IMG/VR virus record: IMGVR_UViG_3300008952_000006
Coordinates: 109,035 to 173,034 of that record
Strand: one strand, 5' to 3'
Source of the DNA: a virus
Length of the DNA stretch: 64,000 nucleotides
Shown: one piece after another, positions 1 to 64,000 of the stretch
Layout: the number at the start of each line of letters is the position of its first letter
How positions within the stretch are numbered: position 1 is the stretch's first letter
Translations under genes and position numbers: made by a program
The notes under the pieces: model-generated
What the model saw: the letters and a program-made list of their open reading frames with translations, nothing else
The model's database searches: none
Told to the model about the DNA's origin: nothing

Positions 1-9
1 ACGAGAAGA

Positions 10-35
10 CCCTGAAAGGGGAGTTGCCTTCAGGG
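10..35 (+). promoter_or_regulatory. Short leader hairpin upstream of the helicase gene
   Basis: CCCTGAA at 10-16 and TTCAGGG at 29-35 form a perfect 7-bp stem with a 12-nt loop, ending 56 bases before the helicase start. No T-run follows, so it is not a clear terminator. It could be the foot of an upstream gene's terminator region or a leader structure. I see no convincing -35/-10 pair in 36-91. Only the inverted repeat is seen directly; any role is inference. Confidence 0.3.
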
Positions 36-91
36 CTAATCAATATCTAAATAACAGCTAACATTTATGCAAGAACAAGGAGGAGCACGGA

Positions 92-1522
92 ATGGCAAAC
101 TGGGAGCTACAGTTAATAAGTGCAATCGTCGGAGCGGAAGAGCCCGGTGATATTTTTGAGACCGCACAAAGGGAGGGAATAAACTTCCGAATATTCGGTG
201 GCATGGAGGCAAAGAACCTCTGGGCAACCATTGACGCGCACTATAGGAGACCGCAAAACTTCGGGCACGTTCCAAGCGAACAAACACTGCTGGAACAATT
301 TCCCTCTCTAGACCTGCCAGCGCCAGTAGAGAACTTTCAAGACCTATGCGAGAAGGTAAAAGATAGCCATCTCAGGAGGGAGGCCGAAAGCGCTGTGAGT
401 AAGTATCTGGCCGATGTCGAGCCAAGCAACGGATTGACGATCATCGCACATCTGCACCGTAAAATAGGGGAGCTTCTAGAAACAAACTCTGCGGACAACG
501 ATGTATGCTTTTCTCAGGTAGCGCTACAGGAATGCGCTGCTGAGCTTCGGAGAATCGAAGATACAGATGGTATGACTGGCTACCCGTGGCCGTGGCCTAG
601 ATTGAACATTGCAACCCAGGGCATACAGCCCGGTGACTTCATCATGGTTTGGGCCCTGCCGAAGTCCATGAAAACATGGTTTGGTTTGGTGGTAGCGGCT
701 CATATGTTAGCTACGGGGAGGCGTGTTCTTATCTACTCAAAGGAGATGACATGGCCCGCCGTTAGACGTCGATTGGCTTGCATCTTGGCTCGAGTAGACT
801 ACACGCGCCTAAAAGAAGGAAACCTATCAACTGCTGAAGAAACCCAGTACCTCCAAAAGCTAGAGGAGATCTGCGACCCAGAATTTCCTGGTGACGTTTG
901 GTTTACTTCGGCTGACTGTGCGGATGGGAGTCCTGGGGGACCAGACGAGATACGGAGAAAGATCGATATCTTCAGGCCGCATTTCGTGTTGCTTGACTCA
1001 GCCTACATGCTGGAGCTACCGGGTTCTGGGAGCAGCGCTTTGGACTGGAAGCAACTGTCGCTTGTAAATAGGCGTATTAAACAGATAGCCAAAACAACAG
1101 GTATACCAATTATGGCGATCCTCCAAGAAAATGAGAGGAGTGCGCTTAAGTATGCAAAGTCACGTGGGACGGCATCATTAGCCATGAACACGGGCGCTGT
1201 TATGGACTGCGATGTTGGTATACGTCTAGTCTATCATAAAAATCGTAGAGAGCTGTCTATCCACCTCCCTGCTGCCAGGGAGACAACCTGTGAGGGCTTC
1301 ACAATTAACGCCTTGGCGGCAGAGAATTTCTCCTACGCTCACGATGGACTTCATTCCTTATCGGATATTTACGATGAAGAAGCTGCTGAATCCGCCAATC
1401 TGCCAGAGCAGATGAACGGTCAAGGAGAAGAGGTTCGCGCAGTCGTAAGCCCTTTAATGGTTAGCAGCAGAGAGACCCCACAGGTCCCTCGCGATGAAAT
1501 TGATGATGATTTAGGGATCTAA
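92..1522 (+). CDS. DnaB-like replicative DNA helicase (RecA-fold ATPase)
   Basis: 476 residues, ATG with AAGGAGGAG 6 bases upstream. The protein has a helical N-terminal part (about 1-150) and a RecA-fold core from about 165. The P-loop region (188-195, ALPKSMKT) keeps the final Lys-Thr, but the glycine normally before that lysine is methionine. A KEM glutamate lies at about 218, as in DnaB helicases. The Walker B strand (HFVLLDSA) ends in Asp302. A later IPIMAILQEN segment supplies the sensor glutamine, followed by a segment that resembles the DnaB H4 region. The expected role is unwinding at the phage replication fork, together with the primase encoded immediately downstream; stop and next start are one base apart. 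A RepA-like helicase is the alternative. Family call is strong, subfamily is not. Confidence 0.85.
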   Translation: MANWELQLISAIVGAEEPGDIFETAQREGINFRIFGGMEAKNLWATIDAHYRRPQNFGHVPSEQTLLEQFPSLDLPAPVENFQDLCEKVKDSHLRREAESAVSKYLADVEPSNGLTIIAHLHRKIGELLETNSADNDVCFSQVALQECAAELRRIEDTDGMTGYPWPWPRLNIATQGIQPGDFIMVWALPKSMKTWFGLVVAAHMLATGRRVLIYSKEMTWPAVRRRLACILARVDYTRLKEGNLSTAEETQYLQKLEEICDPEFPGDVWFTSADCADGSPGGPDEIRRKIDIFRPHFVLLDSAYMLELPGSGSSALDWKQLSLVNRRIKQIAKTTGIPIMAILQENERSALKYAKSRGTASLAMNTGAVMDCDVGIRLVYHKNRRELSIHLPAARETTCEGFTINALAAENFSYAHDGLHSLSDIYDEEAAESANLPEQMNGQGEEVRAVVSPLMVSSRETPQVPRDEIDDDLGI

Positions 1523-1523
1523 A

Positions 1524-2519
1524 TTGGAGCAGAACGACTTACTGTCTGTGCTGCGACCATACATATCCATAGCAGAGCATCAGGCTTCATCATCGTATAA
1601 TGTAGCCGCTTACTGCCCCTTCCATAAAGGGGGTAGAGAATCTAAACCCTCATTTTATATCTATGTTGGTCCGCCAACGAGTGGCAAGAGGCCGGGAGCG
1701 GCCTTCTGCCACACCTGTAATGAGGGTTGGAGTTTTACGGGGCTACTTAAAAAGCTCGCAGTCCCCAACAAGATAATAGACAGCATAAGACAGCATGTTG
1801 ACTATTCCGCACCGGAACCAAAAACACCACTTAAAATGGTGTTCTCGTGGGACGTATTACCGGAAGCTATTCTCGGTACGTTTTCTTACCTGCCAAAGAA
1901 GCTTATAGATGATGGGTTCACCACCGATACTCTCCTGAATTATGAGATAGGATTTGACCGTTCGCGGAAGAGAATCATATTCCCAATCCGGAATCATCAC
2001 GGTGAACTCGTCGCTATCAGCGGGCGGACAATTTCTGGTCGGTGGCCGAGGTATAAGATCTATAAGAGCGAATTGGAGGAAGTTATTAACAACTATTCCT
2101 TTGATAAGAAAACTGTACTTTGGGGGTTAGAGAAATTCTACGAAACACGCATGTATACAGATACAAAGATTGACACACCTGTGGTAGTGTGTGAAGGTTT
2201 CAAGGCCGCGCTCTGGGTTGTGCAAAGTGGATACCCACACACAGTCGCACTGTTGGGCTCTTACCTGAGCAAGGAGCAGGAGATGTTGCTCTCTAGGGTT
2301 ACAAACAACGTGGTGTTGTTCCTAGATAACGACGAGGCTGGCTGCAAGGCCACAGAGAAAATAGCGGATAACCAACTAGGAGGTGTCAGCATAAAGATAG
2401 CAAAATATAAGGACAACGATAAAAATAAATCGCCGGATGATTTGAATGAGCTTCAAGTAAAAGAAGCCATAACATCCGCAATAACACTAATAAACTGGAG
2501 GAGATCCTGTGAGTATTGA
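1524..2519 (+). CDS. DnaG-type primase with CHC2-like zinc finger and TOPRIM domain
   Basis: 331 residues starting at TTG, with AGGGA 6 bases upstream; no in-frame ATG is better placed. The zinc-binding site is C31-x2-H34 and C62-x2-C65. A DnaG-like polymerase core follows (IIFPIRN at 151-157, then ISGRTISGRWPRYKIYKS). The TOPRIM motifs are CEG with Glu224 and FLDNDEAG with Asp268 and Asp270, which bind catalytic metal. A SPDDLNEL segment near the end matches the usual post-TOPRIM stretch. It is about half the length of cellular DnaG and lacks an obvious C-terminal helicase-binding domain, as is common in phages where a separate helicase is made. It should lay RNA primers with the preceding helicase. 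The gene overlaps the next by 11 bases. Confidence 0.88.
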   Translation: MEQNDLLSVLRPYISIAEHQASSSYNVAAYCPFHKGGRESKPSFYIYVGPPTSGKRPGAAFCHTCNEGWSFTGLLKKLAVPNKIIDSIRQHVDYSAPEPKTPLKMVFSWDVLPEAILGTFSYLPKKLIDDGFTTDTLLNYEIGFDRSRKRIIFPIRNHHGELVAISGRTISGRWPRYKIYKSELEEVINNYSFDKKTVLWGLEKFYETRMYTDTKIDTPVVVCEGFKAALWVVQSGYPHTVALLGSYLSKEQEMLLSRVTNNVVLFLDNDEAGCKATEKIADNQLGGVSIKIAKYKDNDKNKSPDDLNELQVKEAITSAITLINWRRSCEY

Positions 2520-3639
2520 TTACGAAGAGTTTAAAAAATTACAAGCATCAAAACGAAGAAACCTAATGAGTAAAGTGGGCAAAACCGGAAAGTCATCCGG
2601 TGGCGGCCAAGGCGGTGGGAGCAAGTACGAAACCCCACCATGGAAGCTCAGGCGAGAATATTTCAAGCCATCGATAGAGCAACCGACCAAGATTAGGATT
2701 ATCCCTCAAAGCAATGGTGAGATTTGGTACCCATTTATGAGTAAGTGGGTTTCAACGGCCAAGGGAAAGCGACAAATTATCTCAAACGCCTGGAACGGGG
2801 AACGAGATATGCCCTGCGTTCTCTACTACTACGCCCTTGAGGAATCTAAAGCGGACTTTCTCGCGTCGGAGCAAGTGGCAACAACCGTGTTGGTCTTAGA
2901 GGATTTTTACAAAGTTCCCAAGGTGTCAGCCAAGGGTACCGAGTATCACCTTTTCGAGCGCAGCCTCGGGGTTGATAAACATGGTCGTAGCTTGGACCAC
3001 GTGTCAAGACAAGACCAGGAAAAAGTATTCGGTCGAAAGCTGCACTGGTCCATGTGGCCTACGCAGCAAAGAAACCTGATGACCACCCTCCAAGGGCTCA
3101 CTGAGAAGTGTGCTCATTGTGGTGAAGGTGAGATTAGCGTCTACGCGTACCAATGTACGGACTGTGGCGAAATGATCGCCAATCATAAGGAAGAGCCAAT
3201 CGACCGGAACTCCGAGCAAGTACTACAGAATGAGTCTGTGGCCTGCCCGGGTTGTGACACTCGTATGATCGCTAAGCAAATATATGAGTGTGTTAAGCAG
3301 GACGGTTACAAAGGTAACTGGGTGCATGGTTGCGACAACCCCTTGAAGGTGTCGCTGAATGAGCCCTTAGACCTTGTAATACGTGCTGTGCCCGCCGGTA
3401 AGTCAACCGCCATAGAGGTGCTCAGTTTCGCACCGGCTGACATGCAAGCCACCGAGTCACTGCCTAACTTCTTGACGGCTCCATTCGAATTCGATCAATT
3501 TTTCGGAAAGATGGACCTAGAAGAACAAGCAACTTCGATGGGTGTAGAGATGCCATTTGGCGCAGGGGATCAGCAGATCATTGATGACTTCTTCACGGCT
3601 AGTCCGAACGACGAAGACGAAGATAGCATCCCCTTTTAG
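2509..3639 (+). CDS. Single-stranded DNA-binding protein with zinc clusters and SSB-type C-terminal tip
   Basis: 376 residues, GTG start inside the end of the primase gene, preceded by GGAG. The N-terminus is basic, with a Gly/Ser-rich linker at 29-38. The middle has Cys pairs at 201/204, 216/219 and 246/249 and single Cys at 261 and 275, consistent with one or two zinc sites inserted in the core. The last residues, DEDEDSIPF, match the acidic-then-IPF tip by which bacterial SSB recruits repair and replication proteins. T4 gp32-type proteins also combine a zinc site and an acidic tail. The position between primase and polymerase fits a replication SSB that coats the lagging strand. The OB fold itself is not obvious by eye, so the call rests on tail, zinc residues and context. 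Confidence 0.72.
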   Translation: MSIDYEEFKKLQASKRRNLMSKVGKTGKSSGGGQGGGSKYETPPWKLRREYFKPSIEQPTKIRIIPQSNGEIWYPFMSKWVSTAKGKRQIISNAWNGERDMPCVLYYYALEESKADFLASEQVATTVLVLEDFYKVPKVSAKGTEYHLFERSLGVDKHGRSLDHVSRQDQEKVFGRKLHWSMWPTQQRNLMTTLQGLTEKCAHCGEGEISVYAYQCTDCGEMIANHKEEPIDRNSEQVLQNESVACPGCDTRMIAKQIYECVKQDGYKGNWVHGCDNPLKVSLNEPLDLVIRAVPAGKSTAIEVLSFAPADMQATESLPNFLTAPFEFDQFFGKMDLEEQATSMGVEMPFGAGDQQIIDDFFTASPNDEDEDSIPF

Positions 3640-3652
3640 ATAGCTTGAACCC

Positions 3653-3788
3653 TTAGGTGAGGGGGAAGCGCCAGTCTCCGGTCCCAGGATTTCCTGCGAG
3701 GTATGCGAGCCTCGACTTTTACTGGGAAAGGTAAAAATTAACTCTATCTAGTCAGCAGAGTTGATGGGCAGGCGCTCCCCCCACCTAA
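3653..3788 (+). ncRNA. 136-nt inverted-repeat element, candidate structured RNA or polymerase leader
   Basis: This sits in the 167-bp gap between the SSB and polymerase genes. Bases 3653-3672 pair with 3771-3788 in 18 base pairs broken only by two single-A bulges (A3660 and A3666 or A3667). Inside are two further helical domains. TCCCAG 3682-3687 pairs with CTGGGA 3722-3727, flanked by a possible tandem G-A pair and CC/GG, and it encloses a 5-bp hairpin (CGAGG 3697-3701 with CCTCG 3710-3714). The second is TTAACTCT 3738-3745 with AGAGTTGA 3757-3764, which includes one G-T wobble. Together they make a three-way-junction layout. No strong T-run follows, so a terminator is unlikely. The polymerase ribosome site lies 9 bases beyond. 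Alternatives are a replication origin or a small element with terminal inverted repeats; no flanking target duplication is seen. Confidence 0.5.
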
Positions 3789-3809
3789 TTTATTACAAAA
3801 GGAGAGATG

Positions 3810-5699
3810 ATGGGAATGTTTACAGCGCTCCCTGTGCCAGTTTGTGTAAGAACACCAGAGCAGGCACAGGTAGTATTAGAGGAGTATAAAGATACAAGCA
3901 TCTTAGCATTCGATACAGAGACAACTGGTCTCGACAGGCCAAGGGACAGAGCAGTTGTTCTGGCCCTTAGCGACGGAAAAACAAGATATGCAATCTACGC
4001 GGAAGTTATACCCTACTTCAAAGAATTCTTAGAGAACCCAGAATTAAAATTAATCGCGCACAACGCTAACTATGACTGCTGGATGCTGTTAAACGTTGGC
4101 ATAGACGTTAATAGATACTCGTTACGAACACATTACCGTGTTCTCGATACTATGGTCATGCACGCGCTAGTGGACGACACTAAGTCACACAAGCTAAAGT
4201 CCCTCGCAAAAGAGTACCTAGGCATTGACATGGTCTCCTTCAAGAGCGTGTTCGGCTCACAGATGCGTAAACGGACACTGCACGACCTGCTGCTTGATCC
4301 TGAAAATGAGGATATTGTGACCAACTACGCATCACTAGATGCTTACGCCACATTCAAACTATTCCTTGCGCTTAGAGAAGAATTAAAGGAGATGGAGACA
4401 GGCCTGGAAGAATACCCAACCCTCTGGGAATACTTCTACAAAACCGAAGTCCCCTTCACCAGAATACTCTGGGAGATGGAGCGTAATGGGGTGCGGATAG
4501 ACGAGGAGGCCCTCCTTGAGCAAGCCCCCCTTATAGAGAGTGAACTTCTCGGCATACAGAAATGGTTCGGTCGGACCATGAATAAACTATACGTTAATCT
4601 CAACTCTGGTAAGGAGATGGGTGCATTTTTCTTCACCCAGCTGGGCTACAAGCCCGTGTCTTATACGGAGAAGGGAAGCCCCCAGCTAAATGCACCAACC
4701 CTTGAGCGCTGGGCTAGGGGTGGTTGTGAGTACTCGGAGAAGCTCTTGCGTTATCGTGACCAAGACAAGAAGCTATCCACGTATATAACCAACCTCCTTA
4801 AACGCATCCACGTAGATAAGCGTATCCACGCCACCTTCAATCAAACGGGGGCGCGAACCGGAAGGCTGAGTTCATCGGAGCCAAACCTGCAGAATCAGCC
4901 CCCCTACATACGGGGAGCATACATTGCAGAGGGGCGGTCACGCCTACTGGCTAGGGACTTTGCACAATTGGAGATGCGCATCCTAGCGCATTTCTCAGGA
5001 GACTCGTCGTTAATCACAGCGATTAAAAGCGGACAAGATGTCCACTCAAGTACCGCATCAAAAATGTTCAAGGTTCCGTATGAGGATATTATGGAGGCTA
5101 GAAGAAAAGACGATGCGGATGAACCAGTAAGCCCCTACGAGAAAAAGCTCCTTACCCATCGGAAAGGTGCCAAAGCCATTAACTTTGGCTTGATGTATGG
5201 GCAGGGCTCTGGGAGGCTGTCGGCTACACTTGGGTGTTCTTTAGACGAAGCCAAGCTTCTAATAAAGCAGTACTTCGCAGCATTCCCTAAAATCACAAAG
5301 TACTTCCGTCAAGCTATCAAGGAAGCAACCGCAGACGGCTACTGCGCCACGATATTGGGTCGGCGCAGACAAGTGCCGGGGCTCAGGTCAAATATTAGTA
5401 GTGATAGAGGAGACGCTGAACGGAAGGTGAAGAACTCGCCTATTCAGGGCAGTGCTGCGGATATTACTAAGATGGCCATGATCCGACTTTGGGAAGACCC
5501 GCTTGTCGAGGCATCTGGGGCCAAGATGGCCATCCAGGTTCACGATGAAATCGTTTTCGAGGTGCCTGAAGAGTTTGTGGACGACGAAGAATTTAATACG
5601 CGCATTGAGGAATTGATGGCGCACCCCTTCTCTTTTGAGTTGGCGGTTCCGCTAGAGACGTCAGGGAAGTACGGGAGCAACTGGGCGGAGTGTAAGTAA
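3810..5699 (+). CDS. Family A DNA polymerase with 3'-5' proofreading exonuclease
   Basis: About 629 residues. ATGs lie at 3807, 3810 and 3816; GGAG at 3801-3804 is too close to 3807, so 3810 is preferred and 3816 is possible. Numbering from 3807, the exonuclease has DTE at 36-38, HNANYD ending in Asp90, and Tyr174-x3-Asp178. The polymerase has TGRLSS, then motif A (DFAQLEMRILAH, Asp384), motif B (Arg452, Lys456, Phe460, Tyr464 in KAINFGLMYG) and motif C (His579-Asp580-Glu581). All catalytic residues are present. Phe460 aligns with E. coli Pol I Phe762. There is no 5'-3' exonuclease domain. This is the phage replicative polymerase, acting with the helicase, primase and SSB encoded upstream. 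Confidence 0.97.
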   Translation: MGMFTALPVPVCVRTPEQAQVVLEEYKDTSILAFDTETTGLDRPRDRAVVLALSDGKTRYAIYAEVIPYFKEFLENPELKLIAHNANYDCWMLLNVGIDVNRYSLRTHYRVLDTMVMHALVDDTKSHKLKSLAKEYLGIDMVSFKSVFGSQMRKRTLHDLLLDPENEDIVTNYASLDAYATFKLFLALREELKEMETGLEEYPTLWEYFYKTEVPFTRILWEMERNGVRIDEEALLEQAPLIESELLGIQKWFGRTMNKLYVNLNSGKEMGAFFFTQLGYKPVSYTEKGSPQLNAPTLERWARGGCEYSEKLLRYRDQDKKLSTYITNLLKRIHVDKRIHATFNQTGARTGRLSSSEPNLQNQPPYIRGAYIAEGRSRLLARDFAQLEMRILAHFSGDSSLITAIKSGQDVHSSTASKMFKVPYEDIMEARRKDDADEPVSPYEKKLLTHRKGAKAINFGLMYGQGSGRLSATLGCSLDEAKLLIKQYFAAFPKITKYFRQAIKEATADGYCATILGRRRQVPGLRSNISSDRGDAERKVKNSPIQGSAADITKMAMIRLWEDPLVEASGAKMAIQVHDEIVFEVPEEFVDDEEFNTRIEELMAHPFSFELAVPLETSGKYGSNWAECK

Positions 5700-5770
5700 T
5701 AAAAGGAATGCCTTTACCCAGAAAGCGCTGACCTTTATAAAAAGCGGACACACTAATAAAGGGGAGCCAT

Positions 5771-5947
5771 ATGGAGGACACAGAAGAAGCGATGCCAGAT
5801 AGTTGCTACAGGGAATTAGACGAGAACGAAGAAAAGGAGTTCAGGAAATGGGCCAGGGACAACTATATTTCAGGAGACCCAGTAAAAGCCGTTTGGCACC
5901 CAGTGGTGCGAAACGAGTGCTCTATTATAGATAATGAATCGACGTAA
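5771..5947 (+). CDS. Small hypothetical protein (58 aa)
   Basis: 58 residues, ATG preceded by AAAGGGGAG at good spacing. It begins with an acidic stretch, followed by FRKWARDNYISG and VWHPVVRNECSII. The reading frame overlaps the start of the GIY-YIG gene by 14 bases, the tight coupling used throughout this operon, which supports it being real. I do not recognise a family. The Trp/His/Cys-containing core looks conserved in character rather than random, but no function is claimed. Confidence 0.6.
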   Translation: MEDTEEAMPDSCYRELDENEEKEFRKWARDNYISGDPVKAVWHPVVRNECSIIDNEST

Positions 5948-6200
5948 ACCATGGTTTTTCTACGTAGTAGAATGCTCTGATCAGTCTCTCTATGCCGGTA
6001 TTACTACTAATATAGAGAGACGGGTCAGCGAGCATAACAAGAGTCCGCGCGGGGCCAAGTATACAAGAAGCCGCAGACCTGTCCACCTAGTGATGTCCAG
6101 AAAATTCCCAAGTAAATCGGGAGCCCTAAAACATGAATACAAATTCAAGCGGCTTACTAAAAAAGGTAAATTGGCCGAAATTCGGAGACAGCATGGATGA
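5934..6200 (+). CDS. GIY-YIG domain protein, UPF0213/YhbQ-like
   Basis: 88 residues. The GIY-YIG signature appears as FYVVEC followed by LYAGIT at about 9-24, with ERRVSEH (the conserved Arg helix) and a downstream HEYKFKRLTK helix that would supply the metal-binding Glu. The length matches single-domain YhbQ/UPF0213 proteins rather than homing endonucleases, which carry extra DNA-binding domains. Family members are structure-specific or nonspecific nucleases, or DNA repair proteins. Its position inside a replication operon makes a repair or resolution role plausible. The start overlaps the preceding small ORF, and the end overlaps the following gene by 8 bases. Confidence 0.8.
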   Translation: MNRRKPWFFYVVECSDQSLYAGITTNIERRVSEHNKSPRGAKYTRSRRPVHLVMSRKFPSKSGALKHEYKFKRLTKKGKLAEIRRQHG

Positions 6201-6921
6201 TAACCAAAGAAAAATTACCAACCTAGGGTTGGTGACCCTAACCAACCTAATTATGCAAAAGGTTGTAGACAACCTTGTAGGCCCTGTGGAGTTTAAAGAG
6301 GGGTTCGACGGAAACTTTGCCATTGAGCTACGCGACATGGAAAAGGCAGCATATGGTTGGACTCCTTTTGTGGCGGCAGCCCCACTGAACACAGGAAACC
6401 TGGGAATAGATACGAAAGAGGTCTGGGTAAACTGCTGCTATCAAGTCTACGCGTACTACCGAGAATTCGAGGGTATGCCATTCTCCATACTCAATCTTAG
6501 CCTCAAAACAAATGACAGAGCCCCTGTAAGAGATTGGCGAGACCTACAAAGAATCAAGAATGAATTATGTGGAACACTTTGTGAGGCGGTAGAGATGTAT
6601 CCTGCCGAGTACAGGCTGGTGGACACGTCCAACCAATACCATTTGTGGGTCCTGCCCCCAGGCAGGATATTCCCGTTTGGTTACAATGGGGGAAGGGTCG
6701 TAACAAGTGACGCACCAACCAAGGAACGTCTAGAAAAACACATGAAGAAGAATTACAAATTTGGTGAGGACGAGAAAGCCGTACAGCGGCCCTTCGAAAA
6801 GCACCATACGGCAGACGACTGCCCACCAATCGGCCCACTCTGGGCAGCCAAAGGATATTCATTCAACGAGGAAGCCGAACGGATTCTTCTGAATGGTAAA
6901 GAAGTAAAGGAGTTACGATGA
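6193..6921 (+). CDS. DUF7694-like phage protein of unknown function
   Basis: 242 residues from the ATG at 6193, which has GGAG 6 bases upstream and an 8-base overlap with the preceding gene. An ATG at 6133 is in frame but lies deep inside the GIY-YIG gene and lacks a ribosome site. The core has WVNCCYQVYAYY, then LSLKTNDRAPVRDWRDLQRIKNELCG (about 85-133), then VEMYPAEYRLVDTSNQYHLWV. This order (basic/aromatic strand, WRDLQRIKNE helix, then a DT-N-HLWVL strand) is what I recall of the DUF7694 phage family; the name is from memory. No catalytic residues are recognised. The gene sits in the replication operon and is joined to the next by a 4-base overlap. Confidence 0.6.
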   Translation: MDDNQRKITNLGLVTLTNLIMQKVVDNLVGPVEFKEGFDGNFAIELRDMEKAAYGWTPFVAAAPLNTGNLGIDTKEVWVNCCYQVYAYYREFEGMPFSILNLSLKTNDRAPVRDWRDLQRIKNELCGTLCEAVEMYPAEYRLVDTSNQYHLWVLPPGRIFPFGYNGGRVVTSDAPTKERLEKHMKKNYKFGEDEKAVQRPFEKHHTADDCPPIGPLWAAKGYSFNEEAERILLNGKEVKELR

Positions 6922-7190
6922 AGGTAAAATACGCAGTCCCACAGCGCCTGGTAAGCGATCTGATCGCTTCTGGCCTCGCAAGCGGGGAAGAAGACGCAAT
7001 GACTAAAGTCGCCTCTGGTGAGGGCCTGGACGCCCTCTGGGCAGACAAAAATAAAAAATTAATAGAACTCGAAATAGCATTCCAGTCAAACGGCGGACGG
7101 GGTGTTGACCTTGCGGAAGAGATCGACCTGCTGCGTGGAAGCATTGAGGAGATAGACGAGCTTATTAAAACTCGAGACGGGGAGAAGTAA
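6918..7190 (+). CDS. Small acidic helical protein, unknown
   Basis: 90 residues beginning in an ATGA overlap with the preceding stop, and ending in a TAATG overlap with the RecA-like gene. The C-terminal half (about 45-88) is charged and probably helical or coiled coil, with repeated Leu/Ile and Glu. No family is recognised. Strict translational coupling to the RecA-like gene suggests a product needed in fixed ratio with it, but this is inference from layout only. Confidence 0.6.
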   Translation: MKVKYAVPQRLVSDLIASGLASGEEDAMTKVASGEGLDALWADKNKKLIELEIAFQSNGGRGVDLAEEIDLLRGSIEEIDELIKTRDGEK

Positions 7191-8248
7191 TGACCAAGAA
7201 AGACAACTTGGCTGGTCTGATCAAGGGTATCCAGAAAGACCTTGGAGGGGCAGCAAGAATTACCCGCCTCTCCGAGGTGGTCGCGCCATTCCAGACCAGA
7301 CTGCCTACAGGTATTCTGAGTTTAGACTTGGCGCTTAGAGGTGGGTTCCCTGCGGGGTCCATGCACCAATTATTTGGGCCAGATGGGGCGGGCAAAGACT
7401 ATTTGTCCAATCTACTCATGGCGCAGACCCAAAGAACATACGGCGAAAAGACTAATATCGCCTGGATGTCCTTTGGCTACAAACCCGACATCCCCTTCAT
7501 GGAGATGTGTGGGATCGACACCGAAGTCGGCAACCTAATGTTTATTGACGTTGGAAATGAAGAAGCGCTTGACCAACCAGCCGAGTCGCTCCTTACAGCC
7601 ATGTTGAACCTTATTAGGTCTAATAAATTCCAGTTAATGATTATTAACGAGCTTGGTTCAGGAGAAACTAAGGACAACGTAAAGAAAGGACTCCATGAAG
7701 ACGCAAAGATTGCTACATGGGCGTCTCTTATGGCTACCTTCTGCCAAAAGTTTTATAGTGCTATGCGGAATACGGATGAAGAAACAGGTCCAAACAAGAC
7801 CTGTGTTATCATGATAAATCCCGTAAGGGCCAATATAGACGCTAGGTCGGCAAAGTACTTCCCCTATTCACAAGGTGGTGGCTACGCGCTCAAGCATGCA
7901 AAGGCAGTTGACCTACATCTAAGAATTGGTAGCTCAATAAAATCTGGTGGTAAAAAGGTGGGAAAAGAAATCAAATGGAAGATAAGCAAGGGCAAACATG
8001 GAATCTCTGAAGGCGCGGAGGGCGGCTATAGCTTCATCTTCAACCAAGGAGTTGACTTAACAGAGGACCTCGCAAATACCGCCAAAGCCATGGGGCTCAT
8101 CAGAAGCTCAGGCCCTGTGTATTATATATTAGACTACGAAGATAAGGTTAAGGGCGGATTGGCCGGTGTCGTAGACATCCTAAGAAAATCCCCCGCGCTC
8201 TGCGAAGAAGTTCGCGCAGCTGTATTAGAGAAAGCAAAGAATGGCTAA
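7190..8248 (+). CDS. RecA/UvsX-like recombination ATPase with divergent Walker motifs
   Basis: 352 residues. The start is the canonical RecA entry, TRLPTGILSLDLALRGGFPAG (37-56), followed by the P-loop GPDGAGKD at 63-70, where Asp replaces the usual Ser/Thr after the lysine. The Walker B strand reads LMIINELGSG, with Asn153 in place of the usual Asp. A segment around 240-262 (GGGYALKHAKAVDLHLRIG) matches the RecA region where the filament core ends, and KISKGKHG resembles the DNA-binding or ATP-cap stretch. The expected role is strand exchange for recombination-dependent replication and repair. The altered Walker residues leave open a RadA/KaiC-like or regulatory function. Adjacent nuclease genes support a recombination cluster. 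Confidence 0.72.
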   Translation: MTKKDNLAGLIKGIQKDLGGAARITRLSEVVAPFQTRLPTGILSLDLALRGGFPAGSMHQLFGPDGAGKDYLSNLLMAQTQRTYGEKTNIAWMSFGYKPDIPFMEMCGIDTEVGNLMFIDVGNEEALDQPAESLLTAMLNLIRSNKFQLMIINELGSGETKDNVKKGLHEDAKIATWASLMATFCQKFYSAMRNTDEETGPNKTCVIMINPVRANIDARSAKYFPYSQGGGYALKHAKAVDLHLRIGSSIKSGGKKVGKEIKWKISKGKHGISEGAEGGYSFIFNQGVDLTEDLANTAKAMGLIRSSGPVYYILDYEDKVKGGLAGVVDILRKSPALCEEVRAAVLEKAKNG

Positions 8249-9002
8249 AGTCTACGTAAAGATTGGACCCAAGGTCGTTGAACACGCGGTTGACGGACTC
8301 CCGTTTCTCCCAGGGCTTTGTATGCACAAAGTCCCGTATAGCGGGAAGTCCAGCAGCGTATACAACATAACGCACACACAAAGCGGCCTTGCGGTCCTAT
8401 CTAAAGTAGATGAAGCCAACTTAGAGCTTATCAGAATGATCCTAGGGCGGATGCTGTGGGACAAAACAACAGACATTATCTTTGATGAAAGTAAGTACTA
8501 CAGTCTAGTCAAAGAAGCGGAGGCCGTATTGTCCAATCATAAAGAAAGCGAGAAGCAGGAAAAGAGAATCGCTAAGGATATAAAGGGAAAACGACAGCCC
8601 GCCTCTGGATCAAGATGGGGCAGCAAGAGGGACGTTATTACACCAGATCTGTTGATCGAGGCTAAAACAACAAAATCCTCCAGACAGAGTGTGTCGATAA
8701 AAGACCTCCATTTCCTAACGAGGCAGGCATACCAACAAGGTAAAGTCCCTGCGTATATTATAGAGTTTGCGAGAAGGTGGGAGGTTGTCCTTGTGCCTGT
8801 ACAAGAACTTGCAGAAAGTACCCTGGAAGAATTTGAAGAAACCAGGAACCTAGACTATAAAAAGAGGAAGTCGTTTTCCGTTAGCACGGGATTGGCTGAC
8901 TGGGTTTCATCCGAAAATTGCGCCCTGATTGAGACATCGGAAACAACCTATGCACTAATAAGCTATTGCTCCTTTCTGGAAATAGCTAAGAGGGGAATAT
9001 GA
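8241..9002 (+). CDS. PD-(D/E)XK nuclease resembling archaeal-type Holliday junction resolvase (Hjc-like)
   Basis: 253 residues, overlapping the RecA-like gene by 8 bases. The central core (about 118-180) reads QPASGSRWGSKRDV, then LLIEAKTT, then HFLTRQAYQQGKVPAYIIEFA. Asp131, Glu140 and Lys142 form the D...ExK metal site. The SGS...K-D pattern and the helix after EAKTT are typical of Hjc-like and related phage nucleases. The N-terminal 100 residues are unassigned and longer than in a minimal Hjc. It may cut branched DNA intermediates. A RusA-like resolvase is encoded 1.3 kb downstream, so one of the two probably has another substrate. Confidence 0.65.
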   Translation: MAKVYVKIGPKVVEHAVDGLPFLPGLCMHKVPYSGKSSSVYNITHTQSGLAVLSKVDEANLELIRMILGRMLWDKTTDIIFDESKYYSLVKEAEAVLSNHKESEKQEKRIAKDIKGKRQPASGSRWGSKRDVITPDLLIEAKTTKSSRQSVSIKDLHFLTRQAYQQGKVPAYIIEFARRWEVVLVPVQELAESTLEEFEETRNLDYKKRKSFSVSTGLADWVSSENCALIETSETTYALISYCSFLEIAKRGI

Positions 9003-9700
9003 AGAGAGATAAAACAAGCATGCCCCTTCGGTGTTTCCGCGAGGAGCAACCTAAGAACGACAGGAACTTCAACATTGCTCGAGAGTTTGAGTACTTGCTG
9101 GAGAAGGAGAACGCTAAGCCGTGGACACGGAAAATAGGGCATTACCACCCATCCTCAATACGGGGGTGTAAACGGGCAATGTATTACGATAGGATTGGGG
9201 CTGATCCCAAACCTAGAATACACGCAGATCTACGTATGCTGTTTGACATGGGCCACGCTCTCCATGGCATGGTTCAGGAATACCTAGCACAAATAGAAGG
9301 CTTCGAGCCAGAAGTAGCGATTGAGTTCGAACCGCTAAACTTGTACGGCCACTGTGACGGTGTGTTTAGAGCACAGGACTGGGTCTTGGAAATTAAGACT
9401 GTGGGTGAGTCAGTTTACAGAACACTGGTTCAACCTAAAATTGATCACATCTGGCAAATTCATTGCTATATGTTTGCTCTAGACATCCCAAGAACACAGC
9501 TGCTCTATGTTAACAGAGCAACCGGAGCAACCCGCTTATTCAAGGTTACTTTTTCAAATGACATATGGGACCAGATAGTAAGTATTATTAATTATGTAGA
9601 GGGATTTGTTAAAAAAGAGACACCTCCCCCGCAAGAGATAAGCAAGTGGACCTGCCGATCCTGCAAGTTTTATCATATATGCGAACCAAGTTTTGACTAA
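8999..9700 (+). CDS. Cas4/RecB-like nuclease with predicted Fe-S cluster
   Basis: 233 residues, ATGA overlap with the preceding gene. The nuclease core has MGHALHG (His86), GHCDGVF (Asp120), VLEIKT (Glu131, Lys133) and WQIHCYMFAL with the conserved Gln153, the full RecB-family set. Cys57 before the core and Cys219, Cys222 and Cys228 near the C-terminus match the four-cysteine Fe-S arrangement of Cas4 and AddB-type nucleases. No cas1, cas2 or CRISPR array is present, so this is a phage recombination or replication exonuclease rather than an adaptation protein. It probably resects DNA ends for the RecA-like protein encoded upstream. Confidence 0.82.
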   Translation: MKRDKTSMPLRCFREEQPKNDRNFNIAREFEYLLEKENAKPWTRKIGHYHPSSIRGCKRAMYYDRIGADPKPRIHADLRMLFDMGHALHGMVQEYLAQIEGFEPEVAIEFEPLNLYGHCDGVFRAQDWVLEIKTVGESVYRTLVQPKIDHIWQIHCYMFALDIPRTQLLYVNRATGATRLFKVTFSNDIWDQIVSIINYVEGFVKKETPPPQEISKWTCRSCKFYHICEPSFD

Positions 9701-9709
9701 GGAAGAATA

Positions 9710-10273
9710 ATGACACAGGAAAAGAAAGATCTTTTTCTGGCACTTCGGGACACCTTGGAGGAAGACCTCAAAAGAACAGGCTTTAATCCTGACACCAATC
9801 CTCCAGGACGTGAACCCAGGATTAGGGGTTCCGTCGCCGCCCTAAAGGCACCAGAATTAAAGGAAATGTACGACGAGTTCTTAGCATTTTACGACTACAT
9901 CACAGACCAGATAGTTACAGACATAGGCTTTGAAGTAGTCAGCAAAGCAAGGCTTGAGCATGTGCAGGCATCGGTGACCCTCAAGGCTCACGCAGACTCC
10001 TCACTTAAAAATGCCGAACAGCGGAAAGCATTTGTATATAACGACCCGGCCTATCTTGGAGCAAAGAGAGACTACACCTACTTCAAGGGGAAGCTCGCCA
10101 TGCAACAAGAAAGAAGGGATAAGTATAAACGGGCTATGGACCGCATCGGACGAGAGTTGTGGCTTAGAACACAGGATGATAATCCGCAGGAATTCTTTAA
10201 GCCAAATAAACGAATTAAACTACCGGAGCCAGCTTACCAATCAACCTATAAGCGTATTAAAGATGAAGGGTAG
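9710..10273 (+). CDS. Charged helical protein, possible recombination mediator
   Basis: 187 residues, with GGAAG 6 bases before the ATG. The sequence is mostly charged helix: an acidic N-terminal half, then a basic segment (about 100-150) with KNAEQRKAFVYNDP, AKRDYTYFKGKLAMQQERRDKYKRAMDRI and LWLRTQDD. I recognise no domain. The arrangement of a parallel lysine/arginine helix pair followed by a short final helix, and the place between a resection nuclease and a resolvase, resemble UvsY-type mediators, though length and sequence differ. That is a guess from context. The end overlaps the RusA-like gene by 11 bases. Confidence 0.6.
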   Translation: MTQEKKDLFLALRDTLEEDLKRTGFNPDTNPPGREPRIRGSVAALKAPELKEMYDEFLAFYDYITDQIVTDIGFEVVSKARLEHVQASVTLKAHADSSLKNAEQRKAFVYNDPAYLGAKRDYTYFKGKLAMQQERRDKYKRAMDRIGRELWLRTQDDNPQEFFKPNKRIKLPEPAYQSTYKRIKDEG

Positions 10274-10697
10274 CTGTGTGTTCGAAGCAAAAATAACAGT
10301 GCTGCCGCCGTCTGTTAATAAAATGTACGTCTATACAAAGTGGGGCCCCCGACCATCGTCGGCAATGAAAAAGTTCAAAGCAAAGGCAATGGCAGAGCTG
10401 GTAAAACAGGTGCCGTTCGACTCAGAGCCCTTAGATAAAAACTTACCCTACAGACTTAGCTTGGAGTTCTACCTGCCAGCCCTTATAAACAAAGGCTGGC
10501 CGGGTAAGGCAAAAACTAGATACAAAAGAAGAGATGTTTCAAATCTTGTCAAGGTAGTTGAGGATGTTCTTGCCCAATGCCTGGGCGTAGATGATTCATG
10601 CTTCCTCGAAGAGGAGCTGAAGAAGCTTGATGGCGGGATTCATGGGTTTGTGGGGATCAAAATCAAGGTATACGAGCTAATCCAAGAGGATACATAA
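10263..10697 (+). CDS. RusA-family Holliday junction resolvase
   Basis: 144 residues starting at ATG 10263, inside the end of the preceding gene. A longer upstream extension is possible only by overlapping that gene much further. The hallmark PPSVNKMYV at 15-23 is followed by KRRDVSNLVKVVEDVLAQ (88-105) and a GVDDSCFLEEELKK strand-helix. Asp91, Asn94, Lys97, Asp101, Asp110 and Asp111 correspond to the acidic metal site and conserved Asn/Lys of RusA. Members cut four-way junctions symmetrically as dimers and are frequent in phages. It would resolve recombination intermediates before packaging. Confidence 0.87.
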   Translation: MKGSCVFEAKITVLPPSVNKMYVYTKWGPRPSSAMKKFKAKAMAELVKQVPFDSEPLDKNLPYRLSLEFYLPALINKGWPGKAKTRYKRRDVSNLVKVVEDVLAQCLGVDDSCFLEEELKKLDGGIHGFVGIKIKVYELIQEDT

Positions 10698-10698
10698 A

Positions 10699-10986
10699 AT
10701 GACCAATAATAAATTAACCCCCCTAGAGCTTCAGCATATAGTCTGGACAGAGCATGGAAGGCGGATCGCTATCCATCCAAACCCAGAGCAAATACAGGCC
10801 CTTTTACCGTATAAGGTAGACGAAGCTAAAGAGAACCAGTTTAACCATATGCGTGATGAAATCATGCTTTACATAAAGGAACACGAGAATATGTTGTCTT
10901 TACCTTGCAATGGTGATTGTTATCAACACACAGACGGTGTAGTGGTGTTTTGCCACCAACAACTTATGGAGGATCAGTCAGAATGA
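10699..10986 (+). CDS. Small hypothetical protein (95 aa)
   Basis: 95 residues, starting right after the RusA-like stop, with GAGG just upstream. The N-terminal two-thirds looks helical (LTPLELQHIVWTEHGRR, then VDEAKENQFNHMRDEIMLYIKEHENM). The C-terminal third has Cys and His (LPCNGDCYQH, VVFCHQQ) that could bind a metal. No family is recognised. It overlaps the AT-hook gene by 4 bases and so belongs to the operon. Confidence 0.6.
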   Translation: MTNNKLTPLELQHIVWTEHGRRIAIHPNPEQIQALLPYKVDEAKENQFNHMRDEIMLYIKEHENMLSLPCNGDCYQHTDGVVVFCHQQLMEDQSE

Positions 10987-11894
10987 CCGCAGCAACAAAA
11001 GTGAAAGTAAAAAAGAAAATGTTTGAGAACCTGGATAGGGCAGAGATTAGAAATCTAGCCATTTTCGGGATGAAGCTATCCCCGCACCAAGCCTATCACC
11101 TAGACTCTAAGCAATTAGTTACCTGGGTGCATGACCGCGCTCTCGAAGTACCGGCAGAAGAAGTCACTGGAGACCGTGGCGTAGACACGAGGTCGTTCTT
11201 AGACGCAGACCTGGAAGCGGTAATCGCTCGACAACGAGAAGAGCGAGAAACTTTTAGGGAAGGCGTTCTGGATTACATCTCTAGACTACGAGAGTTTGTC
11301 AGGGGTGAATCCGAGAAGGAGCCCGGGTGGCCGCCGATTAAAGATGGCACAGAAGAGGTTGTTGTTAAAGACGCAACCCCGCCAAAGGAAAAAGAGCCCG
11401 TAAAGCGACGACGTGGACGACCTCGCAAGACAGAGACCGTCAACAACAAGACGCCGCAAAAGGCTGCCCCGAAAGCTAAGGTGACCCCTAAAGTTGCCCC
11501 TGCTCCTGCGGCTACGGCGAAGCCAAAGAAGAAGATCAAGAAAACAAAGTTCGGTACAAAGGCGGAGCCAACGGTTGTCGCGCAAGTAAGTGAATCGAAC
11601 CAAACAGAAGTATTAGAGGCTATTAAAGTTCTCGAGACCCAAGTAACAGAAATCACACAAACCATTAAAGACATCAGTGCCTTTACCGATGGTTTGGCTA
11701 GTGGAATTAAAGACGGGTTTGAGAGAATGAACGAGCAAGTAACTGCTATTCGTGCGGAACAAACGGCAGCACATAACCTCCTGGGTAATGCGCTCTTGTT
11801 CTTGATGAATTCTGCTATATTCGAGCAAGGTGAGGAAAAGGCTGATCTGGCCGCGATACCTGAGCCGAGCGTCTATTTAGATATAGAAGAATAA
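10983..11894 (+). CDS. AT-hook DNA-binding protein with coiled-coil C-terminus
   Basis: 303 residues from the ATG at 10983, preceded by GGAGG; an upstream in-frame ATG at 10917 lies inside the previous gene and is not preferred. The N-terminal part (about 14-55, ENLDRAEIRNLAIFGMKL, then LDSKQLVTWVHDRA) resembles a SAP/HeH-type helix-extension-helix. RRRGRPRK at 142-149 is a textbook AT-hook, inside a Lys/Ala/Pro-rich linker (about 135-195). Residues 205-265 form a heptad-like coiled coil. This looks like a nucleoid-type or transcription-modulating protein that binds AT-rich DNA as an oligomer. It is the last gene before the operon terminator. Confidence 0.68.
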   Translation: MTAATKVKVKKKMFENLDRAEIRNLAIFGMKLSPHQAYHLDSKQLVTWVHDRALEVPAEEVTGDRGVDTRSFLDADLEAVIARQREERETFREGVLDYISRLREFVRGESEKEPGWPPIKDGTEEVVVKDATPPKEKEPVKRRRGRPRKTETVNNKTPQKAAPKAKVTPKVAPAPAATAKPKKKIKKTKFGTKAEPTVVAQVSESNQTEVLEAIKVLETQVTEITQTIKDISAFTDGLASGIKDGFERMNEQVTAIRAEQTAAHNLLGNALLFLMNSAIFEQGEEKADLAAIPEPSVYLDIEE

Positions 11895-11924
11895 CTGCCC
11901 GTACCCTCCTTCGGGCCAGCAGGT

Positions 11925-11969
11925 GACCCCTTGTATGCGTATTACTACGCATATAGGGGGTCTTTTTTT
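11925..11969 (+). terminator. Strong intrinsic terminator of the replication operon
   Basis: GACCCC at 11925-11930 plus the TTGTATGCGTA that follows pairs with the arm around 11946-11962 (TACGCATATAGGGGGTC), with a TTAC loop, and seven T follow at 11963-11969. It lies 31 bases after the AT-hook gene stop. The other strand has no T-run after the stem, so it acts on + strand transcripts only. Confidence 0.9.
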
Positions 11970-12028
11970 ACCCCCAAAAAGTGCAAAAATAGACCCCTTT
12001 TTAGGGATAAGAATGATGAAGGAAGGGT

Positions 12029-12082
12029 TGTGTATCTCTCCCCCTTCACCTTTTCTCACAGATACACAGGGAGAAACTAAAA
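12029..12082 (+). promoter_or_regulatory. Leader of the small membrane protein gene with competing helices
   Basis: TGTGTATC at 12029-12036 is an exact inverted repeat of GATACACA at 12061-12068. Separately, TCTCCC at 12037-12042 can pair with GGGAGA at 12069-12074, which contains the ribosome-binding site of the gene starting at 12083. The two helices interlock and should not form together easily, so the leader could switch ribosome access. The pairings are seen; regulation is inferred. I see no convincing sigma-70 promoter between 11970 and 12082, although the gene lies after a terminator and should have one. Confidence 0.35.
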
Positions 12083-12298
12083 ATGGCTATTTCAATTTTC
12101 AAAAAGCAGACCAAAAAACCAAACCAGATTGAACAATTCGGGAAGGCAGTGGGGGGCCAAGTAGCGGTGATGATCGCCGCTAGCGCGGTATTGACACTGA
12201 TCGATACAGGGGTGTCCTTCGCTAGCCAAAAGGTAAACGACCTTAGGGCGAAGCGAGCGGCGGCTAAGGCCGAAGAGGCTGCTCCGACTGCTGCGTAA
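12083..12298 (+). CDS. Small single-span membrane protein
   Basis: 71 residues, ATG with GGGAG 8 bases upstream. The N-terminus is basic and polar (FKKQTKKPNQIEQ), then one hydrophobic segment at about 25-50 (VAVMIAASAVLTLIDTGVSFA), then a basic-acidic Ala-rich tail. It has no signal-peptidase site. It lies alone between two terminators at the end of the rightward genes and so forms its own transcription unit. A holin-like, superinfection or membrane-association role is possible, but nothing in the sequence decides. Confidence 0.65.
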   Translation: MAISIFKKQTKKPNQIEQFGKAVGGQVAVMIAASAVLTLIDTGVSFASQKVNDLRAKRAAAKAEEAAPTAA

Positions 12299-12315
12299 GC
12301 AGCAAGTCGAGAAAG

Positions 12316-12347
12316 TAGGGGACGCGAAAGCGTACCCCTATTTTTTT
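12316..12347 (+). terminator. Intrinsic terminator at the convergent boundary
   Basis: TAGGGGACGC pairs with GCGTACCCCTA (one bulged A) around a GAAA tetraloop and is followed by seven T at 12341-12347. A second short stem (GCTGC/GCAGC around 12289-12303) spans the preceding stop codon. It ends + strand transcription exactly where the - strand late operon ends; its T-run overlaps the stop codon of the beta-helix gene. Confidence 0.88.
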
Positions 12348-15300
12348 AGCTAAGGTTGAGCCAATGACTGGTTGGGCCAACTACCGGAAAGGCAGTCTCG
12401 TTGTGGTAACCAGTTCCAGTTCCAGCGCCGCCAGTGATAGCATCTATATAACCACCACCTACTTCGGAAGAGATAGCCTCATTTAACAAGCCCATAGCGG
12501 CGACATACCTTTCAGGACTGTCTGGGACTCCGGCCCAACCTGCACCGTTGAAAACGGTAAGCTGAGTCCAGTGGCTTCCGCCACCGAAGAAAAGAGGCTT
12601 GCCCCCTAGCTCACCAATCAAAGTCAGACCGCTATACCCTTCTGGTTGGCTAAACGCCCACGAAAGAGCTATCCCCGGTGGGCTCCAAGATACACCAAAG
12701 TCCTGTCCGCCGCGAGAGAGGTCTTCGCTATAATTCCCTGGAAGGTCGTGCTTCGTGTAGAAACCGTGCACCTCGCCAGCGGGGCCTGTCCACGACTCAT
12801 CACCGTCTGTAGCGTACATGGAGTAGTTATTTCCAGTAAAGACGGCACCACCACCGCTGACCTTGGGCCTCGCGAGGCCTCCCTTAAATTGGTTAGCCGA
12901 GACAACAGCGTAAGCCCCACGAGCAGTAAAGGGCTGAATAATCCCCCCCTGATCCGTGCCCTGCTTACCAATTGCAGCGCCAGTGTACGAAATATTACTT
13001 GTATAAATTATTCCGGTAGTAAACGCCCTAAACCACGTGATACCCCTGTAGAGGCCGCTTAAGTCAGCCAATTGGTCATAGTCTTCTAACCGGCCCTCAT
13101 ACCATTTATTGGCATAAACCATGTTCCCTGTGACGATTGGATTCTGGATGTCGGGATACTCCTCAGTTGAGTGATCCCAGAACGTACTCACAAGAGTATT
13201 GTTCGCTAGACGAAGGCTATCAATGTCTAAGGGTAGTAGATTTCCGTCTTCATGATGGGCGTTGTTGTAGAAGATGCTCCCACTCCAACCCTCCATCCAT
13301 ACGCCCTTCATAAGGCCCAGGTTCTCACCCCAGACACCTACGTTCTCGAAGTTTGCCGATAACTGCCCATCGTCGCCCGCCCGCTCAGGGAAGTAACCCC
13401 ACTCAAACGGATCAACAAAGGGTCTCTGATCGGGCTGGTAGGGGATTGTAGAGTTATTCCCCGCTGCCCCGTTAGCCAAAGGCAACTGGTTGACGTTATA
13501 AGTAAACTTCTGATCGTACCCAGCACTGTCGTCAGGATCATACGCCCGTTCCCAAATAAGCTTATTGCCCTCGATAATGGCCCCAGTCATAAGTCCGAAT
13601 AGTTCCATGTGGCCACCGTAGCCAAAGGTAAACCCGTGCCCACCATTCCAGTGCTCTCGACCATTCGCCATATCGTTATTTGTAATTCTTAAGCCTTGAC
13701 AATCTTGCGCAACAATAAGGCGAACACCTTGGTTGCCATCAATTGTTGATTGGTGCGCCCTATTTAGGGCAATCATCGGTCCCCAGTGCTCCAACGGACT
13801 GTCGGTACTACTCGTGCTGTAGTTCTCCATCGCATTAGCAGCGACTCCGCTGTATGGGTCAACTATCGCGTACGAATTCTTATTAGCGAACTGGTTGTTT
13901 TTTATCTGTGTGTGGGACCCTCCTGCTATCGCATTGGAGGTCAAGCCGATCCAGCCCGAAAAATCAATGCGTCTGGTTACGCCAATCTTCCAGTGGTAGA
14001 GACCGTTACCGCTCATATCCGCACTGGTATTGGAACGTCCTGTGGGGCCGCCAAGCAGTTCATCATATACGGTTGCGTTATGGAAAATGCCGCCGACAGC
14101 TGTGTTGCCCGTGATGTCAAACATCCAACCAGCAGTCTTAATGACAGATCCTTGCATGTTATTACCGCTAATGGTGCAATTGTTGGGGCCGCCTATCAAG
14201 GGCTCACCCACGCCACCGTCAGGGCCGACCTCGTCATCTTTCTTGCCAAACCCTACCTGGATCCCACCCTCTTCATTATTTATGGCTGCACCTACGTGGT
14301 TATCGCTTATGATGCAGTGCATCGGAGTGCCGCCAAAACGGATACGGCCCCCAGAATAAAGACCGTAACGACCGACAAACTGTGAGTTCCATGTACCAGC
14401 ATTTGGGATCAGGGTGTGCGTTAGATCATTACCAGACACGGTCACGTTATGGTACATGGAGTACCCGCCGTGTGGGTCTATGTCAGACCCAACCATGATG
14501 TTTCCACCATTGGTCCGATTATTGGTGATACGCACATTGTTCAAGCCTTGGAAGGCTCCGCCGTACCCATTGTAGTCTAAAATAATCGAACCACCCATCT
14601 TGGTAACGGGCAACATGAAATCATCAAACCACTTGTCATCCTTTTGGTGGAGCGCTGTATTGAGAGGATTAGCGGCAAAATTGTTATCACTAATAGTGTG
14701 TCCTGTAGAGTCTAAACCCTCACCGCTAAAGATAATATCTAGGCCGTTAAAATTATTCCCTTGGGTTACCCCGTCTATCGACTCGCATTGACCGGCAACA
14801 GCAGAGCCGGTACCCCCACCATCCGTAGTGAAAAAACGATACATGTAGTCGGGCCAAGCGCCCCAAATATTATTTGTGACCCGGACGCGGGTGTTTGTTG
14901 TAGTTGGCGCATTACCCTGAGTTCCGATGAGCGGCTTGCAGGCAAAGACATTCCCATCAATGTTTACATCGTGTAGGTCATACCCATGAACAGAATAGTC
15001 CGTGAACCGAAACCCATTCGGATAATGTTTTGCAGGGGCGGGGGTTGCGCCGCTGTTCTGCCGCTCAACGGCATCCTCTGTGTTGCCAGAAACTACTGAC
15101 GCTGCAGCGTGGAACAACCTCAAGAAGCTATGACCTGCCACACAAGACGTTGAGTTGTCGGTAATTATAATATTGTTACCTACGTCATCATCTAAAAAGT
15201 ACATTGGGGCCCCGAAATGGTTCGGAGAAAGTATCCTACCAGCGCCCCAACAATCAATGACATGATGAGGATACTCTTCCGAAGACGGGTTGGCTTGGTT

Positions 15301-18300
15301 CCAGTTTGGTCCATGATCTACACGGACAAACTTATTGCCTTTGATAAGAGTGTCTGCGCCAACAGTCTGAATGGCAGGCGCAGCACCATACCGGGTGATT
15401 AGGGCCATAGTGTCCTGCGGCTCCCACACATCTTTGTATGGTGCCGATTGTTCAATACGATCAACAGCCCACTCCTTAAACACACAGTCTGTAATGGTTA
15501 TCCCGCCCCACTGCCTGCCTATGTTAATGGGTGCCCAGTCGCTGATAGAGTGCCAAATAATCCCCTGGCGGTACTGTTTAGTAAAAGTAGAGTTGGCAAT
15601 AGTGCCAAAGCTAGGTTGGAGGCCATCCACACCTGCTGGCATCACGCCGCCAAAATAGGCGGGGAGGTTTGCGGGGAAGCCGTTTACCCAGCACTCCCTT
15701 GTGTACCACCAGTCTTGGTGGCGGGCGCAAACCCCTGTGAGGAACCCCTGCACCATGCAGTTATCAACTTTAAAGTTAGCGCAGCCTGTCAAATGGATGG
15801 CATTAGAGAACTTATACTCGATACTATAATCAGGAGAGCCATCCAAATTGTCGCGAGACGATGCAAAACAGTCCTCAATAACCACATTAGTGTGGTACCC
15901 CGGCGAAGTGAGTCCAGAGCCATCTAGCCGGTCTGCAGAGACAGACTCTATCGTAACAAACGTATTTGATATATGGGTAGCAGAACAATCACGGATGGTG
16001 AGATTATCAAAATTAGGATAATCAACGTGGAAGAGAAAACCAGAACCGCCTGTTAAATGGACATTCTCAATCAAGATGTTTCTGCTAGAGTTAGAACGGA
16101 AGATGGTCTCTGGAAATGTATTCTCTGCCGCGTACCAAAAAGCCAAGCCAGGACGGTCGCCATCCTCTAAGGGCCCACCTGCTATGTAGTCCTCTGGTGT
16201 AGCCGTTCTATTGATAAATAGGTTACACCCAGGCATGTTTGCATACCACGTAGTTGGATCACCATAATCGTAAGCAATATCCCTGTTTATTGCGATATTT
16301 TGTGCCGCAGTGAGGTTGCTGCCAAGCCACGTAAAAGAGAGGTCGCGAAAAACCAACCCACTCTTACCGTTGAGATCGATAAGGTTTTGCTCCGGTGACC
16401 CCGAAGCGTCCGACCAGCCAGAGCCCCCACCTTCCCCAGTGCCAATGTCGGGATTTCCCCACATAACTATAGGGTACTGGTTCGTATCGTCAGGTCTCGG
16501 GGCTTGGGCCCGCCCAATGACCGTAAGACCGTTTGCGGGAACCCTGAAGGGGTACGAGAGCCCTCTCTTTGCGGCGTCGGCCATCGTAAACCCTGCGACC
16601 CAATCACTGGGCCACTCGAACGTGTGGCTAATAACCTCAATGGTCCAGTAGCGCTGCAGGATCTCCACATCATTTTTAATCACGCTGTCTCTTAGGGTTT
16701 CCCAAACCCCTATAGCGGCGAAGGCTTCGCCAAGGGTCTCGAAGTGCACAATCTGATTTGGGTAGTCTCCTGCAGCGGTTTGGCCAGCAGGAAAGGGATG
16801 GTAGTCGCCAGTTCTCCCGACGTAAATATTACCACGAGTGTCCTCTCTCGAAATCCGCTGACGGCAATCAATGACGGTCTCAATCGTTGTCGCCGCAGCG
16901 TTGTAAACAACCTGACAGACAGGGACGGTCCATGGGTTATCCCAAATGTTCCATCCAGCGGGAACAGCGCCCAGGGCGGCGACGTCCATAAGGCGGTATC
17001 TCCCTACGTAGTCTCCTGTGCCGTCGTTATTATCAAAATGGAAGAACAAAATGTAAGTACCAGATGCGACCAATTCGTTACCAAGGCTTAGTCTTGTCTC
17101 TGGTTGGTAGATCTTTGCGCCGCCCTTAACAAACCACGCCTCACCAATATCTATATCATCTGTGCCCTGAGCAACTCCGCCGCCATAAGTGGTGCCGAAG
17201 CGGTCTTGGTCTTTCTCGGACCAGGAGATATGAGCGCCGTGCAGAATCCCGTTTGAGAGCGCACCAAAGTTGCTTGCTGCCTGACCGGTGCCGCTGTAAT
17301 CTGTCCCCGTGTTGATGGGGTCACCGGGAATGTAAGAGCCTAACTTGAGTGCCTCAAGGGCCTCCATTAAGGCAGGCTGCCTATCGACGGAGCTATTAAA
17401 TGTATTTAGTTCCTTGGGCATTCCTCGGTAATCAAACGCCCGAGCATTGGCGTAATTTGTATTGAACCCGTAGCTATAACCATTAGGCGCTTTGGCGGAG
17501 TCCACCCATTTTTGGTGGTCGTCATAGCCAGTGAGGGGAATACCACAGTGGTCCCCAACCATCTGAAAGTCGGACTTCCAGGACCACGCGTTTGTATTCT
17601 CATCGAAGAAAGTGAGGGGCTTCTGCTCTGTCGCAGGCACGGCATTGATGCGCTGATCGTAAGATGACCGCCCCCATTCCAAGCTGATCCGGGTCAGCAT
17701 GTATGCGCCCGTGGCCCGGTCAAAACCATCAATCAGGCGAATAGATCTCTCAGGAACAGCGTCTGAATGAAACTGGAAAAGTTTCTGGTCCCCTGTAATG
17801 TCTTCCTGAAAAAACACAGTGATTGGGCGTTCGTTGTCTGTGTAGCCAATCTCGTTTCCTGTGCCCTCTGCGCCGCGCTGATATTGATTAGCCGCGTAAT
17901 CATTATGATAAACAGCGTTTAAACCATCTGTTGGCGTGAAGGTATTGGTCTTACCCTCGCTCAAGTTTCCGCTTAGGATGAGCGCCACCTTGTACTCGTT
18001 AACCCCCGCATTTAAGGAAACGGTTGATAGGTAGCCATTGGCGTTAAGGTTTCCTAGGGTTTCGTCAACAATTAACTGGTTGTCATCAATAAAGGTCCGA
18101 TCCCTATTTGCGCCAGATAACTCAGGTAGGACATGACTAAGAACAACGTAATTACCGCTTACGCTAACAATTAGTCCCATCGCGTCCGCGTTCGACCCAG
18201 GCCCTGTCTTTTCAAGGAATATCTGCTGACCTATCGAAAGGCCCTCGCCGCCAAATTGGTTGTCACAGGCATCCTCAAAAGATACACCTGTTGCAGTTGT

Positions 18301-20028
18301 TTCCTCCATTTCAAGGTAATAAATGTCGTTCCCTAGGATCATCTTTGTAGCGTTGAAACCAGCAGCGTACTGCGAATCCCACCCAAGTGGTGTATACCCG
18401 CCACCGCCCCTTGGGACCCACTGGTCGTACCCACCCCTAACATGGCGAGCAAAGTCCGTAATCGCCCGCATGTCTGCGTAGTTGATAACCATTTCGGCTG
18501 CTGGGTCTTCGTAACTGCCTCTGCTGGCAGACGCGCCGCTGCCTCGAAGCTGCTCCCCCACTGTTGTAAGGGTGCTGCAGTAAGCATAGTAATCCCCTTT
18601 TACGGGTTGGTTGCCGTCTTCAAACACCAAGGTGGGGCTAAGAAGGAACCCGAGCGGGTTACAGGGTCTTGCGATACCCTGCTGCTTACCCTGCCAGAAG
18701 TGTAGGGGGGCGCTTGGGGCAATGACGTTGAGGACCTCCGCGTAGCCAAACCCGCCATTATCGCACCATAAGTTTGTTCCAATAGGCAGACTCCAGTTAG
18801 AATCCGCGTCTGCTTCTGGGTCGGGCAGTCCGACATTTCCATAAATTCTTCTACCACTACTCTGGTAACCGGTACTTGCGGTCTTTTGCCCGCTAAAGTC
18901 TTCGCTGGCACCAGCCACGGATAAGTATAAATCGCCGGGGGTTACGCCCCCGATGTGTTCTGGAAGATCGGGTCGCTCAAGAATATGCACAACGTGTGCA
19001 TAATTTGGCGCGTCCCCGGCAATCGCGGCAACGCTATCGTGGTTCGGGTAGTGTCGCCAGAGAACAAGCGCGCCCTCTACAAACTGACCAGGATCAGCCA
19101 CGGTAACCCTTGTCAGGTTCCCCCGCGTCAGGACCGCCTTGTCTCCTGTGCCAGAAGCCGCAACATCATCACTATGTTGGATAGACGCAATCTGGTACAA
19201 GCCATTATTTGTTTGGCCGTGGACAATATCGTGTTGCCCATCATTTACAATTTTGAGGTAGCAACCAGGACGAAGACAGTAATCAGAAAAGCCTTTATTA
19301 GAAGATCGGATCACGATCCCGTCAGACTCCCATTTGTAGATTGTGATCGACTTCCCACTACCAAAATAGGGTGCTGCATCAGACTCAATCTCAGAAATAA
19401 ACGGGATAAAATTGGGGATACTGTGGAGGTCGTCACCATCGTACGTAGTCCCTGCGGGGAAATAAGAATCAACTGCTGCTGCGTTCTTGGTTCTCACCGA
19501 CGAAGGGGAAATGGTTAATCTCTGGTCGAGATGGGCTCTATCACCGTCTACTGTAGCGCCGGTAGAAAGATCATTAGGGTAAATAGACGACCTGTAGAGC
19601 CGGATAAGGGAAGACAGCTCTGATTCGTGGAGACCAACATATACCCAGGTAGGGGGCGCATTAACATGGGCCAGATCAATAGCGGTAGCGCCGGTTGTAA
19701 CACCACTGGGGTTTGTTGACCATTCCACGCTAAGCGTTGGAAATCCCGTGACAGAGGTCGCGGAGTCCGTAGAGCGCCTGCTGGGGGAAAGAACTTCACG
19801 CCGCAACGCAGGAGCGTCAAGGGCCCCCTTAATGGAGTCAATATTCGAAGACAGGGCACCAAAAGCGCGGTTAAAGGCTTCGCTGGTCGCGTTCTCGCCG
19901 TAAGCCATAAACTTGGTTGCAGGGGCCTGTGGATTGAAAGGTGTGGCTGTGTTCGGAGGCGCTGTGGTGTCGAGAGCGTCAAAGGCAGAAGTCAGTCCCG
20001 CTAGCTTTCCAAAATATTTATATGACAT
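12346..20028 (-). CDS. Giant tail-spike/fibre-like protein with parallel beta-helix
   Basis: 2560 residues, ATG with GAGAGG 7 bases upstream. The first ~1100 residues contain short repeated units and Trp/Gly-rich beta folds, with an N-terminal part likely to attach to the virion. From about residue 1130 to 2400 the sequence has regular short turns rich in Asn and Gly: IENVHLTGGSGF, NLTIRDCSATHI, HNVTVSGNDLTH, NCTISGNNMQG, GLRITNNDMANG. This is the signature of right-handed parallel beta-helices of pectate-lyase-like tail spikes. Such proteins bind or depolymerise surface polysaccharide. It is the most distal late gene, as is usual for receptor-binding proteins. Catalytic residues cannot be chosen by eye. 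Confidence 0.75.
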   Translation of the reverse strand: MSYKYFGKLAGLTSAFDALDTTAPPNTATPFNPQAPATKFMAYGENATSEAFNRAFGALSSNIDSIKGALDAPALRREVLSPSRRSTDSATSVTGFPTLSVEWSTNPSGVTTGATAIDLAHVNAPPTWVYVGLHESELSSLIRLYRSSIYPNDLSTGATVDGDRAHLDQRLTISPSSVRTKNAAAVDSYFPAGTTYDGDDLHSIPNFIPFISEIESDAAPYFGSGKSITIYKWESDGIVIRSSNKGFSDYCLRPGCYLKIVNDGQHDIVHGQTNNGLYQIASIQHSDDVAASGTGDKAVLTRGNLTRVTVADPGQFVEGALVLWRHYPNHDSVAAIAGDAPNYAHVVHILERPDLPEHIGGVTPGDLYLSVAGASEDFSGQKTASTGYQSSGRRIYGNVGLPDPEADADSNWSLPIGTNLWCDNGGFGYAEVLNVIAPSAPLHFWQGKQQGIARPCNPLGFLLSPTLVFEDGNQPVKGDYYAYCSTLTTVGEQLRGSGASASRGSYEDPAAEMVINYADMRAITDFARHVRGGYDQWVPRGGGGYTPLGWDSQYAAGFNATKMILGNDIYYLEMEETTATGVSFEDACDNQFGGEGLSIGQQIFLEKTGPGSNADAMGLIVSVSGNYVVLSHVLPELSGANRDRTFIDDNQLIVDETLGNLNANGYLSTVSLNAGVNEYKVALILSGNLSEGKTNTFTPTDGLNAVYHNDYAANQYQRGAEGTGNEIGYTDNERPITVFFQEDITGDQKLFQFHSDAVPERSIRLIDGFDRATGAYMLTRISLEWGRSSYDQRINAVPATEQKPLTFFDENTNAWSWKSDFQMVGDHCGIPLTGYDDHQKWVDSAKAPNGYSYGFNTNYANARAFDYRGMPKELNTFNSSVDRQPALMEALEALKLGSYIPGDPINTGTDYSGTGQAASNFGALSNGILHGAHISWSEKDQDRFGTTYGGGVAQGTDDIDIGEAWFVKGGAKIYQPETRLSLGNELVASGTYILFFHFDNNDGTGDYVGRYRLMDVAALGAVPAGWNIWDNPWTVPVCQVVYNAAATTIETVIDCRQRISREDTRGNIYVGRTGDYHPFPAGQTAAGDYPNQIVHFETLGEAFAAIGVWETLRDSVIKNDVEILQRYWTIEVISHTFEWPSDWVAGFTMADAAKRGLSYPFRVPANGLTVIGRAQAPRPDDTNQYPIVMWGNPDIGTGEGGGSGWSDASGSPEQNLIDLNGKSGLVFRDLSFTWLGSNLTAAQNIAINRDIAYDYGDPTTWYANMPGCNLFINRTATPEDYIAGGPLEDGDRPGLAFWYAAENTFPETIFRSNSSRNILIENVHLTGGSGFLFHVDYPNFDNLTIRDCSATHISNTFVTIESVSADRLDGSGLTSPGYHTNVVIEDCFASSRDNLDGSPDYSIEYKFSNAIHLTGCANFKVDNCMVQGFLTGVCARHQDWWYTRECWVNGFPANLPAYFGGVMPAGVDGLQPSFGTIANSTFTKQYRQGIIWHSISDWAPINIGRQWGGITITDCVFKEWAVDRIEQSAPYKDVWEPQDTMALITRYGAAPAIQTVGADTLIKGNKFVRVDHGPNWNQANPSSEEYPHHVIDCWGAGRILSPNHFGAPMYFLDDDVGNNIIITDNSTSCVAGHSFLRLFHAAASVVSGNTEDAVERQNSGATPAPAKHYPNGFRFTDYSVHGYDLHDVNIDGNVFACKPLIGTQGNAPTTTNTRVRVTNNIWGAWPDYMYRFFTTDGGGTGSAVAGQCESIDGVTQGNNFNGLDIIFSGEGLDSTGHTISDNNFAANPLNTALHQKDDKWFDDFMLPVTKMGGSIILDYNGYGGAFQGLNNVRITNNRTNGGNIMVGSDIDPHGGYSMYHNVTVSGNDLTHTLIPNAGTWNSQFVGRYGLYSGGRIRFGGTPMHCIISDNHVGAAINNEEGGIQVGFGKKDDEVGPDGGVGEPLIGGPNNCTISGNNMQGSVIKTAGWMFDITGNTAVGGIFHNATVYDELLGGPTGRSNTSADMSGNGLYHWKIGVTRRIDFSGWIGLTSNAIAGGSHTQIKNNQFANKNSYAIVDPYSGVAANAMENYSTSSTDSPLEHWGPMIALNRAHQSTIDGNQGVRLIVAQDCQGLRITNNDMANGREHWNGGHGFTFGYGGHMELFGLMTGAIIEGNKLIWERAYDPDDSAGYDQKFTYNVNQLPLANGAAGNNSTIPYQPDQRPFVDPFEWGYFPERAGDDGQLSANFENVGVWGENLGLMKGVWMEGWSGSIFYNNAHHEDGNLLPLDIDSLRLANNTLVSTFWDHSTEEYPDIQNPIVTGNMVYANKWYEGRLEDYDQLADLSGLYRGITWFRAFTTGIIYTSNISYTGAAIGKQGTDQGGIIQPFTARGAYAVVSANQFKGGLARPKVSGGGAVFTGNNYSMYATDGDESWTGPAGEVHGFYTKHDLPGNYSEDLSRGGQDFGVSWSPPGIALSWAFSQPEGYSGLTLIGELGGKPLFFGGGSHWTQLTVFNGAGWAGVPDSPERYVAAMGLLNEAISSEVGGGYIDAITGGAGTGTGYHNETAFPVVGPTSHWLNLS

Positions 20029-20040
20029 TCGTAAACCTCT

Positions 20041-20697
20041 CTAGAACCGCAGTTCCCATTCAACTCTAAGAATAACATTAGGAGTGACCACAATAGGATC
20101 AAAAATATTATAAGCAACTAGGTGGTTAGGTTGCGCAGGATCTGCTTCACCCGGAATAGCAGGGGCTGCCTCATGAGTAAAAGTGGGATTAGCGTCTGTT
20201 AAATACAAACCAGCCTCAGAAATAGGAACGGAGGTCCCTACCTCAACATTCGAAACTCTAGTAATACTGCCAGTAAAAGATAACTCAGTTTCAGAAATAT
20301 CCACAATGAATCGTGTTCTAAAATCGCCTGGGAAGTAAATACTATTATTAGACTGGTTATCCACCTGCTTCAAATAAAAACGTTCAGCACCAGAAATCTG
20401 TAAAGGTACGGGGTCTTGGAGGGCTGTTACAGTAACTAGCTCTGTCTGACCTGTGGCAAACAAAGTATTAGTCTGTAATGCGCCGCCGCAGCCAAAACCC
20501 ATGTAGCCAATCTTAGACGTTACGTGGGGGCTGGGCGGGTCCGTGGAGTAGTCATCCGACCCAACAAGCCTAGAGAGCCACTGCCGCCCGACATTGGTGA
20601 CAACATTGTGCCCAAAACGTTGGTCTACGAGTTTTTTATCTTTATAGACGCCAATAACAATATTAATTGTCGGGTCTAGTTTGTCTAATAGGCGCAT
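20041..20697 (-). CDS. Virion appendage or minor tail protein
   Basis: 218 residues, ATG with AGGAG 8 bases upstream. It starts with a strand-rich region including HNVVTNVGRQWLSRLVG (about 29-45), a pattern I associate with phage appendage proteins, then GYMGFGCGG and several beta segments, PISEAGLYL, and ends with VILRVEWELRF. The composition is beta-rich with no transmembrane segment. It lies between two fibre-like genes, so it may be an adaptor, collar or fibre-connector protein. The exact role is unknown. Confidence 0.6.
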   Translation of the reverse strand: MRLLDKLDPTINIVIGVYKDKKLVDQRFGHNVVTNVGRQWLSRLVGSDDYSTDPPSPHVTSKIGYMGFGCGGALQTNTLFATGQTELVTVTALQDPVPLQISGAERFYLKQVDNQSNNSIYFPGDFRTRFIVDISETELSFTGSITRVSNVEVGTSVPISEAGLYLTDANPTFTHEAAPAIPGEADPAQPNHLVAYNIFDPIVVTPNVILRVEWELRF

Positions 20698-20732
20698 AAT
20701 GTTGTCTCCTAACTTTTCCTTAAAAATTGTGT

Positions 20733-23700
20733 CTAGGGCAAGGATCCGTGACCTCGTACATAGGCGTAGATAAACACTTGATAGGGACCACCAAGACTGG
20801 CGGCCACAAATGGCCCTGTGCTTAAAACAATGTCTACTGGATTCCCTGCGCCGATAAGACCATGTGCAAACTCTATACCACGGCAGCGATGGTGTGTATT
20901 AAGTGCATAGTTGTCGTCCGTAAGATTATTCGCAGAGGCCCTAACTTGGCTTCCCTTCATGAGCACCCCGTGAGGACTCAAGTCCATACCAGCTGGCCAC
21001 CCAGATGGCGCGGTACCGTTATAGGGACTCATTGGCCGCAAAATTGAAGAGTTAATCACATGACCGCCGATAGACATATTGAATAGCTGTATGTCTATTC
21101 CGTGCCCTGCGGTCCCTACTGGCGTTGCGGCGTGGAGGGGCTGTTGGGTGTTGGAGTCGATGTTCCAGACCATCACGTCATAGATTTGTATGGTGTCTTG
21201 TGGGACCCAAGTATAGATCATAGTGGTCGGGTTTACCGCGTCCATGGAGTACGCATCAAATTCAACTATATAGAGGGCCGGGACTGTCGGGTGACCTGAC
21301 TGCGCATTGATGGCCGCTGTCCCCGATGCCCTCGAAGGGCCCACAAATCCCGCCGTATCAGCATGAATAACCCCGCGAGTGGTGGTATTTGCCCAGTGAG
21401 TAGCTAGTACGATACTCCCACCACTCCCGTCATCAGCCATGCCTGTCTGCAGAGTAATATCGCCAGAACGACTGCCTCCGGTGCCGCCGCTGGAGGCACT
21501 AGCACGACCTGTGGTTAGGGTTATGCTTCCCGTATTTCCTGCAGCCTGTCCTCCTGTGGCGTCTGTCTGCCCCGTCTCTAAAGCGATATCGCCAGACTTT
21601 GTTTGGTTCCCGCCGCCACCATCCACAAGAGTATCACCGGTAGTAACCTCGAAATTTGGGGTTCGGGTCGTGATGGTGACAAGAGGGTCCGAGTCGCTGG
21701 TCTGTATCTTAAACGCTGAGGCGGCACTCGCGGCATTATTTTCGAATAGGGTGTGAGGTATAGAGGCCGATACATCGGTACCGAAGTAAAGGTCATCATA
21801 GGCATTAATCCGAACGTCCCCGTCTATGGTGATCCCCTTGTTTGGAGCAGTAGGTGACGTCCAGCCAGTTATCGTCGCAGATTCGGTAGGCCCGCCACCG
21901 CCAACACGCTCGAAACTGAGAACGTCACCAAACTCAATAAGGGGGGATTGCCCATTTGTCGCCGCGTCAACCGATAACGTACTAGACCACGACGGTGTAG
22001 ACCCACCCGCAGGAGCAGCCCATTGGGCAGTTCCGCTCACGTCTATAGATGTTAAAACATGGCCGATAGTCCCAGCAGTATTCGTTAGTTTAAAGGCTGT
22101 GTCAGATTGGATGGTGTTCGCAGCCGTTAGTCTGCCAGAAACCTCAACAGTGCCGAGCGCCCCTGTATCAAGAGAGATATCTCCACGAGTACCCGAAGCT
22201 GTTCCAGTCTCAATGGTGACCCCGCCCGAGTCGCCCCCACTTGCATTACCAGTCTTGATAACTAATTCGCCCGAGTCGCCAGACGTTATTGAGTTACCTG
22301 TGTTTATTAGGACTTCACCCGAGTCACCGGCAGCATTGGAGGAGCCTGTAGAGAAGAATAACGCTCCTGTATTCGCCGCCGTAGGCGTCTTAATCCTTAT
22401 AAAGCCCGACCCCGATGAGGTTATGTCGTGTCCGTTAACAACTAGATTCCCGCCAAGAAAAGGGGTCGCGTCATCCACAACAGCCGTTAGATAACCAGCT
22501 GCCCCGTGGTCTCCCCAACCAAAAGCATTATCCCAGTTAGTAATATCGGCAGTTGTGATGCCAAATGAATCAGATGCGGTAAAGATAGGGTCGGTCTCAG
22601 CGCCAATGGAGGGGGCCGCCCATACCCCATCACCATTAACGGTACCCGCTGTAAGCACATAACCGGGGGTTGTTGGGGTGCCGATACCGACACGGAGGGT
22701 GTTTGTACGCAGACCGACGATAGTCATATTGCCCGTGTTTGTGCACCGAGCATTGCTCCCCGTATCTTGGATTAACTTCCCTGTTGTGCCGTCAAAGCGC
22801 GCTAACGAATCATTGACGCTAGACGCGGGACCAACAACGTCCCCTGTTCCCCCGCCAATAAGGACTGGCGCGCCACTGGACGCAGGGATGTAGTAAAGAT
22901 TATTGTCAGCACTAGAGACAAATATCGCGCCTTCATTTGCGCCAGTGGGAACATTCCCCGCTGTGGTCTCGGTAAAAATCACCCCCGTTGGGTCAAGATT
23001 ACCAGTAATATCTACGTCCCCGTGGAACGTGGCAACCTTGCCAGCGCTTGGGGAGCCTGCGCCAAAGGACGCTTCAAGATTTCCGGCCCCGTCATCCGTT
23101 AAGACAACCCCTTCCGCAGAAGAGACGGTCCCAGGATAGAAGTGTATGTCCTCACCGCCGGGTGTGCTGAAACCTACACGACTACCAGCGGCTTGTGACA
23201 ACCTGACGAGACTGTCTTGGACAATGTGCGTGTTATTACCGTCCCACCGAACAAGATGCTCGTCCGTGCTGTCCCCCGAACTGTGTACTACGCCCGCGAT
23301 GTGGGTAGAGCCGTGAAACCAGATAGAGCCTGGATTTGTGTCGGTGTCTGTCCCGGTGGACGCAACAACTCCGACAATTCTCTTGTTTGCTAAGGGGCCC
23401 GCGTCTGTGGTTAGCGCGTTCCCAACACCAACGTAAACCAAGTCGCCCATAGACGCTGCACCGCCACCATTTAGCGTGGTGGTGTCAACAGGTATTAGGC
23501 CCTCCACCAACAAGTAGCTTCGGTCGCCGTCAGCGATCTGGTCATGCAGAGCTAAAAAGATAGGGCCTGTTGTTACAGAAGCATCACCATCTCCGATCAA
23601 CTTAAATTGTACAACAAAGTTCTGATAATCCTCTGCACTAGCCGTAGCGTTTTTCCAGGTATCCAGAGCGTCTGCGTGCAGCGTGACTGTCTGACCAAGA

Positions 23701-24308
23701 TCTACTTGGCCGCCCTCCATATTTACCCCGCTAGCAATCTTGCGGGCTCCGAGGCCTTTTGAGACGGTATTCAAATAGCGCTCTAGACCGCGAGACCACC
23801 CCTCATCGGCGTCAAACTCTACTGTCTCATTAGCTGCGCTCATTGAGGTTGCTCGAGAAGGAGCTTCGCTAGGGTATTCCGCGTTGTCCGCGCCTAAAAT
23901 TGCAGGGTCCTGAATCTCAAGCAGGACTGTGAACGTTTCTTCTGGCCCAGCGATAGTGCCAGGGCCGCTAGGGTCTGCTATGTAGGGCTCGGCAGTAACA
24001 CGAACCAGCCAGCGCCCAGGTATGTTGGGGGTAAACACGCGGGGATCGGCCACGGTACCAGTTCCCGCCATAGCGATAGATAGCCCATCTGGACCGAACA
24101 GGTCCCAAGAAGCCGAGCCTATATTGTACTCACCTAAAGATGCGGATGCGTCTGTGTCAAAAGCATCGGTGGGTGCAGCAGGATTGTTGTCCCTATCTAG
24201 CCAGATATGACACGGGGAAGAAGCCTCCTGATCATAAGTGACCGAGTGGGGGAGATTGTCGTTGGACTGTTCCCCGGAACCAAGATGTCTAATTACAAGA
24301 ATAGCCAC
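20733..24308 (-). CDS. Repeat-rich tail fibre protein
   Basis: 1191 residues from the GTG at 24308, which has GGAGGAG 7 bases upstream. An open frame reaches back to a TTG at 24341, but that would overlap the preceding gene without a ribosome site. The protein has repeated fibre modules: LARFDGTTGKLIQDTG and LVRWDGNNTHIVQDS (tail-fibre RFDGTTG type), and a set of SGD-I/V-x-L-x-TG repeats (GDSGELVIKTG, GDSGGVTIETG, TRGDISLDTG, SGDIALETG, SGDITLQTG). The N-terminal ~150 residues resemble an Ig-like or attachment region, and the end is a non-repetitive beta domain. It is probably a trimeric fibre for host recognition. Confidence 0.72.
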   Translation of the reverse strand: MAILVIRHLGSGEQSNDNLPHSVTYDQEASSPCHIWLDRDNNPAAPTDAFDTDASASLGEYNIGSASWDLFGPDGLSIAMAGTGTVADPRVFTPNIPGRWLVRVTAEPYIADPSGPGTIAGPEETFTVLLEIQDPAILGADNAEYPSEAPSRATSMSAANETVEFDADEGWSRGLERYLNTVSKGLGARKIASGVNMEGGQVDLGQTVTLHADALDTWKNATASAEDYQNFVVQFKLIGDGDASVTTGPIFLALHDQIADGDRSYLLVEGLIPVDTTTLNGGGAASMGDLVYVGVGNALTTDAGPLANKRIVGVVASTGTDTDTNPGSIWFHGSTHIAGVVHSSGDSTDEHLVRWDGNNTHIVQDSLVRLSQAAGSRVGFSTPGGEDIHFYPGTVSSAEGVVLTDDGAGNLEASFGAGSPSAGKVATFHGDVDITGNLDPTGVIFTETTAGNVPTGANEGAIFVSSADNNLYYIPASSGAPVLIGGGTGDVVGPASSVNDSLARFDGTTGKLIQDTGSNARCTNTGNMTIVGLRTNTLRVGIGTPTTPGYVLTAGTVNGDGVWAAPSIGAETDPIFTASDSFGITTADITNWDNAFGWGDHGAAGYLTAVVDDATPFLGGNLVVNGHDITSSGSGFIRIKTPTAANTGALFFSTGSSNAAGDSGEVLINTGNSITSGDSGELVIKTGNASGGDSGGVTIETGTASGTRGDISLDTGALGTVEVSGRLTAANTIQSDTAFKLTNTAGTIGHVLTSIDVSGTAQWAAPAGGSTPSWSSTLSVDAATNGQSPLIEFGDVLSFERVGGGGPTESATITGWTSPTAPNKGITIDGDVRINAYDDLYFGTDVSASIPHTLFENNAASAASAFKIQTSDSDPLVTITTRTPNFEVTTGDTLVDGGGGNQTKSGDIALETGQTDATGGQAAGNTGSITLTTGRASASSGGTGGSRSGDITLQTGMADDGSGGSIVLATHWANTTTRGVIHADTAGFVGPSRASGTAAINAQSGHPTVPALYIVEFDAYSMDAVNPTTMIYTWVPQDTIQIYDVMVWNIDSNTQQPLHAATPVGTAGHGIDIQLFNMSIGGHVINSSILRPMSPYNGTAPSGWPAGMDLSPHGVLMKGSQVRASANNLTDDNYALNTHHRCRGIEFAHGLIGAGNPVDIVLSTGPFVAASLGGPYQVFIYAYVRGHGSLP

Positions 24309-24310
24309 GA

Positions 24311-27300
24311 TTATACTCCTCCAAACGTGCCAGTACCCCAAGCCGTAATACCCCAGCCGAGGGCTGAATGGTGGAAAGCTTTAAGAGAGACATCTTCGTC
24401 CATATGATACGACCAAGCCCCACCAGATTTCATCTGATAGGGTCGGTAATTACGCACAATTATATCATAATACCCAAACCCTGGAAGCGCGGCGGGGATA
24501 TCAAATTCAAGTACGTGGCCGTCACTGGGTTGGTCTGGCCCCCCGTAAACAAACTTAGATGTACCGCTGCGATTATTACCCAGGAAGCCTACAATTTTAC
24601 CCGCGTTAATACCTGTCTCAAAAAAGTAATTACTAACAGGTGTCTCTACCCCGGTATCTGAATTTCTAAAAAACACCCACGATCCTCCGATTATGCCTTC
24701 AGGTGTCGCCGCTGTCGGATCGCCATAACTGTCCGGATTTTCGTCTGGAACATCGACCCGGGTTGGGTCATCATTACAGAAATAAAACCCGCAAAGTCTA
24801 ATATCGTAACCGGCAGAAAGCGCTAGGATCATTTTAATACTTGGGGCGGGAATAAAGAACTCCGTAAACCCTTGTGTGAAATGGTACTCCTTTGGGGCGC
24901 GGACCTTAACCCCGAAATGGATGTTCTGTAGGTAGGTGGAGACGTGAGGAGAGTAATCCCAATCCTCTAGATTGTTGCCGCCCGCAGGGTGGATCGCGCC
25001 AATATCTTCGTAGCCCCAAACCATGGGGACGTTTGCCGGATTAGGGAGGGAACTCCAAATAGAATAGTTGCCTGGGCTTGTTGAGGGGATAAACTGCTTG
25101 TCCAGGGCGACAGTCGGATCATACGGGTGCTGCTGCAGCTCTCGTTGCATCTGGACAGCCTGCAGATGGTACAAAGGACTGTGGCCCAGATAGCCAGAAG
25201 TGCCGTCCTCCATGATTGCGGCCCCAACGTTTACTTCAAACTCTGACGCGCTGACTACATTAGCCACAGTATACTCATCGTTTAATCTGACTGAGTTCGG
25301 TAGAGTGGTCGTCTGGTCTGTGTTCCAGATGTGGACCTTATCCCCCGCAATAAGGTGATGCGTGAATGGTGGTGGCACTTTAATGCTAACGATTGGCAAA
25401 CCAGAAGCGTCTATATCATCAATAATACAACCAAAAGAGGCAGGGGTCTTTTCCCAGGTACCGTCAAAAGTGGGGGTAGCGGACCACCAATCGGCAACAT
25501 CTATCCCGCCAGTCCCGTCCGGGTAAGTGGCGGGAGGGTTTCCTGGGGTGTCCATGGGTATAAACTTCGTCAGGAAAATGGTCGGGTCAGACTCTGGGCC
25601 GTAATCAATATGTTTATCTTGTTGCCAAATGGTCTCGAGCAAGAAGTAAGGTCGAGTGCCAGTAGACCCGGGCATCGCTACATGGTCAGTATTACTGCGT
25701 GATAAAACAGGAGTCCCGTCTGCAGGGGCTTCTATTGTTGCGATTGCCCCACTCCTGCGACCTACAAGGGTAAGGGTTGCGCCCGCATGAGCGGCATCAT
25801 TAAAGACCGTTTCGATAACATCTAGCCGAGTCTCGTCTCCGTAAGCATTGTAGTTCTCCGTAGCTGTAGTGGGTGGGTTGTCCCAGTCATGGGTATCTTC
25901 CGTGTCAGACCTATCAAACCCTAGGATTAAGTAAGTATTCGGGTGCTCAACCTGTGGGCTGAATATGCCCTTGGTTGCATCCGCCGGATCAAAAGCGGGT
26001 ATTCTTGGGTGTACTCCTGCGCCAATGTGGAGGATTACTGGAGGCGCGGTATCCCAGATAGGTGAATCACCTGAATCTAGAACAACCGGGGCCGCACTTC
26101 CCGTAGCATCGCTGTAAATATCAACAGGCTCACCAAACTCGAACTCAATATCTTCCTGGAGGCCTGCTATATCTTTTGTGACGGGAACCCATAACCTCGA
26201 CCTGAGAACATCAATGTCGGAGTTCACGGTATTTATCATGTCTAAAGTGGTGCGGCGAGAGTTCCAGGAACCATCGCCAGAGTAATCGTCTAGGACGCCC
26301 TCGCAGTACCCGGACTCATACTTTTCTAGGACATCCTCCTTGTCCCAATGGGCCATTATTGCTGGTCCCACTAAGGCTGCAGTTGGCGCGATAAGGTCAC
26401 CGAAAAAGTAAAGCACCGAGCCCGGGGCTAAAGCGTTTATGTCTACGCCGTAAGAGCTATTTATAAATAAATCCATGTAAATAGGGGACCCGTTGGCGGG
26501 CGTTCCTATAGGGTTACTCCATTGGACAGCGGCTTCTACGTAGTGAATATAGGGGTCTCCGGGGACAAATATCCCTATGCAGGAGTTTACGTACAAACCA
26601 ACCTGATCCCCAGCAATCTCTGCACCAAGCTGGGTAAGGTTGGCTGTGACTTGCTGGTAGGGATCTACCTGTGCTTGCGGGGGGTCTACGGACATACCGT
26701 AGGCAAAAGACGCCTCAAGCCTAAGCCTGTAAAGGTTGGTGGTTGGTATAGACTGGGTCCAGAAGTTTGTATCGCTCAGCGTAAACTCGAGGTAGGCGGC
26801 CCCCGCCAGTCCGGGGTAGGTTACAGACGACACCTTCTCGAAGGTCTTTTCTTTTGGCCATATGAGATCCTCCCTGTCTTGAGGTATGGGGGACGAGGCC
26901 ATGGCCCAAAATGGGGAAGTGCTCGGAGTATCCTCTAGAATAAGTGTTGGCTCTAGGAATACAGTGTCTAACACGCTGATTTCATCAGAAAGTTTAAGAG
27001 AACCAACCAAGATAAAATCTGTATACGCTGGCTTAGCTTCGTTTAAAAACGATTTAACCAGAGGAAACACTTGCGTAGTCTGTGTGATGTCCATGGGGAC
27101 TTCCACGACAAACTTGTGGTACTTCTCAATAATCGAGGGTTCTTTGTCTACAATGTGCTCGATTCCGTATTCGTCCACGTACTTGTCTACGTTCCCGCCA
27201 AACTGCCTCTCAATCAAATCTGGGTCTGAGATGTAATCCTCAATGCCAACAACGTCTACAAGCTTCGAGTAAGGAAGGACTTTGGCGTCTTCCATGACCG

Positions 27301-30300
27301 CGAGGATATCGGGAGAAACAACTTCTAAAACACCGTCAGTGGTCTTGTAGTAGACACCATTTTCCAGGGTTAAATCCCAATACAAGGGGTCTCGAAGCGC
27401 CTGATACACATTACCCGTAACAGGATTAGTGGCTATATCGGCCCCTCGGGGGTAGATGTAGGTATACTCCCGTCCATCCTCGTCTTCGATAAGAATGCGC
27501 CCATCCTGGAGATCTGTAGGCTCATCAATGGCTTTTATCTGTCCCTTTGCCTCGGCGTAGGGGAGGTCAAACATGGACTGGATGGCTAGCTGTAGATTAT
27601 CGAAATGTGGTCCGCTCATAAAGGCAAACCAAACCGCTTTCGTTACAGAGAGGTAATCCAGACTGTCATCGTAAGAGTCTACAAGCTCTTTGGGTAGCCC
27701 AATAAAAAGCCCGAAGTTATTCTCGATGGTCTTCCAATTATCAAAGTAAGAAACCTCGGCCCAAAGAGAGTCGGGGCCTGGGCGATAAGCGCTGTATCTA
27801 GGAGCCCAAAAGCGCAGCTTCTCCGCCGTGTGGTCCAGCTGTCTGTCCAGGGTAAGAGATCCATCAATATTATAACTAATAATCCTGTAAACAGAGGAAT
27901 CACCCGCACCAAGACAGATGGTATCAATGGGCAGGGAGGAGTCCTCGCCAACAAACTGGAGAGTCCCTGTCTCTTGGTACATGGTTGCTAAGTCTGGGTG
28001 GGTGACTACGGTGTCGGGGTAGACAATGTTGGTGCCAGCAACCGTGCTAAGAGTCCCCCCAAACCAATCGACAAGGGAGATTACGCCATCGGTTATCCTA
28101 TAGTCAAAGTTCTCTTGTAAGTCCGACACTATAGAGGTTGTGCCCAGCCTCGGTATGCTTACAAGATCGGTAACCTTTGCCAGCCTCCTGGCCAGAACAA
28201 GTGCTTTAGGGGTTATCGCCACGTCAACCAAATCACCAGCAACCCAGTCTTTCGGGGCACCCGATACAGTTGCTTGCAGAGACAGAGCGGACAGCAGCGG
28301 AAACCACTCCACAAAAACACACTGGTCCCCCGCCGCTAGGATTGGTAGCGACACAGATATCTCGCTCGACGTGTAGGGGTCTACAACCGATATGACCAAG
28401 TAGTCGCCAAGAGTAATCGTGTGCGCAGACAGGTCTAGTTCTGACCCAAAAGAAACGTAGGGGGTTTGCTCCAAGCTAGTGTTTTCTACAGTGCGTAAAT
28501 GGTCCCATTTTCGTGCAAACCCATCTACGGTTTGTGCCACGATCTCCCCAGGGAGACCGCCACCGACATCCTCTTTCAAAAGAACAGAGTTTGGTGTCAA
28601 GGAGGGGCTTACTTCGGCAATGTCAACTATCTGAGGGTTCTCCCCAAGCTCGTCGTAAATCCGCAGAACGTCCCTAGTAATATCCGCTTCCGAAGCAATC
28701 GGGTAAGTCGGGTCTGACAGAACCGTACTTTTCGCGGGGGTTTGTGGCACCAAAATAGACGGGTCTTCAACAAAGTACCCCCCTGTACGCTCAGCCAGAA
28801 CCTCAAAGACCGGAAAAGCCTCCACCGAAGTGGTGATGGACCATTGCGGCTCAGTCGCACCGGTAGCCACAGGAAGCTCAACAACGCCAGTTACCTCAAC
28901 AACAAACGGCGGGTAAAGTGATGTCCTTAAAAGAGCCTTGCCTGTGAGAAAAGGGATCGTCGCAGACTCTGCGGTTATGGCGGTATCTACGACATTAATA
29001 GTCGTTGGCTCAGGAACAACCATATCTTGCTTTGTTATAATATCCGGCTGTGTGATGTAGGCCGTATACCCTGCGGGGATGTCGATCCTCGTGTCGTAAT
29101 GAAGCCACCGTCTTTGGTATCGTCGCGATGTGTCTTTTAACGCCTTCGAGTAATCGTTCTGCCAAGCGGTCATCAGGTCCGAGGAGACAGCCTGGGTCAT
29201 GGCGGACCACACAGACGTAATTTGATCCTTGTCCGGGACAAGCTTCCAAAAATCGCTGAGGTACTTCCAGACGTAACCAGAGTTAGGTCTGTGAGACAAC
29301 AGCTGGTTGGTCACCGTAGCAGAGAACACTACCTTGCTGGGGAAGCTATCGCGTACGCCATTATTAACAGTAAGAGAAAGCGCGTAGACACCGGGCTTGT
29401 CGGGGATAAAGATTGGGTTCATCATCGCTGAACCGGAGCCACCAGACAGGCCATAAACACCCGTCTCAAGAATCTCAGTCCCTGCAGAGGCTAAAACAGC
29501 CAGTTCCGCCCTAAAGATGCCTGGGTAGACAACTTGTTCAGAAGTAGTGGTGCCTGTAGCGCTGTCAAAAACAAAGCCGATGTTGGCTGAGCCGCCAGAA
29601 ACCTCAACGTTGTAGCCAGCGGCCAAGGGGTTCTTGAATGCCTGGACCAGGGCCCCTGAAGTAGTTGTAACATTACCGGCGTCGTCCATGCCGAGCATGA
29701 TCGTTAATGTCTCAAGGGCGCTATCCCAGACCAGGGCCAGCAACGAGTTAGCGGGACCCTCCTCAATGAGGACAGTAAAGCCATCCGCCTTCTTGGTTGG
29801 GCGTTTGCTCGTAATCACTGCCACGGGAATACCACCAACCAGAATTTCTGTGGAGGCGTGGGCGGCCCCCTGGATAGCGGCAACGCTCCCGTCAGGGTAA
29901 ACATCAACCTCCCAATTATAGCTTAGGCTTCTCCCTGACGGATCGAAGCTTTTGCTCCCCACAAGCTGGAGAGAGGACCCGACTACTGTCTGGTGTTCCG
30001 CAAAACCATCAGCTACGGGGCGGTCTTCCGGGAAAACCTTGCTGCTGGCTAAACGAAGAGACCCTACAGATAAAACGGCCTCATTGCCCGAAGTCGCGGG
30101 GACGCCCTTGCTTATAAGTCGTAGCTTTGTTGACGCGGACGCTTGCAGGTAAACAGAGTCGTTGAAAGACCCTGTGGATGGCTTGGCGGCCAGACTATAC
30201 TTCAGTGACGCATCGGTATCGTCCGCGTTTGTTAGGTAAGCTTCTTCCGAGGAGGCTACGTAAACAGCAATCCGCCCCAAGTCTCCGTCAATGATGGCGC

Positions 30301-30796
30301 GTATGTTTACCCCCGGTATAAACATCCCTGCGTCATCCAAGATAAGGTCTTTTGAGCCAGCAAGGACAGTCGGCGTGGGGTCTTCCGGGTAGGCTGCGAG
30401 GGCTATGCCGTCGTAAGAGAATAGGAACCCTGCCGTGTACCCCTGTTGATTGATTGCACCTATAAACACACGGTCATCAGGGTCCGCAAAAGACTTGGGC
30501 AGCGCGTCAGAAAGATAAACGTCAAACTCAAATGTAAACGTTGAAGGCACTGCGGCTGGGAGGTGGTCAGACACCTGGAGCACCGACTTGATAACGGTAT
30601 CCAGAGAATTGGTCGTGCCATCCGCAAGAAGTGTAGTGAACCCATCACTTGTGACCACTGTCGGATACGGGATAAAAGCGTACTGGTCGATCTCCTCTAC
30701 AGGGTCCGACAAAAGGGCGTCAGACACGTAAGAAGTCGTGTCTGCGCGTATATTCCAGTCGATAATGTCGAACTTTGTTGAGGAAGGAACCGGCAT
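24311..30796 (-). CDS. Giant baseplate/tail protein with lectin-like and PKD-like modules
   Basis: 2161 residues. The first ~250 residues (FTFEFDVYLSDALP, FLFSYDGIALAAYP, NIRAIIDGDLGRIAVYV) look like a concanavalin/laminin-G-type beta sandwich. About 255-500 contains PKD/Ig-like features (LSYNWEVDVYPDG and PDKPGVYALSLTVNNGVRDS). A later region, WFAFMSGPHFDNLQLAIQSMFDLPYAEAKGQI (about 1050-1085), resembles baseplate proteins that assemble next to J. The C-terminal third is beta-rich with many Trp/Asp/Gly turns and may carry the fibre attachment surface. The gene follows the J-like gene by one base. The structural role is well supported by context; individual domains are approximate. Confidence 0.62.
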   Translation of the reverse strand: MPVPSSTKFDIIDWNIRADTTSYVSDALLSDPVEEIDQYAFIPYPTVVTSDGFTTLLADGTTNSLDTVIKSVLQVSDHLPAAVPSTFTFEFDVYLSDALPKSFADPDDRVFIGAINQQGYTAGFLFSYDGIALAAYPEDPTPTVLAGSKDLILDDAGMFIPGVNIRAIIDGDLGRIAVYVASSEEAYLTNADDTDASLKYSLAAKPSTGSFNDSVYLQASASTKLRLISKGVPATSGNEAVLSVGSLRLASSKVFPEDRPVADGFAEHQTVVGSSLQLVGSKSFDPSGRSLSYNWEVDVYPDGSVAAIQGAAHASTEILVGGIPVAVITSKRPTKKADGFTVLIEEGPANSLLALVWDSALETLTIMLGMDDAGNVTTTSGALVQAFKNPLAAGYNVEVSGGSANIGFVFDSATGTTTSEQVVYPGIFRAELAVLASAGTEILETGVYGLSGGSGSAMMNPIFIPDKPGVYALSLTVNNGVRDSFPSKVVFSATVTNQLLSHRPNSGYVWKYLSDFWKLVPDKDQITSVWSAMTQAVSSDLMTAWQNDYSKALKDTSRRYQRRWLHYDTRIDIPAGYTAYITQPDIITKQDMVVPEPTTINVVDTAITAESATIPFLTGKALLRTSLYPPFVVEVTGVVELPVATGATEPQWSITTSVEAFPVFEVLAERTGGYFVEDPSILVPQTPAKSTVLSDPTYPIASEADITRDVLRIYDELGENPQIVDIAEVSPSLTPNSVLLKEDVGGGLPGEIVAQTVDGFARKWDHLRTVENTSLEQTPYVSFGSELDLSAHTITLGDYLVISVVDPYTSSEISVSLPILAAGDQCVFVEWFPLLSALSLQATVSGAPKDWVAGDLVDVAITPKALVLARRLAKVTDLVSIPRLGTTSIVSDLQENFDYRITDGVISLVDWFGGTLSTVAGTNIVYPDTVVTHPDLATMYQETGTLQFVGEDSSLPIDTICLGAGDSSVYRIISYNIDGSLTLDRQLDHTAEKLRFWAPRYSAYRPGPDSLWAEVSYFDNWKTIENNFGLFIGLPKELVDSYDDSLDYLSVTKAVWFAFMSGPHFDNLQLAIQSMFDLPYAEAKGQIKAIDEPTDLQDGRILIEDEDGREYTYIYPRGADIATNPVTGNVYQALRDPLYWDLTLENGVYYKTTDGVLEVVSPDILAVMEDAKVLPYSKLVDVVGIEDYISDPDLIERQFGGNVDKYVDEYGIEHIVDKEPSIIEKYHKFVVEVPMDITQTTQVFPLVKSFLNEAKPAYTDFILVGSLKLSDEISVLDTVFLEPTLILEDTPSTSPFWAMASSPIPQDREDLIWPKEKTFEKVSSVTYPGLAGAAYLEFTLSDTNFWTQSIPTTNLYRLRLEASFAYGMSVDPPQAQVDPYQQVTANLTQLGAEIAGDQVGLYVNSCIGIFVPGDPYIHYVEAAVQWSNPIGTPANGSPIYMDLFINSSYGVDINALAPGSVLYFFGDLIAPTAALVGPAIMAHWDKEDVLEKYESGYCEGVLDDYSGDGSWNSRRTTLDMINTVNSDIDVLRSRLWVPVTKDIAGLQEDIEFEFGEPVDIYSDATGSAAPVVLDSGDSPIWDTAPPVILHIGAGVHPRIPAFDPADATKGIFSPQVEHPNTYLILGFDRSDTEDTHDWDNPPTTATENYNAYGDETRLDVIETVFNDAAHAGATLTLVGRRSGAIATIEAPADGTPVLSRSNTDHVAMPGSTGTRPYFLLETIWQQDKHIDYGPESDPTIFLTKFIPMDTPGNPPATYPDGTGGIDVADWWSATPTFDGTWEKTPASFGCIIDDIDASGLPIVSIKVPPPFTHHLIAGDKVHIWNTDQTTTLPNSVRLNDEYTVANVVSASEFEVNVGAAIMEDGTSGYLGHSPLYHLQAVQMQRELQQHPYDPTVALDKQFIPSTSPGNYSIWSSLPNPANVPMVWGYEDIGAIHPAGGNNLEDWDYSPHVSTYLQNIHFGVKVRAPKEYHFTQGFTEFFIPAPSIKMILALSAGYDIRLCGFYFCNDDPTRVDVPDENPDSYGDPTAATPEGIIGGSWVFFRNSDTGVETPVSNYFFETGINAGKIVGFLGNNRSGTSKFVYGGPDQPSDGHVLEFDIPAALPGFGYYDIIVRNYRPYQMKSGGAWSYHMDEDVSLKAFHHSALGWGITAWGTGTFGGV

Positions 30797-30797
30797 C

Positions 30798-33700
30798 CTA
30801 GGTCACCTTATTAACAGTAATACCTGCCAAGTCTTCCATGATATGGAAACGCTTATTCAAGTAAATGATATCAACGCTGCGAGCGACCTTAAGGACGCGA
30901 TTTTCATCGTGCAGTAAGAACTCAACAACTTGCGGGAACTGGATGTACCCAACACCTTTACGCGCCATAATGGCGGAAATATCGTAAAGCTCCAGCGGCG
31001 CGTTAGGGTACAGAGTTTTAAAGTGTTCTTCCAGGATACCCTGCACCTCGGTAGGAGATAATCTTGTGTCACCATAATTAAGCTCACCGATTGGGTAGGC
31101 GGGAAAGAAATGGCGGGACAGAGGATTATTGCAAACCACCCTGAGTGAGGGACTCAGTAAAAAGCCTTGAATATCAGACACCACCTGTGACCGATCATAC
31201 GTGATTGTGACGTCCGCGCCGGGAAGGGGATACACTGTGTCAAAACTATCCTGAACGTCGCTCAGAACGACGCTGGTAGTCCGTAAGCTGCATTCCTCAC
31301 CCAGAGAGTAGGAGTAGTTTGCATTTTTAACGATCATCTCATAGCCAAGAGACTTATGACCCTCGACAGACAGTTGGGTGTTGTCCGTGATGAGGGCTGT
31401 CGGTGTGTTCGGGTCGTAAGAGGTCAGGGTCACGGGGGCTGTGTATAGACCAAAACCATTATCCGTCATATCGGACGGGTAAATGCGTTGATACTTGTAC
31501 CTACGCGCCTCAACAAAGACGCTTTGTATGTCAGTAACCGGCGTTGGCTGACCACCATCAACAGAGGTAATTTCAAGCTCCCACCGAGCGACCCCGCCAG
31601 GAGCGGTGTTTTTGTCGATATAGTTGACCGCAGTAACTAGGTAGGGATCAAATAACTCCGCCCCACCACCTGCAGGGTAATAATTGTTATCTCGGTGAAT
31701 CAGGTCAGTGTTGACCCGCAGTTCTGTGAGTATTCCGATGGTCCCGTCGTTCGTAAGCTCAATCGGGAGGTTAGACGAGATTTGTAGAAAGTACTCCTCG
31801 GGAGAGCCTGTGGGATCGGGCTCAATCACCGCCGCTTTAAGCTTGTCGCCTACCTGACGGTTAATGTCAGAAACGGCCTGCTCAAGCGTTGTCGGATTTG
31901 GACCACTAAAGACAACCGACTTCTTTGCGCCGTCAATATTAATAACAAGTGTTTTCCCCGCCAACGATAGGTTCTCATCATCCAGGAAGGGGGCGGCACC
32001 ATTAAAGGCTGCGGAGCGCATAACGCGGGTAAGAATCGTAAGGCGATCTCCTACCTTTATATCGTGCTTGAGGAAATTAACATCCAAGCTGTATATTTTC
32101 GCGTTGTCTAGCGTCCCGTCTATGGTCAAGTCCGTGGTGGTGTACCCTGTTTTGTACAGAACAGCCGACTCAAGAGGTGACGGCCTAAACTTATAGGTCT
32201 TGTCGTCACCTGCCGTTTCTATGCCCGGTGTGCTGCGGACAGAGACGTAGCTAAACTCCGTGTCAGGACCTGCCTCAAAGAAGGTGGGATCCTTGAACAC
32301 AAGCTGCGCTGTGCCAACGGCGGGGCGGCCTAACGAGAACTGGACGTTTTCAATAGCAGAAGACAGCCCTGAGATAGTCCTGTCTAATACCAAGGCGTTG
32401 AGGAACCCGGTACCCCCACCCGTATTAACATTAACAAAGTCCTCAACGTAAAAGTACTTGTTGGGCTCATCAAGTGTCTCAATGCGGAGGACGTCGTACC
32501 TGATAGTCTTGTACTCGGTAACAAAGTCCTCATTATCGTCAACAATGAGGTGTAGTCGGGGTTCGCCGCCATAAGAGAGTACCTCTAAAGTGGGCGGAAA
32601 AGGGTTATTCCCCAGAGACTCCTCGTTAATTGGGTCGTCATTCAAGCCAGCGAAAGAGCTTGCGATAATGTCCACAGGGTTCTTATAGGGCACAGAAACA
32701 CCCTCTACCTCATCCCCGGACAGGGAAACAGACTTAACTCTAACTAGCGGAAGGTCTACGCCAGCGGCTTGTTTTGTATAAACCCTGTAAGAAAGGGCAG
32801 AGCCAGACTCGGTTATCGCGGTTTCTGTAACAAGCGTGTTGAGATTCTTCCCGGTTACACGGTACTCCCCACGGGCCTCAATCGAGTCTATAGAGATGTA
32901 CACGGCAACGTCTGCTGGATCAGTCCCGAAGTCAAACCCTGTGGGGCAGAACACAGAGAAATCATTTTTTTGGACAATCAGGTCTGCGCCCTGCTGAAGG
33001 ACTATCAAGGGTTTATCAATGCTAGTGGTGCACCCAAAGAGGGCCCGGAAACGCATCCCCGCGTAGGCAGCGCCTGCTGGGAACGCACCATCAACCTTAA
33101 CTCCGGTTGCGGTCGTATGAATAGCACGGAAAAACCGGGGCTGGAGATCAGGACTCGGCACATCAAGGAGTTCAATAACAAGGTTATCAAGGCTTATGAT
33201 GCCAGCGGCACCATAATGGGTAGCGATGGCAGACAGGAGGGCAAGACTGTCAAAGTGTGTGTCATCCCAAGCCGAATCAATAGCTCCATCGGTTGCTTGA
33301 AGCAGGACTTCATACTCTGGTGGTGGGTCTGTTGGTGATGGGGCAGGAAGGGCATCGGGGTCTAGAGCCTCGGGCTGCAAGCGGATAGGGGGCGTCGTGC
33401 GCTCCTCGGCAGCCGTCGCCTTTACGTACACATCCGTCATGCCGCCAATATGAATCTTGTCGTTCTCGATCTCGAAGTCACCGCCAAACCAACCGGGAAA
33501 GGGGACGCTGCCTGGAATGCCTGAGACCACAATACCTGTGTCGCCCATGTCGCCAGATGCGCCTTCGTATACCTGAAGAACTTGGTGGTCTAGCAGGTGT
33601 TGGAGGGCAATATTGTTGGTCAGATAGTCAAATTCCGAATTATCCAAGTTTCCTGGCTCTCCGTAATGGGCAGGGCCCATGGGGTGGGGGAGAAGGAACC

Positions 33701-36700
33701 CAAAAGACCCCGCGTAGTTGATAAAGGACATTTCATCGAGATCAAAGTCAGTCTGTGTCTGATCTGAGGGGTCTACAAGCCTCGTAGCTCCCGCAACCAG
33801 AGGCAGCGGTGTTCTAGTAACAAAGTGCGAGTCCACCACAGCGTCGTTGTCCACATCTTTGGCAAGGCCGAGAGAGCTAGACTTGGCTGCAGGGTAACGC
33901 TTCTCACAGTAGGACAGTTGATCAACTGTCGAGTACCCTGGGCCATAGGGATTACCGTTGATGCCAACGCTGGGGCGGTCGAAATTTATGACCTCGCCAG
34001 ATAGACAGCGTGTGACGGGAGGCCCGCCAAGGCTTGGGTGTTGTTGCTCAAAGCTTTTCCCTAGGCGGACCCAAACAGCTTCCCGTTGGTTTATTGCTCC
34101 TACGCCAGAACTAAATCGATAAGTTGATCCGAGATGTCCATTAAAATCGACCTGCCACCTGTCTCCCTCGTAGTAACAAGGTCCTCGAGCGGCAACGGCT
34201 CCATTAGCGGTAGCATTGGTGCCATCTGGCCCAGGACGCTTGTATGCGGGAGCAAAAGAGAAGTCGTCGTAAGATACGCCCAGGTCTCCCGAAGGAGAGA
34301 TGGTCTCCACCTCGCCACGGTAAACCGTCCAGTAAGCCTTAAACGGATTTAGATAGTAGTTGTACCCAATAGAGAAGAGGGGGAGCGGGTGGTTACCGGC
34401 TAGCGGGAGCATGTTCTCGGCACGCGGGGTAAAGCCCGGAGCAAAAACAATAGCCACCGTGCCAGAGGAATAGTCGATCTGGCTTGAGGCTAGGTAGCCA
34501 GCCCCAGGAATAACTTCCACAAGATTGCCATCACTGTCGTCATCCCAGACAACTTGCGTACCAGCGCCGCCATCCGGCCCAACGTCCCAATAATGGAGCC
34601 GCAAACTCCCGCGCTGTATCGGACTGTTCTCCGCAACCAAGGTGTAAAGGCTCGACATACCATCTACAGGATCAGGATTAGGTGTAAGCTCCTCGTGGTC
34701 AAATTCTTCGGCTGAGCCCGCAGCCAAGTCAGGAGCATTAGCGCCGGGGACAGGTGCGCCGATATTCTGGTCAACGCCAACCTGTGCTAGAGGGCCGAAC
34801 GCGTAGTCAAATCCGCCCTGGAGGACTGCGTTTAGATTCCAAGTAGCCAGAGCAAAAAGGTCAACAGCAGGAAGATCGGTGTGCAAGATTGTGACAGGGG
34901 TATTGTTATCTGTGCTTCCCGGGTTGTCGGAAAAAATCCGAACTCTTCCATCAGAAAGGGCCTCAGCGGATATGTTTGGTATGTTGGCCGTGATTTCGGA
35001 GGCCATATGCACAGCAAGTTCTTGGGCAGTTGGCTCATCCCCGCCCGTGAATAGGCCAAACCCTGCGCCCACATTTGCACCATTTTGGGTGCAGTTGGCT
35101 GCGTTCATCGTATTGCCATACCGCCCAAATAAATCACAAGTAATAGTGAGTGCGGGCCCAAGAGCAGACGCGCTTGTAAAAAAACCTGCGGTAGGGTCGG
35201 TGTCAATTGCTGCTGCTAAGCCCGCGACCCAAAGATCCAACGTAGCGTAGCTACTAGCGCTGTCGTCCACAGTCACTGTGCCCGCAGCTGTTAACGGGGC
35301 GTCTATATCAATTATGCCGCCATTATAGGGGCCCCCGCCCGGGGTAAACCCTGCCGTCGTAAAGGTAAGGGTAGTGGACGCATTAACTCCACCCCCGCCC
35401 CATTGTGTGGTGATGTCAATAATGTGCACCCCGCCGACAGTAACAGTAATAACGTCTGGGCTTGCCGAGTTAGCAGTTGGTAACTGCGGCACAGGGTCTG
35501 GGACAGTGACAATCATGCTCGCTGATGGGGAGAAATGCCCAAAGTTATTCTCGTGGAGTGGCCCAAAGTCCATCCCCTCAACGCGAATCCTCCAAGGTGT
35601 CCCTGCACCAACTTTTACAATACGTCCCCAGCCCTGCCACTGCAGCTGGCCCTCAACATTCGACAGGTTTCCATCAAAGATACCGGGTGTCCCAGGAGCG
35701 GATTCAAGGGAATAAACCGAACAGCTAATATAGTGACCTTCGGTAACACCGCGATTGGCCCACTTTGTTTGCGTACTGTCCAATATAATGTCTACCTGTC
35801 CTGGGTGAGGGAAGGTTCCCCAGGTAGAGGTGATGGGCTGGTGCGGATTGGCCCCGCCTAGGTCATTCATGGCTTGAATCATGCAGCCAGGATTTCGCCC
35901 CAAGTCCTCAGCGGTCTCGCCATCAAACCTAACCTCAGGATCTGGGTCAGATGATTTTGGCCCACCGAAGTCAATAATCTTTAGGTGCTCCCTGAATAAA
36001 GAGAACACGGGGCTTGAGTCAAAGACAAACTCGTCTTTTCCCGGGTAGACTGCGCGATTTTTACTCACCAAGAAACTATCAATCCTACCGATCCCCAAAT
36101 CAGTACTGGAATAGAACTTCGTTAGGGGCCACATCTGCATCATCTTGGGGTAGCTGAAGCCTAAGGAGTCTCCGTTCTCGTTTTGGTCGGTCAGGTCTGT
36201 GTTGGTAAAAGAGAACAAGAAATCACGACCGACCACGACCGATCCAGGAACTTCATTGGGAACAAAGCTTGTGTGTACGTGGTCTGTAAAGGGTAAGTGC
36301 GCGCCGAGCACGGTTTCGACACCGCCCGACTCACCGATCATCTTAAAGGCGGAGCCTTGGTTGGAGCGCTTGTTTAAGCCCATCTCAGGGGCAGAGGTGT
36401 CTGCAGTCCCCAGGAAAGGCACATCGTTAGTAATGCTTGGGGGTGACGGGTAGATCTCAAAATCTTTGAGCTTTATATAGATGGCGTAATCGTTGCCATC
36501 GTTGTAGAAAGTCTCGTCAACAGCGCGGATTCGGTTCAGCACCGTGTCATTATAGGTATTCTTTCGGAAGGGCTGCGCGACCCCGGCGTTACCATCGGAG
36601 TCTCCCCAGAGGGGCTCATGAGGGACGCCTAAGGGATCTAAGTCGCAGTGAGACCAAGTGAGTCCGCTGCCATCCGCAACACGGATATACTTGGCTTCCA

Positions 36701-37733
36701 ACAACGCTGCTTTTAAGTCTGCAGGCCATTCGCCAGCACCAAGAAAGGAACCGCCTCCGGGAGGCATGATTTTAATCGTATTGGTGAAGGGCAAAGTTGA
36801 GCTATTAGACCAGAGCGCATGGGTCTTCCAGTTAGCGGTCATGTATATTAGGGGACCGATATCCTCATCAAAGACCTGCTTGACCCTAGCCTGGAGGACA
36901 TCGCGCTTCATATCGGGCTCCCCGTGCCCAACAATTTGTACAGAGACGATGTCGCTAAAATTATTCAAAATGGCTGTCTCAATCCCGCGTTTGGTATTGA
37001 GCGACCGCTCGGAGAGGCTCCTCTCCGCCCGAACCAGAAAATCTGCGTTGGTCTCTTGTGTGACACCGCCAGTGAAGGCGTTCAGGTTCGCCACTCGCGC
37101 AACCCCCGAAAGACCGTTTACAAAACGGATCTCCCCAACACCTATATTAGTGGCTGCGTCAGGTAGCTGAGAGCGGACGGGTATGTCTATGTAGTATTGG
37201 CTCCCCGAGCGCGTCATGTCTGACGGTGCGTAGGTGAAGGCCTCCTCGGGAACGTAACCAAAGCCAGAAGCAGTGCTAAACACAATTGAGGAGTCAACCC
37301 CAACAGACCGTGCGGTGGTAAAGTAGACCCTCACGAGCCCGCGTGAGTAATCACCGTATTTGCGCTCAGACAAGACATTAGACAAGAGGGCGTCAAGCTC
37401 AACCTCTGTAAGCGCGTCACTGTCCCCCAGAGAGTTTTGGAGGCGCAGAAATTCGATCTCACGCTGCAGGGGCTCGAGGATGAGGGCGAGGGGGTTTACA
37501 AGAACATCGCGAATAACAGAACCGGGGCTGGTAGCATCCAGGTCCGGGAACTCATCCGCCAGTCGGGCAACAATAAAGGACCCAATATCCACAGCTAGTG
37601 GATCAGTGCCCAAGCGCTTTATGAGCGGGTCAATGACCTTCATATACATCAACGATCCCTCGGAATCGTCAAGTGAAGGGTCTAGGTCGAGCAAGCGCTC
37701 TATAAGAAATCTTTTTAGTGTCTCATTAGCCAT
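30798..37733 (-). CDS. Baseplate J-like protein, greatly enlarged
   Basis: 2311 residues. The N-terminal ~330 residues carry the baseplate J pattern: TSPGSVIRDVLVNPLALILEPLQREIEFLR, then GLVRVYFTTARSVGVDSSIVF, then TGGVTQETNADFLVRAERSLSERSLNTKRGIETAI. Canonical J or T4 gp6-like proteins are about 300-660 residues, so some 1,900 residues are extra. The middle holds repeated beta-rich modules with TAQELAVHMASEI-type helices and Ser/Gly/Asp-rich strands. The last ~150 residues (SPTEVQGILEEHFKTLYPNAPLELYDISAIM) again look baseplate-like. It should form the wedge ring of a contractile baseplate. Confidence 0.82.
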   Translation of the reverse strand: MANETLKRFLIERLLDLDPSLDDSEGSLMYMKVIDPLIKRLGTDPLAVDIGSFIVARLADEFPDLDATSPGSVIRDVLVNPLALILEPLQREIEFLRLQNSLGDSDALTEVELDALLSNVLSERKYGDYSRGLVRVYFTTARSVGVDSSIVFSTASGFGYVPEEAFTYAPSDMTRSGSQYYIDIPVRSQLPDAATNIGVGEIRFVNGLSGVARVANLNAFTGGVTQETNADFLVRAERSLSERSLNTKRGIETAILNNFSDIVSVQIVGHGEPDMKRDVLQARVKQVFDEDIGPLIYMTANWKTHALWSNSSTLPFTNTIKIMPPGGGSFLGAGEWPADLKAALLEAKYIRVADGSGLTWSHCDLDPLGVPHEPLWGDSDGNAGVAQPFRKNTYNDTVLNRIRAVDETFYNDGNDYAIYIKLKDFEIYPSPPSITNDVPFLGTADTSAPEMGLNKRSNQGSAFKMIGESGGVETVLGAHLPFTDHVHTSFVPNEVPGSVVVGRDFLFSFTNTDLTDQNENGDSLGFSYPKMMQMWPLTKFYSSTDLGIGRIDSFLVSKNRAVYPGKDEFVFDSSPVFSLFREHLKIIDFGGPKSSDPDPEVRFDGETAEDLGRNPGCMIQAMNDLGGANPHQPITSTWGTFPHPGQVDIILDSTQTKWANRGVTEGHYISCSVYSLESAPGTPGIFDGNLSNVEGQLQWQGWGRIVKVGAGTPWRIRVEGMDFGPLHENNFGHFSPSASMIVTVPDPVPQLPTANSASPDVITVTVGGVHIIDITTQWGGGGVNASTTLTFTTAGFTPGGGPYNGGIIDIDAPLTAAGTVTVDDSASSYATLDLWVAGLAAAIDTDPTAGFFTSASALGPALTITCDLFGRYGNTMNAANCTQNGANVGAGFGLFTGGDEPTAQELAVHMASEITANIPNISAEALSDGRVRIFSDNPGSTDNNTPVTILHTDLPAVDLFALATWNLNAVLQGGFDYAFGPLAQVGVDQNIGAPVPGANAPDLAAGSAEEFDHEELTPNPDPVDGMSSLYTLVAENSPIQRGSLRLHYWDVGPDGGAGTQVVWDDDSDGNLVEVIPGAGYLASSQIDYSSGTVAIVFAPGFTPRAENMLPLAGNHPLPLFSIGYNYYLNPFKAYWTVYRGEVETISPSGDLGVSYDDFSFAPAYKRPGPDGTNATANGAVAARGPCYYEGDRWQVDFNGHLGSTYRFSSGVGAINQREAVWVRLGKSFEQQHPSLGGPPVTRCLSGEVINFDRPSVGINGNPYGPGYSTVDQLSYCEKRYPAAKSSSLGLAKDVDNDAVVDSHFVTRTPLPLVAGATRLVDPSDQTQTDFDLDEMSFINYAGSFGFLLPHPMGPAHYGEPGNLDNSEFDYLTNNIALQHLLDHQVLQVYEGASGDMGDTGIVVSGIPGSVPFPGWFGGDFEIENDKIHIGGMTDVYVKATAAEERTTPPIRLQPEALDPDALPAPSPTDPPPEYEVLLQATDGAIDSAWDDTHFDSLALLSAIATHYGAAGIISLDNLVIELLDVPSPDLQPRFFRAIHTTATGVKVDGAFPAGAAYAGMRFRALFGCTTSIDKPLIVLQQGADLIVQKNDFSVFCPTGFDFGTDPADVAVYISIDSIEARGEYRVTGKNLNTLVTETAITESGSALSYRVYTKQAAGVDLPLVRVKSVSLSGDEVEGVSVPYKNPVDIIASSFAGLNDDPINEESLGNNPFPPTLEVLSYGGEPRLHLIVDDNEDFVTEYKTIRYDVLRIETLDEPNKYFYVEDFVNVNTGGGTGFLNALVLDRTISGLSSAIENVQFSLGRPAVGTAQLVFKDPTFFEAGPDTEFSYVSVRSTPGIETAGDDKTYKFRPSPLESAVLYKTGYTTTDLTIDGTLDNAKIYSLDVNFLKHDIKVGDRLTILTRVMRSAAFNGAAPFLDDENLSLAGKTLVINIDGAKKSVVFSGPNPTTLEQAVSDINRQVGDKLKAAVIEPDPTGSPEEYFLQISSNLPIELTNDGTIGILTELRVNTDLIHRDNNYYPAGGGAELFDPYLVTAVNYIDKNTAPGGVARWELEITSVDGGQPTPVTDIQSVFVEARRYKYQRIYPSDMTDNGFGLYTAPVTLTSYDPNTPTALITDNTQLSVEGHKSLGYEMIVKNANYSYSLGEECSLRTTSVVLSDVQDSFDTVYPLPGADVTITYDRSQVVSDIQGFLLSPSLRVVCNNPLSRHFFPAYPIGELNYGDTRLSPTEVQGILEEHFKTLYPNAPLELYDISAIMARKGVGYIQFPQVVEFLLHDENRVLKVARSVDIIYLNKRFHIMEDLAGITVNKVT

Positions 37734-37762
37734 AATAAACAGTCCTACTTGCCCGCTAGAAT

Positions 37763-38773
37763 TTATAACCCGCCAGCATCTTTAATCGCCTCCTCGGCAG
37801 CACCAATCAATAAACTAATTGTCGCTTGTCTCCTAGCAAAAGTATTCAAACGAAGGCTCAAATCCATGACAGATGGATTAGATGGGTCGAAGCTGATGTT
37901 TAACACTTGCACGTCACTTAACCGTTCTTCTGGGGGAAGGGTCGATGCTGCTTGTTGTGCAGCAAAATAAACACCCGTGTTAATTATATTTAAAACAGTC
38001 TTCGCTACAAGACCCTGTGGATTACTCAGGGCAACCTTCTGCCCAACCCAATTTTGTAGATTGCCCCCTAAGGTTTTATTGAAAACATCGCTGCCGGGGG
38101 TCGTGAGGAGCACTTTGACGAATTGCTGTACCAATTTGAACTCGCCAGAAACAGAAGAAATATTGTCAGTAAATAAGTAAGCAAACAAAGAGGACCTGTC
38201 CGCCACACGAGAGGTGGTGACAACCTCCACATCATCTATAGAGACGTCATTCTGAGGCAACGTGCAAAGAATGGTTCTATTATCCATTATCACGTACCCC
38301 TGGGATTTCCGGTTAACATAAACCCCAACCGCTTTGTCAAAATTGGCACCAGAAAGCTGTAAAATCCCTCCCTCAAGGGTGGCTCTAAGGGACCCTGGTG
38401 GGGCTTTTGTGTCAAGGCCCCCATCCGGGCCCCCTAAGTCCGTTAAAACCTCAGGGGTATTTACCTCAACACCGGCAGCGTCTGTGGCTACCCTGTTGAT
38501 ACGTATGCTGGTAACAGCCTCCACAAGGACCCCTTGGTCCTGGAGTTCCTGTGGAAAGGCCACCAAAAGAGTTGTGAGGTCCGTAACAATAAACTTGGAA
38601 TTGTAACCGTTTACCTGGACGCTGTTTACTGTAAGGAAGCTAGACTCCGGTAGACTGGAGAACCCTGTACCAGAATCTACGGCTGGAGCTGCCTCAACAC
38701 GAATCATAGATAGAAATCGTACCCCACTCAATTTCGCAATGTCGCGTACATAAACCGCTTGTAAATCAATCAT
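37763..38773 (-). CDS. Probable gp25-like baseplate wedge protein with N-terminal beta modules
   Basis: 336 residues. Residues 1-125 and 125-200 look like two beta modules; ATLEGGILQLSGANFDKAVGVYVN resembles an IPT/TIG strand pair. Residues ~210-325 (SDVFNKTLGGNLQNWVGQ, then PPEERLSDVQVLNISFD, then MDLSLRLNTFARRQATISL) follow the gp25/W-family order of a basal helix region, an E-R-hydrophobic strand and a final beta hairpin. The gene directly precedes the J-like gene in the - strand operon, the usual gp25-J order. The gp25 call is by pattern and position and is moderate. Confidence 0.55.
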   Translation of the reverse strand: MIDLQAVYVRDIAKLSGVRFLSMIRVEAAPAVDSGTGFSSLPESSFLTVNSVQVNGYNSKFIVTDLTTLLVAFPQELQDQGVLVEAVTSIRINRVATDAAGVEVNTPEVLTDLGGPDGGLDTKAPPGSLRATLEGGILQLSGANFDKAVGVYVNRKSQGYVIMDNRTILCTLPQNDVSIDDVEVVTTSRVADRSSLFAYLFTDNISSVSGEFKLVQQFVKVLLTTPGSDVFNKTLGGNLQNWVGQKVALSNPQGLVAKTVLNIINTGVYFAAQQAASTLPPEERLSDVQVLNISFDPSNPSVMDLSLRLNTFARRQATISLLIGAAEEAIKDAGGL

Positions 38774-39135
38774 TTATCACTACCGTCAATCTCTAGGGCA
38801 TCCTGCACTACGCCGCCTTTACCATCTTCACCTATCAACTGGGTCTGGAGGTAGTTCAGTCTAGAAATCAAAGTACGCTTTGCACCAGAAAAAGCGGCAG
38901 TACTTTCGTCATCTGCCTCTTCCCCTATCAAAGCTAGCCTTTCTGTGATGACTTCCGCCAAAGAGTAGCCCGTAAAATAGTCATTAGTCCGAGCAGTGGT
39001 CCGGAAAAATTCTAATGCCTCATCAATTAAAGAGGCAATTTTACGCTTCGCGAGCTTATCGCTTACATCGCCCGCACGAAGAGTGCTGGATTCTGCTGCT
39101 ACGGTTGCGCCGCCGCTTTCTGGGAGGTCACTCAT
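38770..39135 (-). CDS. Small helical virion-operon protein, unknown
   Basis: 121 residues, starting in a TAATG overlap with the 1068-residue gene and ending in a 4-base overlap with the gp25-like gene. The N-terminal ~20 residues are polar; the rest is helical and acidic (LAKRKIASLIDEALEFF, AEVITERLALIGEEADD, LISRLNYLQTQLIGEDG). No domain is recognised. Location between baseplate genes suggests a baseplate accessory or chaperone. Confidence 0.6.
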   Translation of the reverse strand: MSDLPESGGATVAAESSTLRAGDVSDKLAKRKIASLIDEALEFFRTTARTNDYFTGYSLAEVITERLALIGEEADDESTAAFSGAKRTLISRLNYLQTQLIGEDGKGGVVQDALEIDGSDK

Positions 39136-42100
39136 TAATCTTCCGGTGCTGCTGGGTCTATGTCCTGGGTATTAGTATTAATACCACGAGTATCATAATC
39201 TGTTAGGGGGTTATTATTTGTAGAGTATTCTATAAAACTTGTCTCTCCTCCGAGCAGGTTGAAGGCCCGCACTAACAAGTTGTCCAAGCTTGTCTGGTTG
39301 GAGACCTCTGCTACTGTAAGCTCCGAAACCTCACTAAACTGACCTGTCATTAACATATTTAATGGCAAAGTAAGCCTTTCTTGTTTCAGCGTATCCAGTA
39401 ATTTATCAACTGTTTTTACGATATGTGCATCATACCCTAAATAGCTTTCCCGGATAGGGTTTAAAGCGCTTCGTAGAGCAAAAAGTAAGGACATGTACTG
39501 TCCCTGCCCAGACCCAGAACTAACAAAAATGTTAGTCGCGCTTAGTAATAAATTATCACCAGTAATACTTTCCAGCCCTTGTAGGGCCCGGAAGAGTGCG
39601 TCTCGAATAGCTGTAAACCTATACCACCCTAAGGAGACAATTTTTAAATCCTCATAGGGGTATATATGGGAAGTCCCTTCCGGCACCTCAAAAGAAACGT
39701 TATCTCCTAAAACAGAGGTGACGCGCCCTATAACCCTCTCAGACCCCCCAGAACCATTTTCAATGACAACATCATTAGGGTGTATCTCGTAGCCGTTTTT
39801 AACAGAGCCCCGCAAAGCAACGGTGCTGGATGACCCTATGGTGGTTGCCCCATCTACAAAGCCGAGGTCGTCACCAAGTATTGTTGTAACCGAAATAGCG
39901 CTCTCTGCCTCATTGTTCTGGGACTTGACCTTGATCTTGCTTCTGGAGATGGTGCAAGACCAGTCGCCACCAAGGGTTAGTCCCTCTACCGAAGCATCGT
40001 CAATAGCTAGAGGTAATGTAGGCCAGACATCTAAAACTGAAGAAGCGCCAGGCCCCGATATGCCAGTAATCTTGGTGTGGAACACCCGCGCAGACCTAGA
40101 TAGCCCCGTGTTACCCGCTCCCCATGTCACCCTGACGTCATCACCAACCTCTAGGCTTTCTGGGGGCAAATCAACAGAGATGGTAGTCGTAGATGGCAAC
40201 GCGGCCAGGATCGCTGTTATTGGCACCCCTGTAGCGATGGTGTTGGGCGGACAACTGACCGTTATGGGGCCGGAAGAGGTAACGTCAGCAAAGGGGGTGT
40301 CGGAACCAAAGAACTCGCCTCGAGATGAATAAAGGGCCCCAATAGCTTCATTGATGGAGTTAGGCTGGGATGACCACACGGGCGCGAATGGGGTTGAATT
40401 TGGTAGGGCTTGTTGATGATTAGGGAAAGCAATTCTAGAGGCGGAGCCGTGCAAGTCAGACGCAAACCAAAGAGTGTTTGTAGCCCCAGAGTACGCAACC
40501 TGCACGTCACTAACAAAAGAGGTCCCGCCGAGCAACGTCACCAAGTCAGCCCCGCTCGTAACCCACTCCAACTGATTCCCTGGGGTTGGGGTGGGGAGCA
40601 CCGCAGAAAGCAGAGTATTGTGCTTGAAAATCTTTATTACGCTGTAGTCGTTTAAAATAGGGGGAGGGTAAACACCTGGAGTAGTGTCAATCACCTCCAT
40701 GCGAGCTAACGGATGGAATCCGTGAGAGCACGTTAGATAGCTCCCCTCCGTCAAGGGGTGGGGCATTTGAATAAAAATGTGTCCTGTTTCGTAGTCAACG
40801 CGACCAAAAGCTACCTGATACCCCGTGACCGTTATTGCGGCGAGTGCTGACGGAGCTACACCAAAGGTTAGGTTTATCTCCCCAGTAGAAAAATTTATCT
40901 CACAGTAATCTCCCGCAGCGCCGCCAGTGCATTCATAAAATCCCGCAGTGGTGCCGGGGGTCAGTGTGGGGGTAAACGCATACTGAAATATAGTATTCTC
41001 TAAGTACACGATAGTCCATGTGAGGTTCTCTTCATAAATGGGTGGTTTCATACGACCTGGGTACGGCGACGTAAAAGTAAAACTAAGATCCATGCCGTTA
41101 TATGGGCTGTCAGGCGAAAGTATGTGCGCAAGGACCCAGGAGGCCGTGTCGTTACTAAAAAGAACCCCAGAAACCCCGTCATCTACCGCAGTTACGGGGA
41201 GGTCAGTCCCCCCGTCATGCACAAGAGCATTGACCTGTACGCCGCCATCGTAGTTTGGGTTCCCCGTAGAGGGCCTAACAACCGACTTTAGGTAGGGGGA
41301 CAGAACTACAGGATTGCCCAAGTCATCCACGACCCCACCATCTGTGTCGGTACCGCTCGAGGAAAACCACTTCTCATCAGCAGACACCTGGGGGGTCGTC
41401 TGGTGGTATAGGATCCCAGCATCCTCTTTGGTGAACAAAGGAGCCCCCAGACTTACAGATATGTTGGGCAAAACGGACTGGGGGGCATGTACTGACGCAG
41501 AAGCACCGCTACCCAACGTAAACACAACTGAGGAGTCCTCGTCTAGGATGAAGGGCTTTGTGCCCCCGATCATCTCGGCGGAAACACCAGCTCTGGTATC
41601 GACAGAACCATTATATTTAGGCTCTGTTATGTCTAGCTTGGGAACAGACTGTTGAGATAGGAGAGACGCGAGAATTGTAGCGTCCAATAGCGCGCCAGAT
41701 AGGTCAGTGGAGCCCTCGTGAGAAAGAAGGGTAGTTGTAGCTTTCCTGGCCTGTGCAGAAAACGACAGAGGTTCAAACGAAGCGCCAGAGTAATTGGTCA
41801 GGGCGTCAAGAAACTGCCCCGCCTCAGCAAGTATAACCTCGATTAAAAACCCGGTTTCCTCTGCAAGGATAATAGACTGCTCCTGTGCATACGCAGGACT
41901 AATACCTGCATTGTGGAACCCGTCTGCCGTTACGCTACTCTTGGTAAAATCGGTAGCAACCCTTGAAAACTCCTGTAGCAGGACCTCGCGCTCACCTTCC
42001 GAGGCAACCTCCAGCCTGTAGCTAATATCTAGTAGAGTGTCTAGCTTGCTTGTGTCCGGTAGGGGGTCTTCCTGCCTCGATATCGGGGCGTATCTCTCAA

Positions 42101-42341
42101 GAGAATCTATATTGGCAAGGGCTTTGGAGAGAAAGCTGATGTGTCGGTTGGCGAAAAGTTTTAGAAGAGCGTAGACCGAGTCAACGTCCGAATTAAGTGT
42201 ACGAAACACAAGATCCTTGACACCATCAACAAGATCGTCCGCAGACTGGCGTGTATTGCGGTTCACAACAGACACACCGGTCCTAAGAGCATCGATTCTA
42301 GCGCTTATCTCGTCTTCAGTGTATCTATTGCTACCACTCAT
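39135..42341 (-). CDS. Large virion protein of the baseplate cluster, unknown fold
   Basis: 1068 residues, ATG. The first ~230 residues are helical (DEISARIDALRTGVSVVNRNTRQ, LLKLFANRHISFLSKALANIDSL) and probably form an oligomerising stalk or scaffold-like region. From about 240 the protein becomes beta-rich, with Gly/Ser/Thr/Pro modules, SVVFTLGSGASASV, FGRVDYETGHIFIQMPHPL and DVRVTWGAG. A final helical part begins near 900 (FTAIRDALFRALQGLESITG, MSLLFALRSALNPI). No enzyme motif is seen. It is overlapped at its 5' end by the 109-residue gene. It is probably a baseplate or fibre-connecting protein. Confidence 0.6.
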   Translation of the reverse strand: MSGSNRYTEDEISARIDALRTGVSVVNRNTRQSADDLVDGVKDLVFRTLNSDVDSVYALLKLFANRHISFLSKALANIDSLERYAPISRQEDPLPDTSKLDTLLDISYRLEVASEGEREVLLQEFSRVATDFTKSSVTADGFHNAGISPAYAQEQSIILAEETGFLIEVILAEAGQFLDALTNYSGASFEPLSFSAQARKATTTLLSHEGSTDLSGALLDATILASLLSQQSVPKLDITEPKYNGSVDTRAGVSAEMIGGTKPFILDEDSSVVFTLGSGASASVHAPQSVLPNISVSLGAPLFTKEDAGILYHQTTPQVSADEKWFSSSGTDTDGGVVDDLGNPVVLSPYLKSVVRPSTGNPNYDGGVQVNALVHDGGTDLPVTAVDDGVSGVLFSNDTASWVLAHILSPDSPYNGMDLSFTFTSPYPGRMKPPIYEENLTWTIVYLENTIFQYAFTPTLTPGTTAGFYECTGGAAGDYCEINFSTGEINLTFGVAPSALAAITVTGYQVAFGRVDYETGHIFIQMPHPLTEGSYLTCSHGFHPLARMEVIDTTPGVYPPPILNDYSVIKIFKHNTLLSAVLPTPTPGNQLEWVTSGADLVTLLGGTSFVSDVQVAYSGATNTLWFASDLHGSASRIAFPNHQQALPNSTPFAPVWSSQPNSINEAIGALYSSRGEFFGSDTPFADVTSSGPITVSCPPNTIATGVPITAILAALPSTTTISVDLPPESLEVGDDVRVTWGAGNTGLSRSARVFHTKITGISGPGASSVLDVWPTLPLAIDDASVEGLTLGGDWSCTISRSKIKVKSQNNEAESAISVTTILGDDLGFVDGATTIGSSSTVALRGSVKNGYEIHPNDVVIENGSGGSERVIGRVTSVLGDNVSFEVPEGTSHIYPYEDLKIVSLGWYRFTAIRDALFRALQGLESITGDNLLLSATNIFVSSGSGQGQYMSLLFALRSALNPIRESYLGYDAHIVKTVDKLLDTLKQERLTLPLNMLMTGQFSEVSELTVAEVSNQTSLDNLLVRAFNLLGGETSFIEYSTNNNPLTDYDTRGINTNTQDIDPAAPED

Positions 42342-42660
42342 CCCCGAACTCCATACCTCTAAGCCTTCTAGCTTCCTCTTCTGTAAGACTAGTAACTTTA
42401 GAGCGTACGAGGTCTGGGCTTAGCCCCAAGATGTCACAAACAACAGGGAATGAACAAATATGATCCTCACTAATGTCGTGGAACAACCACTGACCGGCGT
42501 CTGCTCCCACTTTTCGCAACTTCAAACTCTCGTGATCGTGGTATAGAACCCAATCCACCGCTGCTCGTCTAACGACGGCTGCCCAAAGGCGAAGAAACCA
42601 AGGAACCCTTGTGTTTCGTTTCGCTGCGGCAGTAAATAGTCCATCATACGACGATGACAC
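42331..42660 (-). CDS. Small protein with possible DNA-binding helical fold
   Basis: 109 residues, GTG start 9 bases after AGGGG; both ends overlap neighbours (17 and 11 bases). The sequence contains WVLYHDHESLKLRKVGADAGQWLFHD, then HICSFPVVCDILGLSPDLVRSKV and LTEEEARRLRG. The W-hydrophobic-D, CSF..VCDILGLSPD..R order resembles small phage and bacterial proteins where a Cys-containing helix precedes a short helix-turn-helix-like segment. I recall such a pattern but cannot name a family. It is the only gene of this type in a cluster of virion proteins and may regulate transcription or assembly. Confidence 0.55.
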   Translation of the reverse strand: MSSSYDGLFTAAAKRNTRVPWFLRLWAAVVRRAAVDWVLYHDHESLKLRKVGADAGQWLFHDISEDHICSFPVVCDILGLSPDLVRSKVTSLTEEEARRLRGMEFGDEW

Positions 42661-43612
42661 TCAAAGTACCCCTAAGCACAGGCTCAGGGTCTATGGAAAT
42701 ACCCATACCCTCCTCCGGTGCAATACGAGCGGCTTCGAGTGTTGCGGTTCCTGCGCCTATAGCGGTGACCACGAGAGTGTTACTGTCTGAATAAGATAAT
42801 CCTATTATTAATCCTCCTACATCATCAGATGTAAGTGTGACAGCAACAAGCCCTTCTACTCTCAGTCCGCTTCTGTGAACGGTTTCGAGGGAAAGAACTG
42901 CTTGTTGCCCAACACCCATGTTCAAGACAGGGTTGTCTAAGGGAACCAGTAATGCGTTGTCCTTGGTGTATTCAACACCATCGACAACAGGGAAAATAAC
43001 ATCTGGCAATAAAGAAGCAGTCAGGTCTGGGACCTTTATCGTTCTAGATAAATTCTCAAACCCTTCGAGATAAACTTGGTACGTTGCACCACGCAGCAGA
43101 TCAACAGACGCATATCCTGCGCCGTCTGTGCGTATAACCTGAGATTTAGGGATAACAGCATTTGCTGTGTTGGAAGCTGCATAGTAAGCAAGCTCCGGTA
43201 AGGTTTCTTCAGAGAAGAAGATACTAAGTTGTTTGATTGGTTTCCCGTAAGGGTCCATAAACGTCCCGGAACAACGGCAAAAATGCTCGTCAGTCGCGGC
43301 TGGTAATGCGGATACATCGATAAGAACATCAAAAATTTGTGGGTCTAGAACGGTACCAACCTCGATTGAGTGGAGGTTGCCTTCTTGGACTATAGCTGCC
43401 CCCAAAGGCGGCGTGACCTGAACTTCGTATGTACCAGCGGCACGGTCTCCCAGGTAAACACTTCCGTCTGGGTTTGCCCCAGCGCCAGTAATGTCAGAAG
43501 CAAGGGCTACGCCACCGCCGTCAGGATGAAGGCTTATATTAACCCCATTAACGGGGGCGCTTCCGAGGGATCCGAAAGGGGCTGTTCTGCAATGTACATA
43601 TACGTCTGCCAT
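42644..43612 (-). CDS. Virion beta-domain protein (carboxypeptidase-regulatory-like and Big2-like)
   Basis: 322 residues, ATG with AAGG 8 bases upstream. Residues ~1-90 and ~105-200 look like two transthyretin/carboxypeptidase-regulatory-like units (PVNGVNISLHPDGG with YLGDRAAGTYEVQVTPP; then GKPIKQLSIFFSEETLP, RTDGAGYASVDLLRGATYQVYLEGF). The last ~100 residues (LLVPLDNPVLNMGVGQQAVLSLE, VTAIGAGTATLEAAR) resemble a bacterial Ig-like group 2 domain. No catalytic residues are seen. Such modules decorate capsids or fibres. Confidence 0.62.
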   Translation of the reverse strand: MADVYVHCRTAPFGSLGSAPVNGVNISLHPDGGGVALASDITGAGANPDGSVYLGDRAAGTYEVQVTPPLGAAIVQEGNLHSIEVGTVLDPQIFDVLIDVSALPAATDEHFCRCSGTFMDPYGKPIKQLSIFFSEETLPELAYYAASNTANAVIPKSQVIRTDGAGYASVDLLRGATYQVYLEGFENLSRTIKVPDLTASLLPDVIFPVVDGVEYTKDNALLVPLDNPVLNMGVGQQAVLSLETVHRSGLRVEGLVAVTLTSDDVGGLIIGLSYSDSNTLVVTAIGAGTATLEAARIAPEEGMGISIDPEPVLRGTLSVIVV

Positions 43613-43616
43613 CTAG

Positions 43617-44324
43617 TTACCTTTTCGGGAGAGACTGTAGCGGGGCTAAAGTGTTAAAAGCGGGTAGTGGCTTCTTTTTAGGGGCTGCCGTAGTCGCAGA
43701 AGCGCCAAAGAGCCCACCTTTTGGGAACGCCGAGGATGGGTTAAGGGCGGCTTGCCCACTCCCATAGGTCATGTACCCTCGGAAAGCCTGTCGGGGAATC
43801 CCAGTAATATGACGGGGATCAGCGAGCCTTGTGGAGGACAGGCCTGCTTTGGTAGCCTTGTTTAAACCCAAGATTGGGCTATTTCCAGCAGGCCCATAGC
43901 CGCCCCATGAACGGTTCCATGGAGTGAGGGCTCCCTTAGCTGTTGTGACAGCCTTTTTTCTGGCTAGCAAGGACGCTGCCGGGGCCACCTTTCTCGCTCG
44001 GAGGGCTTGGACGCCCAATTGTAATGCCTTCCCTATCCCGCCAGCAACCCGTACAGCGGGGATCATGCTCGCAACACCAAACGCTGTTGCCCATGGATTC
44101 TTTTTAACGTACCGAACAGCGGGTTCGAGCTTTTGTAATAACGACGTGGTGGGTTTATTAGGCTTAATATCAGCAGGGTTTACCGCGCCGCCTTTAGGGC
44201 GGACACCGAGCCCACTCGCATCAAGGGCCACCTTCTCAAAACGAGACCCCGCACCGCGTACTTCATTAGTGTAAGCTGCGCTTGATATCTTCATAAATGG
44301 GCCGGGGCAATTCTTGGTGTACAT
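43617..44324 (-). CDS. Basic Ala/Gly-rich late protein carrying an FEKVA motif
   Basis: 235 residues, TAATG overlap with the preceding gene and AGGGGG 8 bases upstream. FEKVA lies at 29-33. KKNPW at 74-78 starts a weakly hydrophobic Ala/Gly segment (AFGVASMIPAVRVAGGIGKALQLGV), and PWNRSWGG lies at 135-142. The same two landmarks at similar spacing occur in the adjacent gene 44324-45715, so the two appear to be paralogues. Net charge is strongly positive. It is probably an internal head or ejected protein; no enzymatic domain is seen. Confidence 0.6.
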   Translation of the reverse strand: MYTKNCPGPFMKISSAAYTNEVRGAGSRFEKVALDASGLGVRPKGGAVNPADIKPNKPTTSLLQKLEPAVRYVKKNPWATAFGVASMIPAVRVAGGIGKALQLGVQALRARKVAPAASLLARKKAVTTAKGALTPWNRSWGGYGPAGNSPILGLNKATKAGLSSTRLADPRHITGIPRQAFRGYMTYGSGQAALNPSSAFPKGGLFGASATTAAPKKKPLPAFNTLAPLQSLPKR

Positions 44325-45715
44325 TAGTTAACCCCCTTCTTTAGCTGACCGAACTCGTCGTAACCTTGTGGTGGGTAAAATGGGGCGGTCTGACTTGGGT
44401 AGTATCGGTCAGCGTACCGCTGTAGGGCGGCCTGCTCCGCCTGAGGATTCCTCGCAACAGGTTGTGGCGTCGGTTTTTTCTTCGCGACAGCCTTAGTCGC
44501 TGGCTTGCCCTTGTACTTGTTGTATGCCTTGCTTATGGCGCTTTGCGCCATGCCTGCGGGGGTGTAGGGGTGGACGTAGTTAGCATAAGCCCCAGGAATG
44601 GCCGCAACTGTATTAGCCGTGTTCTGTGCGGGCGTCATCTTATTCAGCGTGCCTCTCGCCGCGTTGTATGCAAAGTCCCCTACCTGAGTAGCCCCCAATC
44701 CCACGCCTACACCGCGCATCGCCCTTCGCGTATTGGTAAGCTTCGCCCAGGGACTAGCAACATTCTTCATAAACGGTACTGCGCCAGTCACCTGACCAGC
44801 GAGTGAGGCTGTCCCCTTAGCCGCCTTAAGCGATTTGGGCAGATTGCGTCCTACGCCTGCGGCCCACTTGGGTGTCTGCAGCATCATCCCTGACCAATGG
44901 CGGTTCCAAGGCATGCCGCCGCTCAAAGCCGATTTTGCTTGTCGGAAGTGTCTAGCGCTCCGCAGCTTTTGGGTAACATTAGATGCATTAAGAGCGCCGC
45001 GCCCCAGCCAAGCAGCCCTAGCGCCTTTAGCTGCAAGGGTAGCGCCTTTGGCTCCCCCAGAAACAGCAGCCCCAACAGGAGTGACCATCGCAGCAGTTGC
45101 GGCGTAATCTGCTGCAGTCCAGGGATTGCGTTTCGCCCAACCTGCGCCACGGGTAAGAGCGGAGTCTCTAAAGGGCGAGTAGGTGTCTCCCAGAGCCTTA
45201 GAAAGGAAAGTTTGGCCCGGAGCCATCCTTGCGTCTCTAAATGCCGATTGCGCTTTTGCTGGGTTAGTCTTTTGGAGCGCTCTCACCTGCTTTTGGACGG
45301 GGTGGGTGCCTGTGGCTGCCTGGGCGACAGTTTTTGCCATGCTGCCAGTGTGTGACGCGCCACGCTTGAAATCCCCAAAGACTCCCTTAACAGCCCCGCC
45401 GGTTCTGCCAGACTTCCAAGAACTTGGAGAAAGGACCGCGCCAGCACCTCGTTTAAGGTTCTGCCAGCCTCTTCCAACCAAATTAAAATCATCACCCTGT
45501 CTGGGCGTGTTCCATTGAGACGGGGCGGGTGGTTTTGGGGGGCCCTGTGTTGTCTGCCCCTTAGCGATACGCTTTATAACTTTGCCTTGCGGATCTGTTA
45601 TTACAGCACCAGCTTGCTTCTCCATGGGAGCAGATAGCCCGCGCACAAAAGCATCATAGACAGCCTTGCGTGCGGCTACCTTTATTAGTGCATTTTGTAG
45701 GGCGTCTTCTTTCAT
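44324..45715 (-). CDS. Basic Ala/Gly-rich late protein carrying a MEKQA motif
   Basis: 463 residues, ATGA overlap with the preceding gene. The N-terminal helix (1-30) leads into MEKQA at 31-35. A low-complexity basic region follows, then KRNPW at 195-199, a hydrophobic Ala/Gly segment (DYAATAAMVTPVGAAVSGGAKG) and PWNRHWSG at 269-276, matching the layout of the neighbour at 43617-44324. The C-terminal part is Pro/Lys-rich. The composition (Ala, Gly, Lys, Pro; almost no Cys) fits a packaged or ejected virion protein. Function unknown. Confidence 0.6.
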   Translation of the reverse strand: MKEDALQNALIKVAARKAVYDAFVRGLSAPMEKQAGAVITDPQGKVIKRIAKGQTTQGPPKPPAPSQWNTPRQGDDFNLVGRGWQNLKRGAGAVLSPSSWKSGRTGGAVKGVFGDFKRGASHTGSMAKTVAQAATGTHPVQKQVRALQKTNPAKAQSAFRDARMAPGQTFLSKALGDTYSPFRDSALTRGAGWAKRNPWTAADYAATAAMVTPVGAAVSGGAKGATLAAKGARAAWLGRGALNASNVTQKLRSARHFRQAKSALSGGMPWNRHWSGMMLQTPKWAAGVGRNLPKSLKAAKGTASLAGQVTGAVPFMKNVASPWAKLTNTRRAMRGVGVGLGATQVGDFAYNAARGTLNKMTPAQNTANTVAAIPGAYANYVHPYTPAGMAQSAISKAYNKYKGKPATKAVAKKKPTPQPVARNPQAEQAALQRYADRYYPSQTAPFYPPQGYDEFGQLKKGVN

Positions 45716-47376
45716 TTTAGATTACCTTGGTGTTTGGCCCGAAAGTTCCCCTGCCAATCAGTCCCGACAGCGGGATTATTCTTATCCCATGTAGCGCCTC
45801 GGGAGTTCTTTTGATAATCCCAGGCCTTATCGGAGAGACCGGGCGGTCTAGGCCCGATGAATTTTGTCCGATCAGCATTTCTCTTGGCATCTTTCGGTGT
45901 CTGTTCGCTTATGCCGGATAGGTAGCCCCCCGCCCTAAGCCCTGGATGGTAATCACGGTACCCTGATACTTGCATACCGAGAGTCGGGATAGCCTGTGGC
46001 CCTAGGTATGAGGCCCCCATCGCGGCTCCGTAACCACCCCTCGCAAGCCTTTTGGGGTCCCAAGGGGCTGGACCTTCCCCACCAATAAGCGGCGTGCCTT
46101 TTGGGAGTCCCTGGCCCCCAAGGTCCGTTGGGGTATAGCTGTGCCCGTAAAAACCAGCCCCAGCCCCAGCAGCGCCAAGAGCACCACCCTTCAGTGTCTG
46201 TGCCAGAGGACCCCCAGTTCGAGCCCAGTGAGTATCAGGCTTAAATCCTTCGGGGGCTTTTTTTCTAGCGCCTCTTCGGGTCCAAGCCCTGCCTTCTGGG
46301 GTGGTTGGTATTATTTTGGTATATTCCTTAGTCTCTGGGTGGGGCTTAGTTGATGTGTAAATGTTCTGGCCGCGTCCTGTCCCCCGGGATGTAAGTTTTT
46401 TGGGGTCAAGCCACGTCTTCCAATTCATTAAAGAAGATTGATCAGGTGCGCGGGTATAGTTTTTAGGTATACCGGACGCGTACTGATTTAGAGACTCTGC
46501 CAATTCCTCAGCCTTGGTTTTGGGTGCTGGCCCATGACCCTCTGGCCATTTTTTTGGTTCGGGGGGATTCGCAGGCGGGGTATCCGGGCGACCGCCATGC
46601 ACTGGCTTCGTTTTATTGGTTGGTTTAGATGGTGCGGGCTTAACCGTAGTAGTTGCGCCTGAAGGCTTCACCCCCGCTGCTGCGGTTTGTTGGGGAGTAG
46701 CTTGGGCTGTTGGTGGTCGTGGTGTGAATTTTGGGGCCGCCGAGGACACGCCCCCTTGGTTAATAGGGGTCATATTGGGTTGGGGCGTAGTGGTGGGTGG
46801 TTTTGCTAAAGTCTGCCCCGGGAAACCCGTAGTAGGACCGCCTGTGTATGGGGGTGCGGTTGGCGTGGTCGGTGGTTTTACACGTGGTGCTGCGTCCGTC
46901 AGCGTTTTCCAGGCTTGGCTGAGGCCCTGCCCTTTGGGAGCTTTTCTGTATGCATCAATAGCTGGGCCAGCCCGCTGGAAGAGTTTGGCGGCCCCAGAAA
47001 GCCCCTTGGTTTTGTTCGCTGTCTTCTCTAAGAAAGCTCCGTAATGAGCCATGGCTGTCTTTGGTAAACCAGACCCCATGCCGCCCACAGGGTTCTGCTT
47101 CTTTGCGGCTGTGTTTATATTTTGGGCCATGGGCTTGGACGCGTTTGAGCTAACACCGCGCATTTTAAACAATCGAGTCATAGCATCAATATGGGGGGCA
47201 ATGTTGCCAGAGCCACCTAGCGTCATTGCACTGCCGCCTTGCGAAGGCGTAGGTTGAGAGTCTGCTCTTGGGCCTGACCCACCAACAGAGCTTGCGCCAA
47301 CAATGGCGGTCTTAATTTTAGCGGTATGACGCAAAATCCTAAGTGCTGCTTCCTTGTCGAATTCGATGTCAACCAT
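45712..47376 (-). CDS. Pro/Thr-rich basic late protein with FDKEA and LEKTA motifs
   Basis: 554 residues, TAATG coupling to the upstream gene. FDKEA is at 6-10 and LEKTA at 116-120. A long Pro/Thr/Lys linker occupies about 160-280 (repeated PPTTP and KPT-type units). The C-terminal half has Gly/Trp/Tyr-rich segments (GGALGAAGAGAGFYG and DYHPGLRAGGYLSG), the first a short glycine-zipper-like hydrophobic stretch. No domain is recognised. The linker suggests an extended, flexible protein, as in structural or injected phage proteins. Confidence 0.6.
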   Translation of the reverse strand: MVDIEFDKEAALRILRHTAKIKTAIVGASSVGGSGPRADSQPTPSQGGSAMTLGGSGNIAPHIDAMTRLFKMRGVSSNASKPMAQNINTAAKKQNPVGGMGSGLPKTAMAHYGAFLEKTANKTKGLSGAAKLFQRAGPAIDAYRKAPKGQGLSQAWKTLTDAAPRVKPPTTPTAPPYTGGPTTGFPGQTLAKPPTTTPQPNMTPINQGGVSSAAPKFTPRPPTAQATPQQTAAAGVKPSGATTTVKPAPSKPTNKTKPVHGGRPDTPPANPPEPKKWPEGHGPAPKTKAEELAESLNQYASGIPKNYTRAPDQSSLMNWKTWLDPKKLTSRGTGRGQNIYTSTKPHPETKEYTKIIPTTPEGRAWTRRGARKKAPEGFKPDTHWARTGGPLAQTLKGGALGAAGAGAGFYGHSYTPTDLGGQGLPKGTPLIGGEGPAPWDPKRLARGGYGAAMGASYLGPQAIPTLGMQVSGYRDYHPGLRAGGYLSGISEQTPKDAKRNADRTKFIGPRPPGLSDKAWDYQKNSRGATWDKNNPAVGTDWQGNFRAKHQGNLK

Positions 47377-49316
47377 TACAAAGTCCTCTTGGGAGCCGAA
47401 ATGATGTTCGGGACAAGAACATCAAACGGGTCGTCAGCCCCAGACATTAGCGTCATTAGATTAATAGGACCAGCATTATCCGGTACTTCGATGCGGCGCT
47501 TTAGTGAAAGAGGGGCAATAGACACGTCTACTTGTATGCCCTGAACCAAGGAGAACTCTACATATCCGTTAGAGTCAGTTGTATATGTTCTTTGGGTGTC
47601 GAAGACAGCCGTTCCTGAAAAGAGCTGGGGTCGATGGATCAGGCCAACGTGCACAGTTGCATTCTTAACGGGGGTACCATTCATATGGTACAGGGTGGCG
47701 TACAGGGTGCATAAGCTTGCAGGGGATGGCGGAGAAGTAACTGTCGGGTTGAACACCTCTGAAATTAACTGTATCGCTTGCACGTCTGTGCCTTCCGGCT
47801 CTGAGTACAGATAAGGGTCCGAGGCCTCTAATTTCGAGTTAAACACTGTGTATGAAAAATTATTAGTTGTGAAAGAGCTACCGGCCTTGGTTAGAGTAAA
47901 AATATATTCCCCGGGAGGGATCTCTAAGCGAAGACTTCCAGCAATGTCGGTGACCCCTTGAGCAACCTGAGTGCCATCTAACTCGCTCACAGTCACTGTT
48001 GTAATTGTATGCGGTGTCCCGTTAAGACCAGAGGTTCTGCCAGCGGTAATCTGTACCACTTCCTTGGCTTCAGCGGGAGTAATTAGATAGTGGGTTAGAT
48101 GCGTTTGCACACCAGCGTCATGCCAGACAACGTAAGCTTCTTGCGCGGTGGTGAAGGTGTGGTTTTGTATTACATAGCCGTCTACGCCGATAGCGTAGGG
48201 AGCCTGTGTTGAAACCCCATCAGAGCCTTGAGCAACTATATTACCGCCCTGTGACCCGAGCGCAGTAATACCGAGTGCGGACAGGACGCTCGCAGTGCCG
48301 CTTTGCACGTCAATCTGGCTTGTGGCCCCCGCGCTGCCCGCTGTAGCAGTTAGAGTGAAATAATTAGTGTCGTCCTCTAGCGTCACTAATAATCTATCCC
48401 CCTGGGCACCACCGGCAGTCATGATCAGTGTTTCAAAGAGAAGCTTCAGCTCAAAAAAGGTTACCGCAGCGCTATTGCCAACATTGCTCAGAGCAGGGTT
48501 AGAATTAAAGGTTCCCTCCGCAAGACCGGTATTTGCAGCAAACGTACCCCCGAAGTCAGATAGTGTAATCTGTGAGTCAGAGCCCTGACTATCAGTAGTA
48601 ATCTTCAGGTTTCCACCGTCATCAGAAACATAAACAGCCCCCATCTGGGCGTTCAGTGCGGCTATATACGATGCTTGGCCGGGGCCAGCGCCGTTCAGGT
48701 CAATTGTTCCTGGGGGGTGACCGTCAATTTGATAAGTTGCCGTATCTGTCCCTACACCGAAACCGTACAAGGCAGCACCGCCACTGGTTTCTGCTGGTGC
48801 GCATAAGAACTGGACTGTTTGGGCTCCCGTAGGGGCTGTGTCCGGTAATACCTGAATGGTGACTTGGTCTAGGTTATTAACAGAAATAGTGCTTACTGCT
48901 TGGTCCCCAATATAAGATGCGTACGTAAGAGGAAAGACCGAGGAGCCGGAACTATTATAAAGATGTGCGGTAACGGTCTGACCGATACCACCAACAATGC
49001 TGCTCTCTAGGACGATGTCTACTTCAGCGCCTATCGGAAAATCAGAGATGGGAGTGCCCGCCTCCAAGGTGTCCGAGTAGATAACCACAGGGACATTGCC
49101 GTACTTAAAGCGTAACTGATACTGGCCGGGATCTTCTGGGATAAAGGCAGCGCTTAGGTACAGGTTCGGAGCAGTTGTTACTTGGGTCATAGTGAGTACG
49201 GCTAGTTCAACCCCACCACTCGCGTCTAAAATTTGCAGCACAAAAGGCTCGGCTCCGACTTCTGCGGCGGAATCGAAGAATGGTATTGTTCTGCTTATGC
49301 CTAGCTGTGCTTTCAT
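47376..49316 (-). CDS. Large beta-rich virion protein
   Basis: 646 residues, ATG. Several Ig/transthyretin-like modules are visible: the N-terminal part (LGISRTIPFFDSAAEVG, AAFIPEDPGQYQLRFKYG), a flagellin/hook-like insert pattern at about 215-290 (DDGGNLKITTDSQGSDSQITLSDFG), and two C-terminal regulatory-like modules (VTDIAGSLRLEIPPGEYIFTLTKAG; TTDSNGYVEFSLVQGIQVDVSIAP). No transmembrane segment is seen. It is likely an extended tail, fibre or capsid-decoration protein. Confidence 0.62.
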   Translation of the reverse strand: MKAQLGISRTIPFFDSAAEVGAEPFVLQILDASGGVELAVLTMTQVTTAPNLYLSAAFIPEDPGQYQLRFKYGNVPVVIYSDTLEAGTPISDFPIGAEVDIVLESSIVGGIGQTVTAHLYNSSGSSVFPLTYASYIGDQAVSTISVNNLDQVTIQVLPDTAPTGAQTVQFLCAPAETSGGAALYGFGVGTDTATYQIDGHPPGTIDLNGAGPGQASYIAALNAQMGAVYVSDDGGNLKITTDSQGSDSQITLSDFGGTFAANTGLAEGTFNSNPALSNVGNSAAVTFFELKLLFETLIMTAGGAQGDRLLVTLEDDTNYFTLTATAGSAGATSQIDVQSGTASVLSALGITALGSQGGNIVAQGSDGVSTQAPYAIGVDGYVIQNHTFTTAQEAYVVWHDAGVQTHLTHYLITPAEAKEVVQITAGRTSGLNGTPHTITTVTVSELDGTQVAQGVTDIAGSLRLEIPPGEYIFTLTKAGSSFTTNNFSYTVFNSKLEASDPYLYSEPEGTDVQAIQLISEVFNPTVTSPPSPASLCTLYATLYHMNGTPVKNATVHVGLIHRPQLFSGTAVFDTQRTYTTDSNGYVEFSLVQGIQVDVSIAPLSLKRRIEVPDNAGPINLMTLMSGADDPFDVLVPNIISAPKRTL

Positions 49317-49327
49317 TTACAAAGTGC

Positions 49328-49555
49328 CTAATTATTAGAAGGTCTAAAAACGCCAATGACTTCTTCTACACTGGCAATCGTAAGAACTGTATTATATCTT
49401 TTTTCTTTGACGGAAGGGTCCCCTAAACTCTTTTCAAGAACAGACTTTAAGAAAGTTCTTTCTGTGATAAGGCGAAGCTTCTCGGCAGTTACGTACTCTT
49501 TTACTTGCTCCCTGAGCTTTTCGAGGGTTTCTTTTTTCTCTGATTCGCTGGCCAA
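49328..49555 (-). CDS. Small coiled-coil protein, unknown
   Basis: 75 residues starting at TTG with AGGGGG 6 bases upstream; no in-frame ATG or GTG follows. It is almost fully charged helix (KKETLEKLREQVKEYVTAEKL), with a short hydrophobic end (VLTIASVEEVIGVF). This is the size and character of small tail or head accessory proteins. No family recognised. Confidence 0.5.
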   Translation of the reverse strand: MASESEKKETLEKLREQVKEYVTAEKLRLITERTFLKSVLEKSLGDPSVKEKRYNTVLTIASVEEVIGVFRPSNN

Positions 49556-49567
49556 GATGTACCCCCT

Positions 49568-49864
49568 TTATTTGTGTCTACTAGTAAGTTGTTCCCATGC
49601 CTGTTGCTTCCTAAGCTCGTCAGGAGTCTGTGGGGTCGGGATCGACTTCCCGATACGCTGAAAATTTGTCTTTATGTTTCGGACTTTTTGTATATCCCCT
49701 TCTGGGGCGGTGGTTGCCGCTGTAGGGGATATTGGTTTTGGTTGCTTGACCGGTGCTTGACTGCCTTGGATTCCAAGCATCTTCTTAAAAGCAGAGTACG
49801 TCCGAGAAAGAAGTCCCGGATCTTCTGCTAATTTAGCCAAGTAGTCTGTTTTACCAACCGGCAT
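49568..49864 (-). CDS. Small basic late protein
   Basis: 98 residues, ATG with AGGGG 5 bases upstream. The N-terminal helix contains YLAKLAEDPGLL, a variant of the E-K-x-A tag of neighbouring genes. A Pro/Thr linker (about 40-58) and a Lys/Gln-rich tail follow. No domain is recognised; it probably belongs to the same class of virion cargo. Confidence 0.5.
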   Translation of the reverse strand: MPVGKTDYLAKLAEDPGLLSRTYSAFKKMLGIQGSQAPVKQPKPISPTAATTAPEGDIQKVRNIKTNFQRIGKSIPTPQTPDELRKQQAWEQLTSRHK

Positions 49865-49872
49865 AAAAACCC

Positions 49873-51225
49873 CTAAGAAGTAAGTGCGTACATGCCTAAT
49901 CCACCAGCGCCAAGAGCCGCGTAAGGGGCGATCTCCTTGAGGCCTTTTGCTTTCTGCCAGCCCTTGCCAAGGTTCATCGCCGCTTGAGCGCCCGCCCCTG
50001 CGATGCCACCGAGAGCCCCAGATTGGAGCGCAGAGTTAGCAAGACTTGGGCCATACGCCTTCCCGTAGTCTTTCATCGTTTGCCAGCTTTCAAAGGGATT
50101 CTCCGGCAAGGGGGTGCTGCGAGCGCCCTTAGGCAGGGGCGTGTTAACGCCGCCCGGGGGCATATGAACACCCAGCCGGTCTAATTGTTTCGCATCAGCC
50201 ATAGCATTGAATTGCGCAGAGGTTGGGGTCTTGCCAGCTGCCTTGGCTGCCTTGCCCTCAGCGGCAGCTACACGAATAGCTTGTGCTTCTGCTGCTGGCA
50301 GCTTTTGAAGCGCCCGAATACGAGAAGCATCTTTACCGGCACCCAGGAGCGCGCCGCCAACAGCGGTCCCGAAACCAGTTTGCGCCACGTTCTGGGTTAC
50401 TGGGGGACCTACGAAAGAGCTTTTAAGATTTTTTAGCCACCCCGGGAACCCCGCTGTTTTCACTAGGCGGTTACCGTATGTGTCTGTGTAGATGGCCATA
50501 GATGCTTGTTGAATCCCGCTAACCATAACGGAGCCTTCTTTTTTCTTACCCTTCTTCTTGAGAATGGCTGCTTGGATCTTATCTGGCAGCTTAGATTGCT
50601 TGCCTTTGAGCAAAGGGCTCTCGTCCATAGCGGGAGAGAAGGTCGCCTTGGCGGAGCTTTCTTTTTTCTTGTCTACGCCTTTGGTTAGCGCCTTGTAGCC
50701 CGCGATTCCTCCGCCGACGCTACCAGCTGTCCCCCCAATGAGCCCGGGGATCAGCAGTCTGAGCTTTACGGCGGCGTCATCGCCGGAACGAGCGCCGCTT
50801 ATTATCCGGCTGTATGCCTTAGGATTTGTCTTGCTTAGGAGAGCAAGGGATGCGAGGCCAGCGCCCATGCCTACTGCGCCCCCGCCCCAGCCCCCAAGTA
50901 TTGAGCCGCCAGCGCCACCGATGCCGCCCTTTACAGCGCCTTCGGTACCTCTACCGGACTTCTCCCCTTTTTCGAGGCCCTTGTAGGCACCTAAACCCGC
51001 GCCTGCAAGCATTGCGAGTGCTGCTTGCTTGGTCTTTTGCTTCTTTTTCTTAAGGATAGCAGCCTGAATCTGGTCTGGGAGCTTGGACTGCTTGCCCTTA
51101 AGTGCGGGACTTTCGTCCATAGCGGGGGAGAAAGTAACCTTAGCGGCTTCCTTTTCAAGTTCGACTAATGAGACTGCTTTTTTCATGCTCTTTAGTGACG
51201 TGTTGAATCTTAAAATGTCGTCCAT
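49873..51225 (-). CDS. Glycine-zipper late protein with an internal 34-residue duplication
   Basis: 450 residues, GGAG 7 bases before the ATG. LEKEA occurs at 23-27. A 34-residue unit around TFSPAMDESP and KGKQSKLPD is present twice, at 28-61 and 192-225, differing at only three positions. Between them lies a glycine-zipper hydrophobic region (about 75-185: GGIGGAGGSILGGWGGGAVGM, GLIGGTAGSVGGGIAGY). A third Gly/Ala-rich region is at the end (GGIAGAGAQAAMNLG, ALGAGGLGMYALTS). The repeated tag around a membrane-active segment suggests a packaged protein that inserts in the host envelope. Function is inferred. Confidence 0.6.
   Translation of the reverse strand: MDDILRFNTSLKSMKKAVSLVELEKEAAKVTFSPAMDESPALKGKQSKLPDQIQAAILKKKKQKTKQAALAMLAGAGLGAYKGLEKGEKSGRGTEGAVKGGIGGAGGSILGGWGGGAVGMGAGLASLALLSKTNPKAYSRIISGARSGDDAAVKLRLLIPGLIGGTAGSVGGGIAGYKALTKGVDKKKESSAKATFSPAMDESPLLKGKQSKLPDKIQAAILKKKGKKKEGSVMVSGIQQASMAIYTDTYGNRLVKTAGFPGWLKNLKSSFVGPPVTQNVAQTGFGTAVGGALLGAGKDASRIRALQKLPAAEAQAIRVAAAEGKAAKAAGKTPTSAQFNAMADAKQLDRLGVHMPPGGVNTPLPKGARSTPLPENPFESWQTMKDYGKAYGPSLANSALQSGALGGIAGAGAQAAMNLGKGWQKAKGLKEIAPYAALGAGGLGMYALTS
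50551..50652 (-). repeat. Internal repeat copy 2 (codons 192-225)
   Basis: Encodes the second copy of the MDESP/KGKQSKLP unit in the 450-residue late gene. Protein identity to copy 1 (51043-51144) is 31 of 34, while synonymous positions differ at many sites, so the duplication is not recent or is held by selection at the protein level. Confidence 0.85.
51043..51144 (-). repeat. Internal repeat copy 1 (codons 28-61)
   Basis: First copy of the 34-residue unit of the 450-residue late gene, immediately after its LEKEA motif. The second copy at 50551-50652 follows a KKES stretch instead, so the LEKEA tag itself is not duplicated with it. Confidence 0.85.
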
Positions 51226-51229
51226 TGTC

Positions 51230-52111
51230 TTACTCCGTGAGGTATCGCTGAAGCTTCTTTTTGATAGTATTCTTCAGACGGCTAACTTGATAATCGGGGA
51301 TTTTCATTGCGCGAGCAATATCACCGGTTGAAGAAGTTTGGGTCTTCCCATAGCCAGTTAAATATTCATAAACGGTACGCTCGTTACCGGTTAATTCATA
51401 TTTAAAAAGGCGAAGAACTTCTTCGGATTTTGAGGGAACTAAAGCATATGGGTCTTCTTCAAAACCCTGGGAAAGTAAATCATTACGAAGCTCGGACTCC
51501 ATGCGCCCCGCTTCTGCGAGCGACCACCCGAGATCTTCAGCCACTTCGGTAGTGGTGGGTACGCGCCCCAGGGTCTCTACAAGCTCATCTCTAGCAGATG
51601 TGTACTTTTTAATTTTGTAGACACGATTCTCAGGGATGCGGCCAATATTCTGGTTTTCTACAATAAATCTTTTTGCTTTATCTAGGTAACGGTAGACGTA
51701 TGTGCCTAAAGAACCCTTGCTCGGGTCGTAGGACCTTAATGCGTCCACAAAGCGAAGTTGAAACTCGGACTCAATTGCTGAGTCTGGGATCATCTTTACC
51801 TTGCCTTTGTATACGTTTACTTTGGAGCGAATCATGGGGCGAAAGCTACGGAGAAGTGGGGCTAAGTCCCGGGGGTTTTGGCCTCCGTCCATCCATGCCT
51901 GCCACAGCTTGATCTCGCGAGCCTTCTTGGCGTCTAGATTATCAAGAGCGTTAAAGGTCTCCAGCCCACCGTTATCAGTAGTATCGTCAGTTTTCCTCTC
52001 ATGTTGCTTCACAGCTACCAGTTTCCCATCAACATGGCGCGTGTGTGCATCTACCTGAGTGCTACCGGCATATTTTAGGAAATCGGAAATGGGGTTTGCC
52101 ACGGCTAACAT
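51230..52111 (-). CDS. Sigma-70 family RNA polymerase sigma factor
   Basis: 293 residues from ATG 52111, with AAGGA 5 bases upstream; a longer frame to 52153 would overlap the preceding gene without a ribosome site. Region 2 is about 85-155 (IESEFQLRFVDALRSYDPSKGSLGTYVYRYL, the core-binding and -10 region). Region 3 is about 158-215 (IPENRVYKIKKY and LGRVPTTTEVAEDLGWS). Region 4 is about 232-290 (LTGNERTVYEYLTGYG, STGDIARAMKIPDYQVSRLKNTIKKKLQRYL), a helix-turn-helix for the -35. The first ~60 residues add an HTRHVDGKLVAVKQHER segment seen in phage head proteins. The gene lies inside the virion operon, so it may switch late transcription or be packaged. Confidence 0.85.
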   Translation of the reverse strand: MLAVANPISDFLKYAGSTQVDAHTRHVDGKLVAVKQHERKTDDTTDNGGLETFNALDNLDAKKAREIKLWQAWMDGGQNPRDLAPLLRSFRPMIRSKVNVYKGKVKMIPDSAIESEFQLRFVDALRSYDPSKGSLGTYVYRYLDKAKRFIVENQNIGRIPENRVYKIKKYTSARDELVETLGRVPTTTEVAEDLGWSLAEAGRMESELRNDLLSQGFEEDPYALVPSKSEEVLRLFKYELTGNERTVYEYLTGYGKTQTSSTGDIARAMKIPDYQVSRLKNTIKKKLQRYLTE

Positions 52112-52122
52112 ATATCCTTCTA

Positions 52123-52806
52123 CTAGGGTTTGGGGTTGGCCAACATCCCCCAAGCCTTTTGGGCTCGAGAATTAGCGGATGCATCAATAACGGTGCCAGC
52201 CTTGCGCACAGGTGCGGGTTTGGGCTTGCCAGTAAATTTATCTATCGACGGTATTTTTTTAGCTCCAAAGAACTTTGAAAAAGGACTAGGGCCTACCCGC
52301 GACATCGGGGGTGGTGATGGTTCCATGTAGGCCTTGTCTATTGTCGCTTCATTTTTAATCTGCTGCTTTGTTTTTCCCAGGGCTGTCGGCTTAGCGGGAA
52401 CTAGCGCAGTGCTTTTGGGGGTTTTCATCAAGTGCCGAGCCTCACGAGCCTCACGAGCATCGGTTTTTTGCATTCTTCGGAGCTTCCTTGCCGTATCGCC
52501 TGGAAAGCCGGGTCTCGCTTGCGGGAGGCCAAACTCAGCAACCATAGCCGCAGAGGGAGAAATCTTGGTCTTGACAGGGGGCCTGTTAGCTATGCCCATC
52601 CAGGCCTGCTGAACATCAGGGGATAGTTTGGGAGTAGTCCCGGGAATCGTTGAGCTACGTGGTTTGGGTGCTGCTCTGTAGGCCGCTTTCATGGCGTCCC
52701 ACCCCTTTGGGATAGCTTTCAAAACACGTATGGGAGTGTCTAAACGACCAGCCTCTTTCTCCAAGAGGAGTTCTTCAATGCGTTGTTTACGTTCGGGGGA
52801 GAGCAT
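52123..52806 (-). CDS. Basic late protein with LEKEA motif
   Basis: 227 residues, AAGGA 5 bases before the ATG. The N-terminal amphipathic helix holds LEKEA at 15-19 and is followed by a basic Pro/Lys/Ala-rich chain without hydrophobic core segments (SFR-poor; KKIPSIDKFTGKPKPAPVRKAG near the end). No domain is recognised. It directly precedes the sigma factor gene in the - strand operon and belongs to the set of tagged small proteins. Confidence 0.55.
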   Translation of the reverse strand: MLSPERKQRIEELLLEKEAGRLDTPIRVLKAIPKGWDAMKAAYRAAPKPRSSTIPGTTPKLSPDVQQAWMGIANRPPVKTKISPSAAMVAEFGLPQARPGFPGDTARKLRRMQKTDAREAREARHLMKTPKSTALVPAKPTALGKTKQQIKNEATIDKAYMEPSPPPMSRVGPSPFSKFFGAKKIPSIDKFTGKPKPAPVRKAGTVIDASANSRAQKAWGMLANPKP

Positions 52807-52814
52807 TGAGTTCC

Positions 52815-53030
52815 TTAAGGCTGTTTTGGGGCTGGGATACCAGCCTTTGCGAGGGAAGTAATTTTAGTTGCGGGCTTGCCAATATTACCGGCGAAGTTTT
52901 TTACCTTTTTATAGCCCTTAGCGAGCGCCTTGGCTGCCTGGCCAACGCTGGGTAGCTTAGGCATTCCTATGCCAAAACCAGCTTCTTTGATCTTGCCCTC
53001 TAAAACTTCTTTTCTCTGCTTATTAAGCAT
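52815..53030 (-). CDS. Small basic late protein
   Basis: 71 residues, ATG with GGGG 7 bases upstream. The N-terminal helix contains a degenerate tag (KIKEAGF at about 13-19), and the rest is Lys/Ala/Gly-rich (KALAKGYKKVKNFAGNIGKPATK). It has an isoelectric point well above neutral by eye. Probably a DNA- or membrane-associated virion protein; no family is known. Confidence 0.5.
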   Translation of the reverse strand: MLNKQRKEVLEGKIKEAGFGIGMPKLPSVGQAAKALAKGYKKVKNFAGNIGKPATKITSLAKAGIPAPKQP

Positions 53031-53048
53031 AATAAAACCCCAATATGT

Positions 53049-53423
53049 TTAAGAAGCGAGAAGAGCGCCAAGGCCTCCAGCGCCAAGAGCGCCACCGCCT
53101 GCAACCAAAGCTTTTTGTTTTGTGGGCAACTTCTTCCAGCTCTTGTAGGCCTTACCGAGCATTTTATTACCTTTTGTCCCAATAAGGGATTTTTTAGCAG
53201 CCCGTGCTTTCAAGAGTTTGCGCAGCAAAAGTGCCGTGCCTCCAGCGCCAACAAGAGCGGCTGCGCCGCCCATAAGCTTGCCCTTGTGCTCCTTCATAAG
53301 CTCAGGCCCTTTTTTCATCGGGTTCCTTTTAAGTTGCTCAAGGGCAACCCGGGCTCTCATCATTCGACTAAGTGCTAATTTTTCTTTTCCCTGCTGTGCG
53401 CGCAGCAAATTTTCAAGGTTGCT
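53049..53423 (-). CDS. Small basic late protein with two glycine-zipper segments
   Basis: 124 residues from ATG 53423, which has GGAGGAG 8 bases upstream; an open frame to 53477 lacks a ribosome site. The tag variant is KEKLA at 14-18. Two Gly/Ala hydrophobic segments lie at about 51-68 (LMGGAAALVGAGGTALLL) and at the end (ALVAGGGALGAGGLGALLAS), separated by a basic stretch. The same ending occurs in the partial gene at 63901-64000. The pattern fits membrane insertion by glycine zippers. Confidence 0.55.
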   Translation of the reverse strand, partial: SNLENLLRAQQGKEKLALSRMMRARVALEQLKRNPMKKGPELMKEHKGKLMGGAAALVGAGGTALLLRKLLKARAAKKSLIGTKGNKMLGKAYKSWKKLPTKQKALVAGGGALGAGGLGALLAS

Positions 53424-53498
53424 CATTATAATAACTCCTCCGAAGTAATTAAGGCTGGGTGCCTTATTATGCAACAATCTGTCATGACAACATAGGCT
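53424..53498 (-). promoter_or_regulatory. Largest gap of the late operon; weak promoter candidate
   Basis: 75 bases between the 69-residue gene and the 124-residue gene. On the - strand TTGTCA (revcomp of 53485-53490) and TAATAA (revcomp of 53464-53469) are 15 bases apart, a short spacer, so a sigma-70-type promoter is only possible. An inverted repeat TAAGGC/GCCTTA (53450-53455 and 53461-53466, 5-base loop) overlaps it; no T-run follows on either strand. Confidence 0.25.
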
Positions 53499-53708
53499 TT
53501 ACTTAGATGCTTTCACAATATTTTTCAATGACACACCCTTAGTAACAAGAAGAGTCTTCTTGTTTGAGCCCAAACCAAAAGTTTCTTCAACTAAAGCTGT
53601 GTCATTATCCATAATAAGCATATCAGGATTACCCTCATCAGGGGAGCCCTGATCGGGCAATTCCTCATTAAGCTGTGCGTCTACTGGTGTTTGTAATTGT
53701 GAAGTCAC
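53499..53708 (-). CDS. Small acidic protein, unknown
   Basis: 69 residues, GTG start in a 4-base overlap with the hub-like gene stop, preceded by GAGGAG. The N-terminal half is acidic and Pro/Asp-rich (LPDQGSPDEGNPD); the C-terminal half is basic and hydrophobic (KKTLLVTKGVSLKNIVK). No family is recognised. Its position directly after the hub-like gene suggests a tail accessory protein. Confidence 0.5.
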   Translation of the reverse strand: MTSQLQTPVDAQLNEELPDQGSPDEGNPDMLIMDNDTALVEETFGLGSNKKTLLVTKGVSLKNIVKASK

Positions 53709-56700
53709 CCGGTCTCCTCAAGGTCAGCGATGTGACTATCGTCATATGTCCCACCTATGTTTCTAAAACCCTGGCTTCGCAGGGCATTAACGTATGATAC
53801 AACTCTTTGATATCTTAACGAGCGAGGGTCCAGCTTGCTGTCAATGGGCCTCGCGGGCACTGATGGCTCGTCAGTCAATCTGGTTAAGGTCTCAGCAATT
53901 AATGGTTTGCCGTCCACCCCAATAAAATTAGTATAGTCCCCGTAGGCATCGCCATGAAACCCACGTGTAAACACAGGCTTACCAGCGTCATCTACACGGT
54001 CGCCCCCGTACTGCCAAGGGCCTTTGAGTCCCTCTGAGCTAAAGTCCGTCTTTATCTTTAGATAGGGGTTCTGGTTCCCCATTACGTCTAATAATGTCGC
54101 GAACTTTCTGTCTACATACCCATCGATAAACTTGTCTGTATTAGCGCCAATCTCTTTTAGGGCCAGCCAAACATCAGCAAGCTGGTCTGCTGCGCCAGCA
54201 GCGGAAGCGGATGCTGTTGTTAAATCGAGGGGGATTCGGATCTCCTTGTACTCTGTTCCTCCCTGAACGGAAAAAGGAACCGCTACAGTTGTCCCAAGTT
54301 GGAAGTCCTCGTTCTGCGGGTAATCATCTGCACTCACCCCGCTTACAAACTTGATTGGGGGGTCGTCCACAATAGAGTTGCAGCCATACATTTTCTGGTA
54401 ATACTTTGGCCCGATATTCTTTGGGTTGTATATATTGGAAAACCAGGGGGGTAATACACTGGCCTCCCAGGTAAACTTGACATCATGAGACTTTGTGCTG
54501 GAGGAGCGGTAGTCCACAGTAACCCAAACTTCTGGGTACTGAAGGCTCTGGTCTGGTAGAGGGGAGTCTTTGGTTGGTAAATCATCTATTAAGTTCGCCC
54601 CACTGGCAAAGGACCAGCCGTCGTAACCATCTCCGTCCACAGCCCTGACCCGATACTTCAGCTTGGGGTTGTATCTGTCCCCTAAAATCCTTTCTGGGGC
54701 GTCTGCGTTATCAGTGTCAGCCACCAACCTCCCAGAGGCTGTCTTGGACACGACAAGGGTCGTAAACTTGCCTAGGGGCTTCCAAGATGTCTTAGTCTGA
54801 GATCGTTTAGCGTTTATTAGTCCGTCGTCATCCGGCTCCCCAAATAAGCCCGCTGTTTCATTGTGCTCGCGACACTTCACGAGAGATATCAAGGTCTGCG
54901 CTCCGCCCGCCACATCAATCACGTGTGTTATCCCTGCAACCATACCTATATAATGGGTTCCTTTTGGCGGCATAAGCCCAGCGAGCCCAGAACCACCATC
55001 CGTAGATTCAAGGGGTTGAGGCTCATTGGCTGTAATCGAGTAAACGTTATTCCCATCCGGGTCAGCAACGGGGGGAGAGTCTTCGTCCCCTGTCCAAGCC
55101 AAAATGCTACTCTTTGCCTTCAAGGGGTCTAAAACCAGCGCGGGCATGCCTACAACGATCTGCGGAGAGTATTTACAAGTCACTTCCATTGTTCGGGTGC
55201 TGTATCTAGCGGAAACAAACATATAGTTAGCTGCCCGCTGGAGGTGGGGTTGGGGCGAGAACTTAGCCTCACCACTAAACTCCACGTCATCGAACGGTTG
55301 CGTACGCTTGCCTGCATCGATTTCCTGTTGGGCGACCTTCCGTGCTTCCGCAAGACCCTTTGTATGCAGCGTTTTAAATATGTCTGCGTCACCCAGGCCA
55401 ACAATGGAGGGAATAATCCCTGTCCATTTCTCGTGGTTCATTAAAAATGATGCGCCTTTCTTGACTGCTTGGTCGGCGCTTGTATTAGAAGGGCCACCCA
55501 GAATGGCAGAATTTGGTGAGAAGTAGCAGTCCTTCTTGTTTCTGCCGCTTTCTGTCCTTCCGTGTAGCCACAGCCGAGTAATCTCACTCATCCAGTTACG
55601 GCTAAAAGAGATAGACTGGATGTGATCGGGGAATAAAACATTACATTTAGGCGGCGGGACCATGAATAAATCAGGGTGGAAAAACGTAGTCAGGAGTCGA
55701 TCTCGTAACTCTACCGCAGTACGCTTAGTCTTGTAGGTCTTGCCCGTAAGGGAATTTAACATCCCGAGAGCTTCTTCTAGTAGTTTACGGATTTCGTAAT
55801 ATGTTTCGCGGTTATGCCGCAGTATGGTGGCGTTTTCAAGAGCCGCATCAGCATTGTAAAGCGCCGTCTTGCTTATAAATTTAATCTTGCGGTACGCCTC
55901 GTACATGCCTGCAGCCAAATTCCGAGCCTCTTCAGCTTTCTGATATATCTGCTGTACTTTATCGGCGCGTTTTTCCCAGTACACGTTGTTTGTGTCAACG
56001 CTTTTCTTCATCAAAGCGTCGTACCGCTTATTGCCTTCGATAAATAGCGGGCCCTTCTCGGAAAACCCATGTTTAAACCACTCAGTGTTTGACCCTATCC
56101 CACTAGACATGATGCCGTCTTTTATATTCAAGTCATCAAAGGCTTTATGGGTTGCTACATCAATGGCCCCATTTTTCTCGTAGAGCATAAAGTCTCTCTC
56201 GAACGCAATGGAGACTTCCCCGCGCCGCTTCTTCGTGTCCGACGTCTGTTTATTGGCAAGCTCGTAGGTTTTCTGGAGGGCGTTCTCTAGATTGTAAAGG
56301 TAGTCACCCTTCTTGAATTTCCCACCACCAGTCGCAACAGCAACATCAGAGTAGACAGTATCCCCATCGGAAAAGTAAGGGGGAGCCGATTGGGAGTTCC
56401 AAACGTGGTAGATCTTCCCCATGAGCATATTTAAAAACTGTATGAAGGTCGCTGTGTACGTAGCTTGTTTAGAAACACGTAATAAGTACTTCTTAAAAGA
56501 CTTGCTTGCTGTAAATGTGGCTGAGGTGTCGTCTTCGGAAGACGCTCCGACCTGCCTTGTTAACTTAAGACGGACCTCTGCTTGGCTCATGAAGTCGTTA
56601 CACCCAAGAAACTTCTTATCTGCGTCTGGAGAGAAACACCCCGTAGCAGACTCGAGAAGAGAAAAGATCCCCCCGAGCAAGCCGGGTACGTTTGGCATAG

Positions 56701-57295
56701 ACGAAGGTTTGTTCTGCAGCAAGTAAAGGAGGTCTTTTGAGTCGTCTACCTTGCTTGTTCCCCGGTAGAGCTGGGTCGCGCCAGAAAAAATAGCAGTTTT
56801 ATAAGCATTGAACACACTCGAAGACTTCTTTCCCCAATAAAGACGGCAGTTAGCCCAGTAACTAGTGTGGTCACGGCACCCGAGGAGAATCTCGCGGCGG
56901 CTACCAACCTTTTTGAAGCTGTACCCCATCACTTCCCCAACAAAGAGGAGCTTCCAGTTTCGCCAGTCGTTCTTATCCGTTAATAGGACACTCTCACCGG
57001 CCTCTTGTGCCGCAGCCTGTTGGTCTGGCGTTGGTCTTTTTTGGGAGCCGTAGGCCCGTTCATCGCGGTCGTTGAGTCCATGCTGGGTGCCAAGCTCGTA
57101 ACGGGAGTCAAAGTAGAACACATGTACAAGAGTTCGAGGCAGGATCTTGTGGACCTCATCTACAGCTGGGATAGTTAGCGTAGCCGTACCAGAGACGTTC
57201 ACTCCGCAAGAGACCTTTACGGAGGTGACATCTACCTCAACCCCCTCTAAAAAGAGACGGACGCCTAGGTATCTTCCCTGTACGCGACTATCCAT
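53705..57295 (-). CDS. Probable baseplate hub protein (gp27/gpD-like)
   Basis: 1196 residues. The first ~70 residues (GVRLFLEGVEVDVTSVKVSCGVNVSGTATLTIPA then LPRTLVHVFYFDS) and residues ~115-145 (WKLLFVGEVMGYSFKK, REILLGCRDHTSYWA) form the double-barrel start typical of tail hub proteins of the gp27/late control D class. A later NYMFVSARYSTRTMEVTCKYSPQIVVGMPALVLDP segment is also hub-like. Between and after are large helical and beta inserts, making it about three times the usual length. It should sit at the centre of the baseplate, at the end of the tube. Confidence 0.6.
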   Translation of the reverse strand: MDSRVQGRYLGVRLFLEGVEVDVTSVKVSCGVNVSGTATLTIPAVDEVHKILPRTLVHVFYFDSRYELGTQHGLNDRDERAYGSQKRPTPDQQAAAQEAGESVLLTDKNDWRNWKLLFVGEVMGYSFKKVGSRREILLGCRDHTSYWANCRLYWGKKSSSVFNAYKTAIFSGATQLYRGTSKVDDSKDLLYLLQNKPSSMPNVPGLLGGIFSLLESATGCFSPDADKKFLGCNDFMSQAEVRLKLTRQVGASSEDDTSATFTASKSFKKYLLRVSKQATYTATFIQFLNMLMGKIYHVWNSQSAPPYFSDGDTVYSDVAVATGGGKFKKGDYLYNLENALQKTYELANKQTSDTKKRRGEVSIAFERDFMLYEKNGAIDVATHKAFDDLNIKDGIMSSGIGSNTEWFKHGFSEKGPLFIEGNKRYDALMKKSVDTNNVYWEKRADKVQQIYQKAEEARNLAAGMYEAYRKIKFISKTALYNADAALENATILRHNRETYYEIRKLLEEALGMLNSLTGKTYKTKRTAVELRDRLLTTFFHPDLFMVPPPKCNVLFPDHIQSISFSRNWMSEITRLWLHGRTESGRNKKDCYFSPNSAILGGPSNTSADQAVKKGASFLMNHEKWTGIIPSIVGLGDADIFKTLHTKGLAEARKVAQQEIDAGKRTQPFDDVEFSGEAKFSPQPHLQRAANYMFVSARYSTRTMEVTCKYSPQIVVGMPALVLDPLKAKSSILAWTGDEDSPPVADPDGNNVYSITANEPQPLESTDGGSGLAGLMPPKGTHYIGMVAGITHVIDVAGGAQTLISLVKCREHNETAGLFGEPDDDGLINAKRSQTKTSWKPLGKFTTLVVSKTASGRLVADTDNADAPERILGDRYNPKLKYRVRAVDGDGYDGWSFASGANLIDDLPTKDSPLPDQSLQYPEVWVTVDYRSSSTKSHDVKFTWEASVLPPWFSNIYNPKNIGPKYYQKMYGCNSIVDDPPIKFVSGVSADDYPQNEDFQLGTTVAVPFSVQGGTEYKEIRIPLDLTTASASAAGAADQLADVWLALKEIGANTDKFIDGYVDRKFATLLDVMGNQNPYLKIKTDFSSEGLKGPWQYGGDRVDDAGKPVFTRGFHGDAYGDYTNFIGVDGKPLIAETLTRLTDEPSVPARPIDSKLDPRSLRYQRVVSYVNALRSQGFRNIGGTYDDSHIADLEETG

Positions 57296-57297
57296 GA

Positions 57298-57699
57298 CTA
57301 CTGCCCCGGGGCCATTTGGGCGGCGTCATAACTCGGCATCTTGCCCCTAACTTTTGTGGGGACCCTTTCCCTTATCGCAGGAGCTGCTGGGAGCGTTGGG
57401 AGGCTTGCAGAAGTGCTGCGGGCTCGAGGTGTTTCGTGAGTCAGTAAGAATTGGATGACCTTGTTCTGCAAGGCGATAGATTGCTCGAGGGTGCCAATCC
57501 TGGCGGCTAACTCATCTACATCTTCTGTAATATTCCACATAGCGCCTTGAACAGCGTCGTAGCCCTTTCTATTGGCCTTCTCGCTCTCCACAATAGCGCC
57601 TTCATTGGGTGTGTACCGGTTTATCACCGCAGTACCAAAACCAGCAAAGGCCGTTATTAGTGCTAATATTATTGCTGTAGTGTTTTTATCAAATTTCAT
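57298..57699 (-). CDS. Membrane-anchored coiled-coil protein
   Basis: 133 residues, ATG. Residues ~8-26 (TAIILALITAFAGFGTAVI) form an N-terminal transmembrane anchor, followed by a helical stretch (DELAARIGTLEQSIALQNKVIQFLL) and a Pro/Arg-rich tail. This layout matches inner-membrane spanins or membrane-bound phage proteins, but no outer partner gene is embedded or adjacent. The function is undecided. Confidence 0.55.
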   Translation of the reverse strand: MKFDKNTTAIILALITAFAGFGTAVINRYTPNEGAIVESEKANRKGYDAVQGAMWNITEDVDELAARIGTLEQSIALQNKVIQFLLTHETPRARSTSASLPTLPAAPAIRERVPTKVRGKMPSYDAAQMAPGQ

Positions 57700-57704
57700 G
57701 CAGG

Positions 57705-59222
57705 TTACTCGTCAAGGCTAAAGGTTTCCGATTGCTGTAAGGCGGAATCAACCGGGCCAAGATGTACCATAGTAGCAGTAGTAGGACTAGCGGATCGGAA
57801 TACCGAGCTATTTTTACCATAGCCAACACCGCTTTCGTTTAACGCCCCGATCCCTAAACCATAAATAACACGGTCTAAGCTGCCAACCTTGAGGGCGTCG
57901 AGCATATTAAACTTTTTAGAAGGGTCACCAATCCAGTTAGCGCTAGTTTCACCGGGAACGGCTGTGCCGCCGCGATATCTTGCGGCTTTGGCCGAGCTGC
58001 CCTTGTCCATCCTGCCCACAATCTGACCAATATAACCAAACCACTGGTTAATCTCCCCGTGCTGGAACCCTGCTAAATCCTCTGCTGCGGTGACTGCATG
58101 GTTAGTCCAGTACTTTGTGGTTTGCCATGCGAGAGAGGTTGTATAGCTATTTAAGAAAGTCATGGCTGCTGCGTCAGACTGCAGTAGGGCGTAAGCCCCC
58201 TGCTTGGCCGCTGCGGCTGCCCCTGCTGCGGTCTTCCCCACAAAAGAGGAGAAAGCGGGGTTTGCCGCACCGCCAGCTTGTTTGGCAGCAGCGTTACCGA
58301 CGATGCCCAGACCGTACGCGCCAAGGTACTCGATAACACGATTACGCCGGTCTACAGTCTCCCTTGTCGCAACTAGGTCTAAGTCAAAACCACCCCGAAT
58401 CGTGGCGATCTTAGCGCTCTTGTTTAGCAAGAAATTGCTCTGTGCCGCAGTATTAATGTAGTTAGTTACATAAAAAGTAAATTGGAAGGTCATGGCGTTG
58501 GGGCTGTCCGATAGCTCCGCTGCTGCTGCGTTAATAGGATAACCTTCAACAATAATGTCGTCCCACCCAATGTACACACGCGCATTACGCTCAATAAGTT
58601 TAGTAGCACGAAAAAACTTATCCCAGTTCTCCCAAAACACAGCGCGCCAATTATAGTCCGCAGTGTTCATCAAGATGCCACGGAACTCCAAGGCTCTGGG
58701 CCTCTCCCCAAAAGCATATATGTAGGTATCACCAAAAGTCTCGACCACTTGCGTCTTCTCTATGCGCTGCTCACGGACAGACTGTAAAATCCAATCCGTC
58801 CAAGCGGTGGATGCGGGCGCGCCTGATGCATTGTCTGTAGCATCGTCACTAGCCGATGGTTGGAGGAGCCCCGAGGGGTCCGCGCCGCTCAAAAGGCCAT
58901 TTGAGTCTCTTAGGGCCGGGTCGGTAAACGGGCTCGTTCCGATGTCTGTCCCAAGCTTGTTGAAAACCATAACTGGTGTTCCATCTTCTCTGAGAACCTG
59001 TACAAAGGCGTGTGTGTTTGGCTTGGCGGTGATGCCCCGTGTTGGTCGGGAAACCTCTGCGATGTCATCGAAGTTCGCGCGTTGTGATTGAGCAAGCTGC
59101 TTGTCCGCGTACTCTTGCTTTGAACGACCTTGAGCCCTGTAGTCGGGAATGTAACTGGCGACCTCTTCCCCTTTACCGATAAAGGCGTCTGGTTCCACAA
59201 GGCAAAGTGCTTTTGATGACAT
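57705..59222 (-). CDS. Tail/baseplate protein
   Basis: 505 residues, GGAGGAG 4 bases before the ATG. Residues ~155-265 (VVETFGDTYIYAFGERPRALEFRGILM, ATKLIERNARVYIGWDDIIVEGYPI, MTFQFTFYVTNYI) are strongly beta and resemble tail-tube or tube-initiator folds that sit above the hub. The second half is Ala/Gly-rich and helical. It precedes the membrane protein and hub-like gene in transcription order, which fits a tail-end role. The family is not identified. Confidence 0.6.
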   Translation of the reverse strand: MSSKALCLVEPDAFIGKGEEVASYIPDYRAQGRSKQEYADKQLAQSQRANFDDIAEVSRPTRGITAKPNTHAFVQVLREDGTPVMVFNKLGTDIGTSPFTDPALRDSNGLLSGADPSGLLQPSASDDATDNASGAPASTAWTDWILQSVREQRIEKTQVVETFGDTYIYAFGERPRALEFRGILMNTADYNWRAVFWENWDKFFRATKLIERNARVYIGWDDIIVEGYPINAAAAELSDSPNAMTFQFTFYVTNYINTAAQSNFLLNKSAKIATIRGGFDLDLVATRETVDRRNRVIEYLGAYGLGIVGNAAAKQAGGAANPAFSSFVGKTAAGAAAAAKQGAYALLQSDAAAMTFLNSYTTSLAWQTTKYWTNHAVTAAEDLAGFQHGEINQWFGYIGQIVGRMDKGSSAKAARYRGGTAVPGETSANWIGDPSKKFNMLDALKVGSLDRVIYGLGIGALNESGVGYGKNSSVFRSASPTTATMVHLGPVDSALQQSETFSLDE

Positions 59223-59223
59223 G

Positions 59224-59445
59224 CTACTCCTCCGATTGGCCCGCCATCGCTCGTGCGGCGGACAACCCTAGTGATGGCCCGTCAGGGCCGAAGATATCAC
59301 TAGTAATAATACGCCGTGAGGGGACAATATCGGAGTCTTCCTCTATAAAAGATTCCGGGTTGACCACTTCGCCCTTAGCGAGTCCTACCCCGCCCTGAAT
59401 TAATTCCATCTCATCACGCATAGCTGCAAGTATTTCGGCATTCAT
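59224..59445 (-). CDS. Small acidic protein, unknown
   Basis: 73 residues, ATG with AGGAT 8 bases upstream; its stop ends one base before the next start. It has an acidic helix (AEILAAMRDEMELIQ), then FIEEDSDIVPSRRIITSDIFGPDGPS. No family recognised. The tight spacing supports expression with the tail gene. Confidence 0.5.
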   Translation of the reverse strand: MNAEILAAMRDEMELIQGGVGLAKGEVVNPESFIEEDSDIVPSRRIITSDIFGPDGPSLGLSAARAMAGQSEE

Positions 59446-59461
59446 AGTAATTTATCCTATG

Positions 59462-61375
59462 TTATTTAAGAGCCCCCGGGCCCATTAAGATTGGTCCGCC
59501 TTTTACGGGTAGAAATGCCCCGACCAGCGCCATTCGATCCGTGATCGCCGTGATGGCCGTCACTCGGTTTTTCTCTATAATCTCCACCATAAGAAGGAAC
59601 TGCAGCAGTGGGTCGTAATTACCGCTCTCTAGCTCTATTTTTAGCTGCGCAACACTGAGACCGAGCACCATATTGATGGCATCCGTAATTGGTGGGGGAA
59701 GGTGTGGGCGCGGATCCTCTGGCACTTTCTTCCCCCCTCCTTCCTCAGGGTCTACAAAAACAAAATCTTCTGGCAAGGCGAGCCTAAGTGCGCCAATAAT
59801 AGTATTATTGTCTTCTCGAAGCTCCGTAGTGTCATCGAAGTCGTCAGCAACAAATGCCCACGTAACAGTTACTGCGGGGCCTCCAGCCAAACCACCAGCA
59901 AAGTGAGCCCAATTGCTTGTGTCTATAGCAACCACGTGGCTCTCACCAGCTTTAAGGGACGGTATAACGACGGCGTCGTACGGGGCTTCCTCAAAAGCTA
60001 CGGTGCTTTCCTCTGGAATAAGTAGGAGGGGGGCCACTAGCTCCATGTTTATCCAGACAGCATGCCAGTCAAAGCCGTCAAAGCCTTCGGAGTCTACTGT
60101 CCCAACATTTGTGATCGTAACCTTGACAACAGGGGCTTCGTAACCCTCGAGGTCCACATACTCAAAATCACAGGTTAAATCAGGACCGAAAATCGGCTTC
60201 TTGTCCCGTTCCAGGTGACTCAAGAGGAAAGCAGGGAGAATGGGCTCCGCGACTGTTTTAGGAGCCGCTTTCGCAGCAAGAACGCCTTCGAACATCTCCT
60301 GTAAGCCCTCTTTGGTAGTGGAATCGGTCACGGCAATTCCGAGCCTCTTCATTACATTACGCATCTTTAAAGAGAACGTGTCAGCACTGACTGGTTTATC
60401 CACGGGCGTGTAGGTTGGTAATACAGGTTGTGTGCGCGTGGGCACGCTTTTCTTGTCTCTTTTTAGCCCTGTCCCGTGAATGTGAGCAGACCGGCCCTTT
60501 AGTAAGAGGAGGAAGTCTGCATACTCATCATTACTTAGCCCATAAAAGGCAGCCCGATCACTGTCGGTGGGGGGACTGTCGCCCTTAGGAAAAGGTATCT
60601 TCCCGAAAGGTACACCAGGATAGTTATCAGAAAGGTGCTTCTGGACCTTTTGAATGTTTAGTGGTGACGGTAACCTTTTCTGGGTGAGCCACTGATAGTC
60701 ATTAGTAGTAATCTCGCCGTTCGCAACTGCAGATAAAGCTAGGATGCCTAATTCCACTTTAGAAAACGCTAATTCTGTTCGGTAACTATGGTGGCTCCGC
60801 GCACCATCCTCGGTTAAAGCGGCTACCAATGTTGCGCGCTCCGCGCTGTACCCAGCAGATAAAGAAGTGATTACATCCTTTGAGCCAGACAAGCTTAGTA
60901 GCGCTTTTGCGTCCCCGTAGGTGATGTGGAGCTTAGCGTTAAGGCCTGCCCCGATAGCGGCCACAAGTGGGTCTTTAGCCTCTAGCCCGAGTCCCTCTAA
61001 GGCAGCCGGGAATACTCCAGGCCCTAATGGAGTCGAGTCCGGGATAACCGGCCCGCTAGGAGGGGGATCTTTTGGTTTGCCCCCCACGCTCAACGTAAAG
61101 CTACCGCCAGCCGCTGCGCCCCCGGCCTCCGCCAAAACTTCACCGGTATCGTCACGAACCATAACGAAAGACGATTCATTAATAAAATCCCCCTCGCCAA
61201 AGGTCCAGGCGTAAGTGCCTGTGGCCAACTCAAAAGAATCCGACCCCGTACCACCCGCCTCCAGAGTGTGGGCAGCGACCTCTACCCCACCAGAATCAAA
61301 GACACGGACATACTGGCCTTGCCAGCCATCGTCGAAGGCGTCCGTTTCGTTGATGGTAACGGTTATTTTTGGCAT
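59462..61375 (-). CDS. Virion protein with CARDB-like domain
   Basis: 637 residues. An N-terminal beta module (MPKITVTINETDAFDDGWQ at the start, DGGVEV-like strands to about 95) leads to a helical central part (about 120-370). A CARDB-like domain lies at about 400-530: PVVKVTITNVGTVDSEGFDGF, a loop with PSLKAGESHVVAIDT, TVTWAFVADDFDDTTELREDNNT. CARDB modules occur in secreted and surface adhesion proteins. A helical end follows. No enzyme motif is seen; it is probably a virion surface protein. Confidence 0.6.
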   Translation of the reverse strand: MPKITVTINETDAFDDGWQGQYVRVFDSGGVEVAAHTLEAGGTGSDSFELATGTYAWTFGEGDFINESSFVMVRDDTGEVLAEAGGAAAGGSFTLSVGGKPKDPPPSGPVIPDSTPLGPGVFPAALEGLGLEAKDPLVAAIGAGLNAKLHITYGDAKALLSLSGSKDVITSLSAGYSAERATLVAALTEDGARSHHSYRTELAFSKVELGILALSAVANGEITTNDYQWLTQKRLPSPLNIQKVQKHLSDNYPGVPFGKIPFPKGDSPPTDSDRAAFYGLSNDEYADFLLLLKGRSAHIHGTGLKRDKKSVPTRTQPVLPTYTPVDKPVSADTFSLKMRNVMKRLGIAVTDSTTKEGLQEMFEGVLAAKAAPKTVAEPILPAFLLSHLERDKKPIFGPDLTCDFEYVDLEGYEAPVVKVTITNVGTVDSEGFDGFDWHAVWINMELVAPLLLIPEESTVAFEEAPYDAVVIPSLKAGESHVVAIDTSNWAHFAGGLAGGPAVTVTWAFVADDFDDTTELREDNNTIIGALRLALPEDFVFVDPEEGGGKKVPEDPRPHLPPPITDAINMVLGLSVAQLKIELESGNYDPLLQFLLMVEIIEKNRVTAITAITDRMALVGAFLPVKGGPILMGPGALK

Positions 61376-61385
61376 GCCTGATCCC

Positions 61386-61571
61386 CTATACGCTTAAACG
61401 CTCTTCTTGAACTTGCTTACGCAATTCTTTACATTGTGCGGCTACTGTCTGTAGTGTCTTTCGTACCCTACCACCAGCGGCGTTGTTGCCATTACCATGT
61501 TTTTTTGCGTCAACCAGTCCTTCGGTCAATAACGCGATCATATCATCAATTTGCTGTTCTGCTGTTTTCAT
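61386..61571 (-). CDS. Hc1-like (histone H1-like) DNA-binding protein
   Basis: 61 residues, ATG with AGGA 7 bases upstream. The pattern GNNAAGGRVRKTLQTV followed by CKELRKQVQE (about 27-56) matches the Gly-Asn-x-Ala-Ala-Gly-x-Arg-x-Arg-Lys helix of the Hc1 family known from Chlamydia and other bacteria, where it compacts DNA. The acidic N-terminal helix (about 1-20) and the length also match minimal members; the Lys-rich tail of chlamydial Hc1 is absent. It lies among virion genes, so it may condense phage DNA in the head or host DNA after entry. Confidence 0.65.
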   Translation of the reverse strand: MKTAEQQIDDMIALLTEGLVDAKKHGNGNNAAGGRVRKTLQTVAAQCKELRKQVQEERLSV

Positions 61572-61573
61572 CT

Positions 61574-62590
61574 TTATTTCCTACCTTTCTTTTTCTTTGG
61601 TTCTTTAAAGTATTTAGACCCCCCAGGTATCAAACTTCGGTGATTCAACGATTGAGCCGTGGGTATAAATGTCGGGGGCGCTTTGCGGCCTGGATAGGCC
61701 GCTTCAAAAGAGCTGGTTTTCGGTACAGCATAATATGTGCCTAGCCGGGACCTATGAAAGTTATAGTTATCAGCTTGGCCCCCTAGCGCCTCTATCTTAG
61801 AGCCCAGGTGACCTAGATTGCTGCCACGGAAAACCCCGGGGGGTACACCGGGCTTGGGTGCGCCTGCGCCAACTTGATGTAGCTTTTCGTACGCCTTGTT
61901 CATCGCTACACCGCGAGCCGTGGTTTTTTCTGTGGGCTGCGGTCGAGTAGAGCTTACAACTCGGAAAGGCTGCTTCGTGGCAGGCTGCCCTATAGGTTGC
62001 TGGGGTGTCGCAATTGCTGCCTGCGACACAGGCTGGGTTGGTGTACTAATAGTCTGTGTTTGGGGCTGTGTTTGGGGCTGTGTTTGAGGAGCGGGCTTCG
62101 GGGCGGGCGTGACCGGTGTTTCGAGCTTAAGCGGGGGTGGTACATTCATCTTGCCCGTTGCTGAGACCTTTGGTGCTTTAAAATCCGCTGGTTTTGTTGT
62201 GGGGGGCGTGACAGGGGTAGCGGGTTTTGGGGCCGGGGTCGGCGTAGGCTTCGGGGTAACCGTTGGTGTGGCGGTTGTTGCCGTGGTGGTTGGTGGCTTA
62301 GCGGTAGTCGTTACAGCGGGCGGCTGGGCGTTTACTGGTGTAGTCCCCGTTGCGGGTTTCTTTGCGGGCTGCTTCTTTGGTTGTGGTTTAGGTAGATTGG
62401 CTGCCGCAGGGGATAGTGATGCGGGCTTAAGGTAAGGAGCCTTTCTATTAGGGTCGAGCAGTGGTAATCCTGCGGCGGTCTTCTCCAAGACACTATTAGT
62501 GATAATACTTTGAACATACTTGTCCGCTATCCTAGCCAGGGCGATCTTCTCGAACTCATCCTTAAAGGCGGCGAACATAACTTTATTCAT
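61574..62590 (-). CDS. Pro/Thr-rich late protein with FEKIA and LEKTA motifs
   Basis: 338 residues, AAGGAGG 8 bases before the ATG. FEKIA at 13-17 and LEKTA at 35-39 lie in the helical N-terminus. Residues ~60-200 form a long PT/PK/QTQP linker; three near-copies of a TGTGTTTGGGGC unit (fwd, about 62055-62090) encode the QTQP part. The C-terminal ~120 residues are basic (NYNFHRSRLGTYYAVPKT, GSKYFKEPKKKKGRK). Probably a flexible virion protein that ends in a nucleic-acid-binding tail. Confidence 0.6.
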   Translation of the reverse strand: MNKVMFAAFKDEFEKIALARIADKYVQSIITNSVLEKTAAGLPLLDPNRKAPYLKPASLSPAAANLPKPQPKKQPAKKPATGTTPVNAQPPAVTTTAKPPTTTATTATPTVTPKPTPTPAPKPATPVTPPTTKPADFKAPKVSATGKMNVPPPLKLETPVTPAPKPAPQTQPQTQPQTQTISTPTQPVSQAAIATPQQPIGQPATKQPFRVVSSTRPQPTEKTTARGVAMNKAYEKLHQVGAGAPKPGVPPGVFRGSNLGHLGSKIEALGGQADNYNFHRSRLGTYYAVPKTSSFEAAYPGRKAPPTFIPTAQSLNHRSLIPGGSKYFKEPKKKKGRK

Positions 62591-62602
62591 TTCTGTTCCT
62601 CC

Positions 62603-63352
62603 TTACCATCCAGGCATCTTGTCCATTTTATTGCGAAGTAACTTTCCTTGCTCTTTTGTAATTCTTTTAAAAGACCTTGTCGTGGTAGTGCCGAAGAGGC
62701 TGAGAGGGAAGCCCTCCCTCTCTATGATCTTACGCATAGCCTTAGGTATCTTGGCTCCCGGTTGCATGAACTCGGCAGCCCTGGGACCAAAGCGATCTAC
62801 TAGTTGTTTCCGAAGAAGCGCGAATTCCGGCTCCCGTATAGACCCAAAGGATCTACGTGCTCCCCGAGACCCCGGACCAGACAAGCGGCTTAAAAGATTG
62901 AAGTCTTTAGCGAGAACAACAGGATTGGCATGAAGGGAGCCCATAGCAAGAGGGGCTGATCGTTCTGCAGATTCGTGAAGAGCCGTAATATCTCTTAGTG
63001 CCCGGACGCGCTTACGCCCAGCCGTGGGGTCAATCAGCTGCCCAACCTGGGGGTGCATAATAATAGTTCCAGGCTTCTTCCTGGCCACTATGGGAGCCAG
63101 CTCCTTGGCGATGTGTTCCGACACGCGCTTTCCTAGTACCCCCTGCTGGAACTTCTCCATCTTTTTACCAAGTGGGCTCCTAGTCTGACGCTTAGTTGGC
63201 AGAGCAAGGGCCCCAAACATATGGGTGACGGCATCTTCAGGCACTTCCCGCTTGACTAGTTGAGCGCCTGCCCGAAGTTGTGCCAATGTCGCGGCTACTT
63301 TAAGTTTGCCTGCAAGTTTCTTTTTTGCAATATGTCGCTCTAATACGTTCAT
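62603..63352 (-). CDS. Basic late protein, N-terminal tag shared with next gene
   Basis: 249 residues, TAATG overlap with the upstream gene. The N-terminus MNVLERHIAKKKL parallels MNALEKYTTKRRL of the neighbour 63352-63894, and KLKVA follows. The rest is basic, with a DITALHESAER segment at about 143-153; this HE pair alone is not enough to call a metalloprotease. No hydrophobic segment long enough for a membrane span is seen. Function unknown. Confidence 0.55.
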   Translation of the reverse strand: MNVLERHIAKKKLAGKLKVAATLAQLRAGAQLVKREVPEDAVTHMFGALALPTKRQTRSPLGKKMEKFQQGVLGKRVSEHIAKELAPIVARKKPGTIIMHPQVGQLIDPTAGRKRVRALRDITALHESAERSAPLAMGSLHANPVVLAKDFNLLSRLSGPGSRGARRSFGSIREPEFALLRKQLVDRFGPRAAEFMQPGAKIPKAMRKIIEREGFPLSLFGTTTTRSFKRITKEQGKLLRNKMDKMPGW

Positions 63353-63894
63353 TAGGGTCGCCTAGCTGGTGCTGTCCAGGGCCCTGCTTTGTTAGTCTGG
63401 CCCCCAGACAAGCCCGATAGGCCTTTTGGGCGACTCGACAAACTGCCGCGAACAGCGGTTGCTTGCGACCCCTTCATAGTACGAGCGACAGTTTCAGGGG
63501 AAGCCAAGCTGAGGCTTCTCCCTTGTTGCATAACGCCTTTCCACCCGCCTGCGGGGCCTGTCCCCTTGGCTGGGGCGGCTGGGACTTTCGGAGATACTGG
63601 TTTTTTTGCTTTAACCTGGAGAGGCGAGAAACCCATGTGTTGTGTTGGGGGCTTCAAGCCCATCCGAGCTTGTCCAGAGGGCGGTCCCAAGGGTTGCTTC
63701 TGTTGTAAGGGTTGTCGAGCGCTCAGGGATGGCTTGGCAACCGGCTGTGGTCCCGTCTTTAGGGGGTTGCCTTTGGGGAGGGAGATGCCTTTGGGGTTTA
63801 CGCCGCCGATAGACCCAATTGGTGATTGAGCCAGCTTAGAAAGCAGCGCTTCTGTTAGTCGTCTCTTTGTAGTGTATTTCTCTAGTGCGTTCAT
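63352..63894 (-). CDS. Basic Pro/Gly/Lys-rich late protein
   Basis: 180 residues, ATG. Apart from the N-terminal helix (MNALEKYTTKRRL, then LLSKLAQ) it is low-complexity Pro/Gly/Lys/Ser chain (KPPTQHMGFSPLQVKAKKPVSPKV), probably disordered. It is likely virion cargo of the same class as its neighbours. Confidence 0.5.
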   Translation of the reverse strand: MNALEKYTTKRRLTEALLSKLAQSPIGSIGGVNPKGISLPKGNPLKTGPQPVAKPSLSARQPLQQKQPLGPPSGQARMGLKPPTQHMGFSPLQVKAKKPVSPKVPAAPAKGTGPAGGWKGVMQQGRSLSLASPETVARTMKGSQATAVRGSLSSRPKGLSGLSGGQTNKAGPWTAPARRP

Positions 63895-63900
63895 TACTGT

Positions 63901-64000
63901 TTATCCTTTGTTGCTTGCTAACAGGGCCGCCAAGCCACCGGCTCCACCAACGCCTGCGCCAATCCCAACATTAGTCTTTAATTGACGTTTGCGGTATTTA
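63901..64000 (-). CDS. C-terminal end of a glycine-zipper late protein (partial)
   Basis: The last 32 codons plus stop of a gene continuing beyond the window. It encodes a basic KYRKRQLKTN segment and then NVGIGAGVGGAGGLAALLASNKG, a Gly/Ala hydrophobic end closely like that of the gene at 53049-53423. It ends 6 bases before the start of the 180-residue gene. Confidence 0.6.
   Translation of the reverse strand, partial: KYRKRQLKTNVGIGAGVGGAGGLAALLASNKG

Follow-up and report, generated by a model that had tools for sequence, protein, structure and literature searches.

A K-x-A motif in late proteins of an uncultured phage is a probable recognition site of its prohead protease

In phage T4, short motifs in head proteins are the processing sites of the protease gp21, and propeptides target the internal proteins (PMC9026906). 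The proteases of phiKZ and SPN3US trim several packaged head proteins at a short motif, and some of the propeptides contain multiple motifs (PMC10052503). For phage G, Table 1 of PMC5646251 gives the capsid protein gp27 as a gene product of 282 residues with a mature form of 255 residues, based on N-terminal sequencing.

The window analysed here is a stretch of 64,000 bases (109035-173034) of a virus record of 173,034 bases. The remainder of the record was also analysed, and genes were called throughout as the longest non-overlapping open reading frames. Coordinates are those of the window unless given as those of the record. The late genes are encoded on the minus strand. Those of the head cluster fall outside the window: genes for the sheath (record 65815-70281), the major capsid protein (record 75013-76233), candidate scaffold proteins (record 76858-78948), the protease (record 78986-80674), the terminase (record 83978-85615) and an RNA polymerase of 2091 residues (record 94754-101029). 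The run of small basic genes with which the window ends on the right seems to be resumed at the record's left-hand end, and in a relative, G001, the counterparts of the right-end and left-end genes sit side by side.

The RNA polymerase gene (L014:4755-11030, minus strand) encodes one chain in which Rpb2 (beta) domains precede Rpb1 (beta') domains; its product is a fused multisubunit-type RNA polymerase. Matches to it were present in all nine relatives searched, in open frames of about 2060-2500 residues. In one of these, G009:C1:96374-103792, the match is split within a frame of 2498 residues, with some 350 added codons, located between positions 979 and 996 of the query, that are possibly an intein.

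The original prediction described a recurring hydrophobic-E-K-x-A tag in otherwise dissimilar late proteins between 43617 and 62590, and every motif it quoted was found in its gene. All sites lie on the minus strand; where a slash is given, it marks the position after the motif alanine. The quoted motifs are FEKVA at residues 29-33 of the basic protein 43617-44324 (44226-44240), MEKQA/GA at residues 31-35 of 44324-45715 (45611-45625), FDKEA/AL at residues 6-10 and LEKTA at residues 116-120 of 45712-47376 (47347-47361 and 47017-47031), LEKEA/AK at residues 23-27 of 49873-51225, a protein with glycine-rich segments (51145-51159), LEKEA/GR at residues 15-19 of 52123-52806 (52750-52764), and the pair FEKIA at residues 13-17 and LEKTA/AG at residues 35-39 of 61574-62590 (62474-62554). 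The protein 44324-45715 has a second motif, LIKVA, at 45674-45688, and a sigma-factor-like protein, 51230-52153, read from a TTG start, has FLKYA/GS at residues 25-29 within NPISDFLKYA (52067-52081). Looser forms occur in a 71-residue basic protein (KIKEA/G at residues 13-17; 52815-53030) and near the N-terminus of a 142-residue basic protein with glycine/alanine-rich hydrophobic segments (KEKLA/L; 53049-53477).

The strongest form of the motif, absent from the original prediction, is MNALEKYAAKxxL; several neighbouring proteins open with it, from residue 1 on, both in the window (62603-63894) and at the record's left-hand end. Within the window, protein 62603-63352 carries the N-terminal tag MNVLERHIAKKKLAGKLKVA/A (63293-63352), a divergent copy of the MNALEKYAAK tag, and protein 63352-63894 carries MNALEKYTTKRRLTEALLSKLA/Q (63829-63894).

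We conclude that the motif is very probably a recognition and cleavage site of the head-maturation (prohead) protease, which near the N-terminus of small basic proteins would end a removable propeptide resembling the capsid-targeting sequence (CTS) of T4. The computed support for this reading consists of the enrichment, directionality and distribution of the motif, its conservation in divergent relatives, the identity of the protease by fold and the register of the phage G cut.

A prohead protease gene had been expected beyond the right end of the window; the gene exists, but it lies to the left of the window, at the position given above, where it adjoins the scaffold and capsid genes. Its product matches the PHROG head maturation protease family (1e-11) and has a prohead-protease fold, with structural matches in BFVD to phage G gp19 and to many named prohead proteases. 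A fold search of the full protease model against the PDB gave no significant match, and a profile search against PDB sequences found nothing meaningful. Residues H104, S160 and D212 are invariant and are candidate catalytic residues. K-x-A occurs directly before the catalytic domain, at residues 29-31, in 29 of 30 relatives, and directly after it, at residues 229-231, in 23 of 30. Set against the reversed motif, K-x-A is confined in its excess to the two flanks (34 vs 0 in the N flank, 23 vs 23 in the catalytic core, 159 vs 62 in the C flank). In the structure model, confidence is good for most of the catalytic domain and low for the flanks, which are probably unstructured. Database phage rows were left out of the alignments behind the two structure models.

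The capsid protein, which matches the HK97-capsid fold (E about 1e-8), carries the motif near residue 25; in alignment A5, A27 is invariant and K25 is at least 90% conserved. Alignment with phage G gp27 is gap-free over the motif stretch (hhalign, 98.3%) and places the motif alanine, Ala27, on Ala27 of gp27. Since the tabulated lengths of gp27 differ by 27 residues, its implied cut falls after Ala27 (GRVALA/QAM). The alignment implies that the site in our capsid protein shares the register of the phage G mature N-terminus, propeptide removal itself being known, from that table, for phage G only. As gp27 has alanine at P3, lysine at this position is not universal. The capsid proteins of mycobacteriophage cluster C keep K-L-A near the N-terminus.

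A scan with the protease found 199 relatives, from which 80 loci were kept; comparative counts were made on 21 non-redundant loci with proteases less than 60% identical. In the genes between the protease and capsid genes of these loci, K-x-A outnumbers A-x-K by 383 to 129 (p=3e-30). Among the same scaffold genes, R-x-A shows no asymmetry (60 vs 58 reversed), nor does K-x-S show any of the K-x-A type. A single site motif is common to scaffold, capsid protein and protease. In this phage it abounds in the proteins whose genes adjoin the capsid gene, and in the distant, cultured Salmonella phage Arash and Vibrio phage D69 the capsid-adjacent proteins are likewise motif-rich. Both of these phages have core proteins rich in hydrophobic-[ED]-K-x-A and a K-x-A at the N-terminus of the capsid protein (LVKEA/GAAM and LTKEA/GAAM). 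At its core, the motif consists of K-x-A and, directly after it, a small or acidic residue. The site logo of the relatives reads L/M/I, E/Q/V, K, T/L/V, A, S/E/A, A, and R, L, I and K are depleted at the position after the alanine. From these data we infer the consensus [L/M/I/V/F]-[E/Q/V/T]-K-[T/L/V/I/x]-A/[S/E/A/G/N]-A and place the cut after the alanine.

In relatives, genes near the protease gene other than those for scaffold, protease and capsid protein also carry the motif at their N-termini: K-x-A-[SEAGNQ] occurs 104 times in the first 45 residues, the reversed form 18 times. Over the full length of these other genes K-x-A was counted 514 times vs 368, and in the tail genes past the capsid gene of the 21 loci it is not enriched (128 vs 103). 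Some tail-side and large proteins do carry K-x-A, so the motif alone is insufficient. Few or no N-terminal h-[ED]-K-x-A tags (h, hydrophobic) were found in the divergent relatives G003 and G006, for which the longest-frame gene calls are poorer. A 734-residue protein of the head cluster (record 90857-93061; L006:10857-13061, minus strand), conserved in G001, has 17 K-x-A vs 7 A-x-K; it is perhaps a multiply cleaved core protein, and its many sites, in a protein with no assigned function, were counted against the cleavage-site reading.

The hydrophobic-x-Glu specificity suggested by the T4 parallel gave way to K-x-A. The T4 motif [LI]xE is enriched neither in tags nor in scaffold (37 vs 39), and for N-terminal tags the counts are 22 vs 20 for AxE and 38 vs 42 for [SA]xE. 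With no enrichment in tags, [LI]xE and AxE/SxE were ruled out as tag motifs. AxE has a milder excess in scaffold genes (301 vs 187).

The same distribution could be read as that of a docking motif, the K-x-A helices binding scaffold or capsid during assembly and staying uncleaved. Scaffold, capsid N-terminus and cargo all bear the motif and would all meet inside the prohead, and targeting and cleavage may use one segment, as in T4. We nevertheless consider uncleaved docking improbable, because the protease sites lie in flexible flanks just outside the catalytic domain, the residue after the alanine is restricted, and the motif alanine is aligned with the experimentally implied cut of phage G.

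Among the cargo candidates, a common N-terminal segment is present on otherwise dissimilar basic proteins. Nineteen tagged proteins, a set chosen by N-terminal sequence with loose matches included, have pI values of 10.0-12.0 (median 10.6), compared with a median of 5.6 for the other late proteins. Pfam and PHROG scans of the tagged proteins gave no match except for the sigma factor. That protein is also the exception in G001, where the bodies of the window's other tagged proteins have no detectable homolog; most head and tail genes do have G001 homologs, at roughly 30-75% identity, and G001 has tagged proteins of its own at the corresponding places. The sigma-factor tag NPISDFLKYA/G is kept there as NPISDFLKFA, and this conserved K-x-A tag suggests that the sigma factor may be packaged. 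A SNF2-type helicase (record 85997-87772) also begins with K-x-A sites. When the MNALEKYAAK tag was searched for as an exact pattern, seven contigs matched; a protease locus was also obtained from six of them, and the remaining one contains a close relative of the capsid protein. Given that the tag matches a motif that is probably cut in capsid and scaffold, its bearers are probably packed into the head and trimmed there before injection.

Several tagged proteins have further features of their own. One of 188 residues (record 7476-8042; L002, minus strand), beginning MEPDIKKIGLELEKIAWRGTYYHGAPSAVEEKI, has a motif that by eye is reminiscent of ADP-ribosyltransferases, of which T4 Alt is a packaged example; with no Pfam or PHROG match, this likeness is only a lead. 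The proteins 49873-51225 and 53049-53477 of the window and L138:1635-2681 have long, glycine-zipper-like, glycine/alanine-rich hydrophobic segments, which might suit membrane-inserting ejected proteins. In G001, L117:13189-14178 is a frame of 329 residues with repeated sequence in which the MNALEKYAAK tag stands mid-frame, at residue 231, reflecting either an internal start or a fusion.

The clustering and close similarity of the MNALEKYAAK copies might suggest that the tags arose in a small family by recent gene duplication or as relics of recombination and are no signal at all. On many proteins of G000 and G001, however, the copies of MNALEKYAAKxxL vary in their synonymous codons with the residues fixed, a pattern indicative of selection at the protein level. 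The tagged proteins are moreover dissimilar in their bodies, and h-E-K-x-A is found at residues 6-39 in other contexts as well as in scaffold and capsid proteins. We regard this origin as very unlikely.

The frequency of the motif in this genome bears out the original prediction that it recurs beyond chance. In the first 60 residues of the 18 late genes of the region there are 7 h-[ED]-K-x-A sites, vs a shuffle mean of 0.48 and a maximum of 4, none of 3000 shuffles reaching 7. In the whole record, late genes have 18 such N-terminal sites (shuffle mean 1.3, maximum 5 of 300) and other genes have 0, the N-terminal carriers being 14 of 73 late genes vs 0 of 133 other open reading frames (Fisher, p=2e-7). 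As a control for Ala/Lys-rich helices of equal composition and helix propensity, the backwards motif A-x-K-[ED]-h was counted in the same N-termini and occurs once, vs 18 forward sites (p=8e-5); the frequency expected of such helices, which had been named as the case that would speak against the tag, is therefore exceeded. In this genome taken by itself, N-termini hold no enrichment of plain K-x-A relative to A-x-K (55 vs 43), and counts over all late proteins show no overall excess either. The claim consequently rests on the extended motif, its position and the relatives, and the looser forms quoted alongside the tag are individually weak, with backing from the relatives. Least credible is the notion of chance motifs in Ala/Lys/Glu-rich amphipathic helices, to which the Ala/Lys-rich late cargo and the plain K-x-A count lend some colour and which the shuffles, the reversed motif and the cross-relative counts, together with the symmetry of R-x-A and K-x-S in scaffold genes, refute.

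The proposal that the tag is a targeting or processing signal for packaged proteins is likewise supported, by the motif in scaffold, protease flanks and capsid N-terminus and by the phage G register, and we can outline how prohead cleavage at K-x-A might operate. Tagged proteins would co-assemble with scaffold inside the prohead. The protease would release itself at the K-x-A sites flanking its catalytic domain, digest the scaffold at many such sites, trim the capsid protein after Ala27 and remove the tags from the cargo. The trimmed basic proteins, including the sigma factor and probably the SNF2-type helicase, would then remain with the DNA and pass into the host. More broadly, and with confidence somewhat short of even, we propose that a large uncultured clade with a single-chain beta-beta' RNA polymerase uses two elements, a head protease specific for K-x-A and a modular address tag at the N-terminus, to load fast-changing basic effectors, the sigma factor and the helicase into the head, from where they would be injected; the injected cargo could then be listed from sequence alone. 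If cleavage at K-x-A holds, the motif would make it possible to name, from sequence only, the packaged and probably injected virion proteins of a widespread group of uncultured phages. Most tagged proteins lack database relatives and would, on the same reading, be candidates for host takeover or counter-defence.

A limited, non-exhaustive literature search turned up no account of a head-protease site of the K-x-A type. As in the T4 CTS/gp21 system (PMC9026906), where the proteins concerned are internal ones, N-terminal propeptides are common to divergent basic proteins and the cleavage motif occurs in scaffold, capsid protein and protease flank. T4 cuts after L/I-x-E, whereas the site here is h-x-K-x-A and the tag sequence is unrelated; with [LI]xE not enriched, the tag would work like a CTS and is not the T4 CTS itself. 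The system also resembles the giant-phage proteases phiKZ gp175 and SPN3US gp245, which act in phages with ejected head proteins, several packaged head proteins being trimmed at a short motif. Those proteases cut after glutamate (AXE in SPN3US); here P1 would be alanine and P3 lysine. Phage G (gp19/gp27) and the Bxz1-like mycobacteriophages of cluster C have a homologous protease and capsid protein. In phage G, KTA and KVA flank gp19 and the mature N-terminus of gp27 aligns after the motif alanine, with the difference that gp27 lacks the P3 lysine. Herpesvirus assemblin, of related protease fold, cuts after alanine and before a small residue, and the preceding residues differ; we know of no cargo tag in that system. 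If correct, our reading adds a head-protease specificity with alanine at P1 and lysine at P3 to the glutamate-type specificities of T4, phiKZ and SPN3US, its register supported by the tabulated N-terminal sequencing of phage G. The logic of head processing is thus that known from T4 and the giant phages, and what would be new is the specificity, together with a modular tag, in an uncultured clade with a fused beta-beta' RNA polymerase.
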